64,000 bases of DNA, from NCBI GenBank assembly GCA_037176885.1, contig JAWWNJ010000155.1, positions 1 through 64,000 on the forward strand, written 5' to 3'. Made by a program: the position numbers and the translations under genes. The DNA is from Favolaschia claudopus (lineage: Eukaryota > Basidiomycota > Agaricomycetes > Agaricales > Mycenaceae). The notes beneath the pieces are model-generated. The model ran no database searches and had not been told where the DNA came from. It was given only the letters and a program-made list of their open reading frames with translations. This document shows positions 1 to 64,000 of the stretch, piece by piece. Every line of letters starts with the position of its first letter. Position 1 is the first letter of the stretch.

Positions 1-2439
1 ACCAAGAAAGACATCGTCTTTAAGTGGACCGCGGAGTGTGATGAGGCGCAGGCAAGGATTAGACAGAGGTTGAAGGATTGCCCCGCGCTCAAGCCTTTGA
101 GATACGATTGGCTTTCAGATATAGTATTACAAGTGGATACGTCTTGGCGAGCTATTGGTATAATTATCTACCAGCTTGATCCAGACGACCCTAAGAAGAA
201 GTACTATGCGCGGTTTGCGAGTATAACGCTGGGGAAAACTGAGGCAAATTACTCACAACCCAAACGTGAATTGTATGGGATGATGAGAGCTCTTGAAGCC
301 ATGTACTACTGGATTTTCGGAGCAAGGAAGCTTGTGGTTGAAACCGATGCGTTGTACATCAAGGGCATGTTGAAAAATCCTGGAATGGGTCCAAATGCTA
401 CAATAAACCGTTGGATTGAGAAAATTCTCATGTTCCATTTTAAGTTGAAGCATGTTCCTGGCGAAAGGTTCGCCCCCGATGGATTGTCAAGGAGAGATCC
501 TTTCCCCGGGGATGAACAGTTCAAAAACTCCGAGGAGGGCTATGATCAGAATGAGCCTCCAGAGGACCATGAAGATGTTGTAACGGACGGGCGACAGCCC
601 TTGGAATTTGAAGAGTTTAAGCACCTTATTGATAAAAGGGGTGGTTACCTTCTGATGGAGCCTGAAGCGTTGAGTGTTGAAGATTTCGCGGAAGAGTGTA
701 TGCTCGCTGCGTCCGCGGAGGCAGACATCGCAAAGGCAAGGCAAGCGGCCTATGAAACGGATGGAAAATCTGTTCCAGAGTATATTCTAATGATGGAACC
801 GTTAATTCCTGACTTAGAATTGAAGTGGAACAAAGATAAGCGTGAGCCGTATGATGAAGAGCATCGCACGGAGTGGATGAAAAAGAGAGACGCAAAGTTA
901 CCATTAATTAAGGAATGGTTAGCGGACCCTTTAATAAGGCCCGCGGGGATGAATGACGACCAAGAATATCGAGCTTTTGTCCGCTCTGCCTCACATTTCT
1001 TTTTGAAAGGGGGGAGGATGTATAAAAAAGCGATTGGAATGGCTCATCAATTAGTAGTTGACAAGGAACACCGTATGTTTATGATGAAGGCTGCTCATGA
1101 TAGCCTAGGTCATCGCGGAAGTTATGCCACTACGGAGTTAATTTCATTGAGATTCTGGTGGCCAGGATTGGAGTGTGACGTTTATTGGTATGTGGCGACT
1201 TGCCTACCTTGCCAAAATAGGCAGCACACCTTGATCAAAGTCCCGCCTGTGGTAACGGATACACCAAGTCTTTTCCAAGTAATCCATACCGATGTGATGG
1301 TGATGGGACAAGTCTCAAATAAATGCGGACTTGTGGTTGATGCAAGGGACTCGTTGAGTTCTTGGTTGGAAGGAAGACCATTAGTGAGGGATTCCGCTCA
1401 GGCGATTGGAATGTTCCTGTTTGAAGATATTATCTGCCGTTGGGGTTGCCCAAAGCGGATTGTAACGGACAACGCGGGGCAGTTCAAGAAAGCCGTGGAG
1501 TGGTTGAGGCAGAAATATGGAATAGCCAATGTTCAAATTTCGCCTTATAATTCGCAAGCTAATGGCAAAATTGAATCTGGACACTTTCAAATGAGACAAG
1601 CGTTGTTCAAGGCGACTGGAGGGAACCCAGCCAAATGGTTCTGGTTCTTCCACGTTATGCTTTGGTCCGACAGAGTCACAGTGAGGAAGGGTCTAGGCTG
1701 TTCACCATATTTTGTGGTAACAGGAGCGCATCCAATATTACCGTTGGATGTTGAGGAAGCAACGTGGTTAGTGGAGTTGCCAGACCGAGTGTTGACCACC
1801 GCGGAGCTTATTGGATACCGTGCGCAAGCTCTAGCCAAGCATGTCTCCCATGTTGAATATATGAGAAAGCGTGTTGACCATGCAAAGCGATTGGCTGTTC
1901 AGAAATTTGAACGGAACCATAAGCATGCAATCAAAGGCTATGACTTTAAGCCGGGAGATTTAGTTCTGGTGCGACACACGGAGGTAGAAAAGTCATTGAA
2001 CTCGAAAATGGAAAAGAAAGGAAGATACCTCGGACCTATGGTTGTAATAAGACGCACCAAGGGAGGAGCTTATATCCTTGCGGAGATGGATGGGTCTTTA
2101 TTCCAAGACAGAATCGCTGCAGGAAGGGTAGTCCCTTACTTAGCGAGGGAACGAATCCAAATTCCGAAGAACATTCAAAAGTTCATTGATATCTCTACGG
2201 AGGCGTTGGAAAAACTAGTAAACGACGAGCCCGCGGAGGGTACAGAAGAGAAGAATAAAAGGTCTAAGAAGTTAAATGATATTGCCTTCGACAAAGTCAA
2301 CATCAGGGTATCGCCCCAAGACTTCGAGGATACAGAATCTTCACAATCTGAATCTGAAAGCGAGGAGGAAGAGTCGTTTGGACTAGATGATGAACAGGAA
2401 CGAGTGGGCCCGCGGAGGTCCAGGAGAAATAGAAAGTGA
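1..2439 (+). CDS. Ty3/gypsy pol, C-terminal part (RNase H and integrase), element A
   Basis: Partial polyprotein, open from the window start to TGA at 2437-2439. The first 140 or so residues are an RNase H domain (VDTSW with the first Asp, QPKREL with the Glu, VETDALY with the second Asp). An H2C2 zinc-binding module follows (HDSLGHRG near residue 342 of the stretch starting at 70, CLPCQ near 378). The integrase core shows Asp in IHTDVM, Asp in VTDNAG and Glu in GKIESGH. A GPY/F-like module (RYLGPMVVIRRTKGG) lies near residue 650, and an acidic Ser/Glu tail ends in basic residues. I see no chromodomain. The same domains occur, clearly related but diverged, in element C pol at 51497-55606. The stop codon directly abuts the stop of the converging minus-strand gene. 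No frameshift or internal stop is visible. Confidence 0.93.
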   Translation, partial: TKKDIVFKWTAECDEAQARIRQRLKDCPALKPLRYDWLSDIVLQVDTSWRAIGIIIYQLDPDDPKKKYYARFASITLGKTEANYSQPKRELYGMMRALEAMYYWIFGARKLVVETDALYIKGMLKNPGMGPNATINRWIEKILMFHFKLKHVPGERFAPDGLSRRDPFPGDEQFKNSEEGYDQNEPPEDHEDVVTDGRQPLEFEEFKHLIDKRGGYLLMEPEALSVEDFAEECMLAASAEADIAKARQAAYETDGKSVPEYILMMEPLIPDLELKWNKDKREPYDEEHRTEWMKKRDAKLPLIKEWLADPLIRPAGMNDDQEYRAFVRSASHFFLKGGRMYKKAIGMAHQLVVDKEHRMFMMKAAHDSLGHRGSYATTELISLRFWWPGLECDVYWYVATCLPCQNRQHTLIKVPPVVTDTPSLFQVIHTDVMVMGQVSNKCGLVVDARDSLSSWLEGRPLVRDSAQAIGMFLFEDIICRWGCPKRIVTDNAGQFKKAVEWLRQKYGIANVQISPYNSQANGKIESGHFQMRQALFKATGGNPAKWFWFFHVMLWSDRVTVRKGLGCSPYFVVTGAHPILPLDVEEATWLVELPDRVLTTAELIGYRAQALAKHVSHVEYMRKRVDHAKRLAVQKFERNHKHAIKGYDFKPGDLVLVRHTEVEKSLNSKMEKKGRYLGPMVVIRRTKGGAYILAEMDGSLFQDRIAAGRVVPYLARERIQIPKNIQKFIDISTEALEKLVNDEPAEGTEEKNKRSKKLNDIAFDKVNIRVSPQDFEDTESSQSESESEEEESFGLDDEQERVGPRRSRRNRK

Positions 2440-3297
2440 TTAAAGGTTGTGGCCATATTTGCCCCTACCGAACAAATAATCATGAGTATATTTCTTGGAA
2501 AATATGGAACGAAGACGTACTTGTCGGGAGATTCCACGGACTTGGGATGGATCCCCGGAGGAATGAGTTCAGTGATGCGAGCTAAGACGAGCTCCTTAGC
2601 AGAGTCGTCGTACATGTTGATGTCGAGTTCTTTGCGGAGGTAGGCGAGTTCGTGAACATCTGAGATCTGAGAAAGAGCTTGAACGAAGCCTTCCTTACGA
2701 TACCGGATGCCCCGCTGAAGGAAGTAGAAAGCGAGGTCGAACTCTTCTGCGAGCTCACCAAAGTGGAACTTGTCGTTACCAAACATGATAACTGGGGGGG
2801 GGAATTCAGCGATGAATAAAACCCCGCGGAGATTTTTGGGATCGTACCAGGGCCACCGCGCTCGTGGAAAACGGTGAACATATTGTTCTGCTCAGTAAAA
2901 GGACAAGTGCGAAACTTGCGGAGGCAAGTATCGCAAGGAGCGCCCCAAGCCTGAGGATTACAAGTCCTAGAACCGTGCTCCGCTTCGCAGCAAGAACAAG
3001 CAGCAGTAGGCTGGAAGAATTCCCCTGAGTAAGGAGCGAGATGCGGAGAGAACAGAAGCGCACCTTGTTATCCGCAAGGAACGCAAGAGTGTAGCGGAGA
3101 CGTTCGCGGACCTCCAGAATCTTGGGCTCCCTAGTGGTGGATGCATCGTAATTATAGCCAAAAACGCTACGAAGAGCGCCTATCTCATCCATGGGGAAGA
3201 AAGGAGCGTCCCACTCAGGATGAGGCGAAGGAGTGGAGTAGTAGTAGTCGCCGTAGTCAGGTGGTAAATTCTCCTCGTCGTATGGGTCGCAGCACAT
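2440..3297 (-). CDS. Antisense cargo gene 3 of element A: small zinc-cluster protein, 4 exons
   Basis: My model is 3297-3064, 3010-2848, 2791-2521 and 2464-2440 on the minus strand, with GT-AG introns of 53-57 nt, giving about 230 aa. The N-terminus is acidic and Tyr-rich. Exon 2 carries six cysteines spaced C-x2-C-x8-C-x8-C-x2-C-x6-C, with WG two residues before the fourth cysteine. Exons 3-4 are helical with no family I recognise. The element D gene at 63521 has the same first two introns, a second exon of the same 163 nt and the same cysteine pattern, which supports the model. The last intron (GTACGT donor, CTCATGA branch-like sequence) brings in TAA at 2442-2440, next to the pol TGA at 2437-2439. 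Function is unknown. The cysteine spacing resembles Zn(II)2Cys6 clusters, so nucleic-acid binding is inferred only. Confidence 0.72.
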
Positions 3298-3972
3298 AAA
3301 AGAGCGGAAGGGGTATTTGGGATTTGGAAGCTCCGCGCAGCTGTCTTTAAGTCAGACAGGGCTGCTGAGACATTACCCAGCACTTTGGACACTCAGGAGT
3401 GTAGTTGCGATCGGTTGACTGAGCAATCACAGCTTAAATGGTTCAACGCAGTGCCGTCGGAGCGTTTTGAATGGTATCCAGCGGAGAGAAACCCAATTTG
3501 TAGAGAAATTGAGGCCCGCGGACCCCTCACTACGAATGACAAGCGTTGCGGAGAAGGAAACAGTTAAGCCTGGAACGGAGTGCCGGTTGAAGTCGATGCT
3601 ATGGCCATCATTAATTCCGAATTGGAGTATGTAGGGAATCAACCAGCGTAAGCAATTGAAGGCTAAGACGCTAAGGCTCCCGTGGCTCTTTTGACGAAGA
3701 AATGAGAGGTTGTTCAAAGTCAGAGACGTAGATTTGGCGCCCCGCGGAGCGGAGTTTCACTCTCAGAATTGAAGAAAGCAAGGGAAATCACACAGGAATG
3801 GCTTGACAAAACAATTGTATTGCAAGCACTACTGAAATACGATACGCCCGGGCTGATAGAGACTGTGGTTGCTGGTTGAGCAGCGGAAGTGTGTCTGTTG
3901 AAGACACATGTGTCTGTTGAAGACACGAATATAAAAACGGAAACTTGTAGCTAAATAATCCTAGCAAGGGAT
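3298..3972. other. Intergenic region between cargo genes 2 and 3 of element A
   Basis: I see no gene. About 3770-3885 matches, in reverse complement, the equivalent gap of element D near 63040-63140, including a shared run around GCAATACAATTGTTTTGTC, so it is probably a conserved promoter or terminator region. Two adjacent copies of a short dyad (GTGTCT..AGACAC with a five-base centre) lie at about 3893-3930, just downstream of gene 2. CCGCGG occurs at about 3516 and 3742. Confidence 0.55.
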
Positions 3973-5673
3973 TTAAGGCTGCAAGGGCGCGTTAAGCTGA
4001 GACCAGTGCGCGAAGAAGAATTTGCGTACACCATGCGCGCTGTGCGGACGACGGATAGGCCTGTCATCAGGATACTTCTGGTAGAAGTCCAGTGTAAGCT
4101 TCTCGAGATGGTCGTCGTACTTATTGTATTCCGACAACCAGAAGCGAAACTTGAAGGCCGCGGAGCGCATGCTGTGGCGAAGAAACTCCGACTGAGAGCG
4201 AAAGTCGTGGGGATCCATTTCTTCAGCATGGACATTGGCGTTATGAACCGCTTTGTCCATGATCGCAGGGTCTGTGATGACAATGAGATCATGATGAAGA
4301 TCTATTGAATAATGAGGTGAATAACGGAGTAAAGGACATTGAAACGTACTCGGGAAAGTGGGTTCGTGGAGCATATCGACTGCCGCGTCCGCCAGACGAG
4401 TACGCTTGCGACCACGAGCGGCATCATCAGGATCAGCGATCTCCGCGGGAGGCTGGGGACGAAATCAGTGAAAGGGAGTCGTATAACGAAAAATGGGACT
4501 CGCCTGAAGGCCCGCGGGAGGTTCCACCTAGTACGACTTGCGTATTAGAGGGATTCAACCGTGGGAAGTTGATTACGTACCATTGAGTCGTCCTGGTCGA
4601 GAAAGGCTTGTTCCTCTTGAGCGGCCTGAGCTCTGAGCTTGCGCTGAGGAAAAGAAATTTTCAGTGAGAAGGGTGCATGGAGAGGGAGCGTACAACTGTG
4701 CGACAAACGTTTTGGAACATCTCCTCTGGAATCGGATCGTCAACGATTTCAACTGACGCATCGCGTTTCTTGTGCGCCTTACCCTCGGAGATTTTGGAGT
4801 CCTTGGGTTTGACGGGGCAGGCGTCAATTCCGTGTTGAGTCGACGAGCAAGACCCACACACGTTGATCTGCTCCAGAAATTAGATGGACGGACAAGGAAA
4901 GAGAGAATAAAAACGGAGCGTACCGTTCCGCGGGAGTTGTTCTTCTTGTTGTTCTTGCCACCGTTGGTCTTGTTGAACGAAAGACCTCCGGGGACCGCGC
5001 CAGAACCTGCACGGTAATTGGCCCCGTACGCGGCAAGCAAGTAGGGAGTAATATTCATACCTTCCTCCTTGTCAATGTCCATCTGTAGACGATTAAAGTG
5101 AATCGTAAGGTGGAGAACGCCTAGAGAATACCTGGTCAGCGACAGACGCCTCGTCCGCGGAGTCGTCACCGTCGGTATCCTCGGCAGCCTCCTTGGACTT
5201 GTGCTGAAAGGGATAAGTCAGTAGAGAAGCTAAGAAAGAGGGATAAAATAACGAGGGCACACCTTGGCCTTTTCGTCCTTCTTCTTTTTCTTCTTAGCAT
5301 TGTGGTAGCGGTTGATCAACTGGTTGAGCGTAACGTTGTGGCTGCTAGGAATGCGGAAGCCGTGCTCGTTGACAGCGAGTTGAAGCTGGTCAGGGAGTCC
5401 TAGAATGATCTGGGTAACGGTAGCATTCTGGGGGTGCTGGAGCGCGGAGGCCATTGGGAGAAATCCGGTCTGGAAGAAACCCCGCGGGTCAGCATAGTAG
5501 TGAGTAGCAGAGTATAGCGGACGTACGACGCGGTCGAACACCGTGTCGAGCGCTCTGTTGCAGATCGCATCCGAGAATTTCGCCTTTCGGAGACCACGAT
5601 ATTCAGTGTGAGCCGTTTGAATGCCTTGGATTGCTGTCTGGAGTGCAGGCGGAGGGTGGCGGTCAGGCGCCAT
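3973..5673 (-). CDS. Antisense cargo gene 2 of element A: multi-exon helical protein with CxxC motif
   Basis: Starts with ATG at 5673-5671 and runs through at least seven short introns (for example GTACGT donor and TTCTTCCAG acceptor near 5540-5480). The best conserved pieces against element D gene 2 (61238-62935) are an LQHP..NRYHNAK helical segment, an acidic D-D-S-A-D-EASVADQ segment, a D-KEEG segment with YGANYRAG, a short C-x2-C-x9-C motif followed by PVKPKD, a basic RGRKRTR segment that could be a nuclear localisation signal, and a helical end with FKFRFWLSEY. Exon junctions fall at matching places in both copies. I do not recognise the family. The 3' end is uncertain: either the frame reads to TAA at 3973, or a last intron near 4030-3980 extends it. 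Function unknown; nuclear location inferred. Confidence 0.65.
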
Positions 5674-6699
5674 TGCATAGAAGTCGTCAGAACGAGACGA
5701 AGTTTAGCGGAGCGGACCTCTAGCTTTTATGTGCAAAAGGTCCGGGGAGTTACGAGATCTTGGTTACAGGGGCGCAAATCGCTGAAGCATGCCAAGACGC
5801 ATGGCAACTCAATTCTTTGGCTGATATAACTGCATGCGAGGACGCATGTTTTATTTAGTCTGGGGAGAGAGGGAGCCAAGACACGGAATGGGCGGTGTGC
5901 CGTCCGCGCGTCCATGCGTCTGTTACCATATCTAGGCTTGGAGAAATTTGTTTCACCAAGAATAGGCGATTGAGGCCGATGTTTTCAAAATCGGAAGTCA
6001 TGGAATCCTGATTGGGAGGATATTGATGATCGGTTTCTACACGCAGTGACTTGCGACACTGATTGATGGAGGGCCGCGGAGACGCGTCAGACGGCAAGTC
6101 CCCGGAGTTCACCAGAAAAATAAAGTGGCAAGAGCTAGCAGGAAATTGAGGAGTCAATGAGACTTCATTACTTGAATAAACGTTGAAGTTGAAGCTCCGC
6201 GGAGCAGGGTTCTGAGAACAAGTGGAAAAGTTGAAGTCGTTCTACTATAAAACAGTAATTTGAATTGAGGATCGACATAGGATGACTCAATACAGATTAT
6301 AACAGTAAGCGGACTTGGGTGAAATTCGCACTTAGGTTAAGAAAGCTGAGTGGCGGATATCACCGTGATAGGATCAGATGGGAGATCCGAAAACCGGACC
6401 GGGTAGGAAAAGGGTCCGGGGACCGAGAAGTTGAAGCGCTAAGGCAAGGCGCTTAAGAGAAATGCTTAAGGAAAAATGTTCACACGGTTGAATATGAGCA
6501 AAGCATTTTGGCGCTTGAGGCGCTAGTCACATTTGGCAAAGGCTAACTATGAGTTTACAAAAAATATTCTAAGCAATATGTAAACTACACTAGTTGAAGC
6601 CTGGGGAATATATACAAAGTACGATTTTTTGGCTTTCTTTGGCTGCAGCCTACAGCACGGATTGCTATGTATGATGTATATAATGAACCAAAACGAAAA
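5674..6699. other. Spacer between cargo genes 1 and 2 of element A
   Basis: I see no gene in this kilobase. It holds a TATA-like ACATAAAAG about 55 bp upstream of the gene 2 ATG (minus-strand sense, near 5730), the dyad plus purine tract at 5833-5875, and CCGCGG at about 6073 and 6197. The stretch 6240-6600 is A/T-richer, with repeated AAGGCGCTTAAG-like pieces near 6430-6530. Confidence 0.5.
5833..5875 (-). promoter_or_regulatory. Dyad CATGCG-AGGA-CGCATG with adjacent purine tract
   Basis: A perfect 16-bp dyad at 5833-5848 is followed by a purine-rich run (about 5855-5875, TCTGGGGAGAGAGGGAG). In the sense of the minus-strand cargo genes the order is pyrimidine tract, then dyad with a TCCT centre, then gene 2. 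The same arrangement precedes gene 2 of element D (61043-61080) and lies beside the LTRs of A, B, C and D. It could be an operator for a dimeric protein or a second polypurine primer. Confidence 0.55.
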
Positions 6700-8504
6700 T
6701 CACGGCGAGCCCGACTGTTGACGACGCGACGACCGACGAAGTTCCTGCCCAGTGCTTGACCCCTCCACAAACGAAGGACGCCTGTCCTTGGAGCGCGGCT
6801 TAGCAATACCCGCGGGACCGTACGGCGGCTTCTTGGAGAACGCATGGACCTTGTCCGCATCGCGCGGCAAGGGAGCGTGTGCTGAACCGCTGCGCGAGAA
6901 GTCCACCGCGGACGACAGCTGGTAGTCGCGGCGCGCCAAAGGGACAGAAAGAGTCCCCGTGGCCAGTGAGGCATCGACTTGCCCAAACGACGGCGCAGGA
7001 ACGTTGCGCTTGGACAGCGCGGGATGATACGTTCCACGAGTGTCGGCCGGCGCATCGTCGGGAGGAGGAATGACCGGGGAGGTTGGGTGATCCGCGTCGA
7101 AATCGTCGTTGGCGTTGAATTCGGCAACGTTTTTGAAATAATTGCTGACGATCTCACGGATACGATCCCCATCTTCCGAGTCTTCAAAAATACTGTCGAA
7201 AGCGGCCTTGGACATGGCCTCGTCGGCGTTCTTGAGGACTACCGCAACGTCTTGAGCAGCTAAACGTTGAGCGCTCAAGGACCGAGCATGGAGCAAAGCG
7301 GTATAATCCGCGTCCACGGTAGCCTGATAAAGACGTTGCAAGAACGAAGCGATAGAGTGCGGCGCCACGTTGTGGAACGGGCGGATGTGCTCGAAGAACT
7401 TCATCAACTCCTCTGGTGTCCAATTAAAAGAACACTTCTCCTTGCGCTGAGAGCAGCGAGAGCAAGAAGAACCCCGCGTAGAATTAGGGTCTACGCCGGG
7501 GCAGGGAAGGAATAAGTTCGCGCAGTAGGTGCACGGGAGGGCCTCGGAATTGAAAAGCGGCGGGTTGAGCGCATCAGTGACGTAATTGCGCGGGATACGC
7601 ATCACCGCGGGCGTCGGGGTAACCTCAGCCGGAATGGAGAAAAGCGCAGCAGTGAGCTCGTCACGGGAAGAAATGGTGATGGTACGAGGATCCGGTTTTG
7701 CAGGCGCCGCGGGCGCAGGTTGAACAACGGGAACAGCAGCTGCGGGGGCTTTCGCAATTTCGACCTCAACGCGGCGGCGTTTCTGAGGAGGCGCGGAGGA
7801 CTCGACGACGGAAACTGACTCTTGAACGTCAGCTTCTACATCGGAGTCCACAACCTTCTTGGCGCGTCCAGGGGCTTTAACGATTTTGGGAAGGTCGAAG
7901 TTGTGAGGAATGAGATCCCCGGAATCGTCGTAGGCTTGACGAAAATCGAGCGAAGGGCGGCCGAGGCGGTATGCTGAGCGGAGGAAAGTCGGCGTCTCCA
8001 TCTCGTACTCAACGAGGCCATCGTAAATGGCCTTCATCAAGCGAGACGAAGACCAAAGGAATAGTCGAACTTCGTCCGGGACGTCGTCTTCTTTGAGATA
8101 GGCCTTCTGCAAAAGGAAGAAAGTCAGAACTCAAAGAGGATTAAGAAAGAAATAAGCAGACGCACCATGATGGGATAAAACGCTTTGGCGCGTGCGACCT
8201 GATTAGCCAGCGGGGGTTCTTTCTTCAAAAAGTTGAGCTCGTGGAAAGCGCGGGTCTCATCGTTATCGAAAGGCTCCCAGATGGCAGCCTGAGGGTCGGA
8301 CATCGGAAGCGACGGCGGAATGTCGGCAAGAATGAGCCCCGCCGGGGACTCCAGAGGGTCCATAAGATCGTCGGGAGGCGCAGGACTAGACGCTGGAGGG
8401 GTCGGCGAAGGTTTAGGCGGCAAGGGCTTAGGTACGGTGATCTTGCCCCGGGGTTTGGTCGCTCTGGCAGATTTGGGCTTGGACTTCTTGGGCTGAGTGG
8501 CCAT
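6700..8504 (-). CDS. Antisense cargo gene 1 of element A: Zn2Cys6-like protein, 2 exons
   Basis: Exon 1 is 8504-8166 (113 codons, ATG of MATQPKKS). A 59-nt GTGCGT..CAG intron follows, then exon 2 at 8106-6700, for a 581-aa protein. The N-terminus is Lys/Pro/Ala-rich. PQKRRRVEV is a plausible nuclear localisation signal. The central cluster is C-x2-C-x6-C-x12-C-x2-C-x6-C (CTYC, CSRCSQRKEKC), matching Zn(II)2Cys6 spacing. The basic residues normally found between cysteines 2 and 3 are instead after cysteine 5, so it is at best a variant. An EELMKFFEHIRPF segment follows, similar in place to EELSLMGTELKEW in element C cargo gene 1, then a helical Ala-rich region and a disordered Ser/Pro/Arg tail. 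Exon 1 is homologous to element D gene 1 at 60307. A role as element regulator or coat is inferred, not shown. Confidence 0.8.
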
Positions 8505-9344
8505 CTCCACCGACGACGAGCGCCAGGGAGAGTCAAAAGAGGTTGCTGAACGTCGAGTGCTGAGCGACGTGTGCGTCGAACAGCAAGAGAAGCAGTCCAA
8601 AAAGCAGTACGAGGGCCACACAGTGCAAAGCACTAGATGTGGTGGTGGTGGTAGAAAAGCAGGAGAAAGTGGGCGTCAAAAAGCAAACCCAGTCAGTATA
8701 TGTGGCGAAGCGGACTTAGGCAAATTTTCCTAGAAGTCCCGCGCCGCGGCGACGAATATATTGAGATCTTATCGTACTCTCGATAAGGGAACACTAGAAG
8801 CCCGCTATTTTTAGCAAGGTTAAGAAGAGGTTCTCCGCAGCGAACCTTGAAAAACTTTGTTTTTGATGGAAGATTTCGAATATATTGAGTCGGAAAGTAC
8901 CGATTGAATGGGTACCAAGACCAAGACTTGAGGGTCTGGAGGGACAGGAAACGGTCCAAGCGAGTAATCGCGAGTGTAAGGTTAGGGTTAGCCAAAGAAA
9001 ATTTGGGACTCTACTGAGAATAGCGCGGAGGAGTAAAAACAGAGTGTACACCCCTGTCTTGATAAAAGTCAGACAGAAAGTGTCAGTTACGTAATGATCG
9101 ACGTCCGCGGAGGCAATTGTCTAAAAATAGATTTTGCTGGGCGCAGGTTGAGACCAACGGACTTGGTTGAATTCTGCTTGCAGATTCAAAACCAATAGAT
9201 GGTGAAAAAGTGTGCATGTGTGTAGGCGCTATAAAAATTAGAACGTCTAGTCGGACGCAGTCAGTCCGCGGACCACTCAATATCTAGTACACTGAGGGCT
9301 ACAAATGGTAGACCGAGGACGGTCTAGATTTAGTGAAGGGGAGA
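8505..9344. promoter_or_regulatory. Upstream region of cargo gene 1 and polypurine tract, element A
   Basis: Lies between the cargo gene 1 start and the LTR. It contains CTATTTTTAG at about 8808, a telo-box (AACCCTAA on the minus strand) at 8982-8989, CTAAAAATAG near 9122, a TATA-like CTATAAAAA near 9228, the dyad TAGACCG-AGGA-CGGTCTA at 9309-9326 and the tract GTGAAGGGGAGA ending at 9344. The telo-box, dyad and purine tract recur in element D. No coding region seen. Confidence 0.65.
9309..9344 (+). promoter_or_regulatory. LTR-proximal dyad (CCG-N4-CGG core) and polypurine tract, element A
   Basis: Dyad at 9309-9326 with arms TAGACCG/CGGTCTA and a four-base centre, then the purine tract that should prime plus-strand synthesis directly before the LTR TG at 9345. 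The inner CCG-N4-CGG has the everted geometry known for the Zn2Cys6 factor Leu3. Conserved at 59481-59516. Confidence 0.7.
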
Positions 9345-10244
9345 TGATACGCGTGGTCAATTTTGCGCGTATTTATCTAGCTTTGGTAGTGACTTGTGGC
9401 ACAAATACCCATATTAGCTGCATGGCACTGAGGGCTTTACTCGACTATCAATAGGAAGTCAGTACTCCTGTTCATGGTGACTTGAAGGAGGATCAGAGTG
9501 AGCTCCGAGCTGCTGGTCGTAACGTTACTGGAGATAATCATAGAGGCCCGCGGCACACGGAGTAACCCAAGGTTTTGGGTGTTGCAAGAGTAACAGATGA
9601 AGACTGAGTTGAAGTGCAGTCTGGACTTGTAGTAAAGCAAGACGGAACGTCGGAGGAAGGCCCGCGGAGTATCCAAACGAAAGGTCTATGAGATACATAG
9701 ACGCCGCGGACCTGCCGAAGACTTACAGACAGGTTGCCGCACCAATGTACCTTGAACATAAGGGTGCCGGACGTTGGATCAACGGCAGGGTAATGCCTCA
9801 GATCTGGAACAGTGATTGCGGACATCCATCATGTCACGGAGAATACTCCGCGGACTCGGCATGTACATCACGGAAGCACTTTCCTGTATGCCGCTGATGA
9901 GATAGTTTGACACTGAAGCATAGGAATGTCTTAGACGGTGATCTGATGATCTGGAAACAGAACTAGAGATCTAGAAGGGTCTAGACGGAGTGGAGCAACC
10001 ATATGATTTAGAGGATCTACATGGATGCCGGGGAGACACGTCGGAGCGGAACAGTGATACACATCCGCGGATGACCAAGATAGTGATTCAACCGTGAGAT
10101 GGTCAGAATAGATGACTTTTCATGGACGGATCGTGACGATTCAGAGCGGCAGACGGCTGCTAGACCTACGTATACCCAATCCCAACTCAATTGTTTCTGT
10201 ATCTTGACTCAGATTTGTTTACATCATGTATTTTCTTGGCATTA

Positions 10245-10255
10245 GTATAAAAGAC
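10245..10255 (+). promoter_or_regulatory. First conserved TATA element in LTR A
   Basis: AGTATAAAAG in a block (TTGGCATTAGTATAAAAG) that is repeated in reverse complement in LTR D near 58565-58585. Position conservation in a diverged LTR suggests a real core promoter. Confidence 0.55.
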
Positions 10256-10728
10256 CATGTATTTCTCGTCGTTTGTCTAGTTCATCGCGCGCAGGTCATT
10301 GACGGCGTTGGTGTACTCAGGCAGGGACGTAGAGGCATTTAAATTGGAGTTATCTGCTTGCTAGTTTTTGTCTTCATTAGGAACGATTTGTTGAAGTTCA
10401 GACAAGTGTGAATTAAGACTTAAGTTTCTAGAAGCGTTCACCCGCGGAAACTTTGGACTGTGGAGTTTTGTCGTGGCATAGCCAACCCAGTAACCTTCCA
10501 AGGACTTGGCCCGTTTGAGCATTGCTCGCCCCCATTTACCAGTGTTGCGTTTGACTGGTCCACTTAACCCGCGGACTACTCAGAATCAGTTGAAGTGAAA
10601 GTGTGCTTAAGAGTGAACTAGTATCTCCCCAAGTTGAAGAGAGTAGACGATCTATCCGCGGACGCATCGTGTTCAGACTTGCCTGCACGTAACCTGACGG
10701 GATACGATTAGTGCCTTGGAGCTTGTGC

Positions 10729-10738
10729 TATATAAAGG
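10729..10738 (+). promoter_or_regulatory. Second conserved TATA element in LTR A
   Basis: TATATAAAGG lies in a block of about 26 bp that is the same in LTR D (58139-58165, reverse complement). It is about 490 bp downstream of the first TATA element, so the LTR may have two start sites. Confidence 0.6.
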
Positions 10739-11181
10739 AGTGTCAAACGTACCTGAGAGCTTGGAAGTTCAGGTCTACAGTCGCAGTGGCACTGTAAGAA
10801 GTGTGTGTACGAGGCATTTCTAGCAATTGGCTGGTGTCTAATATATTCAATTCGCCCTGACTGTCGGAGTTCCTCCCAGTCTTGTATCCTAAAAACCGAT
10901 ATACCTCGTTCATTGGAAAGTCCGCGGACGGATTTCCTCTAAACTATAGTCAGTAAAGAACTTGTTTTGCGTCAGTTCAGACCAGTAGACGAAGTTGAAC
11001 TACATCTGGATTTCGGATTGGACCCCACGAACTCAATAGGAAGCACTTGGTGTATCTTGTTGAGACATATATAAGTGTTGGAGTGTTGTGTGTGTTGGTT
11101 GAGTTGTTTGTGTGTTTTGTAGTGGATTAGTCCATTGCGCACTTTGCATCTCATATCGATATATTCAAGTGCAGCGTTTCA

Positions 11182-14100
11182 GCGGACCTAAACGCTGGGC
11201 GACCGCCGACGAGACCGCGCTGCTGGAGAGCTTCTGGGCTGAGTACATCACCAAACAGGCGGAAAATAAGCTACACCTTTTCTGGCCTCTCGTTCGTGAA
11301 GCCTTCCACCGACTCTCACCCCAGGCACGCCGCCTGGGACTCCCTGATCACAACGACCCCAAGGAACGCGCTCTGACGAAGGCCGAGCTCGATACACTCG
11401 GCACAGCGATTGCAGAAAGGAATCAGGTTAGTTACGCCTTTTAAGACATTCGAAAGATGAGCTCACAATTATTTTGCAGCAAATCAAGGACTGGTATCGC
11501 AATAAGACCAAGAAAGTCAGAAACGGCGCCGGTTATCATGCCTCTACGACTTCTATGGTGCGCAAAATTCTCAAGAAAACCATCGACAAACGGCAGCGCG
11601 TTCATCATGGGCGTGAGGTCTTTGCCAAGCGGAATGCCGCTCTGTTTGAGGCTGAGTTGGACAAGGCTGGCTACAACGACATTCGCGCGGGGGACTTCTC
11701 GACGCGATGCCGACGATGCCGACGACGCCGACTGTGACGACGACTTGGACGACTCCAATGCCGACGACGACACCGACCCAGGGAGGAAGAAGAAGTCAAA
11801 GCTGATGACTCTTCGCGGCCAAGTTCTTGGGCGTCTGTGGAGCGAGGCGTCGGCAGAGGAGCGCGTAGCGGTGGAGGCTGAATTGAACACTGAAAAAGAG
11901 GAGTTGAGGAAGCCGAGCACAAGCGAGGGGTCGAAAGATCTGTACGAGACGCAGAAGTATGTTCAGTTGTTGCCAGTATTTGCCCGAGCTAACAAGTTTT
12001 CATTCCAGATCGATCGACTCGCTAGACGGCGCAATGGGACAGATCTTAGGTTCCGTTCGACTGGAGACAGGTTGGGGAATTTTCGCGATAGCTGCAGGAC
12101 CGAATCCGAGCTTGGGCGGAGAGTTGTCGATGAAGATGTGAGTCCTTCCATTTTGGGACTTTTGTTTATTTGCGGTTTGTTGACGTGTCATTCCTTCCTT
12201 TCTTCCCACTCTCAGCTTCTGTGCTGGCGAGACTCCCAACGGCAACGACTTCGAACGATTCTGTCCCAACTTCACGGAGAACATCGTGCAGCCCTTTCAA
12301 GATTTCACTCGAGTCTGCTTCCGTGGGTTTTCGTCTTTCTTTCTATACGTAGACCCCACTTACCCACCCATTCCGTAGCCCCCACCGTCCGTCATGCCTT
12401 TGCGATCCCCGCCGTTCCGCCCCCAACCTTGACCGACGACGCACCGGTTGAACGTCTGTACCCGCCTGCTGCAGCTGCCGAAGAGGTCGACCCGTCTAGA
12501 AAATCAAAGCGTAAATCCAAAAAGAAGAAGACCAAGTCCTCAGCGGTTGTCGAGGAACATGCCGAGGCTCAAGTCTCTGGGACGGAGATGGTGCCTGCGG
12601 CGACGCTACCTGACCCGTCTGCCGCTTCTGCTGGTCCCGAAGAACAAAAGTATGATATTTTCTTCGTCTGATGATTTTGCGACAGGTGCTGATTGATTTC
12701 TAGTCCCTCACCCATCGTACCTAATACGCCTGAATTCGGGACTAATAGTCTGGGAAGCGAACGCCAGCGAAGGTCAGTCCGATTTAGATTCGAATTTACT
12801 TGCAGCTAATCTCAGTTGCAGTGCCGCAATGTCCACCAAAACCGTCGAAGGGAACTTACAGACCAACGGAAACGACTTGTGCGTCCTATAACCACTCTTA
12901 CGCGATATTTCACTAACTTAGTGTGTCTCAGCTCTTTCGCGCCAGGTACGGGATGGGTTCCCGCGTCTGGAGTCCCGAACTCCACCGATCCATTCAACGA
13001 CAACTACGCCTTCAACGCCAACGACGCCAACGGCAGTCGTGACTCGGGCTTTGACGACAGTGGCACCTTCGGTGACGTGGACTTTGGGTTCTCTGGAGGT
13101 GTGGACCCGTTCCCCTCCGAGCCTATCGCTTCCCTCCCGCCTTCGCTAAACAATTCCGGCTTCGACAAAACCAAGACTTTGGGTACAGCGGACTACGGAC
13201 TCGCTGGGGGGTGTAGACCCGTTCCGCGTCTCGCCTGTCGCTCCCTCCCCCACCCTCGGCCAACGAACATCGTCCCAAGCTGTGGTTTGAGGGTCATGGG
13301 GGCACCACGGCTGCGGAATCGAATAGCCCATACCGCCGCAGTGTCCTCTTCGACGCCTTTCGAGCCAGCCCTGTACAACAAACGCCCACCTCCACGGCTC
13401 GACGTACATACCCGCAACCAGCAATTTCACCTCAGCGTCCCTCTAGCACAACCCCAGCCTCGACATTCGCTGCTCAGGTGGTCCTCGCCTCCATCGCCGA
13501 ATTCATCCCCGCCCCTACGCCCCCAGCACAAACGTCGGCACCGACTACTCCCACAAAGGCCCCCGCACCTGCGCCCATTGCCGACAAGTCACCGGTGACC
13601 GTCGCGCCGGACTTGGCGACCCATCCCACCGCTCCACGAGCCCCGGGCGCTTCTGCTGGAGCAGCGGCGCCTGCATCTTCGACGCCCGTGAGCTCGCGAA
13701 CGCGCCCCAAACCACATGGCCCCCGTCCGATTCCGAAACCTCTTGCCACCGCCGACGTCGCGCCCGCCTCTGCTGCGCCACCCTCGACTGCACCCTCCGC
13801 GCCACTGCCCGTCCCCAAATCATTTGCCACCGCAGACGTCGTGCCCGCTGCCGCTCCCACGGCATCCTCCGCAACCCCTGCGCTTCCCGACTCACGTCCT
13901 CGCACCAACCCCTTCACGCAGACGCGTCCAGCGAGGAAGGCCGTCGCTGCTGCCAAAGCGGATCAGCGCGAGGCTGCCGCGCATGATGCGCAGCTGGTCG
14001 CTGTTACCAAGCAAAGGGGGCGGCCCCGCAAGACCGTTCTGACCAACGTCACAAACGACGTTGCTGCCGCTGCGGACGCCGTGGCTCCGCCTGCCTCCGC

Positions 14101-14540
14101 GCCGGCTGCGGAAAACCAGCCTGTAGGCAACGGGTACGAGCGGGGTCACGTCAACGTCTGCCAACTCCCCGCCCGCAACAATACCAACCGGATTAACGCG
14201 CAGAAGGAGGCTGCGGCGACGAAGCGGGCGAAGGAGAAGGCTGCGAGGGAGGCGGAGATGGAACAGCGGGAGAAGGAAAGGAAGCAGGGGGTTTGTCGAG
14301 AGGATCGTCGACGGGGTGAAGGTGGTGACTTTCATCCGCACACGAACGCAGGCCCGGCTGCCGGACGGCACCAAGTTCAAGCTGCAGCCCAAGGGTACCC
14401 GCGAGGTGGAGACGACGGCGAAGACTGGGAGCAAGCGAAAGGCGGCGCCGGCGACGAAGCAGCCCGCGAAGAAAAGGTACGTCGATATAGTTTTGATTTC
14501 TCTGTTTCTTTCGCTCAATAATTGCAGGTCGAGGACGTAG
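11182..14540 (+). pseudogene. Decayed multi-exon gene of an agaricomycete hypothetical family, 5' end removed by LTR A
   Basis: Coding similarity starts right at the LTR edge (PKRWATADETALLESFW), so the N-terminus is missing. Exon 1 ends near 11426 and exon 2 starts near 11480 (QIKDWYRNKTKK). Later exons carry RRVVLFDAFR-like, GQVLGRLWSEASAEER, TGWGIFAIAAGPNPSLGGE and DGTKFKLQPKGTRE segments. I recall this order of segments from a large, uncharacterised agaricomycete family; no function is known to me. The frame jumps in poly-G or poly-C runs near 13207-13212, 13241-13258 and 14286-14291, each time by a net +1. They may be decay or assembly errors. The Pro/Ala-rich middle is low complexity. 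Ends near a short last exon at about 14528-14540. Confidence 0.65.
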
Positions 14541-14572
14541 GAAGTTTTTTGATTAATATTCTTCCACTATGA

Positions 14573-14668
14573 GCTGCTCAACCAGCTTCCAGTTTGCTGC
14601 TCAACCAGCTCCCCCGCTCGCTGCTCAACCAGCTTCCCCGCTCGCTGCTCAACCAGCGCGTCCGCCCT
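14573..14668 (+). repeat. Minisatellite, four units of about 24 bp
   Basis: Four tandem units beginning GCTGCTCAACCAGC, differing mainly in the last ten bases. It follows the 3' end of the decayed gene. Confidence 0.85.
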
Positions 14669-16049
14669 TCTTCTCCTCCTCCCATTTACTTTCCGTCGTC
14701 GAACACATGGATTATCTACCTACGGTAGCCTTGTCGTTACTCAGAGTCAATGTAACTATGAATATATGCCCATGCTATCGCGTACAATTCTTGTGAAGTC
14801 AGGTGTGGTACAATACAATAGACGGTAAATACCACAGGAAGTGGTATTATAGCGTGGTATAATACGCAGAACTTAGCAAAAAAAACGTCAAGTGAGAGAA
14901 CCGGAGCAGGAAAAGCAAAAACATCCGACGAGAATCGAACGAGAGACCTCTACAGATCATTCAAAGACCAGACAGGCTTTAGAAGTACACCATTCACCCT
15001 TTGATAGCTTGGTTTCTCAGGATGGCATATGCAGTGACAAATGAGCTTTAAGTTTTCTTCGAGCGACGAAAATCCCCATACAACGTTTGAAATTCAGATG
15101 TATTTAGGTGTAATAGAGGCAATAGTGTAGATACTTGGCTAGTGTGTATGGCCCCGTTCTTCCTGAACTGCAGTAAATTCAATATTCCATACATCATTAA
15201 AAAACCCCACTCACAATCCACTATGGTCAACGAGGACGGGGACTAGGAAGACGCGGAAGAGTTCAGAAACCATTGAGAATATGGCAATATACTCGACAAG
15301 GGTGAAACTTACGCTGTATTCGCATAGCAGAGTCCAGATGACGGTAAATCAGAACCGATCTGTTGCTGGAACGAAATCAGCGCCGAGAATTAGTAAAGAA
15401 AACACACACAGAGTGAGTAGTCGACATACCTTGAGCTCCGACTATCCATGAGCACTGAACAGCAAGGAATGCGGATATCTGGGGCAAAGGAATAGCTGGA
15501 TGCCGATTTATGCCGAAATGAGCCGGTTTATAGGCTAGGTAAGCCAGTGAGGGGTCTATAAGCAGAGGAGATGGCTAACTCAGAGGCCAGTAAGCGCCAA
15601 AGCAGGATGCGGGAAGTGCAGAACCCAGGCGGCGCTGAAGGGGTAGCGAAGCGAGCAGGCAGATTGCAGCCGAACAGAGGGGGGCGGAGAGCGCAGAGGG
15701 AGAGGCGACGTATTGTAGAGACGTATTGAAGGGCCTGTGAAGAGCAGTGGATGGTGCAGTGGTGTGGAAGGCGAGGGGGAGCTGGAGGAAGGTGGCGGGC
15801 GGAGGTGGCGGGACGGATTGATGGAGATTGATGGATGACGGCGTTGATGGTAACAAGAACAAACATAGTACCCGTTTCGGAAGGGCGGAGAGCGCCTTCT
15901 GCACGGACCATCAAGGCGCGATCCGCGGGGCGAGCGGTGGGCGCGGGTACGGGCGCTGGCGGCCCCCAAGGGTGAGTGGTATATACCACACTCCACTCTC
16001 GTTCTTCAATCTGATTCCACCACCGACCATTGCTAATTAGAGTGCGTCT
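14669..16049. other. Non-coding stretch with palindromes and a tRNA-like remnant
   Basis: No convincing gene. There is an inverted pair ATACCAC/GTGGTAT near 14837-14853 and a perfect palindrome GTGGTATATACCAC near 15977-15990, which could bound an unclassified non-autonomous insertion. The segment 15580-15990 is purine-rich on the + strand, and its open frames look compositional rather than coding. Confidence 0.4.
14922..15025 (-). other. tRNA-like remnant (possible pseudo-tRNA or SINE head)
   Basis: On the minus strand there is a B-box-like CGTTCGATTCT, followed by a T-run in GATGTTTTT, and an upstream A-box-like AAGCTATCAAAGGGTGAATGG. I could not fold a clean T-stem or acceptor stem, so this is not called as a functional tRNA. 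Confidence 0.25.
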
Positions 16050-16109
16050 AGTATACTATTTCCCCGTATACGCCTGAAACGAAGGAGTTTGGCTGGTAGC
16101 GGGACTTAC

Positions 16110-16998
16110 CTTCCCCTTTTTGCCTTTAGGCTCCTCGTCCTCAGCGGGGGTGTCGGGTTCCTTGCGCTTTGAGCCGCTTGCGGGCGCCGGCTTGATGATG
16201 ATGACCTGGGGGACTTCCTTGGGGACAGGACCGTATCGAGGCCCGCCGCCACTCTGTAAAATCAGAACAAATCAGCTCAGGTACAGTGGCGGATCTGGCA
16301 TACTCGGCCTACCTTGGTGGACTTCGTGGACGCGGGGAGAGCCGGGTTGAGCAGGCCCCTGCAACGAAGAAGACGAAGTTACCTTGGCGGGGCCTGCCTT
16401 GCGCGACTTAGAGCCCGCTGGGTGATCCGACACGGGGGTGACCTTGGGCGTCTGAGGAGGCGCTGTGACGGGCGGGGCGACTGAAGGTTCCGCCGGCAGC
16501 TGTTTCGACGCGTTGATGTCTGTAAAGTCACGCAAATATGTGTCCTACGGCGACGAGCAGACGGGTTAGCCAAGAACTAGAAAGAAAGAGAGAAAAGTTA
16601 CTCACCGGGCAGCCAAAGTGGAGAATCTCCGATTTTGTCAACAACATCTCCCTGAGCTGGGGGTAGTCTTGGCCCGGGTCGGCGAGGTTCACAGCGGTCC
16701 GAAGGGAGTAGTGGAGGGCGATCAGCCACGGCGGGCAGCCGCGAAGATCGCCCAGCCTGGCCCGCGAGTCTGTCTAAAGAAAATGGGCGATCAGAGGGAG
16801 CCGCCGCCGACTAGCAGCAGCGGGACCTACCATAATAGCCCGAATGTTGTTGAGGAACCTGAAGAGGTTGGCGGAGTCTTGCTGCTTGGCCACAGCGGGG
16901 ATGGCGATTTGCTTGAGGTCGCGGAACTCTTCACTCGAAAGGCGACGGAGGGCTCGATACCAGTCCTTGGCGGGAGCAGGAGCGGCAGCGGAGGTCAT
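16110..16998 (-). CDS. Antisense cargo gene 1 of element B, 3'-truncated
   Basis: Starts at ATG 16998-16996 (MTSAAAPAPAKDW) and continues through about five exons with short GT-AG introns. Segment KDWYRALRRLSSEEF and, after intron 1, WLIALHYSLRTAV plus YPQLREMLL align in place with DFWSGWRGKSDKF, MAIALSYYLGRQL and FPELWGLAI of element C cargo gene 1. A Pro/Ser-rich basic segment follows. The last recognisable exon ends at 16110 with a GTAAGT donor, and sequence beyond about 16050 no longer looks like the element. The zinc-cluster exon expected further on is missing, so the gene is probably non-functional. Confidence 0.6.
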
Positions 16999-17703
16999 GC
17001 TGGGTGTGAAACATCCAACATGAGTCCTAAACTCAGTAAAAAGTCCCAAAGACACCAGGCGGGGAACGACTCACGTTAACGCGGTGGCGGGCTTGGGGTA
17101 GAAGAAGCTAAAGATAGACGAAAACAGGATGAAAAGAGGGAAAATTTGATGGGAACCTCGACGAAACCTCAGGCTCTTTTATACATCGAGCGGCGGAGCT
17201 CGAAATTCTTGATGGGATTCTCTGAAAACCTCAGAGAAAAACATTTGAATGAAGAAGCGCCGCCGTGAGAGCGAAAAATCTGAGTCAGACTGCGGCTGCG
17301 GGCCTAGAAAGGTGGAAGCAGGGACCTACAACGATAAAGTTTGGATATAATGAAAAGAAGCTGATGTACTTCCCAATCGGGAAGTCAATACATTCCCGAT
17401 GACGATTGACGAAGTCCGAGCGCCGCGGCGAAGGATAAGGTTCGAATTGAATGGCCTTGCAGGGTCGACCTAAAAATAGGTCGAAAGAGAGTTTCGGGAA
17501 GGGCCTGAGGGCTGATTCTGGAATGGAATACAGAAGGGAACTGGCGGGATCGTCGGGCCTCGCTGGCGGGCCGCCAGCGTTTATCAAAATCGTTCCAGGA
17601 CTAGATTGTCTTGAAGTCCCCTTCCTCTGAAAGATGACAAGTCGCTCAGCGGGCGGTACACCCACCGTCAACTCGGGAGAGTTGAAATCTAGAAAGGGGG
17701 AGA
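16999..17703. promoter_or_regulatory. Cargo promoter region, dyad and polypurine tract of element B
   Basis: TATAAAAG on the minus strand near 17172, about 175 bp upstream of the cargo ATG; element C has TATAAAG at about the same distance. CTAAAAATAG sits near 17471 in a longer palindrome. The dyad CAACTC-GGGA-GAGTTG is at 17669-17684 and the tract AGAAAGGGGGAGA at 17691-17703 abuts the LTR. Confidence 0.65.
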
Positions 17704-19535
17704 TGATAGGGCCGCTCAGCGGCTACGCGTGAAACCACCGAAATTTATCGATTTCTGTACCTATCAGCGGGAGGAAGTGAGGCTAGGATCACAGAAGATA
17801 TACTCTACCTCGAGGGTAGTATCTTATTGCTTAGGATGGCCGATAAGCCAGCGGGACATCATCATCTGGTAGCGAGAGCTTAGCGACGTCTCCCTAAACA
17901 TGGGAACGGGACTCTGACTTCAACTACTACTACTGTTGGGCCAAGAGCGTAGCGGGAAACCGTTGCCTCGAGGTGCCGGAGGCCACCAAGAGGAATTACC
18001 AAAACCCCGATGTTAGGCGCTAACCCGCCGAACCACCATAGACGAATCAGGCTGAAGGACAGAGGAACTCATTAGTACCGGTGGGGACATGCCGCCGGGA
18101 ACATCACCTTCGGCGGGTCGAACAAGACCTCACGGGAGGGCCAGATCAAGGAAGACTTGATCCTACACGAGCAGCGGGCTTATCGCCGAGGACCCGACTA
18201 GGGCCGGCGAGTGGACTGGATCAACCGGGGAGCATCGGCTGCCTCGGGTTCACTAGCGGGGAGACCAACCGACGATGCCGGTGTCAAATACCGTTGATAT
18301 CGGGGAGTCTCTCGGCGAGTGGCGAACCTTTGGATTATATCGGCTTGCCCTGCTTCAAGCGGGAGCCTCTTTCCTGATGACAGAAGAACTTAGAAGAACT
18401 TGACCGCACTCGAGCCGCCACCAGTACGGACGGCGGGAGGTGAACTTGACCTTTGCTCGACCAGCGGCAAGCAGCCATTATGAAGAAGATATTTCGTGTC
18501 TCTCCTTGAAGACATGGCAACCAGCACGCCATTGCACTGCAATAAGGCGCAATACCCACCCGCCCGCATGGACTTTCTCCGGGAGGCAGTCTTTTCACTC
18601 ACGACTCGCAATCCTGAACATACCATTGGTTCCCAGCGGGCGCGGCATCACTCTTGGACGCTCTCTCATCATGATTTTATTTGGTCGTTTCTGCTCCCGC
18701 TGCATGTATTTAATCTCCCGGTGTACTTTTTGTTACTCAGTCAATTACCTACCCGTAGACAAGGGCAGTTTGTAGCGGACTCTAGAATTTGAATTGAACT
18801 TTGAAAGAGACTAGACTTGATATCTGAGAGAGATTCGAGTGATACGGAAAGACTTGTGGCATACCGAGCCGCCAGAACTTTGAGAGCCCCGCCAGCCTTT
18901 GAGCCCGAGCCCTCCTGAAATACGAGGCCCCGTCTCTTGCAGTTCCGCGGTATAACCAAGACCCCCGTTCGTGCTTGATTCCGCGCCGTCGACGCCCCGT
19001 GTGCCCTGCCGTTCCGCGGTATTCAAAGACCCCCGTTCGAGCTCGCCGCCGCGCAGTGGTGTAAGTACCCCGGCCACTGTTAGTGTCCGCGCCATCGACG
19101 TAAGAGCCCCGCTCCTTGCCAGAGCCGCGCCAGTTGAATAAGAACCCCGTCCCGCTGAGCCGCGCCTTCTGCCCGCCGGTTGTCATCCAGAAAGCTTCTT
19201 CCCGGTTGACGATCCACTACCGGGCGACGCTTTTCTATTGGCACGGAGACCCTCCCCGTTAGACTCAGAATTTCTCATTTCGAAGTCTCAGAAAGAGTGA
19301 CTCTTCGCTTCTCCCGCTGCGAATCGTTTTGCCCGCTACGTTCTCGCTAGACAATCTAGTAGTTCGTCCCGCTCAAACGTAGCGACCTTGATTGATTGAA
19401 GCTTGCACAAGTGTTCTGAGGGACGATACGTGCTCCCGCCACCCCGAACACACACACACACACGTCGTATTGGATTAGATTTAGTGATTTTATATTTCGG
19501 TATATTTCACGCCTACACCCACACGCACCGTTTCA
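17704..19535 (+). repeat. LTR of element B (1832 bp)
   Basis: Starts TGATAGGGCC after the purine tract and ends CACCGTTTCA. The inverted LTR of element C (40327-42137) is clearly related along its full length, including a CA/GT run near 19449-19463. A partial third copy is at 22755-23588. Flank CCGCC follows; the partner end is missing, so no duplication can be checked. Confidence 0.85.
18880..19175 (+). repeat. Degenerate minisatellite inside LTR B
   Basis: Several imperfect units of about 30-45 bp sharing an AAGA-CCCCG start and a GCCGCGCC or CCGCGGTAT end. The same block is in LTR C (about 40690-40985) and partly in fragment F. Confidence 0.6.
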
Positions 19536-22500
19536 CCGCCATCAACTCCGAACAACAACGTACTGGAAGAGCATGTTCAGAAATCGTACTTTTATTTCCT
19601 CGTACCCGTTCGTCCGTTCTAATTCCTCTTTCCAGCGTCGTTGCGATGCGCAGCCCGAGTAGAAGCACGAATCGTGTCCAGGCGCGCAGCAATATGATAA
19701 TTTCTGGCATCATTTGCTCCCAGACAAGTTTATTCGACGCGTCCAGCCCCGCCGACGCGTGACTTCCCGACCTCGCGCCAAGATTTCGCGCCGTTCCTGA
19801 ATTTAGTTCGTCAATATGGTGCTCGTGTTCGGGCGTTTCCGCAGCATCCCTTGAAAATGCTCCACGTCCGGGCGCCTCGGAAGCTTCGTTTGTATTGTCG
19901 AGGCTGTCCGCAAGTTCCCCGTCTGCTGTAACGACGGGGACCTCGTCAGTTTCGTTAATGTACCCCCGCAGTTGTCCATGCCCTCCGTTGGCGTCATTCA
20001 TGCCCGTGGTTTTAGTCATATCCACCGGGCGATGTAGTACCAAAGCTGCTACGTCTTGTCGCACCACATTGAGTTGTGAACCCGTGTCAATGATAGCGGT
20101 TACTTGTCGTCCGTTTATCTCCAACTCAACTCGAATGAGCACGCCGTCCGTTCTGGGCCAAACCAATTGCGAAAGTAAGGGTGACTGGGCTCCAATAAGA
20201 ACTGCTTTCGTGTTCTTCACCTTGATAACATCCTGCAAGCTTGTGCGGATTTCTTTAGACGCGACCAAAGCCTCCCGAACGGACATTGGAATTTCCAAAT
20301 CCAAAATTCGCTCTACGATTCCGGAAAGGTGCACTGTGCCCTGAATTTCCGATCTTCGGCCCATGTTCTCCTGACTGCCTCCTTCTTTATTCTTCTGCTG
20401 TTCTTTGAGGATCGTATCTTGTGAGTTGTCTTGGTGAGTTCTGCGCGTAGGACGTTTCTCTTGCGCATCTTTCATCTCAACATCCTCACTGGGAACCTTC
20501 CGAGGTTGGCGTGCGTCATAGGGTTGTACATCCTCCAATATGTCCCTTATCTTTCCTGGGGTCACTTTCGTTTGCGTGGTCTTGACAACATTTGGAATGG
20601 TTGTTTCGGGTTCCTTGTATTGAGAACTACCTTGATCAGGTCGTGGTCGTTTGGGAATATGTACTCCGTCAAACGTCTGTTTGCGCGCAGTTCGTGTGCT
20701 TGGCACAGTGCGGTCTGCTGCGTTGACCTGAAGTTGACGTCGGGGCAAGGTGAGGTAGACTTCTCCTTCGTCATCATCCGTGTGGTTTTCTCCCTCAGAT
20801 TCCTCATCTTCAAAGTCTATCTCCTCATCCTCTGATTCCTTTATAACCATGTGTGCCACAGGTGAGTCCATCCTTGATGTTGCTTTGGTCAAGGTGTAAT
20901 CCGTAACACCAAACATTACCTGCGGAGCTGGAGCCAATCGCCTGGCGGCCGATGCGATATACTCTCCAGGACGCCTGCGAATAAAGGTGCCATCCGCCAT
21001 GCATAGCTTTCCGGTATTCTCATCATGTTTAACCACTCCGCGCTGCAACAATTCCTTTATCTCTACGCAGTCAAACATGCGATGTCCATCATCCTTTCCC
21101 CATCCAAAGCATTCTGGCGGTAAGGGAACTCCGTTGTTTGCAGGCCGTGGTGATTCCCTATTTCCTCCGCCTAAAGGAAGATTATTGGGATACGTAGCCG
21201 CCTGAGTTGCCGAGTTGACTCGCGCCCCATTGTTTTCACGAGCATTGAATCGTGGGGGTGGTCGTCCTCCTCCATTACTCCAGTTGTTCTGTATTTGTGG
21301 AGGTTTAACGCATTGTGCTGCATTACCGGTTTGATCCAAAGCCAGAATGGAATAATACGTGGGGGCGTATTCCGCATCATCAATCTGCATTCGGTTGAGT
21401 TGGCAGATGAGATCTGTAACTTCGGCTGCCGTACCGTTGGGTTTGACTGTAACCTTCTCCTCCTCTTTAACCACTTCTGGTTTATTCCTCTTTTCTCTTC
21501 CTCTTCTGTTCACGCTTCTTTTTCCTCCGGCGGGATTCACTCTCTGAGTCTGATCCTGAGTCAGAGTCATCCTCGTCTGATTCCAAGTATCCATCATCGT
21601 AATCAATTCCATAGTCGGCGGCGTTGACAATCATGGCTTCTGGCCTGCGCCTACGGAAGCACCACTCAGCTGCGTCGCAAATCTCCTTCATGGAATGATG
21701 CTCTTGTGGTAACTTGGATTTGGAGGTTGACCACTTCATCACGGAAGACTGCAGAATTCTTCCTTCCAGAAGCTGGCGTAGATCTTTGTGAATCCCCAAC
21801 CAGAAATAGACATCCGCATTGGCCTCTGTGATCAGTCCTTGTCGGATCAGGGTGCCGGACATTGTTTTGTATTTAACAACGTAGTGTTTCCATTGGGACA
21901 GGTTGGTGATGAGTCGATGTTGAGTCTTGAGCGTATAATTGGTAATGTCACTTGGTTTGTATTGAGTGGCAGTGGCTTTCTGCATCATAATACTTCAGGA
22001 GTTCCTTCCGTAAACGTTTCCAATTATCCAGTTGGTAATGTTCGGATGCGTGGATGAAGGCTCGTACGTTTGCGCTGCAGTATTCCAAAATGCACTCGCA
22101 TTGATCCACAGGATCAGTGACGTTATATTTGATGATGAGTTTGTCGTAGTGATGAATGAAATATTCCACATCTTCGTGTTTGCCTTTGAAGGTCTTAGGT
22201 GCCTCCTTGTAATGGAAGGTCAAGGATGGTCCGCACGGGGGTTCCGAATGGCATCTTTCCCTTCGGCATACGAGTGGGAATAGTGGGGGATGCTTCTGAC
22301 GCTTCAGTATCATTCCCGGAATCATATGGGTCCATGTTTCCGCTTTGCCTATCAGCCGCGTGGACAGGATTTGCGTATGCGTGGGAATGAGTGGCGCTGA
22401 TTGGGATTGTGATGTGTTGCCTAAATTAGGCATGGTGTGGGAGTAATGGTATGGGGGATTAACAAACGTGGGGTGAGGTTGTTCCGTAGTGGCTTCGTCG

Positions 22501-22610
22501 GGATTTACGTGCATAATAGGTGTGTGGGAGTTTGATAGGGAATGTGTGGGAATGTGTGGGAAGGTGAGGGTGATTGTCACTGTTATCACCCTGCCTGTTG
22601 CATGATTCAT
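19536..22610 (-). pseudogene. Gag-protease remnant of another Ty3/gypsy element (E)
   Basis: Reads on the minus strand. A capsid-like region (FKGKHEDVEYFIHHYDKL ... LRKELLKYYDAE) starts near 22610. The frame changes near 21985 and again near 21600, so the ORF is broken. The middle is Asp/Ser/Arg/Lys-rich. A knuckle-like CFGWGKDDGHRMFDC has Trp where the second Cys of CCHC is expected. A retropepsin-like domain shows IDTGSQLNVV. The C-terminal 200 residues do not resemble reverse transcriptase. The reading stops at the LTR B insertion at 19535/19536, and no RT, RNase H or integrase is present. Confidence 0.75.
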
Positions 22611-22754
22611 ATTCTGGGTTTTGGCTGTGCATGATATGGCTATGTCGTAGTGAGCGTTGCTATGTTGGTTTCCTGGGGATTTGTCTGGAAAGTCTCCTTC
22701 CTTTCTCCATGACGACTATTCTTCTTTATCTCCAAACATTTTTGGATGATGACA

Positions 22755-23588
22755 CCGTGTGCCCTGCCGTCCCGCGGTATTAAAAGACCCCCGTTCGAGC
22801 TCGCCGCCGCGTAGTGGTGTAAGTGCCCCGGCCACTGTTAGTGTCCACGCCATCGACGTAAGAGCCCCGCTCCTCGCCAGAGCCGCGCCAGTTGAATAAG
22901 AACCCCGTCCCGCTGAGCCGTGCCTTCTGCCCGCCGGTTGTCATCCAGAAAGCTTCTTCCCAGTGGACGATCCACTACCCGGCAACGCTTTTCTATTGGC
23001 ACGGAGACCCTCCCCGCTAGACTCAGAATTTCTCATTTCGAAGTCGCAGAAAGAGTGACTCTTCGCTTCTCCCGCTGCGAATCGTTTTGCCCGCTACGTT
23101 CTCGCTAGACAATCTAGTAGCACAGGAGGCAAATAGTGTGAACCTAAGTTCATGGCCGCGGTCCGACACTTACCACGACACCTACCACGACACCCGCCAG
23201 TTGTCACACTTCTCTTTGTGGTAACACTGTGACTCTCGGCATTTGCCGTTGCGCCGTTCTAAGCACATTTTTGTCAAGTTTAATTTCCCATATGATTGGT
23301 TCAAAGGGCAAAGAGCGGTCTAGAACCTGATGTTATCACTTCCAGCTCAAGATCTCGGCCTCAGTCAGGCTTACGGCGATCTAGTGCGGAATTTTCTCAA
23401 GGCCCTTGCTCAGGAATGTACTATGCAAAATTCAGGTCTAGCTCTCTCAGATACTAATTTTCATTCAAGCTCTTGTTTTTTTCACAGTGAATGATTTGAA
23501 GCTTGCACAAGTGCTCTGAGGGACGATACTTGCTCCCGCCACCCCGAACACACACACACATGTCGTATTGGATTAAATTTGTGATTTA
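22755..23588 (+). repeat. LTR fragment F of the B/C family, interrupted by a MITE
   Basis: 22755-23120 and about 23493-23588 match LTR B from its internal CCGTGTGCCC to the GTATTGGATTA block near its end. Both ends of the LTR are missing. The two parts are separated by the truncated MITE at 23121-23492. Confidence 0.75.
23121..23492 (+). mobile_element. Truncated copy of the 538-bp MITE
   Basis: Begins CACAGGAGGC and follows the MITE at 35274-35811 for about 370 bp, to TTTTTTCACAGTGAA. The right terminal repeat and some adjacent LTR sequence are deleted. Confidence 0.75.
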
Positions 23589-23821
23589 GCAGGAACAAGA
23601 TTCATCACGTTAATGTGCACTCCAGGTCCAGGCTCGATCGCGCCAGTTGCCTCACTGGGACGTACACAGACCAAATCAAGGTTGCCCATATTTTGCGAAT
23701 AAAAGTTGTGAATGGTGCTGCCTGTGGCCTCGTGATTCATGATATCTGTTGGAGGGTGTACACCAGATGGAAGCCGAAAAGGCAAATAGAGCACCAGATG
23801 GGAGGCGAAAAGCCCAGTCAC
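23573..23821 (-). CDS. Unrecognised ORF fragment
   Basis: An 82-codon minus-strand frame whose second half looks protein-like (IHNFYSQNMGNLDLVC, PGVHINVMNLVP). Its stop codon lies in the right end of LTR fragment F, so it may be a host gene piece cut by the LTR. No family recognised; it could be chance. Confidence 0.25.
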   Translation of the reverse strand: MTGLFASHLVLYLPFRLPSGVHPPTDIMNHEATGSTIHNFYSQNMGNLDLVCVRPSEATGAIEPGPGVHINVMNLVPAKSQI

Positions 23822-25168
23822 CTTGTCACAAAATGCCTAAATACGTGACAATGTACAAATAAGGAAAGCGACACCGTCTGTACCAAAACACGCCAAACAC
23901 CACGTTCAACAATATCTTAGGCCAATTGCTTGCCCATTTGAACAACATACTGTATTCAGTGTGAGGAACTGAACAAAGGAGAAGCGCAATGACTTGTCAT
24001 GTTCCCCGTTTCTTGATGAAGTGCTTCTAACCCGACTCTAGGAAGGTCTGACTTCCCGGCCCAGTTGCGCAACGATTTGGATGCCGAGGGTGCCATTGCA
24101 GCAACCTCCAGCGATGCAAACTCCCTTCTGCCAGGAGCCGCTTTGAGGAAACTGTAGAGAGAGAGAATGGATCAGCACGCAGTCCCAAATCAGAAATTAC
24201 ATGGCTTACAGTGGGGTGTTCGCAAAAGCGGGATCTCAGCCGACTGATTGTTGAGGAGTTCGTTGATGGTCTCTTGTCTGTGTATTCTCTAAGTGTAAGT
24301 TCACCTGGAATAATAGATCAATTGTGACGAAAGCGAAGACATATTCCTTGAATACCAAGGCCATCCCAATGTGGAATTTGCGGACCTAGCGAGTGATAAG
24401 ATAAGCAGCAGAAAAGAAGAGAGATGGAGGTGTGTACGTCCTTGGAAACACACATAATCCCTGTGTCCCAGCGAATACGAGTGTACCATTGCACACATGT
24501 GTGTGTCAAGTACGAGACCTTGAGATGGTTTAGCTAGAAAGAAGGGAGGGCTTGCCATCAGATTAAGCATGGGTAACCCAGGTTCAAGATCAGAGCATGA
24601 TGTGTTGTTTGGACGCCAGTCAGAAGCTGTTCAGTGTTCTCAAGGCTGTTCTTGGCGCACAATCAGATAAATTTTGGTGCGCTAATTCATTTCTCAAAAA
24701 AAAAAATGCTCTTTTGCTACCTTTTTCGCGTTGTTCTGGGTGTTGGCGGAGTCCTTACCTTCAATCCCGGTCATGTTAAGGAATATGGGAGGCACTTACT
24801 TTCGCGCGCTGCCAAGCTTCAAACATCAATATCAACAAATGCTGAATCGACTCTGCGCTGTCAATCACTGCGCCTGGCATGGCCACGGCCCAGTCAGTGG
24901 CTGAGGTCGCCGCATTCCCGCTTCCATTCCCTTTGCAGTTCTGGAAGAACTCGGCCTCAAGAAGCTTGGGCTCTCAGCCTCCGAGTTTACATTGGATACC
25001 CCTGGGGGAGGGTATGGGCCGGAGATGAGCCAGCGGGGCTCGCAGCGGGTGGGTGAAGGCAGGACCCAATGTAGAATATGACTAAGCTACAACAGCTGTG
25101 ATCTACATAACCAAACACAAACAGAGGAACCGCCGGGCACCCCACAACATTCGAGAACCGCATCTTCG
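23822..25168. other. No recognisable gene
   Basis: Anonymous sequence. Short protein-like stretches occur (for example KGVCIAGGCCNGTLG on the minus strand near 24100 and LEELGLKKLGLSASEF near 24940 on the plus strand), but I cannot join them into a gene. Confidence 0.4.
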
Positions 25169-25545
25169 TGTTGGAATGTGGGTTGTTTTGCCTCTGACAT
25201 CTCTCACTCTCATGAGTGTCACACCACTTTGATCCTTTATGATCCTATCATCAATATCTGCTACTAATCCTATGCATCCTTTTGATCCTTTAATAATGAA
25301 CACCCAGTTGTAAGGCACTTACCTGATCCTTCTGATCCTATGTCCTTTGTTCTCTTTATGGTAATCCCTTATTCCCAATTAGGTCTTCCCCTTTATCTAC
25401 CATATGTAGCATTCCCTTTGTTCATCTACCTATATATACAGCCTAGCTAGTGCCTTGTTCTCACTGTTGACTTCAGGCAAGTATTTACTTCACATTGCAA
25501 TCTACTAGAGTTCTCACTGTTGACTTCAGACCTCTGTGCTTGCCT
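25169..25545 (+). repeat. Copia LTR copy, 3'-truncated
   Basis: Starts TGTTGGAATGTGGG like the LTRs at 29890 and 34952, and stops at GCCTG before the expected GTTCAACA end. A short inverted piece of the copia leader (ACCCAGTTGTAAGGCAC, compare 30498-30520) is inserted near 25300. Confidence 0.8.
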
Positions 25546-26745
25546 GCAGTTCTCAGGTGCAGTTCTCAAGCAGAGCATTAATCTCAGCAAGAGCTGCTTC
25601 CTTCCACAAATGAGCATCCTCACGCTTAAGCGCTTCATGATAAGAGCGCGGCTCGCCAGCATGCAGAGCAGACTCTGCTGAATGCACATGAGCAGCATTA
25701 AGCGCTTGGAGATAAGGGCTCAAAGGATCGCCTTCATGAGCAATGATAAGTGCTTTGAGAAGCAACTCATCATCACTCTCCTCATCCTCCTGAGCAGGAG
25801 CCGGCTCTGCTGGCGCAACAGGCGCATTAGCAGGAGCGGGCTCAACTGGCCCAGGAGGTTGGTTGACTTTCCACCACTCAGCAGCAGGCTTGTGTTCAGT
25901 GGTTTGACCATGGTACCGCCGACGTGCAGCAATTCCAATAGGAGATGGAGGTGGTGATTGCTGCTGAGGAGGGTCATTGGGAGGAGGTGGATTGTTATGA
26001 GGAGGTGGAGGTGAAGGCGAACGAGAACTGTGATTGGAAGGAGGAGGATTTGGATTTGGGGGATTGGGAGGTGGAGCAGGAGGTGGTGGATGATAAACAC
26101 CAAAGTCATCATCCTCATCATCGTCTCCCCCGTCATTGCGCAACTCCTGCACAACTGGAGGAAGATCAACAACTTCAGAGGAGGGACTGTTAGGACAGAG
26201 TTTAAGAAGGGTTGGTTTGTTCCCAGGGTAATAGCGCTCGTCAAAGACTGCGCGCTCAGAGACAACGATTTTGCGTGTCTCTGGATTGTAGAAGAGCCAT
26301 CCCTTGTGTTGTGTGGGATATCCCACAAAGACGCACTTTTGAAAGTGGATGCCGGAATTGTCCCGTTTATCTCTCTACACATGAACATAGGCAAGACAAC
26401 CCCACACCCTAAGGTGTGACACATCGGGCTTACGCTTGAACCACAGCTCAAACGGAGTAGTATCTCCAGGGATATGAGCTGAGGGATGCATATTGCTAAC
26501 ATGAACATAACTGCAAGCACTTTAAAGAAGGCAGATTGGCTTCATGTAGCATAGCCGTAACGTGCTCATCAATCGTGCGACTAGCACGCTCTGCTGTCCC
26601 GTTCTGCTGCGGTCTATTCCTTGTCGAATGACGGCGCACAATGCCACAAGAGGTAAGGAAATCCTCAAACTCTAGAGACATGTACTCCCGACCTTCATCC
26701 TTGAGTCTCGAAATTGAGCCCGGAATCCAAGCCACCCTTCACCCG
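25546..26745 (-). pseudogene. Inverted copia pol fragment (integrase C-terminus to start of RT)
   Basis: A nearly identical reverse-complement copy of about 32320-33495 of the copia element. It covers the end of the integrase core (NRPQQNGTAER), the Pro-rich linker and the start of the RT region. It carries the same TAG that truncates the main copy at 32665. One end joins directly to the truncated LTR. Local inverted duplication is the simplest explanation. Confidence 0.85.
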
Positions 26746-27531
26746 TTACCTTGTGACTTGTACCTCCACCACCTATGAGTGTTCTACTTTGCGAACCAAT
26801 ATTCTCACCCGATCCCGGCATCTCAAAGCACAAGGGTGGTTTCTATGCGGTAGTTTCGGAAAATTGGAAAGGGATTCTAACTTCACTGTGAGTAACTAAC
26901 CACCCTGATTCTGCTCTGATTTCTACTAAAATTTACCCTGAAGCGAAACCCTTAAACGTACTGTTAAGAAATTTCCGAATGCTGCAAGGCTGAGACTTAT
27001 CTACAGATTATGCAACTCTGGAATCAGGACTGCACGGAATACCACTACCACCTGGACAAAACTTCATCCCCGCCGTTGCCTTCCCCACCGGCTCCACCCC
27101 GCAATCTGTCAACTCCATTTCCGGAACTCGTCGCGCAGACACCCTCACGGGAAGATTTGATTTTCTTAGCCAATAACCGACCGGGGACAGAGCCCCTCAG
27201 CCCTCGTCGCGCTCAACAACTCTTCAAGCGGGTCCTGGGGTAAGACGTGGGCTCAGTGGCAGACTTGGAGACACGGATGGCAACTGCTCGGATTGCACGA
27301 GCGCAGGCGACTCAGAGGATGATGAAGTGCCGGATTTATTGGAGCCAGGCGACGAGGAAGAATCGACGGGTGAGTTTCATGGAGACTGGGGGGTTTGGTG
27401 TGGATAGAGATGCTCGTCGGCATCGCATTACATGGAGTCGTCGGCATCGTATTACATGGAGAGGTATTCGATTTCTTCTATTCAATGACTCTGAAGTCCC
27501 CTACACTCACTACTCACTACCTGTTGAACAG
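26746..27531 (+). other. Unrecognised host-type sequence with exon-like pieces
   Basis: A possible exon at about 27010-27240 (PLSPRRAQQLFKRVLG) is followed, after GGTAAG..CAG, by an acidic exon (DGNCSDCTSAGDSEDDEVPD) ending in a GGTGAGT donor near 27370. This looks like a piece of a real spliced gene. No family recognised. Confidence 0.35.
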
Positions 27532-27786
27532 AGGTCTGAAGTCAACAGTGAGAACTCTAGTAGATTGCAATGTGAAGTAAATACTTGCTGAGGACTCGAG
27601 GCACTACCTAGGCTGTATATATGAACAAAGGACTACCTAATTGGGAACAAGGGAATTACCATAAAGAGAACAAAGGACAGGATCAGAAGGATCAGGTATC
27701 AGTGATAGGATCATAAAGGATCAAAGGGATGCATAGGATCAGTAGGATCAGATGATAGGATCATAAAAGATCATAGTGTGTGACAC
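27532..27786 (-). repeat. Inverted, truncated copia LTR
   Basis: Begins TGTTGAACAG, the reverse complement of the copia LTR end, lacks about 10 bp near the end, and breaks off near 27786 before the LTR start. Confidence 0.75.
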
Positions 27787-28308
27787 TGGTTTTCGTAGTT
27801 TGCGGGAACGGGTTGTTGGTGCGAAAAATAATGTTGGCATTTCATTCAAAGTACTTTGTTTTGTGAACATTTTGTGAACATCTTGTAGCTGTTGGAAAGA
27901 AATGGAACATGAAGTTGGACTTATCTGAGTGCTTGTGAATATGCAGTGTTCTTGTTCAGGATTTGGGTTAGGTGAGATGAGGATCTGAAGAATGAAGAGT
28001 AAGAGTAAGAGAGAAACAACAGGTTTTGGAAAAGGTCAAGAACTTACTGCGAACAAAAGACCCAATGACTCAGTGGTTGAGTTGTTGCTTGAGTCACAGG
28101 AAATAAGGAGGTCAGACATCTGAGATCAACCATTGAGCCATTGGGCCAAGAGTTACACCTTATAATAGATGTCTTCTTACCTTTGGCAGCTTCTGTCAAG
28201 TACGTGAACGTGTCTTCGACTTCGACCTGTCGTTTATGTGGAAGTGGCTGTGGGACATCACAGCCTCTTTCTTTCTCCCACCACAACGCACCCACCCGCA
28301 CCCACATC

Positions 28309-28946
28309 ATGGCTCGCACAACCATATCTGCTCACGCGGCGCGCAATCCAACTCGCAGAGTGCAAACCTCGTATTACTGTCCCGGGAAATCAGCTGCAGC
28401 ATGAGCCTAGACTCTCAGCAATGCGAAATCGGCGGCTCGCTGCCATCAACACAGAATTTGCCAGTCGAAACACCGCCATTACTCGCATTGCAAATGACTT
28501 CAAGAGAAGTGAATCATATGTCAGGGGTCTTCTCACCTCCGTCTCGCAATTTCGCGCCCATCGCCGGCCGAGTCTCCGTCGCGCTCTACTTCACCCGGAA
28601 GGTGAGCTTCATAGTCTGTGATGCGTCTATAGACACTGATAAAAAAACAGGGGAAACAAAGTTACTCAAAGACTTGCAAGGCAAGCTGAAGGAAGATATA
28701 GAGGATGGAACTGTCGTGATGGACGACATCGATGACACTGAGCGTAAAAGACTCATCGACCAACTCATTGAGCACCAAACGGAAGGGTATCCGTGGCACG
28801 ACCAAGGCCGCACAATTGGACGCAAGATTGACCGCAAACAAGTTGGGTGAGGCTGTAAGTTCATGTTTTAACCGAGACACTTCATGTTTTCGTTTTTGTT
28901 TAGGTTGAGGACGGGGAGAGCCGGGAAGACGGAACCAGGAGGGAAT
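28309..28946 (+). pseudogene. Decayed hypothetical gene with MDDIDDTERKRLIDQLIEH motif
   Basis: Spliced reading: RRLAAINTEFASRNTAITRIA ... SESYVRGLL (helix-turn-helix-like), then a GTGAGC..AACAG intron (about 28601-28650), then the ETKLLKDLQGKLKEDIEDG and MDDIDDTERKRLIDQLIEH segments. The next conserved piece (TTKAAQLDARLTANKLGEA) is in another frame, so a 1-nt shift near 28790 breaks the gene. A GTAAGT donor follows. The start is uncertain (28309 or 28421). I recall this as an uncharacterised agaricomycete family. Confidence 0.55.
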
Positions 28947-29889
28947 AGGTCGTCGAAGATGAGTTTTACTGAACGAGGAAGAGGAAAAGGCGGCGAAGGA
29001 TTGAATTCGTTAAGAATGGCAGACGTTTAGGAGGAGAAGGGAGTGGCCGTGAGCGTCTAATAAGGTGTAACGGTGGCGTGGAAACATCGACAGAAGAAGT
29101 ATACATGGCGGAAAGTTAAAGGAAGATATGGACAGCGGGAAGTTTAACGATGAAGGCAATATGGGAGGGAAGTAGTGGGATGGGGGGGATAGAAGGGATA
29201 AAGCGTGGCGGCGGCGCATTAAATAGGAATAGGGACAATAGGGAACAGCGCGGTTGTGCCAGGAAGCGAGCAAAACTTGAGGAATAATAGAGAAAAGTCA
29301 GGATAATGAAGGAGGGCACAAAGAGAGAGGCGGCCAAAGGATGGTGTACAAAGTCTGCAGCAGAGGTCAAGACTTCAGCAAAAATTTAGACGTCGACGAA
29401 GGCTGTCAAAGCCAAAGAATTCTTGAAAAGAAAGCCGTGGAGGCGAATAAAAACACTTGCACAGGACTGCGGCGTAGACACCACAGTGCTGGCAAAAGGG
29501 ACTAGAGTTGGGGGGAGGATAGGTTGTAGACAAATGCACAAGCAAGATCAGAGATGAGTGCGGAGAGCAAAAGCAAGTGGCGTGAGAGACCCTGTGATCG
29601 CACTGAAAACGGCTTGATACGGCCGTTTACGTCAAGACCGGAGATAGCCAAAGAACAATGATGCCGTCCCAACATCGAAGGACACATATTAGGACGCTTC
29701 AAGGAGCCAGATGAATGGATAGCAAGCTACGGCTGACTGGGGTTGTGAATAAGGGAGATGATGGGCGGCGAAATAATCCACGAGTGAAAATCACGGAAAT
29801 CACTGAGGATCCGGTGATTTCATCAAGTTGATTGGTACGATAAGATAGGCAGTCAAGTTGAACTCGGGCTGTAAAGCAGAGGATTCGTT
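28947..29889. other. No recognisable gene
   Basis: Purine-rich plus strand without convincing coding content. The target-site copy TCGTT of the copia insertion is at 29885-29889. Confidence 0.45.
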
Positions 29890-30272
29890 TGTTGGAATGT
29901 GGGTTTTGCCTCTGACATCTCTCACTCTGATGAGTGTCACCACTTTGATCCTTTATGATCCTATCATCAATATCTGATCCTACTGATCCTATGCATCCCT
30001 TTGATCCTTTATGATCCTATCATTGATACCTGAGATCCTACTGATCCTATGTCCTTTGTTCTCTTTATGGTAATCCCCTTGTTCCCAATTAGGTCTTCCC
30101 TTTCATCTACCATATGTAGCATTCCCTTTGTTCATCTACCTATATATACAGCCTAGCTAGTGCCTTGAGTCCTCAGTTCTCACTGTTGACTTCAGGCAAG
30201 TATTTACTTCACATTGCAATCTACTAGAGTTCTCACTGTTGACTTCAGACCTCTGTGCTTGCCTGTTCAACA
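29890..30272 (+). repeat. 5' LTR of the copia element (383 bp)
   Basis: TGTTGGAATG...CCTGTTCAACA. It includes eight GATCCT repeats and a TATATATAC TATA-like box near the middle. A primer-site-like GGTTATGGGCCCCGG follows directly. Confidence 0.92.
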
Positions 30273-30666
30273 GGTTATGGGCCCCGGCCTTTGAACATCT
30301 CCTGAGTTTATCATCCTGAGATCTCATCCCTCTGCGCTCTTCACTCTCTTTGCCCTTATAGTGTGTGTGTTTAAGTCCCTTTAAATCTTGTAGTTAGGAA
30401 CACCAACTGTTGGGACAAATCCTCTTTGAGAGGTAGTCTTTGATCCACCAGAAAACAAACGGTAGTCAATCCTGTTGATTCTGGGGTTAGGGCCCAGGTG
30501 CCTTACAACTGGGTGTTCTTTAGCCTCAGTTACATACCTACTTTAGTTTCCTCTCCACACACACACTCCTGAGGGCGCCATCTGTTTGTGCAGGTGGTTT
30601 TAGCTTATCATCCATCTTTCCTGCGCATTTCCCATTCCCTATATCCCCCCATATTCTCTCTCTGCC

Positions 30667-33600
30667 ATGACTCATGATGAGAGGCTTCCCATCCTTACCA
30701 AGGAGTCTATATTCTCCAACTGGTCCAGTGACTCCAAGGCTAAACTCAAAGCCAAGGGTGTCTGGTCTTACTGCCTGCCTGCAGCTTCTGATGCAGAGAT
30801 TAACACAGAGGCTAGAGACAGATGCTTTGGTCTCTTGTGGCAGATGTTGGGTGATGATGTCAAGCCTCTTGTTAAGGAACATGAGGATGATCCTTGCTCT
30901 CTTTGGACAGCTTTGGAACAACGCTTTTCCCCTAGAAAGGCAGGCACCCGTTTCACTGCCTACCGCACTCTCACCTCTATTCGTCTTGGTGAGGGTGAGA
31001 GCTTAATCTCTCTGGTTGGTCGCACTGCTACTGCCATGAGAGCGCTCAAAGAGTCTCGCACCAAGGACTTCACTCTGGACAATGCAGATGCAGAGTTGCA
31101 TGCCATGGTCCTCCTTATGGCTCTCCCTGATGAAGGGCGCTTTGCTATCCTTAAAGCGCCCTTTGAGCAATCCCCTGATGATCTGGATGCCACTAAAGTC
31201 GAACTTGCCTATACCAATGACCAGGCATTCAGATCTGCTAATCAGGGAGATGCCAACCAGAATCCTCTCTCTGGTCTGGCCATGGTTGCATCTACCTCTG
31301 CTCCTGCTGCCCCCTCATCTCCTGCTGTTGCTCTTGCTGCTGCACCACCTCCTGCTCCTGCTGCGACTTCGGTCTGCCCAGGGTGTGGGAAACCAGGCCA
31401 CTATCTCAATCGCTGCTTCAAATTCCTTGAACTTATTGGAAAGAAGCAACCTGGTGGTGGTCCAAATGCAACGTCCCAAGTGGCCTCTAATGCAAGTGTT
31501 CTAACTACCTCCACTTCATCTTTTGCTGATAAACGATGGAACTCAGACTCAGGTGCCACATCGCACATGACCCATCAACGTGGGCTTCTGCTGAACGCCG
31601 TTCCGCACAGGGTTCCCATCCAAGTCGCAAATGGAGTTGTAGTGTACTCTGAATTAAAAGGAGAGATCTTGCTTAGGCCACTTATACACAGACGTAGTAG
31701 CAAGCATGTAATTCTCACAAATGTCTTGTATGTTCCCAATCTATCTCATAACCTCGTCTCTACCACCTATCTATCTCGTGTTCATGGCTACTCTATTCTC
31801 ATGGAGCAGAACACTATCTGTTTTGTTAAGGATGGTGAAACATTCTTTGAAGCGGATATTGACGAGGGGAACCAAGCATTTGTGAGAGAAGTGCCTTCTG
31901 ATTCTGTTTCAGCTTTGGCTGCAGTTGGGACTTTGCCTCTTGATCTGGAACTGTTGCATCGTCGACTTGGGCATCACAATGACACCCAGAAGATCTTGAG
32001 CAAGAATCTGGTTACTGGTGCGAAGCTTACTTCAAATCAGAAGCCAGATCCAATCTGTGAGCCTTGCCTTGCTGGCAAGCTGAATGCGGCTCCATTTCCT
32101 TCCACTGGTCATCGTGCATCTGCACCTCTTGAATTAATACACTCTGATCTGAAGCAGTACAAAGTGTTCACCCGTGAGGGGTGGAGGCATCGTATTGTCT
32201 TTGTTGATGATCACACAAGCTTCAAAGTGTGTATGCACATGAAGCGCAAGAGTGGTGCGCTCAATGCATTCAAGGTGTTCAAAGCTTATGCTGAGAATCA
32301 CTTTGGTTGCAAAATCAAAGAGTTTCAAGAGGATGAAGGTGGGGAGTACATGTCTCAAGAGTTTGAGGATTTCCTTGCCTCTTGTGGCATTGTGCGCCGT
32401 CATTCGACAAGGAATAGACCGCAGCAGAACGGGACAGCAGAGCGTGCTAATCGCACGATAGATGAGCACACTATGGCTATGCTACATGAAGCTAATCTGC
32501 CGCCTTCTTTCAAAGCACTTGCAGTTGCGGCTTATGTTCATGTTAGCAATATGCATCCCTCAGCTCATATCCCTGGAGATACTACTCCGTTTGAGCTGTG
32601 GTTCAAGCGTAAGCCCGATGTGTCACACCTTAGGGTGTGGGGTTGTCTTGCCTATGTTCATGTGTAGAGAGATAAACGGGACAATTCCGGCATCCACTTT
32701 CAAAAGTGCGTCTTTGTGGGATATCCCACACAACACAAGGGATGGCTCTTCTACAATCCAGAGACACGCAAAATCGTTGTCTCTGAGCGCGCAGTCTTTG
32801 ACGAGCGCTATTACCCTGGGAACAAACCAACCCTTCTTAAACTCTGTCCTAACAGTCCCTCCTCTGAAGTTGTTGATCTTCCTCCAGTTGTGCAGGAGTT
32901 GCGCAATGACGGGGGAGACGATGATGAGGATGATGACTTTGGTGTTTATCATGCACCACCTCCTGCTCCACCTCCCAATCCCCCAAATCCAAATCCTCCT
33001 CCTTCCAATCACAGTTCTCGTTCGCCTTCACCTCCACCTCCTCATAACAATCCACCTCCTCCCAATGACCCTCCTCAGCAGCAATCACCACCTCCATCTC
33101 CTATTGGAATTGCTGCACGTCGGCGGTACCATGGTCAAACCACTGAACACAAGCCTGCTGCTGAGTGGTGGAAAGTCAACCAACCTCCTGGGCCAGTTGA
33201 GCCCGCTCCTGCTAATGCGCCTGTTGCGCCAGCAGAGCCGGCTCCTGCTCAGGAGGATGAGGAGAGTGATGATGAGTTGCTTCTCAAAGCACTTATCATT
33301 GCTCATGAAGGCGATCCTTTGAGCCCTTATCTCCAAGCGCTTAATGCTGCTCATGTGCATTCAGCAGAGTCTGCTCTGCATGCTGGCGAGCCGCGCTCTT
33401 ATCATGAAGCGCTTAAGCGTGAGGATGCTCATTTGTGGAAGGAAGCAGCTCTTGCTGAGATTAATGCTCTGCTTGAGAACTGCACCTGGGAAGTTGTTGA
33501 TGCACCCCCTGGCGTTAAGCCAGTTCGTTCCCAATGGGTCTTTGTTATAAAGCACAAGTCTGATGGCTCCATTGTTACAAGGCGAGACTCGTTGCAGATG

Positions 33601-34924
33601 GTCGCACCCAGAAATATGGTGTTGACTACAACGAGATTTTCTCCCCTACTGTAAAACCTGCCACACTCCGCATTGTCCTTGCACTGGCTGCCCAGCACGA
33701 CCTCAAACTTCGTTCCATTGACTTCTCATCTGCCTACCTGAATGGTCACTTGGAGGAGGACGTCTATATGACTCAGCCACCAGGTTTTCCTCAGGGACGG
33801 CATGACCAGCTCCTTAAGCTTCATCGCACCATTTATGGTCTGAGGCAAGCTGGCCGTGAATGGTACAAGGTCCTGTGTGCAAAGCTGGTTAAGATGGGCT
33901 TCACATGTCTCCAGTCTGACCGCTCTTGCTTCGTCTTCGCTAGAGGCTTGACGCGTGTCATCATTCCTATCTATGTTGATGACAGCACCATCGCTGCTAA
34001 AGATGATGCTGAAATTGACAAGGTCATTGAAGAGCTCTCTAAAGAGTTCAAGCTCAAAGATCTTGGTCCCACAGAGTGGTTGTTGGGTATCAAGATCGAG
34101 TGTAACCCTCAGACTGGAGCCATTACCCTATCCCAGCGCCAGTATGCTCTGGACATGCTTGAGGACTTCCACATGTCGGACTGTCATCCGGTTTCGACGC
34201 CGATGCTTCCTGGTCTAGTTTTGACCAAGGAGATGGGTGCCAAGTCAGATGAGGAAGCCAAGAAGTACCATGGCATCTACATCTCTGCCGTTGGTCGCCT
34301 CATCTATTTGGCTACTCAAACGCGTCCTGACTTGTCCTATGTTGTTGGAGTTATTGCACGGTTCAATTCCAATCCTGGTGAACTCCACTGGAAGGCTGTC
34401 AAGCATGTGTTCCGTTACATCAAAGGAACACTTGATTATGGCATTACCTATACAAAATCACCCCAGCCCGTGCCTCCCATCACTTATGCTGATGCCAATC
34501 ATGGCGGTTGTCCAGACACTGGCAAAAGCACTGGAGGTTACATGGTAATGATGTGTGGTGGACCAGTGAGCTGGAGGAGCAAGTTGCAATCCACTGTCTC
34601 TCTTTCTACTACTGAGGCAGAATATCTTGCTGCCTTGGAAGCTGGGAAGGAGATCAAGTGGGTGCGCAATTTGCTCCATGAATTGGGCTATGGAGTGTCT
34701 GGCCCTTCCCTTCTCCTCATGGACAACCAGTCTGCAATCCAGGAATCCTGAGCACCGAAGCACTTGGACTTGGCCTTTTACTGGCTCAGAGATCAAGTTG
34801 CCAAACGCTTCATCTCTGTGGACTATGTTCCCACCGGAGATCAACTTGCAGATATCCTAACCAAGGCCCTTGCACGTCCTCTTGTGGAAAAGTTGCGTGG
34901 TCTGATAGGATTACGGGGGAGATG
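30667..34924 (+). pseudogene. Copia gag-pol polyprotein with two stops and one deletion
   Basis: Order typical of Ty1/copia: gag-like UBN2 region, zinc knuckle CPGCGKPGHYLNRC, protease DSGATSHM, GAG-pre-integrase (HRRLGHH..CEPCLAGK), integrase (SDLKQY, FVDDH, QNGTAER), RT (FSSAYLNG, YVDDS) and RNase H (TTEAEYLAA) to TGA at 34922-34924. Breaks: TAG at 32665-32667 where CAG (Gln) is expected; loss of a few bases near 33577-33580 in the conserved segment before KARLVADG; TGA at 34749-34751 in the QES.APKHLDL motif where CGA is expected. Both stops fit C-to-T transitions. Otherwise the frames read cleanly, so the element decayed recently. Confidence 0.93.
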
Positions 34925-34951
34925 AGCGAGACTTGTCTCGTCACGGGGGAG

Positions 34952-35875
34952 TGTTGGAATGTGGGTTTTGCCTCTGACATCTCTCACTCTGATGAGTGTC
35001 ACCACTTTGATCCTTTATGATCCTATCATCAATATCTGATCCTACTGATCCTATGCATCCCTTTGATCCTTTATGATCCTATCATTGATACCTGAGATCC
35101 TACTGATCCTATGTCCTTTGTTCTCTTTATGGTAATCCCCTTGTTCCCAATTAGGTCTTCCCTTTCATCTACCATATGTAGCATTCCCTTTGTTCATCTA
35201 CCTATATATACAGCCTAGCTAGTGCCTTGAGTCCTCAGTTCTCACTGTTGACTTCAGGCAAGTATTTACTTCACACAGGAGGCAAATAGCGTGAACCTGA
35301 GTTCATGGCCGCCGTCCGACACTTACCATGACACTTACCACGACACTCGCCAGTTGTCACACTTTTCTTTGTGGTAACACTGTGACTCTCGGCATTTGCC
35401 GTTGAGCCGTTCTAAGCACATCTTTGTCAAGTTTGATTTCCCTTACGATTGGTTCAAAGGGCAGAGAGCAGTCCAGAATTTGATGTGATCACTTCCAGCT
35501 CAAGATCTCGGCCTCAGTCAGGCATGCGGCAATCTAGTGCGCAATTTTCTCAAGGCCCTTGCTCAGGAATGTACCATGCAAAATTCAGGTCTAGCTCTCT
35601 CATATACCGCATTTTCATTCAAGCTCTTGTTTTTTTACAGTGAAATATTTTCTTGTGTTTTGAGGCAGCAAGGAAAGGAAAGGAAATAAGGTTAGTCACA
35701 GACAAAGCTGTCACAAAGGGAGATGTGACGGTTGGCAAGTGCCGTGGTAAGTGTCAAGGCAAGTGTCGGACGGCGGCCATGAACCCATGCCCATGCACTT
35801 TGCCTCCCGTGTCACATTGCAATCTACTAGAGTTCTCACTGTTGACTTCAGACCTCTGTGCTTGCCTGTTCAACA
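34952..35875 (+). repeat. 3' LTR of the copia element, split by a MITE
   Basis: Almost the same as the 5' LTR once the insertion at 35274-35811 and one TCA copy are removed. High LTR similarity points to a young insertion. Confidence 0.92.
35274..35811. mobile_element. 538-bp MITE with CAC...GTG ends and 3-bp TSD (CACTA-like)
   Basis: Terminal inverted repeats start CACAGGAGGC and end GCCTCCCGTG (one mismatch in ten), and similarity between the ends extends inward over roughly 100 bp. Target duplication TCA is at 35271-35273 and 35812-35814. Subterminal repeats of the CACTTACC/GGTAAGTG type are visible in both ends. CAC termini, a 3-bp TSD and subterminal repeats fit the CMC/EnSpm (CACTA) superfamily. 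No coding capacity. Confidence 0.85.
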
Positions 35876-35880
35876 TCGTT

Positions 35881-37316
35881 TGCGTTGTATAGAGCACTGC
35901 AATGGGGTACTTTGAAACGCGCAACAGGACTGGACCAAGATATTAATAAACCATGAGACACACCGCTATTGGTCGCCACACGAAACAACATGAATCATAA
36001 CCACATGACCGCATTGTTCTCAACGAAACGTGGCTCGAGACGTGACCAGGCTTGATCCAGACGAGTTGAGTTTGAAAGGCAACAGGCTGTACACCATACT
36101 GCCAGAAGTATCATGGTTGTTAGGGTTGCGAGGATACGCACCAAATGGCGGCTTAGAACAATGGGGAGGTATTGTTAGATCAATGGAGGTCAGTGTTCGC
36201 TATATTAGGATTCTTGGAGACGGCATGGATACATTCGGTTTGTACCAGGGAATTCCACTGAAAAGGAGATACAGAGGGTTACTTGCCAACAAACTGGGTG
36301 AAAGATATTATTTGGCAGAAGCAAACAAGACTGTAGTATAAAGGGCGAGCTGGTTTTGTGTAGTAGATACAATCACATGCCCAGGTTTCACCTGACTACC
36401 AGCGAATCAAACGGCCACTGAGCGAACAAAACGAAAACAATCAACAGGACTTTGAATTACAACGACTTTTGAACTTTACGCACCTTTGCTTTCACACCAA
36501 TCTATCAGAATTCGCACTCGTCATATACCTTGACGCGAACCCCGAACAAGCGCACGCCAAGTATATCAACATCGAACTCGAACTTAGTTGGATTTGGAAT
36601 TGGTTAGGAATTTATATACTGCTGCTGGTCAGTGGTATTTGGTTGGGTTGAATTATTATTGTTGGTTTTGGATTTATTGCACCTTATCTACCCATAGATA
36701 GATACCCATCAGTACCCGTGATTGACATGTAGTACTGACACTGATTGGTATCAAAACGGCTCAAAAGCCTCACCCGCCATTAATACCCGCCGCTAATTCG
36801 GCCTCCAGCACTTGTACTTGCAGGACTGCTCCGCGGACGTTGCCGGGCGCATCAAAGAGCCATCAATCACTGCCCGGCAGATGAATCAACTGATGTTACG
36901 GATGTTACCGTGCCGTGATGGGCGGCGCGATGTCACATCGTGACCGCCATCACTCTTCCCGCCGCCGCCACTCTCCCCTACTCTCTCTTCCTCCCTGCCT
37001 CCCTAGACGCCGACCAGCGAATGTTTAACGTTCGCTGCTCTGCTCCTTCCTTCTAGTACTGCGTCTCTGTCTTCCCACCGCCGCCGCCGCCGCCGCCCCG
37101 CCCAACTCGAGCATTTCTTCATACCCGCTCTTCTTGACATTCCCGCCCTCTTGCCAGCTACTGCCTGTCGTTAGTATCGTTAATATATCTTCTATACCTT
37201 ATCTCTGGTGTGACTTCCCGCCACCTACACCCCGACGCTTCCCGACCGCCGCGCTGCTAAGCGAACCATCAAGATTTGATTATCACACGCAACTCTACCT
37301 CCTCCGCCCATCTCTC
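35881..37316. other. Sequence between the copia element and the KDZ gene
   Basis: No convincing gene; an open frame at 36030-36341 has no recognisable family. A CCG microsatellite lies at about 37078-37099. The part after about 36770 is probably the 5' flank and leader of the KDZ element, but I could not identify its terminal repeat. Confidence 0.45.
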
Positions 37317-40300
37317 ATGGCGAGAACATCCAGACAAGGGCTTTCTGGTGGCCACAAGATTACTTACGGCCGTCCTAGCCGTCAAAACCGTCCTACCCGT
37401 GTGCCAGTCAATCAAACTGGCGCCGAAATCAAGCGAGCGTGTGAACAGCGGAAGCAGCGCACAGCAGGTACGTCCTGCGACATCCCCCTTGTAATACTGA
37501 ACTAACACGATCATAGCCTTGAGCTTTCTTCAACGCGAAGAGTTCATTGGGCCCGGGGACCATGATATTGAGATGGGGGATGAGCCGGAGTACTACCCGG
37601 CTGATGATTCAGGTTGGCAGGACATTGACAGCGACGACGAAGACGCTTTACAACAGCTCCCGCCGGGAGAGGAAGGATATCTACACAGTCACGCAGGCAA
37701 GGAAGCAACATTTCAGCAGATCTTCGACAAATGCCGCCCCGGGTGAGTTTGATTACTTCGTCACGAATACTATATCTTTACTCACATTTCGCAGTCGTGG
37801 CGACCCCCGTCGGCGCGCAAATCGCGTTCAGCTAACCATCAGTGCATGGAGGGAACAGCTACCGTTCCTTGTGGACGCCTACATGCAGTTCAAGGCGAAC
37901 GGCCCGCTGCACACGAGTGAAGTGCCGGATGGATGGAAAATTGAGATTATTGGGTTCAATGGTGCGTCGCCGTCATGTTCTTTTATTAAATTCCACTCAT
38001 TTTCTTCATAGATTATACAGACCGTCGATTTGCGCATTCCAGCGATGCCAAACGCACCAACGAGACGCTTTTGAGAGACGGGTACATTGGGGCAAGCCCG
38101 GAGAAGGTCTCACTAGCATTCCCGCTACATCTGTTTGAAATTTATCGCCAAATACATCGCGTTTGCCCCCGATTCACCCTTGGAAGCCTCAGTACGACCC
38201 TCACAAACGTCCACGAGCACCCTCGTCGTTCCTCTCTTGCGGAACAGCTGTCGACAGCGTACGATGCTTATCTCGAGATCATCCGCGCAGTCGATATGCG
38301 TGTCCAAGATGCTATGAGTCGCAAAGCTGACTGGCATGTCAGAAATGTCTGTCCACCTTGCATGTATAGGACAGTCGGCGAGCCGCCACTCAGATTCAAC
38401 TGGATGGGCTGCGCGGACGGCAACAACTCGCTCAAACTTGTCGACGCAACGTTTCTCGCTGGCGCCTCTCGTTCTGATGATCGCATTCCCACGTCATTTC
38501 GATGGCTCACGCCTGCTGAGGTGGATGCATTTAAGGATGAGGTCGCAAACTCACAAAAGGTAATACTCAAAGCTTCAGTATATCTTTCATTGATACTACA
38601 CTTGCTAATACCATACTTGTAGAAGACTCGCAGCAAGAAGTCTGTACCTACCGTCGACACACCGCAACCTCCCAACGCGCCGAATGTTACAGCATCGACG
38701 AACGAGCAGCCGGAAGCAACCCCAGATGACAGCGAAGATCCTGATGTTGCCTGGCTCAATGTCAACGAGCTCAGTGCTTCTGAATCGGATGAGCTCACCA
38801 AATGCCTTGACACGTGCGTTGAGCGCTGGAAGGCAGCGGGTCCCGAGGCCCGCAAGAAGATGTTCTCCCTGTTCGCTATTTCCGGAATTTTCGTCATCGT
38901 GTGCCGACATGGTCACCTCGTTGTGGGCTGCGACATGATCAGAAGTGGTGAACTGTAAGTCTCATTCTATTTTAACAGTGGAACTGGGGCCTGATCCTTT
39001 GCTCAGCATGAAATATCCTCTCGCATTGATAAACTGGATTTTGGACAAGTACGGCCCGGATATCGCCATTGCGTATGATATCATGTGCGCATTTTTCAAG
39101 ACCTTGAAGCGCAGCTCGCTTGGAACACAGGTTACGGAGATGCGGATGCGGGGCATTGTTCCGGCCTTCCACGGCCATGCACACAACCGCGCATGTCAGG
39201 TTTCTTGGCACCCGTTGTACGTTGATGGAGTGGGGCTCGAAGATTTTGAGGAGTGCGAACGCACTTTCGCAAAATCTAATCATCTGGCTGCCGCAACCCG
39301 ACTTGCTACGCCATTTCACCGCCTGCAGCAAATTAACGAACATTTTCATTTCCACGACATTGACAAGCATGCTTCATCCGGTACGTTATTTCCATCCTTA
39401 CCAAATTCTCCGAAATCATTTCTTGCCAGGCAACTTCATCTATCAGAACTACCGCCAAGCTCTTGAGAAGATCACGATCAACGCGGCTCAACTCGCAGCC
39501 CTCGAAGAGTCGCTGGGGACTACTGCTACCGACTACGAGCGATACCACACGGAGGAAGTCAAGTATTTTGAAAGTTTGCGCAAGGAGCCAGAGGAAGTTC
39601 AGCGTACCATCGACTACGTTGAAAGACTTCAGAAATATAGTGAAGCGAGGTACGTACTGATATCACTCGAAACTTGGTTACCTCCTCACTCCAGGCAGTG
39701 CTGCCTCGGATCAAGCCAAGTCAGAATACCTACGTCTCGATTATAACATCATCAATAACGGATACACGGCCCCGAAAATTGCCCAAGTGCGTACCCGTTA
39801 TCGAACAACTCACACCAGACTCCTCGCAATGGAGGAGGAACTGTGCCGCTTCGAGGAAGAACACAGCATCGTTGAGCGTTGGAAATTCGACAGCAAAGAG
39901 TACTCGGATGGTCTCACGCTTACAAGAGAGCGCAAGTACCGCGTGGCTCTCACGGAGGTAGAGCGACTTGTCGTTCAGCGGCTCTTTGAGCTCACAAAGC
40001 TCGGGATGAGCGGACTAGGTGCGTGAACTATTTTCTATTTTCTATTCCGCACGCTCAGACACTTCTCAGCTTACAATTTACGCGACAAAATCTCAAAAGC
40101 TTTGAAGACACGATCCGAAGCCATACGCCGTGCCATCATCACGTACAACGACGCCGCATCTTCCCTCTCTCCACCTCGCGAACGCCTGACATTTGCCCAA
40201 GTCATCCACATGACTTCCCTCGCCGAATTCGACATCCTACGCGACACTCGACAGGATATTCGGCTGCTTGAGTGGACCCAACCGGCGCGGCGCGAAGCTA

Positions 40301-40329
40301 TGACTCTTCATTATGGGATCAAACGTTGA
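37317..40329 (+). CDS. KDZ-type (Kyakuja-Dileera-Zisupton) transposase, C-terminus cut by LTR C
   Basis: Starts at ATG 37317 (MARTSRQGLSGGHK) with about nine exons and introns near 50 nt. The N-terminus is basic, then acidic. A cysteine-containing region (CPPCMYR) is followed by FNWMGCADGNNSLKLVD. The transposase core shows FAISGIFVIVCRHGHLVVGCDM, a YPLALINWIL segment, AYDIMCAFFKTL, FHGHAHNRACQ and a GLEDFEECERTF segment, typical of KDZ transposases of agaricomycetes. Coiled-coil-like helices with EEELCRFEEEH follow. The reading stops at TGA 40327-40329, whose bases are the first three of the inverted LTR of element C, so the native end is lost. The exons before it read without breaks. A catalytic role in DNA transposition comes from family knowledge. 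Confidence 0.85.
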
Positions 40330-42137
40330 AACGGTGCGTGTGGGTGTAGGCGTGAAATATACCGAAATATAAAATCACTTAATCTAATCCAATACGACGT
40401 GTGTGTGTGTGTGTTCGGGGTGGCGGGAGCACGTATCGTCCCTCAGAATACTTGTGCAAGCTTCAATCAATCAAGGTCGCTACGTTTGTGCGGGACGAAC
40501 TACTAGATTGTCTAGCGAGAACGTAGCGGGCAAAACGATTCGCAGCGGGAGAAGCGAAGAGTCACTCTTTCTGAGACTTCGAAATGAGAAATTCTGAGTC
40601 TAGCGGGGAGGGTCTTCGTGCCAATAGAAAAGTGTCGCCCGGTAGTGGATCGTCAACTGGGAAGAAGCTTTCTGGATGACAACCGGCGGGCAGAAGGCGC
40701 GGCTCAGCGGGACGGGGTTCTTATTCAACTGGCGCGGCTCTGGCGAGGAGCGGGGCTCTTACGTCGATGGCACGGACACTAACAGTGGCCGGGGCACTTA
40801 CACCACTACGCGGCGGCGAGCTCGAACGGGGGTCTTTGAATACCGCGGAACGGCAGGGCACACGGGGCGTCGACGGCGCGGAATCAAGCACGAACGGGGG
40901 TCTTGGTTATACCGCGGAACTGCAAGAGACGGGGCTTCGTATTTCAGGAGGGCGCGGGCTCAAAGGCTGGCGGGGCTCTCAAAGTTCTGGCGGCTCGGTA
41001 TGCCACAAGTCTTTCCGTATCACTCGAGTCTCTCTCAGATATCAAGTCTAGTCTCTTTCAAAGTTCCAATTCAAATTCTAGAGTCCGCTACAAACTGCCC
41101 TTGTCTACGGGTAGGTAATTGACTGAGTAACAAAAAGTACACCGGGAGATTAAATACATGCAGCGGGAGCAGAAACAACCAAATAAAATCATGATGAGAG
41201 ACTGTCCAAGTTTGATGCCGCGCCCGCTGGGAACCAATGGTATATTCAGGATTGGGAGTCGTGAGTGAAAAGACTGCCTCCCGGAGAAAGTCCATGCGGG
41301 CGGGTGGGTATTGCGCCTTGTTGCAGTGCAATGGCGTGCTGGTTGCCATGTCCCCAGGAGGGGACACGAAATTCCTCCTTCATAATATGGTCTCGCCGCT
41401 GGTCGAGTTGAAGTCGAAAAGGCTTCCCGCTGAGTAGTTAGTCAACGGCTCGACAGCGGTCAAGTTCGTCTCTTCTTCCATCTTCAGAACAGTATAAGTC
41501 CCAGGGAAAATAGGGAGAGCCGAGCCGCGTTAGCGGCTCGCCACTCGCCGTTCGGGTTGTCCGCAATCAGCGGGAAATGCCCCCGGCAACTCGCCATGTC
41601 CTTCTCATCATTCTGACAGAGCCGCTGGCTGGATAGCCGCTGGCTCCGCGGTGCTCCCGCTGGCAGTCGGTTAAGTCCCGGCTGTCCGTAATCAGCCGGC
41701 ATGCTCGGTTAGGGCCTGCCGGTGATCCTGTTCGTCGGTAGAGTAGTGGCCGTCCTGAGTTCGAAGTTGAACTCAGTATGGTCCCCCGCTAGATCTTCTT
41801 CATGTTGGTCGGCGGGTGAGCGCCTAACCTCAGGGAGGTCGGTAGTTCCTCTTAGTCGCCTCCAGCACCTCGAGATAGTAGTTTCCCACCAAGTCCCTTG
41901 GCCCGGCAGTTTAGAAATAGTCAGCGGCAGAGTCTCGCACCCATGTTTAGGGAAACGTCGCTAAGCCGCTGCTACCCGTTGGTGTCCCGCCAGCTTGTCG
42001 GCTATCCACAGCAATAAGACACTGCCCGCGAGGACGGGCATATCTTCTATTATCCTAACCTCACTTCTCCCGCTGATAGGCCTCGAAAATCGATAAATTC
42101 TGGGCATTTCATGCCTAGCTGCTGGGCGGCCCTATCA
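40327..42137 (-). repeat. 3' LTR of element C (1811 bp)
   Basis: In plus-strand sense it starts TGAAACGGTG and ends GGCCCTATCA, directly before the reversed purine tract. It matches LTR B in inverted orientation along its whole length, including the GT run near 40398-40413 and the degenerate minisatellite near 40690-40985. Confidence 0.87.
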
Positions 42138-42828
42138 TCTCCCCCTTTCTAGATTTCAACTCTCCCGAGTTGACGACTTGGGATCGCCCGCTAGAGATCT
42201 GATCCATCTTCCCGGGGAAGGGGACTTCAAGACAAGCTTCTGTCTTGGAATAATTTTAGATAACGAGCGGGCCGCCAGTGAGGCCCGGTTCCCGCTCGTC
42301 CCCTTTGGCATTTCACAAGAGAAAACCTTAACGAAGGACTCGTGGCGACCTAATTTTAGATTCCCACTCTACTTCCGTTGACAGCTTCTCGCCTTAACTT
42401 CTCGCCGCGGCCGGCGATGCCGTCATTTTCATTATGAGGCGTCACCATTGCCTATTTCGGAAGTACATCAATTTGAGAAGCACTAGGGTCGAACTCTAAC
42501 CCTGCGCTCTCTAAGTCGTTGTATGTGGTCGCAATCTGGAATGTTTTGGATCAAAGAAGCCGCAGCGACCCCCCGCTTCTCCATTCAAATGTTTCTCATG
42601 AAAATTTTCCAGAGAATCCCATCAAACATTCAAACTCCGACCTCGAGAGGTATAAAGAGTCGAGAGGATTTCGGTAGGTTCCCCACCGATTCCCCAACTT
42701 GGGCACCCCCTTGACTCGCTCCCTCTGGCCCTTCTTTCTATCTTTTCACCCGGCGACCGATCTTGAGCGCATTGCGCTGGGGATCATCTCTCTCCTGCCC
42801 GCTTATCTCGTGACGCCTCACCCGCGAG
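42138..42828 (+). promoter_or_regulatory. Polypurine tract, dyad and cargo promoter region of element C
   Basis: TCTCCCCCTTTCT at 42138-42150 is the tract seen from the other strand. The dyad CAACTC-TCCC-GAGTTG is at 42157-42172. TATAAAG near 42653 lies about 175 bp before the cargo gene 1 ATG, as in element B. No coding region seen. Confidence 0.68.
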
Positions 42829-45800
42829 ATGGCATCTGACAAAAACACCCCCCGGCAGCGCCAGTCTGCCTCAGTCGCCCGCTCAGCTTCTCGTGCCTCC
42901 AAAGTTTCTACCCGGGCAGCTTCGCCTGCCGCCTCGACGCCCGTTCCCAAGAAGGTTCCGGCTGCTGCATCGTCGGCGGCTCCGCCTTCCGAGCCACCCA
43001 CCGGCCAACCATCTCGTATCAACCTTAGCGACCGCATCGATTTTTGGTCGGGCTGGCGCGGCAAATCCGACAAGTTCGAGAACGCCAAAAAGCTCATCAC
43101 TCCCGGCGCCTTGGACTCGACCCCGACCGCCGAGGTCAGGAAACTCATTCAAGACCTCCACGAGGAGCTGGTGGGTCTTCCTTCGCCCGCTTACTTTTCA
43201 CTGATTAGCGGTTAGGGCATTCACCGGGCCAGTCTCAACTTTGCCAAGGGCGGCGAAGACAAGGTCCCCCCGATGGCCATCGCCCTTAGTTACTACCTCG
43301 GACGGCAGCTCAGGAGGGTCGACCCGCAGCACCACTTCCCAGAGCTTTGGGGATTGGCCATCGGCAAGAAGGCCATGGAGGATCTCAAGGTGGGTCCCCC
43401 AATTCTTCTATCAATCTCCAGAACTGACTAATGCTGTCCTTTTCTAGCTTAAGGTCCCCAAGGAGCCCACGGCTAGCGTCGCAAGCTTCCAGATCCCGGA
43501 GCGCCCGCCCCCGCTGAAGCCTGAGGACTTTAGACCCCCCAAGGCAACCTCGGTAAGCCATTCCTCCCCGCTAGCAGACTTCGACTCGAGCTCACGACTG
43601 TTAGTCCACCTCGGCTGCAGCGAGGCAGTTGTCGAAGGCCGACGACGACAAGCCCAAGGCCCGTGCCAAAGCCGCTGGCGGTTCGTCGAAGTCGGGCAAG
43701 AGCGGCGGCAAGCCTGCTGCCGACTCCGAGCAGCCCGATGAGTCGGCCTCCGTGCCCAAAGTAAGGATTCGTTCTTTCTCAGTCTTTCTTCAACTGATTT
43801 CCCTCTAATTTTACAGGAAGAAGACACCCCCCGGGAGAGGAAGGCCCTCCCTAAGTTCAAGAAGAAGGTAAAGTCATCTTTCCTGCCTCGATTCCAGCGG
43901 CTGATACTTCATCCTAGACAGACTCATCCACCGCCGAAGACCCCAGCCGGGTCACCGTCATCAAACGCAAGATCGCGGTGCCCGCTGACTCGCCCCTGGC
44001 CGCTGCAAGCGGGTCAAAACGCAAGGCGTCAGCCACCGCCGAAACTTCGCCGGCGAAGAAAGTCAAGGAGGAGAAGGGCAAACCGCCCGTTCGTCAGGAG
44101 GTAGTAGTTACTCGTTGTTGCCCCAAGTGTAAGGCGGATATAGAGTTAACTATAAATTTTTCCTAGACTCCCCCGATCGAATACGTCTCCGAATCCGAGG
44201 TCAAGGCTTCGAAGAAGCCCATCGTTCGTAAGTGAACTTTTTAATTCTCAAGTACGAACTCCCGCTGAATTCTTCGTTCATAGTCATCACCAAACCCCCG
44301 CCGGCGGGAAAGGCCTCTACTTCAAAGCCAACCCCCCGCCACCCTCAAGAGGATGTATCGATTGACGAGGTGCCGTCGATGACCAACGTTGTGGCCGACA
44401 TGGCCTATCGCATGATCATCCGCAACCTCGGTATCAACCCGGTGAGTCTTGGTTCAAATTTCTTCAAGTTCATCTCGCCCGGCATGAGCCTGACTAATTT
44501 TTCTTTAGAACCCGCCGACCACTAAGAAGGCTAAAGGAGAGGGCTTTGTTATCCCCAACAAAGAGCTCCTCAAGAAATTTCTTTCCGCCTACCCGAACGC
44601 CGCTGCGCGCAGGGAGCTCCCGATCGACCCAGATCGGGGGCTGTTCGCCCTCAGCTCTGACGCCTTCGTGACCACCCTCGAGCTTTTCCTCGCTCAGGTA
44701 AGCACCTCAGCGGCTGGTTGATTCTTTTATCTAATATATGTTCTTCCCTAAGTACGGTCCCCGGTGCATTCGCTGCATTCACAACGGGTCGGAGTGCGAC
44801 GTCTCCGCCTTCCCCGCTGAGTGCTCGGCCTGCGCCAGCTCTAAGTCCAAGAAAGACTGCACTTTCTTGGCCACCGGCGAGGAACTGAGCCTCATGGGCA
44901 CCGAGCTTAAGGAATGGACCTTCATGACCCGCCCGGGTAAGGACTAAATATTTTCTATCTTCCCCCCCGCTGACCGTTACTTTTTGCAGAGTGGTACGAC
45001 CTCAACGAGGACGTGAACGCGGCCAGTGCGACTGTCTTCGCGATTCAAAACTCGCTGGAAGGCGCCTACTCCCACCTCCGCAGCAAAATGTTCAAGTTGC
45101 TGCACACAATTCTCACCACCCGCCGGCAGGTCAAGCGTGAAGATTTCGTCGCCCGCTTCGATGGCAAGACGGTCGAGGAGCAGGAGAATCATATGGAGCT
45201 CATGCTTCGTATCGCGATGACTCAGGGGATGCACGCCGGCACGGATATCAACGAAATCCGCGCCTGGCAATTCTTCCCGATGGCGCTCCTCGACGAGGCG
45301 GACGTCCCGATCTTTGGTACAGCCTATAACTTCTATAAGGCTTACGATGCCAATGATCGGTCCGCGCCTCTCGGTTTCTTCTTAATCCCGTCGGACGAGA
45401 AAGACAAGCGGGCGCCTCAATTCATACAGGTCGAGGTAAGCCCTCCCCCTTTCTAAAATCTTATCTATCTTTTTCACTTCTTTCACAGCCGGACGACTGC
45501 TACGAAGTCATCTTCCAGGAGAACGACGAGGGCGAGAAGATCCCGGTCTCGAAGACTGGCCCCAACGGCTCGATCGTTAGGGCTCGCGCTCACAAAGACG
45601 GCGACGGCCCGCTGGAACTCGACCCATTGGACTTCGATGGACACCCGCAGCCCTACAGCGCGAAACACCAGAACGTGCCGGGCTTCTTCCGTCAGCTATA
45701 CGCCCGAGGGACGTTCATCGAGGTGCCCGACAAGGAAGTCAGACCTCCCCGCCGCCGCAAGGCTAGTTCCACCAAGAAGTCGAAAGTCAAGTCCGACCCG

Positions 45801-46331
45801 GTGGTTCACGACGACGAGACTGACGCGCCCAACGACGAGTTCCAGCCGCCGCCTTCTCCTACTGAGGAGGAGTCAGCCGATGAGGGACCAGTCGACGGTC
45901 AGTCCTTTTTCCAATTCTCTCTATCATAATTCTTGCTAAGTCAATTTGGCCCGCTTCTAGACATGGATCTCGGATCCCGCCCGCCGACGCCTGAGCCGCG
46001 GTCCCACTCGAAAGGCAAGGGTCGTGCCGTCGAGCCGTTGGTCGAGGAGTACGCGAGCGAAGCGGAAGCGGCCGAGGTGGGTGCACCAGTGTTGGAGCGA
46101 GACTTCCTGGCTGAAGCTTTCGCTTTCGAGGAGGTGTCTAGCGAAGAAGAGTCGGGTGAAGAGGACAGCGAGGACGAAGTCGCCGGCAGCGTCCAGGAGC
46201 AGCTCGACGACGAAGACGCGGACGCTATGTCCGTCGAGGCCGGGGAAGTTGCAGATGTCGACGCAGTGGGAGAGCCGGACAATACTGTCCTTGCCTCCCC
46301 CTTCGACTTTGACAACTCGGACTGGGCGTGA
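42829..46331 (+). CDS. Antisense cargo gene 1 of element C: large zinc-cluster protein, about 13 exons
   Basis: ATG at 42829 (MASDKNTPRQRQ) to TGA at 46329-46331, with about twelve introns of 45-70 nt (GTGGGT, GTAAGx or GTGAGT donors), giving roughly 900-950 aa. Order: Ser/Ala-rich start; DFWSGWRGKSDKF and MAIALSYYLGRQL segments shared with element B; a long Lys/Ser/Pro linker with KRKASATAET and KKVKEEKGK (nuclear localisation candidates); then C-x2-C-x6-C-x8-C-x2-C-x8-C (CIRCIHNGSEC, CSAC) followed by EELSLMGTELKEW; a helical segment with HTILTTRRQVKRED; and a strongly acidic C-terminus with Glu/Asp runs. The basic linker plus zinc cluster plus acidic tail suggests a chromatin or transcription role, which is inference. 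The first 60 codons after the start also form a good signal-free, disordered region. Confidence 0.75.
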
Positions 46332-47107
46332 GCCGGTGAGTTCATTCCTACTCCTTCTACTTCTCTTCCTGACTTTCTTTCTAGTTTTTCCTCGTGGGCG
46401 GGCGGGCGGCAAGTAAGCAACTTTGCTCTATCTCCCCGCTGACCCCGACTCCCACTAACTTCTTTCCAGAAATATTATTCTGTATTCATAATCGCGGGGG
46501 CCGAGCGGCCCCCAAATATCAACAAAAGCTACGGGTGCGGGTCCCATAATCCCGTTTCTTGCGAAGGGTCTGGCCTGGTGGAATTCCACCCGCCAAGACC
46601 CACCAAATAAAAATTAAATGCCCCAAGTAGTTTAGCATCGTGTACCGGCCAAAGAGCCGATGAAAATTAAAAGCTTTTACGATGCCCTCTCTCGTGTGAA
46701 AATCTTAAGTCCTTTCTAAGTTCCAAAGCCCGAGTTCCCGGCTAGAGCCTCTAAGTGTCTTGTAAGAGTCTGAAGTGGGGAATTCCAAATAAGTGCTGCG
46801 CCTGTCGGCTGAGCACGGCTTGGAGAGCGAACTGAACACTCGAACTTTCGAGTTTTTCAACATGCCGAGCGGCAACGGTGCTTATCACCGAGATCATCAG
46901 ATAGCGGGGATTGCCCGCGGCATCTCATCCAGCTGTCAGCGGCTGTCCTCGGATTCCATCGGGCGACTAGTTCCTCATTTCTCCAGCTGGTCTCGTAAGA
47001 GTGATAACGTAGAGTAGAACCGGCCCGGCGGATCGAGTTACCCGCTACCGTACTTGTATTCGATAGGGGTAGATAGCCAATCAAACCATCTTTTTCTTTC
47101 AACTACC
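46332..47107. other. Spacer between cargo genes of element C
   Basis: No gene seen. It probably holds the terminator of gene 1 and the promoter of the next gene. CCCGCT/AGCGGG motifs occur at about 46431, 46901 and 47041. Confidence 0.45.
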
Positions 47108-47850
47108 ATGCCTCAGCCCATAGGTGAAGTCTTAATCGACTATCATTCCTTCCCGGTGGCCAGTCAGGACTTCGTGCGCAAGATCTATACTGTGGTAGGC
47201 TGTCCTCAACACATTTCTGCGTCAAGTCCAACCAGCCGCTAGCCGAATCTCGTCTGCACGCCTTGTAGCGACGCCGGCGAAGACTGTGAATTTCTTCACT
47301 GGGGCTCGAAGTGCACTCGGTGCCGGGAGGCGAAGGTCCCCAAGTGTCTGTTCACCGGGGTGGATTGGTTCAAGTTTACCTATCCATCTTCGACCTTTCC
47401 GACACTTTTCATCTATCGCAGCGGTAAGTCTAGCCGCTCTTCAAATTCTCATCTTTCTTATGCTACTCAGGCGGCACTTTATACGACCTTGCATTCCTCG
47501 AACTCTGGTACCACCTACGCCTTGGCGGCTTAAGCCCCGATATGTTCATAGGCTCGGTGGACGGTGAGCCCGCTGACTTTTTACTTCGGCGGGAGGAATT
47601 TGCCGGCGACCTTCGTGACTGGGACATTGCTCACGACCTGTCTCACGCCGCTCACTCCAGCCAGCGGCTGTATTTCTACAACATCCTGTCTCGAGTTTTA
47701 CGCGAGTGGCGCGCTCAGGACCGTTCGATCCATGCCCAATGCGATGTCGACGCGGCTATCTCTCTTCATGATGTCAGGCGGCGGGACGCTCATGTTCCGA
47801 CCTTCGTGCCCTTGACCCAAGGCACGCGCCGCCAGACCTTCGAGCGATAA
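47108..47850 (+). CDS. Small zinc-cluster protein, first of three tandem paralogues in element C
   Basis: ATG at 47108 (MPQPIGEVLIDYHSF). Exon 1 ends at ..IYTV before GTAGGC. Exon 2 carries C-x2-C-x6-C-x8-C-x2-C-x7-C (CTPC..CEFLHWGSKCTRC), with WG before the fourth cysteine. Exon 3 (after a GTAAGT..CAG intron ending near 47470) is helical (ELWYHLRLGG ... RLYFYNILSRVLREW) and ends at 47850. About 210 aa. The layout short exon / zinc exon / helical exon is shared with the next two genes and with gene 3 of elements A and D. Function unknown. Confidence 0.7.
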
Positions 47851-48022
47851 TCCAGGCTAGTAGCTTTTCCCCGTTAGGGTCAAATAAATCTCTTTGCCCG
47901 GTTGCAAGCCGTTATCGTGATGTCTGATTCCACCTGAGCTTTTGGTCCGGCAGCCGGCGGTACTCACCCGTCGGCTATAGATTTTACTTATAGCGGCCGG
48001 TGCCCAGTGAGTCCTTCGAGCG

Positions 48023-48693
48023 ATGCCCGCCTTTTCTTTGGCAGCGACCTTTTACTCAGAACGCTTTAGGAGCTTTACCGGTCCCTCAGAGTACCAGCTC
48101 GTACTTCAAGCTCAGTTTGTGGGTCTTTCGTTCTTTCTCGGTGCTCTCCCGCTGACGGGTGCCCCTTCTTAGCCGGAGTACGAATGCCAGTGCTGCCTCA
48201 AGAACTACCGCCATTGCATCTGGATTCAGTGGGGTGAAGCCTGCCTCAGCTGCATGTTCATAGGTCGCGCCGCCTTGTGCTGCTACACTAAGAAGTCCGT
48301 CTGGCAGGCCGAGAACAGCCGTCGTCGCGACACTCTTCTAGCCTCTCAGCCAGGCAAGTCTGCTTTCTCTCTTTCTACCTCTCGGCGGGGGCTTACTGGA
48401 TTTTAGCTCCCTCCGCCGGGCGGATCGCTCAGTTTGACTGGTACGCCAGGGCTGCCGCTGCCCGATTCGACGAGAAGTTGTACATTGATGTGCGTACTTG
48501 CACCATCCTCGCCGCCAGGTCCATGCTCGGCACCCTTGGGTTTGGCCAGCTACGCTTCTTGTATAGGCTGTGGTTTGATGCGAAGGGGGCGGGCATGCGA
48601 AAGGAAATTGTAGATCTCCTCCGGGATAGGTTAGACGCTGTAGCTCTCCAGTCCGGCGCAAGGCTCCCGCCCGTTATGTTCATCGGGCCGTAA
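48023..48693 (+). CDS. Small zinc-cluster protein, second tandem paralogue in element C
   Basis: ATG at 48023 (MPAFSLAATFYSERF). The exon 1 donor is GTGGGT. Exon 2 begins PEYECQCC and has C-x2-C-x6-C-x8-C-x2-C-x8-C with WG in CIWIQWGEACLSC. The second intron appears to use a GC donor (GCAAGT) and a TTTTAG acceptor near 48407, leading into PSAGRIAQFDWYARA and a helical end finishing MFIGP at TAA 48691-48693. About 190 aa. The GC-AG intron is the least certain part of the model. Confidence 0.65.
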
Positions 48694-48977
48694 GCGTAGT
48701 AGGAAATATATTCCCACTGTCAAACGAACTTGCATCTTTAAAACTCTGTTTCAAGCTGCCCGATTAGGAAGGCTTCTTAGAAACCAAAGCTTCCTCGTGT
48801 TTTTTGCTCAGCGGGAGCTCAGCACCTCGTTGGATATTCCACATGTATTGCGGATCTTCCGGGAGCGTCGGGTGCAATGAGTCCCACCGTCGATCTCTAT
48901 GTTTTTGGGTCTCCCGCCAGGTCTCAGAGGGGTATTTAAGCTGGCGGGAAGGTCCCATTTGCTTCAGTCGTCTACTC

Positions 48978-49606
48978 ATGTCTTTGCTGGAAAATCCGCT
49001 CTTTCCGAATGACCCCGTCGGCCCGCTCAGGGAGTACTATGTACGTTCCTGAACATTTTGCCTCGGGTAATTCCTCATCATTCGGCAGCCTGGCCGGGTA
49101 TGCTCTGCGTGCCTCAACGCCCGTTCTCATTGCGAGTTTACTGAGTGGGGAGCACCGTGTACCCGCTGTTTCTTGCTGAAGCACAACTGCTCGTACACTC
49201 AGACCGCTGAGCTGGCCGATGAAATAGCTGCCCGCCGGCACCGTTTCAAAGAGGGTCCCGATCGTAAGTGACGACTTCTTTCTTATCTGTTGCGCCACAA
49301 CTGATCCCCCGCTCGCTTCTAGCGGCTACGAAGGAACAGCTTGCTGCTTGGGACGTCGTTCACGAGGGGACCCTGGCGCAGTTCCCATTCTGGCAACAAT
49401 ACCATGCTGTAATCGTTGGTCGAAACGTCGCAGAGGCAACCCAACGGCTGTCTTTTTACTTCGAGGCCCGCCAGGTTTTCCATCTTCTGCAAGAGGCCAA
49501 AACGGCTAATCTCCCGACTGCGTATGTTGCTGTTATCCGCGAGCGGTTAGACGTTCTCGCAAATAATCTTTTCCTGGATCTTCCGGCTAGGATGCGGGCA
49601 GTGTAG
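48978..49606 (+). CDS. Small zinc-cluster protein, third tandem paralogue in element C
   Basis: ATG at 48978 (MSLLENPLFPNDPVG). Exon 1 ends before GTACGT. Exon 2 (from about 49090) holds C-x2-C-x6-C-x8-C-x2-C-x6-C (CSACLNARSHC, WGAPCTRC), the best match to Zn(II)2Cys6 spacing in the window. Exon 3 starts near 49321 and is helical (EQLAAWDVVHEG ... RLSFYFEARQVFHLL), ending at TAG 49604-49606. About 170 aa. TATTTAAG lies about 50 bp upstream of the ATG. Confidence 0.7.
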
Positions 49607-49738
49607 ATACAGGCACATGTACTTTCGGATAGTTCGTTCCGATAACACACGCTCCCGCCCCATGTGAGGCCTTGGAAACATTTATTTCTTGGTAAAGATG
49701 TGCCCGCTGCCCTCAAATGACGTGCTAGGTGACCCACC

Positions 49739-49774
49739 TCTCCCCCTTTCAGAAATCTCAACTGTCCTCAGTTG
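49739..49774 (+). promoter_or_regulatory. Internal copy of the tract-plus-dyad before the last cargo gene of element C
   Basis: TCTCCCCCTTTC at 49739-49750, then the dyad CAACTG-TCCT-CAGTTG at 49759-49774. Almost the same arrangement as beside the LTR at 42138-42172, but with no LTR to its left. A TATAAG lies near 49957, about 70 bp before the next ATG. Confidence 0.6.
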
Positions 49775-50028
49775 ATCGATCAGAGGAAATTCAGGTCCCC
49801 CGGCAGCAAATTTTTGTGCCACGGAACGATCGGGCGCGTTTGAAATAATTTTCTGCGCCACCGGCGGGTGCATCTACCATAAATGGTAATCCAAGTTCGG
49901 CTGTTGTCCAAATTTCGTCCTAATTATCCTTACGGCGTTATATTACGGCCGCTCGAGTATAAGAAGCAGCGGGCGAACGGGTATACTCCCCAGCCTCGTC
50001 TACTGTCTTTACTCTGCTTCCTTCAAAA

Positions 50029-51273
50029 ATGTCTCAAAACGATTACAACACCGTCAAAGCCGATTTCCTCAAGGCTATGGACGTTGCCGCCAACCTCGTC
50101 AAGTATTCGCCGCCCGAGTCTCGTAAAAACCAGCTCAAGGACGTCGCCGAGATTCTCGTAAGAGCCGCCGGCTACATTGACCAGTCTCGTTTCGTTAACA
50201 TTTATTCTTTCGTTCGTAGGCGCGCCTTCCCCCGCTCATGCCTTTCATTTTGGAAGACAAGAGCGCGGTTCTTCGTGAGGCAATCTTCACTTCGCGTGAA
50301 TATTACCACTCCTTGTACGACCCGGATGGTAAACGGGACGTGACCTTCCCCGCTGGGTACGATGCCCTGCGGCGGATCACCAAGGCCATTCACGAAGACC
50401 GTTCCAAGAGGGCGATCCCGCCCGTCTCCACCGTTTCTTCTTCCAAGGGGACCCGGGTCGGTTTCACTAACTTTTATTGCCGTGCTTACCACTGACTCGC
50501 AATCATCCCCCGCTAGAAGAGTACTCGCGGGCGGTCTCAGGGTGAACCCGAGTCTGAGGACGAGGACGAAGGCACCGTTCGTGCTCCATCGCCCGCTCTC
50601 ACCACCGTTGGTGCTGACGAGGTTCGTTCTTTCATTCAACAGCTGGCCTGTGTTGAGCTGACGATTGACACTTCTATCATCGCCGTTGGGTGTTTGTTCA
50701 CCCAGATGCTCGTTGACGATGAGCATGTCCCTGCTCCCAAGGCTCCCCCTACCGGTCCCAAGGCTAAGTCAGCCCTGGCGGGCAAGAAGGGTGTGCGCGC
50801 TGTAAGTCGCCCGTTATTTCTGCTTTTCAATTTCATTCATTCATTTTATTCTTTCAGCATAGCCCGGCCCCCGCTAAGAAGGGCAAGGGTAACAAGCGCG
50901 CCCGCATCGACAGCGTCCCGTTCCACGAGGACTCTTTCCTCACCCACGGTGAGTTTCCCGTTCACTGTCAGTGATTCCTCCCGCTGAGCGTTTTCGTAGC
51001 GACGGCTGAGTTTTACGCTTCGGCCCCCGCTTCAGGTGCCGTTGTCGACGAGGCCGCTAGCGTCGTTGAGATGGGTACCGAGTTCATGAGCAACCACCTT
51101 GCCTTGCGCAAGCGGATGTATTTCATCATGGTCGAGCTGGCGGTCATCCACGAGAACCTTCGTAGCTCTCTGGCCCGGCGCGAGCAGCTCCTCGACGAAG
51201 GGGAGAAGATCTCGGCTCGTCTTCGCGACTTCCCCGAGTCCTCCTCTGCCGGCGTCGATGCTCATGTTCCCTG
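50029..51273 (+). CDS. Antisense cargo gene 2-like of element C: helical protein with NLS-like motif
   Basis: ATG at 50029 (MSQNDYNTVKADF) to TGA at 51271-51273, with about five exons. The N-terminal helices are followed by MPFILEDKSAVLREAI, an acidic Ser/Glu linker, EVRSFIQQLACVELTID, a Lys/Pro-rich segment with KGKGNKRARID (nuclear localisation candidate) and a C-terminal helix (LALRKRMYFIMVELAV ... SSLARREQLLDEGEKI). In position and in the NKRAR motif it parallels gene 2 of elements A and D, but similarity is weak and it has no cysteine motif. It converges on pol, whose stop is at 51497. Function unknown. Confidence 0.68.
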
Positions 51274-51496
51274 ACTCGTTCCTAAAGAGCTCCCCCAGCG
51301 GGTCCCCCTTTCTTCAGAATCCTCGGTACTGGCTCAATCGTTTCGGACACCTCACGGCTCATCCTTCTGCTGGCCGCCACACACTCCCCGGGTGCGCAAC
51401 TTAGTCGCTGCTTACTGGCGGGAGATGGAGACAATCCAATTACTTAAAGACTTCGAATCCCGTTTCAAATTGTAACGTAGATATCGTAGCAGTAAT
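51274..51496. terminator. Convergent 3' gap between cargo and pol of element C
   Basis: 223 bp between the two stops; both transcripts must end here or overlap. No clear palindrome noted. Confidence 0.35.
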
Positions 51497-54400
51497 TCAT
51501 TTCCGCGCGGCGGCTTTTGTGGCAGAACGAGTCTTTCGTTTGAAAGGCAGCGGCTCATCCGTGTTAGGTTCCTCTTCCTCTTCTTCTTCCTCGGGCAAGG
51601 CCTCCTGCAGAGCTGGCTCTTCGTCAGCCGCCCCGCTGGGGGTCAACCTCACATTCCCGAATTGGAAGTCATCTCCAGAATAACCGTCTTCCTCCTGGAC
51701 CATCTTTTCTAGCGTCTCGGCCGAGAGGTCGATTAAGTCGTGAATGTCAGCGGGCAGCTTAATAGAGCGCCGCTGCTCGAAGGGGACCACTCTGAACTGA
51801 GCAATCTTCGATTGAAAGACAGAGCCGTCCATCTCCGCTACGATATAACTTCCACCTTTCGTACGCCGGATGATAATTACTGGTCCCAGGTATCTGGCAG
51901 CCATCTTCGTATTCAGCGATTTCTCAACGGTCGTATTCCTGATGAGCACTAAATCTCCCGGCTCGAAATGGTAATCTTCGATAGTATGTTTATGGGCTAT
52001 CTCATACCGGCGTAAATTCGCTCGTTTCTCGTCGGTGACCCGTTCTCTCATTTGCTCAACGTGAGTGGAGTGCTTAGCCAAGGCCTGAGCTCGATAGCCG
52101 ATTAATTCTGCCGTCGTCAAAGTCCTGCCGGGCAAATGCACCAGCCAAGTCGCTTCTTCAATATCCAGCGGGAGGATCGGGTGTGCGCCCGTTACCATAA
52201 AGTAGGGTGAACAACCTGTTCCTCGTCGAATAGTGACCCGGTCAGCCCACAACATCTGCGGGAAGAACCAGTACCACTTGCTGGGATTCCCGCCAGTGGC
52301 TTTCCATAAGGATTGCCTCATCGAGAAGTGCCCATTTTCGATTTTCCCGTTGGCTTGAGAATTGTACGGCGAAACTCTAATATTCCTTATGCCATACTTA
52401 GACTCAAGGTAGGCCACAGCCGCTAGGAAGGCCGGTGCATTATCTGTCACCAATTCCTCCGGGCAGCCCCACCTACAAATCACATCTTCAAGTAAGAACA
52501 AGGCCAATGTTCTGGCATTCTCATTCTTTATCGGCCGCGCTTCTATATAGCTGCTGAGGGAGCAGCGGGCGTCAACAATTTTGTTGAAGCCGTTGGAAGG
52601 GGTCCCAACGACCATCACGTCGACGTGCACCACCTGGAAGAGCGAAGGGGTATGGGTGACAACGGGCGGGATCTTTAATAAAGTCCTTTGCCTTAACTGA
52701 CACAATTCGCAAGTTTTAATATACCAGGTGACGTCCCGCTCCATCTCCGGCCACCAGAAACGCATTTCTATCAAGGATTTGGTAGCAAAGACACCGCGGT
52801 GGGCCAGGCTATCATGAGCCGCCCTCATCATATACATTCGGTGATCTTTGTCTACCACCAACTGATGTGCACTCCCCGTTGAGGATTTATGATAGAGTTT
52901 TCCATCTGCGTCCTCGAAGAAGCCGGTGGCGAATCGCAAGAAGGCTTTGTATTCCTTGTCGTTCATGCCATCCGGGCGAGCCAGGGTGTTTCGCCGCCAT
53001 TCCTTCATGAGGAGCAGCCGCTCGTCCGCTAGCTTCGCCGCTACAGATCGTTGGTCTTCCGGGTACGGTTCCCGCTTCGTCGGGTCGTACTTCAATTCGA
53101 GGTCAGGGATCAGCGGCTCGCCGTCTGGCTTGTCGTCACCCTTTGACTGAGAGAAGACTTCGAAAACATATTCTCTACTAAGGCGGGTGTAAGCCCAAGC
53201 TTGTTCGGCGTCGTTCTCGAAGTCAGCGGCTGACTGGGCCTCATCTCCCGCCAATTCAGCTACCATATATCCACCTCGAGTGTCAATATCGTGCTTGAAA
53301 TCCTCGAAATTCTTGAGAGGCGGCCAAGCACTACTTTCAGGATGAAGACCCGGCGGCTCGTTATTATCGAACTCGTCCTCTGGATGATCATACTCTGGAT
53401 CCCCCGGCTGAATACGCCGGCGGGAGAGTCCATCTGGCCCGAAAGTCTTGCCCGGTACATGCTTCAGAGTGAAATGAAACATCAGGATCTCCTCAATCCA
53501 GCGGTTGATCGTAGCGTTGGGCCCCATTCCCGGGTGATCCAACATGCCCTTGAGGTACTGAGCGTCGGTTTCGACGACCAGCTTGCGGCAGCCCAACAGC
53601 CAATATTGCATGTGGTCTAGCGCCCTCTTCAAGCCAAACAATTCCCGCTTGGGCTGAGAATACCTCGACTCCCGGTCATTCAAAGGTATGGAGCTGAAGC
53701 GGGCATAGTACCGCTTATTTAGGTCCAAAGGATCCCGCTGGTACACATGCACCCCAACTCCAAGGTACGACGTATCGACCGCCAGTACCACTTCGGTGTC
53801 CCATTCATATCTTATAGGTCTAAGCGCGGGACATTCTCGCAAAGCCTTCTTCACAACTTTCATGCATGCGTCTTGGGCCGGGCCCCACTCGAATATGACT
53901 TCCTTCCGGGTGAGCTTCTGAATCGGCTCAGCCTTGACTGTATAGTCTTGGATGAACATTCTCATAACGCCCACAGTTCCCAGGAAAGCTTTCACATCGT
54001 GGAAATCCTTCAGCGGACCCCAACGCTCAATGACGCCGATTCTATCTTCATCCGGGCGCATGCCCTCGTATGAGCAGACATGGCCGACCACCTTAAAAGT
54101 TCCCCGGCAAATCTGCAACTTCTTCCCGCTTACAGTCGCCCCAGAATAGGCTAGCCGGGTAAGTACCCGGTTGCAGTCTACCAAGTGTAACCACACAAAG
54201 ACCCTTATCAGCGGGTTCTCAGGGATGGTCTCGTACGTCCCGTCAGGCTTTTCGTATCGAGTGAAGCCTCCGGCGACAGGCACGTCGTCTATATACGGCC
54301 GGGTAACCGCAGGAATTTCATCTCGCAGGATGTAAGTTACGTCTTCGTGGAAGATCGGCACCGAGTTGGTCCAACCCTGCGGCAATCTTACCAATCGAAG

Positions 54401-55606
54401 CGCACCAAACGGAGTCTGGAAGGTTGTGTAATCTCGAGATTCCGGGTCAATCAGCCGGTGGTTGTACCCGGAGTAAAGATCAAACGTGGACCCACAAGCC
54501 CTTCCCGCGAAATGTTCGGCCAGATCCGCGGCGCCGGGAGGCACCCCAGAGTGTGCAATGGTTACCGCGTTCAGCGGCTCCAGCGAATGCACTAATCGAA
54601 TGGACTTCTTATCACTCTTCAGAACTCCAAAGTACTTGGTGCGGTACGAGCCATTGGATGGTTCGTATATATTGGCATCGATACTCGCCCTAAGCACCTT
54701 GCAGACTTCTTCCAGCTGTCCCGGCGGGATGGGAACATTTCTCTCCACCCAAACCTTATGGTCTGGCTTCACCGGGAACTTTACTGGCGGGAAGAAATCC
54801 GTTCTGAAAGTTCCTCTTTCGCTGTCATCCCATGCTACCGTATTTTCGTGTATAGATAACATATGATGAACCAGCTTCATCTCTTCATCATTCAAGAATC
54901 CGTCGTTATGCAGTTCGTCTACGACCGCCTTCCTCTCCGCAGTGTATCTCCCAACGGGAACGAATTCTGGCGGGTGAGGGTCTAGCGGGACGAGGTTCTG
55001 CAATGGATCCCCGATGATATTCCTTTCTATCCTGAACTCGGGAGGGAGCGGCTCGAGGACCGGCTTTACTTTTAGCGCTACCGGTTTATACTTCTTCGAG
55101 AACACCTCCTTCACCTCGACTTCAGGCGGGTGATCCTCGGGAATGATTTCCTCCATCAAAGCGACTTTCGTCTCATTGTGTTCAAACCCGGGTACTACCC
55201 AATCGGCGTAGTCACAGCACTGACAGCGCTCCCCCGCTGAATGACGAGATTGCTCTTGCCTAACCGACTCGATATCGATGCCGGCAGTCATGAACACAGC
55301 GGCCGGATCCTTCAGTTTTTCTCTGACTTTGTCCGTTATGTTGGCTACGATAGCCACATAGGATTCGCCGACTTCTTTTCCTTCTGTCAGCTGCTCGTTG
55401 TATTCTTGGAATAACTGAGCAGCGGGTTCATCATCAATCTCTGGCATGGCAGCCGCCAGGTAGGCCATTTTCGTCTCGGCCATCGAAAATCCCTCTTCTC
55501 CAGACTTCATCAAAGCGCAAATTCTAGGAACATTATTCTCGTCCAGTTCTATCTGAACCGCTAATTCTCCTTGATGGTTAATCAACTCCTCGAATTCTGA
55601 AAATTT
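51497..55606 (-). CDS. Ty3/gypsy pol of element C (RT, RNase H, integrase)
   Basis: More than 1360 codons without a break. Order: about 200 residues of linker, RT (QGWTNSVPIFHEDV, active site YIDDVPV near residue 430), RNase H (AVDTSYLGVGVHVY, QPKRELFGL, VETDAQYL), H2C2 zinc module (HDSLAHRG, CELCQLRQ), integrase core (HVDVMV, VTDNAPAF, GKIENGHF), GPY/F module (RYLGPVIIIRRTKGG) and an acidic tail. RT, RNase H and integrase catalytic residues look intact, so this copy may have been active recently. It has no ATG at its 5' end: its frame lies -1 to the protease ORF and becomes open just upstream, so it is probably made by ribosomal frameshifting at 55606-55600. Confidence 0.92.
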   Translation of the reverse strand, partial: KFSEFEELINHQGELAVQIELDENNVPRICALMKSGEEGFSMAETKMAYLAAAMPEIDDEPAAQLFQEYNEQLTEGKEVGESYVAIVANITDKVREKLKDPAAVFMTAGIDIESVRQEQSRHSAGERCQCCDYADWVVPGFEHNETKVALMEEIIPEDHPPEVEVKEVFSKKYKPVALKVKPVLEPLPPEFRIERNIIGDPLQNLVPLDPHPPEFVPVGRYTAERKAVVDELHNDGFLNDEEMKLVHHMLSIHENTVAWDDSERGTFRTDFFPPVKFPVKPDHKVWVERNVPIPPGQLEEVCKVLRASIDANIYEPSNGSYRTKYFGVLKSDKKSIRLVHSLEPLNAVTIAHSGVPPGAADLAEHFAGRACGSTFDLYSGYNHRLIDPESRDYTTFQTPFGALRLVRLPQGWTNSVPIFHEDVTYILRDEIPAVTRPYIDDVPVAGGFTRYEKPDGTYETIPENPLIRVFVWLHLVDCNRVLTRLAYSGATVSGKKLQICRGTFKVVGHVCSYEGMRPDEDRIGVIERWGPLKDFHDVKAFLGTVGVMRMFIQDYTVKAEPIQKLTRKEVIFEWGPAQDACMKVVKKALRECPALRPIRYEWDTEVVLAVDTSYLGVGVHVYQRDPLDLNKRYYARFSSIPLNDRESRYSQPKRELFGLKRALDHMQYWLLGCRKLVVETDAQYLKGMLDHPGMGPNATINRWIEEILMFHFTLKHVPGKTFGPDGLSRRRIQPGDPEYDHPEDEFDNNEPPGLHPESSAWPPLKNFEDFKHDIDTRGGYMVAELAGDEAQSAADFENDAEQAWAYTRLSREYVFEVFSQSKGDDKPDGEPLIPDLELKYDPTKREPYPEDQRSVAAKLADERLLLMKEWRRNTLARPDGMNDKEYKAFLRFATGFFEDADGKLYHKSSTGSAHQLVVDKDHRMYMMRAAHDSLAHRGVFATKSLIEMRFWWPEMERDVTWYIKTCELCQLRQRTLLKIPPVVTHTPSLFQVVHVDVMVVGTPSNGFNKIVDARCSLSSYIEARPIKNENARTLALFLLEDVICRWGCPEELVTDNAPAFLAAVAYLESKYGIRNIRVSPYNSQANGKIENGHFSMRQSLWKATGGNPSKWYWFFPQMLWADRVTIRRGTGCSPYFMVTGAHPILPLDIEEATWLVHLPGRTLTTAELIGYRAQALAKHSTHVEQMRERVTDEKRANLRRYEIAHKHTIEDYHFEPGDLVLIRNTTVEKSLNTKMAARYLGPVIIIRRTKGGSYIVAEMDGSVFQSKIAQFRVVPFEQRRSIKLPADIHDLIDLSAETLEKMVQEEDGYSGDDFQFGNVRLTPSGAADEEPALQEALPEEEEEEEEPNTDEPLPFKRKTRSATKAAARK

Positions 55607-56748
55607 TGCTCCTCTTGGCTGCTCGGCTGCTCAGCCGGTGATGCGTCGTTCTGGACGCGCCGCACCTGTCGCCGCTGGCCTCTGGGGAAGGTAGGGACGA
55701 CCACCCGCTTCTGCGTGGAGGGGTCGGTCAAAGTCAGGAACTGGTTCCCGTCAGAGGTATTTTTGATACCGCTGGCGGTCAGGATTTCGAAGGGTCGCCC
55801 CAACAGCACCTTGTAGGCCGGGTTTCGTATGACATGCACTTGAAGGTACACCGTCATGTCACCGAACCTGAAGGGGACGTTCCTTGCCAGACCGACTGAC
55901 TTCTCGGTTTGCCCGTTGGCGCTCATCATGTGGATGCAGTTATCTGGGTCCCAGCTGACTCCTAGTTCGGTGGCTACCGACAGGGCCATGGACACGATCT
56001 GCGATCCACCGTCCAGAATACATTCAACTTCAGCGGCGCCGTGAATGAGCGGGAAGACCACTCTCAGGGTCGCTGATTCTCCGGCAGAAGCATTGTCGGA
56101 GATGGCGACGAAGACATCCCTTACCGGCTCTCCCTCCACTATCGACTGCCAATATTGGACTACTGGGTCGACGGTGATCAGGGCTCCCGCTGGCATAAGT
56201 CCGTCGGCCGCTGTCGCGACCTGAACTATTACCTCGTAAGGTAGGTCCTCTACGGTTACGCTGGAGGACTCGTCATCTTCGTCGGCCTCTCTCTCTGCGT
56301 GGCTAATCAACTGTTCTAGGGTTACTCGAACAGCGGGCGAGACCCTCTTCTTCGAGAGCAACGCCTTAGCCTGGCGCAGCAACTTCGGGCTGAGGGCGAA
56401 CAGTCTCCCCAGCGGGAGAGCTATTTCCAGGTTTCCGAAGATCTCCTTTATCAAGGATTCGACCTCCTCATCGTCCTGGTCCTCTACGGGCGCCTTCAAC
56501 TCGTAGTTCTTTTCGTTGGCCACTAACGGCGGATCTCCCGCCGGCCGAACTCTAGGTTCGTTGGGCCTTTTGGCTGGCTTGACCGGAGGAACGTTCCTAT
56601 ACGGAAGCTCCGGCGGCTGAGCGCCATTTTGTTCTTCTGTCTCCTCCCGCCCTTTCTCCTTGGTTTCAACGATCGCCGGCTGTGCTTCGACAGCGGGCTT
56701 TCGCAGCGTCCTCGGCTTGTAGGGCAACTTCGGCATCACAACTTCCAT
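55582..56748 (-). CDS. Aspartic protease ORF of element C
   Basis: 388 codons from ATG 56748. The same frame is also open upstream and overlaps the gag end in the -1 frame, so translation by frameshift rather than from this ATG is possible. The N-terminal half is Pro/Glu/Lys-rich. The retropepsin-like domain has VECILDGGSQIVSM, in which the catalytic triplet is D-G-G instead of the usual D-T/S-G, and a second-half LLGRPFEI block as in other retropepsins. A basic tail precedes the stop. The unusual triplet is flanked by well-conserved residues, so it is more likely a lineage feature than damage. Confidence 0.82.
   Translation of the reverse strand: MEVVMPKLPYKPRTLRKPAVEAQPAIVETKEKGREETEEQNGAQPPELPYRNVPPVKPAKRPNEPRVRPAGDPPLVANEKNYELKAPVEDQDDEEVESLIKEIFGNLEIALPLGRLFALSPKLLRQAKALLSKKRVSPAVRVTLEQLISHAEREADEDDESSSVTVEDLPYEVIVQVATAADGLMPAGALITVDPVVQYWQSIVEGEPVRDVFVAISDNASAGESATLRVVFPLIHGAAEVECILDGGSQIVSMALSVATELGVSWDPDNCIHMMSANGQTEKSVGLARNVPFRFGDMTVYLQVHVIRNPAYKVLLGRPFEILTASGIKNTSDGNQFLTLTDPSTQKRVVVPTFPRGQRRQVRRVQNDASPAEQPSSQEEQNFQNSRS
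55600..55606 (-). other. Candidate -1 frameshift site A AAT TTT between protease and pol
   Basis: On the minus strand the protease codons CAA AAT TTT contain the X XXY YYZ heptamer A_AAT_TTT. Slipping back one base gives the pol frame (AAA TTT TCA GAA). The protease stop follows at 55584-55582. Heptamer form, phase and direction all agree. No downstream pseudoknot was checked. Confidence 0.65.
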
Positions 56749-56834
56749 TTTCTTTCCTACAGGCGGGCGTACTTGTCTGTTCTCCGGGGGCTTATCCGCA
56801 CTGGGTTTCCCCTTTGCCCCCTTCCTCGAACTCT

Positions 56835-57690
56835 CTAAAAATGCTCTCCTTCGGCGCTGTTCCCCGTTCGGGAGGGACCAGCCCCGTTGGGAGGGCGAGA
56901 GTTCGCTGAGACAGCCGCCAGTAGAATCGCAACAGCGTTGGCGTCGAATTGCGGCGGGGGAGGTTGGCTTTGATGAGCCACAAGGGGTGGTTGAACACCC
57001 CCTGAACCATGCGACTGGAGTTGCGTCACTTGCCGCTGGAGGTTTACTTGCTCAGCTCGCAAGGAAACCAATTCTTCTTCTCTCGGGTCATAGTAGAATT
57101 CCTCGTTCTGGCTGAACGCGGCTTGCGCGGCCTCCAGCTCCTGCTCGTCCATGTCAAGAACGGAGAGCTGAGCGAAGACAGACTGGTAGTTTTGCGCAGC
57201 GGCCGTTGGTTGGACGGCCGGGCGGTACTCCTCTACCTGCTGCTTCTTGGACTTGTGCCCGTCTTTCGGGATAGGTATCCCATCGGGGAAACAGTCTCTG
57301 AACCCCACGACCTTCATCTTTCCACTCCCTATGTGGGCTTGCCGGATGAGACACTTATCTCTAAAATGCCCAAACTTGTCGCAATAAAGACACCCCTGAT
57401 CCGCCAGGTTCCCTTTGAATTGCATGGTAGGCATTCGCGGGTAAGACTGGGAGTCAGCGGCGCCTGGGACTCTGCCCGGTAGGGACTTATAGAGGGACTC
57501 TAACTCAGCCATCTTCTTCTTGGTCGCGGCGTCGATCTCTTTTAATTGGGAGGTCTGATTATCCAGCCGCTCCATCATAGTGACGACCGACACCTTAATC
57601 GTCTCAAGAAGGGCCTTGTTAGGGTCCTCTTCTTCTTTCTTAATCGCAACGTTCGGATTCGGGAGAATCGATCGCCCGCTCGACGCTCGT
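56835..57690 (-). pseudogene. Gag C-terminal part of element C, cut by element D
   Basis: Contains a coiled-coil-like Lys/Glu segment, a CCHC zinc knuckle CLYCDKFGHFRDKC (C-x2-C-x4-H-x4-C) and a Gln/Pro-rich tail ending EGEHF. The apparent ATG just upstream (57704) and its first four or five codons are LTR sequence of element D. The true gag N-terminus, with the capsid domain, is on the far side of element D, outside the window. Confidence 0.82.
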
Positions 57691-59480
57691 TGTAACGCTG
57701 ACACTTGAATATATCAACTGAAGTGCTAAATATAGCGCAGCAGAGAATCTACCACCAAAATATATATATAACACAATCAACCAACACACACAACACTACA
57801 ACACAAATATCTCCACAAGATACACTCAAATGTCTCTCGAAGAGTTCGTGGGGTTCGATCCGAAATCCAGATGTCACAGTGACGAGGATATAAGTCGACT
57901 TGCAAGTAAGAACCTTGCACAAAACACGCTCTCACACACCGTAGATGGAAGTGATTCCGTCCGCGGACCTTTCCTAAAAATAGGAACTATAAACAGTAGG
58001 ATACAAGATACCCAACGAAGTTGAATATCAGGGCGAGATTGAAACAATGACCACAGACAGTTTCCGCGGCAGAATGCACAATTCTTATAGCGCCAGTTAC
58101 GCTATAGACCTGAACCTCCAAATTCCAGGAACCTTTGACACTCCTTTATATAGCACAAGCCTTTCAGACGAGGACTAATCAGATCTCTTCCGGTTATGCG
58201 CCAGCAGTCCCAACGCAATGCTTCAGCAGATGGACAGTTCCACTCTTCCTCAGACTCAGGGAGATACTAGTTCACTCTCGAGCACACGTATCTTCACAAT
58301 GAGATAGGCAGTCCGCGGGCAGTAGAGGCAGGCAGTTCCTTACGCACTAAGGCCACGACAAAGCTACTCGAAAGCAAAGCCTCCGCGGGTGAACACTCTC
58401 GAAACGATGCTTAGATTCACACTTGAACTGAACTTCAACACAATTTCTATTAAGACAAACGAGTAGACAATATCTTTATATATGCCTCTACGTTGCTGCC
58501 TGAGTTCACCAACGCTGTCCAATAGACTGAGCGCGATGTCCTCCAGCTCAACGAGAAATACAGGTCCTTTTATACTAATGCCAAGAAATACATCACATAA
58601 ATAGTTCAGAGTAAGCAATGTCGATCCAATTGAGTAGAGAGGTGGTATATTGGTATTTGGGTGTCCCGGAGGACCTTCGGCAGCCTCTTGGCTTGTCGAT
58701 CCAACGGTAGAAAGTCAGCAGTTATGACTCCCACGGTTGAATCACTGTATTGCGGAAGCCCGCGGAACGCCATCATTGGTGATCCCGTCAATCCGTCACT
58801 GGCGGCAACCCTTCCGGTGGCGCCATCAACGCCTCTAATAACTCCTAAGACTATTCTTGGGACATTCCTATTCACTCGCAATATCACAGGCTCGTCTGTT
58901 GTCCAATTTATCAAGCCACCAAGTCATCCGCGCTGACTCCAATATAGAAATAGATTTCTAATGAAGTTGCCGCACTTGTCCGGCTTCAGCATCACATCAT
59001 CAACTCTTCTGTCAAAGACCTCATGTCTTGCCATAACTCTGCCTTCTGATCCTAGCACCGGCATCTCCTGTATGAGATCCCTTTCCACTGTTCCAGCTGT
59101 CTATTTATAGTCGGCAGCCCGCGGCATCTGTCCATTGACTGTTTAGCCGCCGCGGCGCCTTCCACATCCTTGTAGACCTTCGTCTAAGTCCGCAGTACAC
59201 TAGGTACTTGACCCTTCGTCACTCTTTCTGAGGGTTCTGTTTAGAACAGATCCATAGTACTGCAGTAGGTCATTAATATATAATGCCTTTCTCCTGTAAT
59301 GGGTTTTTACGGTCAACAGCTCGGAGCTCACTTTGACCCTCCTTAGTGTCACCGACAGAGGTACTGACTTCCTATTGATAGTCGAGTAAGACTATAGTCG
59401 TGGCGGGTAGTTGGGGTGTTTGGGGCCGCACTTGACTTAAAATAGCCAGATATAACGCGCAAAAATGGCCAGTCGTTACA
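57691..59480 (-). repeat. 3' LTR of element D (1790 bp)
   Basis: Plus-strand ends TGTAACGCTGACA and GTCGTTACA; the terminal inverted repeats fit TGTAACG...CGTTACA. The two TATA blocks (58143-58152 and about 58565-58585, reverse complement) and the GTTCGTGGGGT block near 57845 match LTR A. CCGCGG occurs about seven times. Confidence 0.87.
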
Positions 59481-60306
59481 TCTCCCCTTCACTAAATCTA
59501 GACCGTCCCCGGTCTATAGCCAGTACCAAGAAATAGTACATTATTTTGGCTTTTTTAAACTTAGTGGACCGCAAGGATGACAGCTCCCGCGGACGTCTAT
59601 TTTTAGACTAACTGCAAACTACTTCACTGTCCTCTTTTCCTCGAGCGACTTGTTTTTCGCCAAGTCCTCTTGCACTACTCGCTAAGACTTCTGCCTTTAA
59701 TTTTGACAGCTGCTTCCGCGGACGCCAATCATTACGGCATATGACGTCATTGACACTTTCTGTCTGAAATATTCGGACAGGGGTTTTTCACCTCTTTTCC
59801 TTATATTTTTCGACTCGGTCAAATTTTCGCCGTCCTGGACTTCGCCAACCCTAATCCTAAGTGCGTTTGCACTTCCGCTTTATCTAATCTGTACCTCCGA
59901 CTTATCATTCGCCGCGGCCGCCTCCGCCCTAGGTTTTCATCAAACCTTAATCTTGGCTTCTAATTACTGCGGCTGCGCGCCAGATTAACTTCCGTCTTCT
60001 GTTCTTCTTTCAAAGTGAGTCACTGATCATTTAATTCAGTCCTCTTGAAGGCGTGGCGACTTAGAGAAAATTTCTCTAAGTCCGCGCTGACTTATAGTTT
60101 GAGTGGGTGCGACTTTTAGCGCCCACTTCTTCCTTCCTTTCCACCACCACCACACTCAGTGTTGTCACACTGTGTGGTCCACTCCTTGGCTCCCTCTGGC
60201 CGTTCTCCGCGCTCATCGACGCCTACGTCGTTGATCAGCAAGACTACTTGGCTTCTCTTTGCGTTCCATCCCAACTTCTACACCCACTGGTGCTCGTCGC
60301 CGGCTG
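59481..60306 (+). promoter_or_regulatory. Polypurine tract, dyad and cargo gene 1 upstream region of element D
   Basis: Reversed tract TCTCCCCTTC at 59481-59490 and dyad TAGACCG-TCCC-CGGTCTA at 59499-59516, both as in element A. CTATTTTTAG near 59598, telo-box AACCCTAA at 59847-59854, and CCGCGG at about 59587, 59717 and 59913. No coding region. Confidence 0.68.
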
Positions 60307-60948
60307 ATGCCCGTCAAAAAGAAAGACTCCGCTGCCAGCTCAGAACCAACTCGTCGTTCCACCCGCACCACCGTCGTTGCCGCCGCCAAAACTCCGCGTA
60401 AAGCCAAAGCCACCTCCAAAGTGGGCCCTGGTCGCGATTCCGTCGTCCTCCCCAAAGACGTCGAGCCTGGCCTTCCTGAATCGGAAGAGTCTGCGTCTCC
60501 GTCTCCTGGGCCTTCCTCTGTCGTTAAAGGTCGCAAAATTCAGTCGCCACCCGCCGAGGAGCCCATCGTCGTCCCCAGCCGTCCTGCAGCGCCTCCGTTT
60601 TTCATTCCGCCGCCCCAGATTCCTTCCGACGACCCGTCTGCTTCATTGTGGGCCCCGTTCGATAACGGCCTCGCCCGCGACTTGGTTCCTCTTTTCGTGC
60701 AGAAACCACCGCCGCCCTCGGTTGAGCAAGTTCGCAGCGTGATAGCGCTTTCTCCTGTTCTGGTGAGCCTCTCTTTTCTCTAACTTTTCTGCCTTTTTAT
60801 TAACACCCCTTGGTTTTAGGCTCCTTATCGCGAGGCCCATCCCGACTTGCCTCTTAAAATCGATCGTATAGGAACCGATCGACATTATTCAGTCTTAAAA
60901 CTCTTCCGCAACTTGGCTTTTGCAACGCTCCAGCTCAAAATCGTCTAA
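60307..60948 (+). pseudogene. Cargo gene 1 of element D, truncated without its zinc cluster
   Basis: ATG at 60307 (MPVKKKDSAASS). Exon 1 to 60762 is homologous to exon 1 of element A gene 1 (PSASLWAPFDN against PQAAIWEPFDN, and a VEQVRSVIALSP end). The intron GTGAGC..TTTTAG is at the same place. Exon 2 keeps only a short start (APYREAHPDLP) and stops at TAA 60946-60948. The roughly 400 residues with the six-cysteine cluster found in A are absent, so an internal deletion is likely. Confidence 0.7.
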
Positions 60949-61042
60949 TTTTAGCAAACGAAATTTCCCTGTCTCTTTATGGGTAAATTTGCAAGTCCCG
61001 CGGTGGCGCAATACCCTCCCGCGGTTGTCTGTTGCTCTATAT

Positions 61043-61080
61043 TCTCCCCCTCACTAAAGAAAAAAGATGCGTCCTCGCAT
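61043..61080 (+). promoter_or_regulatory. Internal tract-plus-dyad before cargo gene 2 of element D
   Basis: TCTCCCCCTCACTAA at 61043-61057 and dyad ATGCG-TCCT-CGCAT at 61067-61080, as at 5833-5875 in element A. TATAAA near 61176 lies about 60 bp before the gene 2 ATG. Confidence 0.6.
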
Positions 61081-61237
61081 ATCCAATTCAGTTAGAGGTG
61101 CAACCAACAGCCTTGGCTCGTTTTTCACGATCGTAGCCGGTCATTAATAATTTAACCAAGCTCTCCTAGTCAAAACTATAAATTGACTTCTGCTCTCTGC
61201 TCATTTCTTCGTCGCCTACAGGCCTTCATCGCATGCC

Positions 61238-62935
61238 ATGGCACCACGCTCTGCGCTCATCGAAGCGTCCAACCTTATCCTTGAAGCTGAACGCGACTTT
61301 CAACGGGTCCTCGCCCTCAGAGACTCTCTCCCTGCGGCTGTCATTCACTCTACGCTCAGCACGTTCGCAGCCGCGGCGGTTCGTCCATATTTTTGCATGC
61401 CCAAACGCTTTCCGCGCTGACTCTGTCTATTTTTAGTCGGACTTCAAACTGTTCGCTCAGTCCCTTCAGCACCCCTCCAACGAGAAGGTCGTCACTGCTC
61501 TTACTGCCGCCTCCAACGCTATGAGGGACGAGTACAAGATCTCCAAGTTCAAGATCCCTACTTCCCAGCTTGGCGCTATCGACCGTATGCTCAACAACTA
61601 CCACAACGCCAAGAATAGCAAGCGCGACAAGGCCGCGGCAGCCATCAAGGGCCACCGTGCTAAGGCTCAAGTTCAACAGGTGCTTTCTCGTGCTCGTCGC
61701 ATGCCTCGCGGTCCTGAACTGTCCTCTCTAATGCAGGGTAAGTCTGTTGAAGTCATCGACGACTCCGGGGACGACGACTCCGCGGAGGAAGCTTCCGTCG
61801 CTGATCAGGTATTCCTCAGACGTTACGAAGATTATTCGTGGTATTAACGAACTCCAGATGGATCTCGACAAGGACGAAGGTAGAATCAACCCTCTCTATA
61901 TCGCTGCCATGGGAGCCAACTATCGCGCAGGAGGCTCGTCTTTGCCCCCTGGTCTCTCCTTCCAGAAGAATAGTGCGCCCAAGGGCAAGAACGACACTGT
62001 GCGTCTATTTTTATCCCTCTGCACTTTCCTCTTCATTCACCCAGATTTCCGTTTGTTCGTCTTGCTCTTCTCACCAGCACGGCCAGGACAACTGCCCTGT
62101 CAAGCCCAAGGACGGTATCCCTGCCGGTAAGGCTCCTCAAGACGACGGCAAATCCGTGCGCATCATTGACGATCCCGTTCCAGAGGACATGTTCAAAAAT
62201 GTTCGTAAAGTTCCTGTGCGTTCGCCTTTTCACTTCGTTCTATTTTTATAACATCGTTTTTATTAGGGCAAAGGCCCCAAGGCGAAGAACTCCGACACAT
62301 CTTCCACTTGTCCTGACGAGGACGAGAAGGTACGTAACCCATATCCCACGGTTGAATTCTCGCTTAACGTTCATCAATTGTTGTAGATGGCGCCCGCGGG
62401 ACCACTTATGGTGCGTGAAATATTCGTCAACTCTGCTTCTCTGCTTAATTCTCGCTCATAGCCTGCTTTGTCGTTGAACCCTGTGTCCAACCGCAGCAAC
62501 AAGCGTGCCCGTACCGAACCGGATGACGTCGACCTCGACTACGAGCCCAAAGTCCCTGGTACGAGTTCATCTTCTCCTTGATCTAATTTCGTCTAATTTT
62601 TATTTTAGACTCCATGGACAAGGACCTCATCGCCATCATGCATTCGGACGATGTCAACAAGACCTGGAAGGTTTCTCAGAACCAACTCAAGCACTTGGAC
62701 GCGCAAGGTTTCAAGGCTCGCGAGCGCTACCTCCGCCGCAACATGGCCGCCGCTTCCTTCAAGTATCGCTACTGGCTTCGCGCCTACGAGGAGATGGATG
62801 ACCAGCTCGAGCAGCTCATGAAGATCCATCATGCCGACAACGAGGATCCCATTATGCGCCCCGCTAGTTCCGCGGTATGTCTCTGCGTTTATTTTTATAG
62901 CTCTCCAGTTAAACCTTTCCGCCTTCTAGACTTGA
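61238..62935 (+). CDS. Cargo gene 2 of element D: multi-exon helical protein with CxxC motif
   Basis: ATG at 61238 (MAPRSALIEASNL). About nine exons; the last adds one codon before TGA 62933-62935. Shared with element A gene 2: an LQHP..NNYHNAK segment, acidic DDDSAEEASVADQ, DLDKDEG with GANYRAGG, C-x2-C-x9-C (CSSC..NC) with PVKPKD, DDPVPEDMF, SNKRARTEP (nuclear localisation candidate) and FKYRYWLRAYEEMDDQLEQL. Several introns contain CTATTTTTA. Exon positions match A, which supports both models. No known family; function unknown. Confidence 0.72.
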
Positions 62936-63520
62936 TGGTCCTTCCGCGGCCTATATACCTATGTGCCTTCGCTCTTTAGACACATAAACCGTCAACTCTC
63001 AGTGTTCCCTATCGTATCGTCGTGCGTTCAACCGCACATATTTGCTGTTCAACCAGCAACTGTCCAAATCCCCGGGTGTCTCGTATATACTTAGCAGTGC
63101 TTGCAATACAATTGTTTTGTCAAGCCAACTTCGTCCGATTTCCCGCAGTCTCTTGGACATCTCAGGAGTGGTAAGACTCTTTTTCCGCGCTCAGAATTCC
63201 AAAAATAGAACTCCAATCGTCCAGTTCTACTTCAACTTCTCAAGTACTTCAAGCCGCCGCGGAAGCCTTTTTGTGAACGACTCCATTGCCGTGACCGCCT
63301 ACATGCTCCTTGAAGCCCTTATTCCACTGGATATTGTGCGCCTCTAAGTCTTGGCAAGCCTAGACTTCAAGTCTCACTCCTTTACTTTCCTCCGTCCCGC
63401 TTATGATCAATACAAAATCTGATTCAAATAATCACAGGCAAGACATCTCCTCAGCAGTGTTTACTATTTAAACAGTGCCTCACAGGAACGTCTTCTCCCA
63501 TAATATTCTTTTCTCTTTGC
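62936..63520. other. Intergenic region between cargo genes 2 and 3 of element D
   Basis: No gene. About 63040-63140 matches 3770-3885 of element A in reverse complement. A perfect short palindrome AGACTT-C-AAGTCT lies near 63361, and TATTTAAA near 63463 precedes gene 3. Confidence 0.55.
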
Positions 63521-64000
63521 ATGAGCATCCACGGCTTAGACGACGAAGAGAACGACGACTACTACGATTATCTCTACGACAGCCCCGACGAAATGGATCC
63601 TGCCGCAGTCCTCGCAGCCTTCGCACGCGATATCATAGTCCCTGTCAGCGAGATCCTTCCCAAGTTTCAAGCTGCCATCTATCTTATGGAAGATAATAAG
63701 GTGCGTCCTCAGTACTTGTTACTTTCAACTTCGACTGATCTATTTTCATCACCAGCCGACTGAACAGTGCTCTTGCTGCGCCAAGAAACACAACGTCGAG
63801 CCTTGCGCTCCTACTAGTTGGGGTCCTCCTTGCCACAACTGTCTTATTCAATTCCATCCTTGCGACTTCACCAGCAAGGACAAGATGATCGAAAGTTGGA
63901 AGAAGCGCGGAGGTCCTGGTGCGTCCATTTATAGATGTCCAGACTTATTCCTCGCTAATCCTCCCCTTCAGCTATCATCTTCGGTCGCAGCACCGTCGAC
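63521..64000 (+). CDS. Cargo gene 3 of element D: small zinc-cluster protein, 3'-partial
   Basis: Exon 1 is 63521-63700 (MSIHGLDDEENDDYYDY, acidic and Tyr-rich). Exon 2 is 63756-63918 (163 nt, as in A) with C-x2-C-x8-C-x8-C-x2-C-x6-C and the WG signature (SWGPPCHNC). Exon 3 starts at 63972 (IIFGRSTV, matching VIMFGNDKF in A) and runs off the window. Same order and spacing as element A gene 3. Function unknown; zinc binding inferred from the cysteines. Confidence 0.75.

Follow-up and report, generated by a model that had tools for sequence, protein, structure and literature searches.

Zhao et al. (2011) reportedly described an antisense gene, brtn, in the retrotransposon Boty. In section 5 of PMC7264820, brtn of this Botrytis cinerea element is listed as an antisense gene located between pol and the 3' LTR; in PMC8365987 the element is named BcGypsy1. 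The same section of PMC7264820 gives the function of antisense accessory genes in LTR retrotransposons as unknown. Sequence-specific anti-silencing has been described for VANC, encoded by the Arabidopsis VANDAL elements (PMC5735166).

The window analyzed here comprises the first 64,000 nucleotides of a Favolaschia claudopus contig, in which the coordinates of four loci (A to D) were assigned from sequence matches (Table 1). Three of the loci (A, C and D) are large Ty3 elements; between their pol and 3' LTR lie intron-rich genes that run antisense to pol. The initial annotation had proposed this arrangement for all four loci, but B carries a C-type LTR and no antisense block was found there.

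Architecture of the elements

Table 1. Features assigned in the window (positions 1 to 64,000)
Feature	Position	Strand	Remarks
A pol 3' part (RNase H, integrase)	1..2436	+	Pfam PF17921 8.1e-16, PF17917 5e-13
A gene 3	2521..3297	-	3 exons, ~222 aa; C6 pattern CX2CX8CX8CX2CX6C; 3' end uncertain
A gene 2	3973..5673	-	9 exons, one GC-AG intron, 425 aa
A gene 1	6700..8504	-	2 exons, 581 aa; CX2CX6CX12CX2CX6C; hypervariable cassette
A 3' LTR	9345..11181	+	TGATAC...GTTTCA; 9 CCGCGG sites
B C-type 3' LTR	17704..19535	+	sequence match to C LTR
C 3' LTR	40327..42137	-	14 CAGCGG sites, both strands counted
gC1 (C gene 1)	42829..46327	+	model up to 15 exons, ~930-950 aa; hypervariable
gC2, small C6 gene	46801..48780	+	CTPCSDAGEDCEFLHWGSKCTRCREAKVPKC; exon model incomplete
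gC3, small C6 gene	48978..49606	+	CSACLNARSHCEFTEWGAPCTRC.LLKHNC; 173 aa in copy C70
gC4, NLS-bearing gene	50029..51274	+	KKGKGNKRARID; 302-330 aa in models
C pol	51500..55630	-	uninterrupted 1377-codon frame
C protease and gag part	55585..57690	-	PF13650 1.8e-5; interrupted by D insertion
D 3' LTR	57691..59480	-	identical to 5' LTR at contig 71890-73679
D gene 1 remnant	60307..60759	+	first exon only; cysteine cluster lost
D gene 2	61238..62979	+	CX2CX4HX4C kept; exon model incomplete, end approximate
D gene 3	63521..64000	+	3 exons, extends to contig 64264

A crude intron-aware gene finder gave antisense versus sense scores of 66.9 versus 4.4 for A, 90.7 versus 6.7 for C and 21.5 versus 2.2 for D, and the reverse, 2.8 versus 41.7, for B. 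Neither the gene finder nor a scan for half six-cysteine clusters found a block upstream of the B LTR: the three half-cluster matches in the interior (11185-17703) do not extend to a full cluster, in a scan that is blind to a cluster split by an intron. The likeness of B to C consists of the LTR and, in pieces, the ~550 bp adjoining it (17151-17703 versus the internal 3' end of C). The block holds three genes in A, four in C and two plus the gene-1 remnant in D, in agreement with the one to five genes noted beforehand. The collinearity noted then applies to A and D; C does not follow A exactly, as gC4, its NLS-bearing gene, adjoins pol, whereas gene 2 of A and D sits mid-block.

Since the contig starts where the window does, A lacks its 5' part; its pol also gave an rve match of 8.5e-4, under the Pfam cut-off. 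From pol onwards the A genes are arranged in the order 3, 2, 1 (2521-8504). Gene 3 accounts for 41 match rows in the genome. Gene 2 encodes a lysine-rich NLS-like stretch and a CX2CX4HX4C knuckle, and C264, C36 and C10, the three further copies that were inspected, preserve its reading frame and splice sites, including those of the GC-AG intron. An annotated 581-aa protein (P0001) is 99% identical to A gene 1 over the queried second exon.

The 5' LTR of C lies beyond the window (74913-76725), the LTR pair is 97.35% identical, and its flanks, compared for a target duplication, did not match each other. The antisense block spans 42.8-51.3 kb. Within gC1, the last small exons of the model are doubtful and the model splits in copy C206. 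Element D, on the minus strand, is complete (57691-73679), with gag-pol beyond the window and identical LTRs of 1790 bp. Its gene 3 is 39% identical to A gene 3 with the six cysteines kept, and its pol is 57% identical to C pol.

Reverse transcriptase, RNase H and integrase follow each other in that order within C pol: RT_RNaseH (612-716) and Integrase_H2C2 (926-982) score over the Pfam cut-off and RVT_1 (360-517; 2.2e-6, 28.0 of 29.6 bits) just under it. The LTRs with TG..CA ends, a PBS, a PPT and short target duplications likewise agree with Ty3 (Metaviridae) elements. The PBS TGGAGCCCACCGCGAGG is common to D, C, C36 and F, and the duplications are TCGT on both sides of D, CCGG for C36 and ACGG for F. 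The gag-pol of these Ty3 retrotransposons is that of autonomous elements. Gag-pol occupies long open frames and the antisense genes are intron-rich with kept splice sites, a pattern that fits the suggestion that introns in antisense orientation would escape splicing from the genomic RNA and so survive.

Linkage, selection and zinc clusters

Two findings would have pointed to chance capture of the block, namely its occurrence without pol and copies of the element without it, and the genome was checked for both. Pol was present downstream on the opposite strand for 25 of 25 gene-1 DNA matches, while a listed pol was lacking for 5 of 41 gene-2 and 1 of 41 gene-3 matches. Contig C47, on which the matches are scattered fragments, holds three of these six, and two (on C58 and C22) coincide with D-type gene-2 matches. 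For the match on C69 no explanation was found. Starting from pol, antisense gene 3 followed 38 of the 40 scored A-type matches (of 174 first-look candidates), the exceptions being one match that covers part of the query (1-598 of 931) and one D-type copy; gene 2 was linked to 36 of the 40, and the spacing of pol to the block genes was mostly constant. Among the best 40 of 88-212 candidates scored for the other two families, for which counts are lower bounds, gene 2 was linked to at least 28 of 40 D pol matches (all but two at 2196-2198 bp), gC4 to at least 22 of 40 C pol matches (at 541-545 bp) and a listed gC1 to at least 6 of 40. The antisense block is part of the element and no chance cargo. 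Elements of this kind are numerous in this mushroom genome.

Within allele groups, most pairs gave a gene-1 dN/dS of 0-0.13; between groups it was 0.15-0.32 (undefined where synonymous sites were saturated). Gene 2 gave 0.18-0.28 and gene 3 0.06-0.39. The predicted spliced genes are, as far as tested (genes 1, 2 and 3), under purifying selection. All 22 long gene-1 models (20 loci) keep the six cysteines, and some alleles have CX11 instead of CX12. Between A and C10, gene 1 is 57-61% identical, compared with 94.9% for gene 2 and 97.6% for the LTR; between C and C206, gC1 is 69-74% identical and gC3, gC4 and pol 96%; the contrast with C70 is weaker (79-86% against 94-96%). The LTR-side gene 1 is a hypervariable cassette in both families, with old alleles on young backbones. 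Gene 1 of D-type copies was read in D and its neighbour copy, and its cysteines are absent from both; D-type pol is nevertheless common and young (all 40 scored matches at 99-100%, best 40 of 149 candidates).

Fungal Zn(2)-Cys(6) clusters have the spacing CX2CX6CX5-12CX2CX6-8C. This spacing is found in gene 1 (22 of 22 long models), gC1 (CX2CX6CX8CX2CX7C), gC2 and gC3, and gene 3 departs from it by CX8 in the first half. In the Pfam scans PF00172 (Zn_clus) stayed under its cut-off of 21 bits for gene 1 (E 0.89, 10.2 bits) and gC3 (E 0.053, 14.1 bits, profile 2-35 of 39), and no family was returned for gene 3; UniRef names one homologue Zn(2)-C6. The block proteins share the six cysteines (CX2CX6C...CX2CX6C) with the fungal family, and differ in scoring under the cut-off and in that the basic half of A gene 1 is the second, not the first. 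It is likely that some block genes encode DNA-binding zinc proteins.

CGG words and their possible readers

CGG is the half-site preferred by fungal zinc-cluster proteins. CCGCGG occurs ~3 times per kb in A/D elements and CAGCGG 3-4 times per kb in C elements, in each case in LTR, gag-pol and block. Observed versus expected counts of CCGCGG were 33 versus 2.5 in A, 48 versus 2.6 in D and 51 versus 2.75 in C36, and those of CAGCGG in C 85 versus 13.8; in an unbiased 6-mer scan the same words came out on top in the same elements. Shuffles of synonymous codons, which keep codon usage and protein, gave far fewer sites (CCGCGG: D pol 12 versus 0.91, D gag 5 versus 0.29, C36 pol 10 versus 0.89; CAGCGG: C pol 16 versus 4.75; each p 0.001, the floor). 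Along 2.4 kb of aligned A and D pol, four of nine sites are common, two A-only and three D-only, so individual sites are replaced at a maintained density. Escape from methylation might have kept CpG from being depleted, but in this respect the elements do not stand out (0.90-0.95 in other Ty3, 1.08-1.09 in arbitrary stretches).

Given that each family has its own word and a block with six-cysteine proteins, the proteins of the element may recognize the DNA of the element. Our preferred reading, held with a confidence just short of even, is that the block encodes a self-recognizing regulator, probably anti-silencing and VANC-like, of which one or more zinc-cluster proteins would bind the family word. 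Being present in all three element types, gene 3 and its relatives are the strongest candidates for this role; gene 1 is not an obvious reader, since its alleles differ greatly while the motif is constant. Binding would mark the element along its whole length and most likely counter silencing, or activate transcription of the same family, as VANC does for VANDAL. The antisense placement would let intron-bearing genes be inherited through unspliced genomic RNA, and gene 1 would be exchanged between elements by recombination, e.g. when reverse transcription switches template, and may be what evades a response of the host or of rival elements. In its complete form the proposal is more tentative: nuclear, antisense-coded zinc-cluster proteins might read a CGG word, even in gag and pol by way of synonymous codons, and shield or activate the family, with words that diverged (CCGCGG, CAGCGG) and very old gene-1 alleles shuffled like a specificity cassette.

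The anatomy and the motif data would also suit a self-limiting regulator, in which zinc proteins on CGG words, or antisense RNA, repress sense transcription or transposition. Repression has been discussed for retroviral and plant antisense genes, and transcripts antisense to the 3' region would form duplexes with the genomic RNA (PMC7264820). We consider this unlikely: protein-level selection and dozens of near-identical scored copies are at least as compatible with a factor that promotes spread, and the RNA-only form does not explain dN/dS well under 1.

Rather improbable is that the element does not read the words at all, and that they instead stem from a bias in mutation or codon choice in these lineages, or serve a host factor as its site. 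So far two motif classes are all that is known, and a copia element has its own enriched word (GATCCTA), which shows that word enrichment also occurs outside elements with zinc genes. The synonymous shuffles and the turnover of pol sites at kept density argue against this view, as do the comparison sequences from the same genome: two arbitrary 5-kb stretches had 0.2 and 0.4 CCGCGG per kb, and eight other Ty3 loci contained no CCGCGG and showed no significant enrichment of CAGCGG.

CCGCGGA is ~2 times commoner than TCCGCGG on the sense strand, and the C motif favours the sense strand within the block and the opposite one within pol, biases not expected from a reader of a plain palindrome. Together with the retroviral-type knuckle kept by gene 2 in A and D, the ~2:1 sense excess would suit words that act in RNA or particle, where gene 2 or gag would bind genomic RNA for packaging or strand transfer. 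We regard this as improbable, given that CAGCGG in C is balanced overall (43 sense, 42 antisense) and that the 48 sites of D, on average 327 bp apart with a largest gap of 1086, are distributed over both LTR and coding sequence and form no cluster of the packaging type. Chance capture of host genes or nested elements, a mixture that B resembles, is hardly credible for the block considering the linkage (25/25 and 38/40), the mostly constant spacing, the purifying selection and the related gene 3 in three element types.

With two families that differ in word but have related proteins, simple binding assays can put the function of antisense accessory genes to the test; on the preferred reading, a protein of family A would read CCGCGG and one of family C CAGCGG. 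VANDALs are DNA transposons; if the preferred reading is true, sequence-specific self-recognition evolves in retrotransposons as well, beyond DNA transposons alone, and coding sequence can itself provide the sites of recognition. Homogeneous backbones that carry a hypervariable gene 1 offer a natural example of modular recombination and possibly of an arms race.

Comparison with known systems

VANC resembles the block genes as a transposon-coded family with variable regions and a family-specific short motif on the element, here too concentrated on it; in the description of PMC5735166 the VANC motifs lie in non-coding tandem repeats, whereas the present ones are dispersed and also found in coding sequence. 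The likeness would be one of working alike only, as the host element here is a retrotransposon. HBZ of HTLV-1 and other antisense retroviral genes are, as treated in PMC11963269, also antisense to gag-pol, nuclear and regulatory, but HBZ is another protein in another host, and one gene rather than a block.

For Retand, Grande and RIRE2, PMC11963269 and PMC7264820 describe a long region from pol to the 3' LTR with conserved antisense genes, some nuclear and possibly regulatory; a conserved antisense gene in this position is what we find. Those elements are of a plant lineage and have a TRP28 domain (same sources), whereas Pfam did not return TRP28 (PF04195) for A genes 1-3 or gC3; the word intron does not occur in the main text of either paper. 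Boty shares with our elements that it is a fungal LTR element with an extra gene antisense to gag-pol (PMC7264820, PMC8365987). Compared by description, it differs in having one extra gene as cited, and the passages concerned do not mention introns, zinc clusters, a motif or a hypervariable cassette. Antisense genes after pol are already known from plant Retand and Grande and from fungal Boty (brtn), and the present elements are a variant of that kind.

Antisense gene block of the Ty3-type elements

The window constitutes the first 64 kb of contig C155 (561,981 bp) in a genome of 264.6 Mb and 460 contigs, and a self-comparison that included 20 kb further made clear that its Ty3-type elements are nested one in another. 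Element D is a complete element of 16.0 kb with identical 1790-bp LTRs and the target duplication TCGT, and it was inserted in the gag of element C, which measures around 20.4 kb without D and has LTRs that are 97.35% identical. A second, inverted copy of the D element lies around 7 kb past D. The contig starts within element A, whose 5' part is therefore missing. The initial annotation had placed a block of intron-rich genes, antisense to gag-pol, between the pol and the 3' LTR of four elements, A to D. For A this was borne out, with genes 3, 2 and 1 following one another from pol to LTR on the strand opposite to pol. The claim had to be dropped for B, which has only a C-type LTR and pieces of around 550 bp from the inner end of C; its interior belongs to a distinct dispersed repeat (19 match rows), three copies of which, at 100%, have been duplicated together with A. 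This interior may be a non-autonomous relative that uses C-type LTRs. The features with coordinates are collected in the table.

Features of the window and of element D, with their positions and characteristics
Feature	Position	Strand	Characteristics
A pol	1-2436	+	
A gene 3	2521-3297	-	3 exons
A gene 2	3973-5673	-	9 exons, 425 codons; one GC-AG intron among them
A gene 1	6700-8504	-	2 exons, 581 codons; model (581 aa) matches a 581-aa annotated F. claudopus protein, 99% over the queried exon
A 3' LTR	9345-11181		
B interior	11185-17703		Predicted genes on the sense strand, best model 329 aa
gag-protease fragment	19513-23587	-	DUF4100 similarity 7.6e-6, just under cut-off; C-type LTR pieces on either side
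Copia-type element	29890-35275		Identical 324-bp end repeats; CpG observed/expected 0.40, TpG 1.44
KDZ transposase remnant	37990-39746		CxC1-like cysteine cluster in first open frame; PF18758 (E 0.0028) and PF18802 (E 0.0041), both under cut-off
Element D	57691-73679	-	

In element C, a re-trained gene finder scored the antisense strand at 286.9 and the other strand at 28.2. In the C block, gC1 (up to 15 exons) lies beside the LTR and an NLS gene beside pol, with two small six-cysteine genes between them; the exon models of gC1 and gC2 are provisional, and in the copy on contig C206 the gC1 model falls into two parts. The D block consists of genes 2 and 3 and a remnant of gene 1 that lacks the cysteines. 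In hhalign, the profile of A/D gene 3 aligned to the cysteine region of gC3 with 89% probability (E 2.1e-6), and therefore this domain is common to all three element types (A, C and D). The CX2CX4HX4C knuckle of gene 2 is kept in A and D. The predicted structure of gene 1 had a mean pLDDT of 40.9 and was set aside for fold searches; the profile of A gene 2 gave only weak disulfide isomerase matches among the PDB sequences, away from the cysteines, which were set aside as well. A protein database search that reaches only relatives with common short exact words, and is thus silent on absence from other fungi, recovered six homologues of gene 1, all of F. claudopus, one of the C gene 1 in the same species, and none of gene 2.

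Linkage of the block to pol and constraint on its genes

The proposed connection between block and element was confirmed from both sides. All 25 genome matches to A gene 1 had an opposite-strand pol downstream, at 4.4 to 7.1 kb in 23 cases and at 12.0 and 13.6 kb in C90 and C10, where the distances to gene 3 or pol point to an insertion. Conversely, a search for A-type pol copies without the block (best 40 of 174 candidates) showed an antisense gene 3 in 38, located in 36 of these at 91-98 bp from the query end; gene 2 was present in 36 of the 40 and a DNA-detectable gene 1 in 25. For the D and C families only the best 40 of 149, 115, 212, 142 and 88 candidates were covered, so that misses are expected, and the matches listed included D gene 2 for at least 28 of 40 pol matches and gC4 for at least 22 of 40, both at nearly constant spacing, and gC1 for at least 6 of 40. 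The same succession (pol, then genes 3, 2 and 1 antisense to it) recurred in the four loci inspected over 20 kb (C264, C30, C36 and C10), with gag and protease visible in three of them; gene 1 is partial in C36, and in C264 and C30 an insertion interrupts it. The copies are partly non-independent, and these counts therefore represent loci and not events: in the A copies of C155, C447 and C140 the same B interior recurs at an identical distance, and C264 and C30 are 99.9% identical across 20 kb. Several C-family copies are equidistant from contig starts (C19, C66, C121 and C420 at 12385-13438; C90, C97 and C185 at around 4.2 kb), which suggests duplicated contig ends that are perhaps subtelomeric.

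Where examined (genes 1, 2 and 3), the genes of the block are under purifying selection. From 34 gene-1 sequences (some loci twice), 22 models of more than 450 aa (17 distinct) and 6 short models were obtained, while 6 gave no model; an insertion interrupts the gene in C264 and C30, and the others were perhaps cut by a short fetched piece or are broken. All six cysteines are kept in 22 of the 22 long models (20 loci). The dN/dS was 0.18-0.28 for gene 2 and 0.06-0.39 for gene 3, the latter leaving out C36, where the transferred splice site is off; the pol values of C264 are unreliable, as the region compared contains a frameshift. In C264, C36 and C10, gene 2 has retained its reading frame and its splice sites, those of the GC-AG intron among them. 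On the grounds of linkage and selection together, a chance capture of host genes was rejected.

The variable gene-1 cassette

Within this conserved arrangement, gene 1 stands out. A and C10 are 57-61% identical in gene 1, as against 91% at the pol end, 92% in gene 3, 95% in gene 2 and 84% after gene 1; their promoters are 82% and their LTRs 98% identical. Similar values were obtained for C227, C105, C12, C29 and C192 (gene 1 55-62%, 3' side 89-92%, promoter 81-84%, LTR 98-99%), and in four of these five the alignment with A picks up again at position 8500, beside the gene-1 start codon (8504). The C family repeats this pattern: gC1 is 69-74% identical between C and C206 and the stretch from gC2 to pol 94-96%, with a smaller contrast for C70 (79-86% versus 94-96%).

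The divergence could have resulted from positive selection, but pairwise dN/dS was below 1 wherever defined. It was 0-0.13 for most pairs within allele groups, the exceptions (0.22-0.23 in two pairs and 0.51 for C105/C29) all having few changes, and 0.15-0.32 between groups. Considering these values and the near saturation of synonymous sites between groups, we prefer old alleles plus exchange as the probable origin of the divergence. The groupings are in conflict: by pol, C105 belongs with A (99%) and C10 is more distant (91%), whereas by gene 1, C105 belongs with C10 (84% of residues) and is far from A (47%). As judged from these sequences, this means that gene 1 has probably been exchanged between elements.

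Family words and their candidate readers

An unbiased scan returned CCGCGG as the top word in A, D, C264 and C36 (33, 48, 43 and 51 sites, where 2.5 to 3.8 would be expected); in C, C206, C70 and the B stretch the top word was CAGCGG or AGCGGG. These family words reach a density of around 3 per kb, against a background in two arbitrary 5-kb stretches of 0.2 and 0.4 per kb for CCGCGG and 0.8 and 0.6 per kb for CAGCGG. In eight further Ty3 loci, which include several near copies of each other, CCGCGG was absent and CAGCGG occurred at 0.9-1.2 per kb. Among all 64 palindromic hexamers in D, CCGCGG is alone on top (48 versus 14 for the next). When synonymous codons were shuffled per gene, keeping protein and codon usage, 0.3 to 0.9 CCGCGG sites were expected versus 4 to 12 observed, an excess at the floor of 1000 shuffles in every A/D gene tested (A pol, D gag, D pro, D pol and C36 pol); CAGCGG and AGCGGG likewise exceeded the shuffles in C pol. 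The pol genes of A and D have 4 sites in common, 2 only in A and 3 only in D, and the density is thus maintained despite site turnover. On the sense strand, CCGCGGA is around twice as frequent as TCCGCGG (29:15 in D, 23:11 in A and 38:21 in C36). In the copia-type element a different word, GATCCTA, is enriched (12 versus 0.66); this element is perhaps a young member of a CpG-depleted lineage beside the CpG-rich Ty3 elements. An escape from CpG methylation, as read from CpG depletion, was discarded, since the measure does not discriminate.

CGG triplets are half-sites of fungal zinc-cluster proteins. Given that zinc clusters are encoded beside a matching word, we think that a block protein is a putative reader of its own element's DNA. 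Such reading would bring about anti-silencing or activation or, in second place, self-repression. Gene 3 and its relatives seem the better candidates for reading the word, since D lacks the gene-1 cysteines and the word does not vary along with gene 1; gene 1 may instead be facing something quick to change.

The literature searched, mostly without subscription papers, described neither a family word nor an exchangeable gene nor a block of several spliced zinc-cluster genes for any fungal family, and had no paper on Favolaschia together with a retrotransposon. The antisense architecture itself is of a known kind; the family word and the cassette are the new part. An analogue of the proposed self-reading is described in Arabidopsis, where the VANC proteins read the DNA of their own element and remove silencing from VANDAL transposons (PMC5735166). 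There too, variable proteins are combined with family-specific motifs (PMC5735166); in the Favolaschia elements the self-reading is predicted from sequence.
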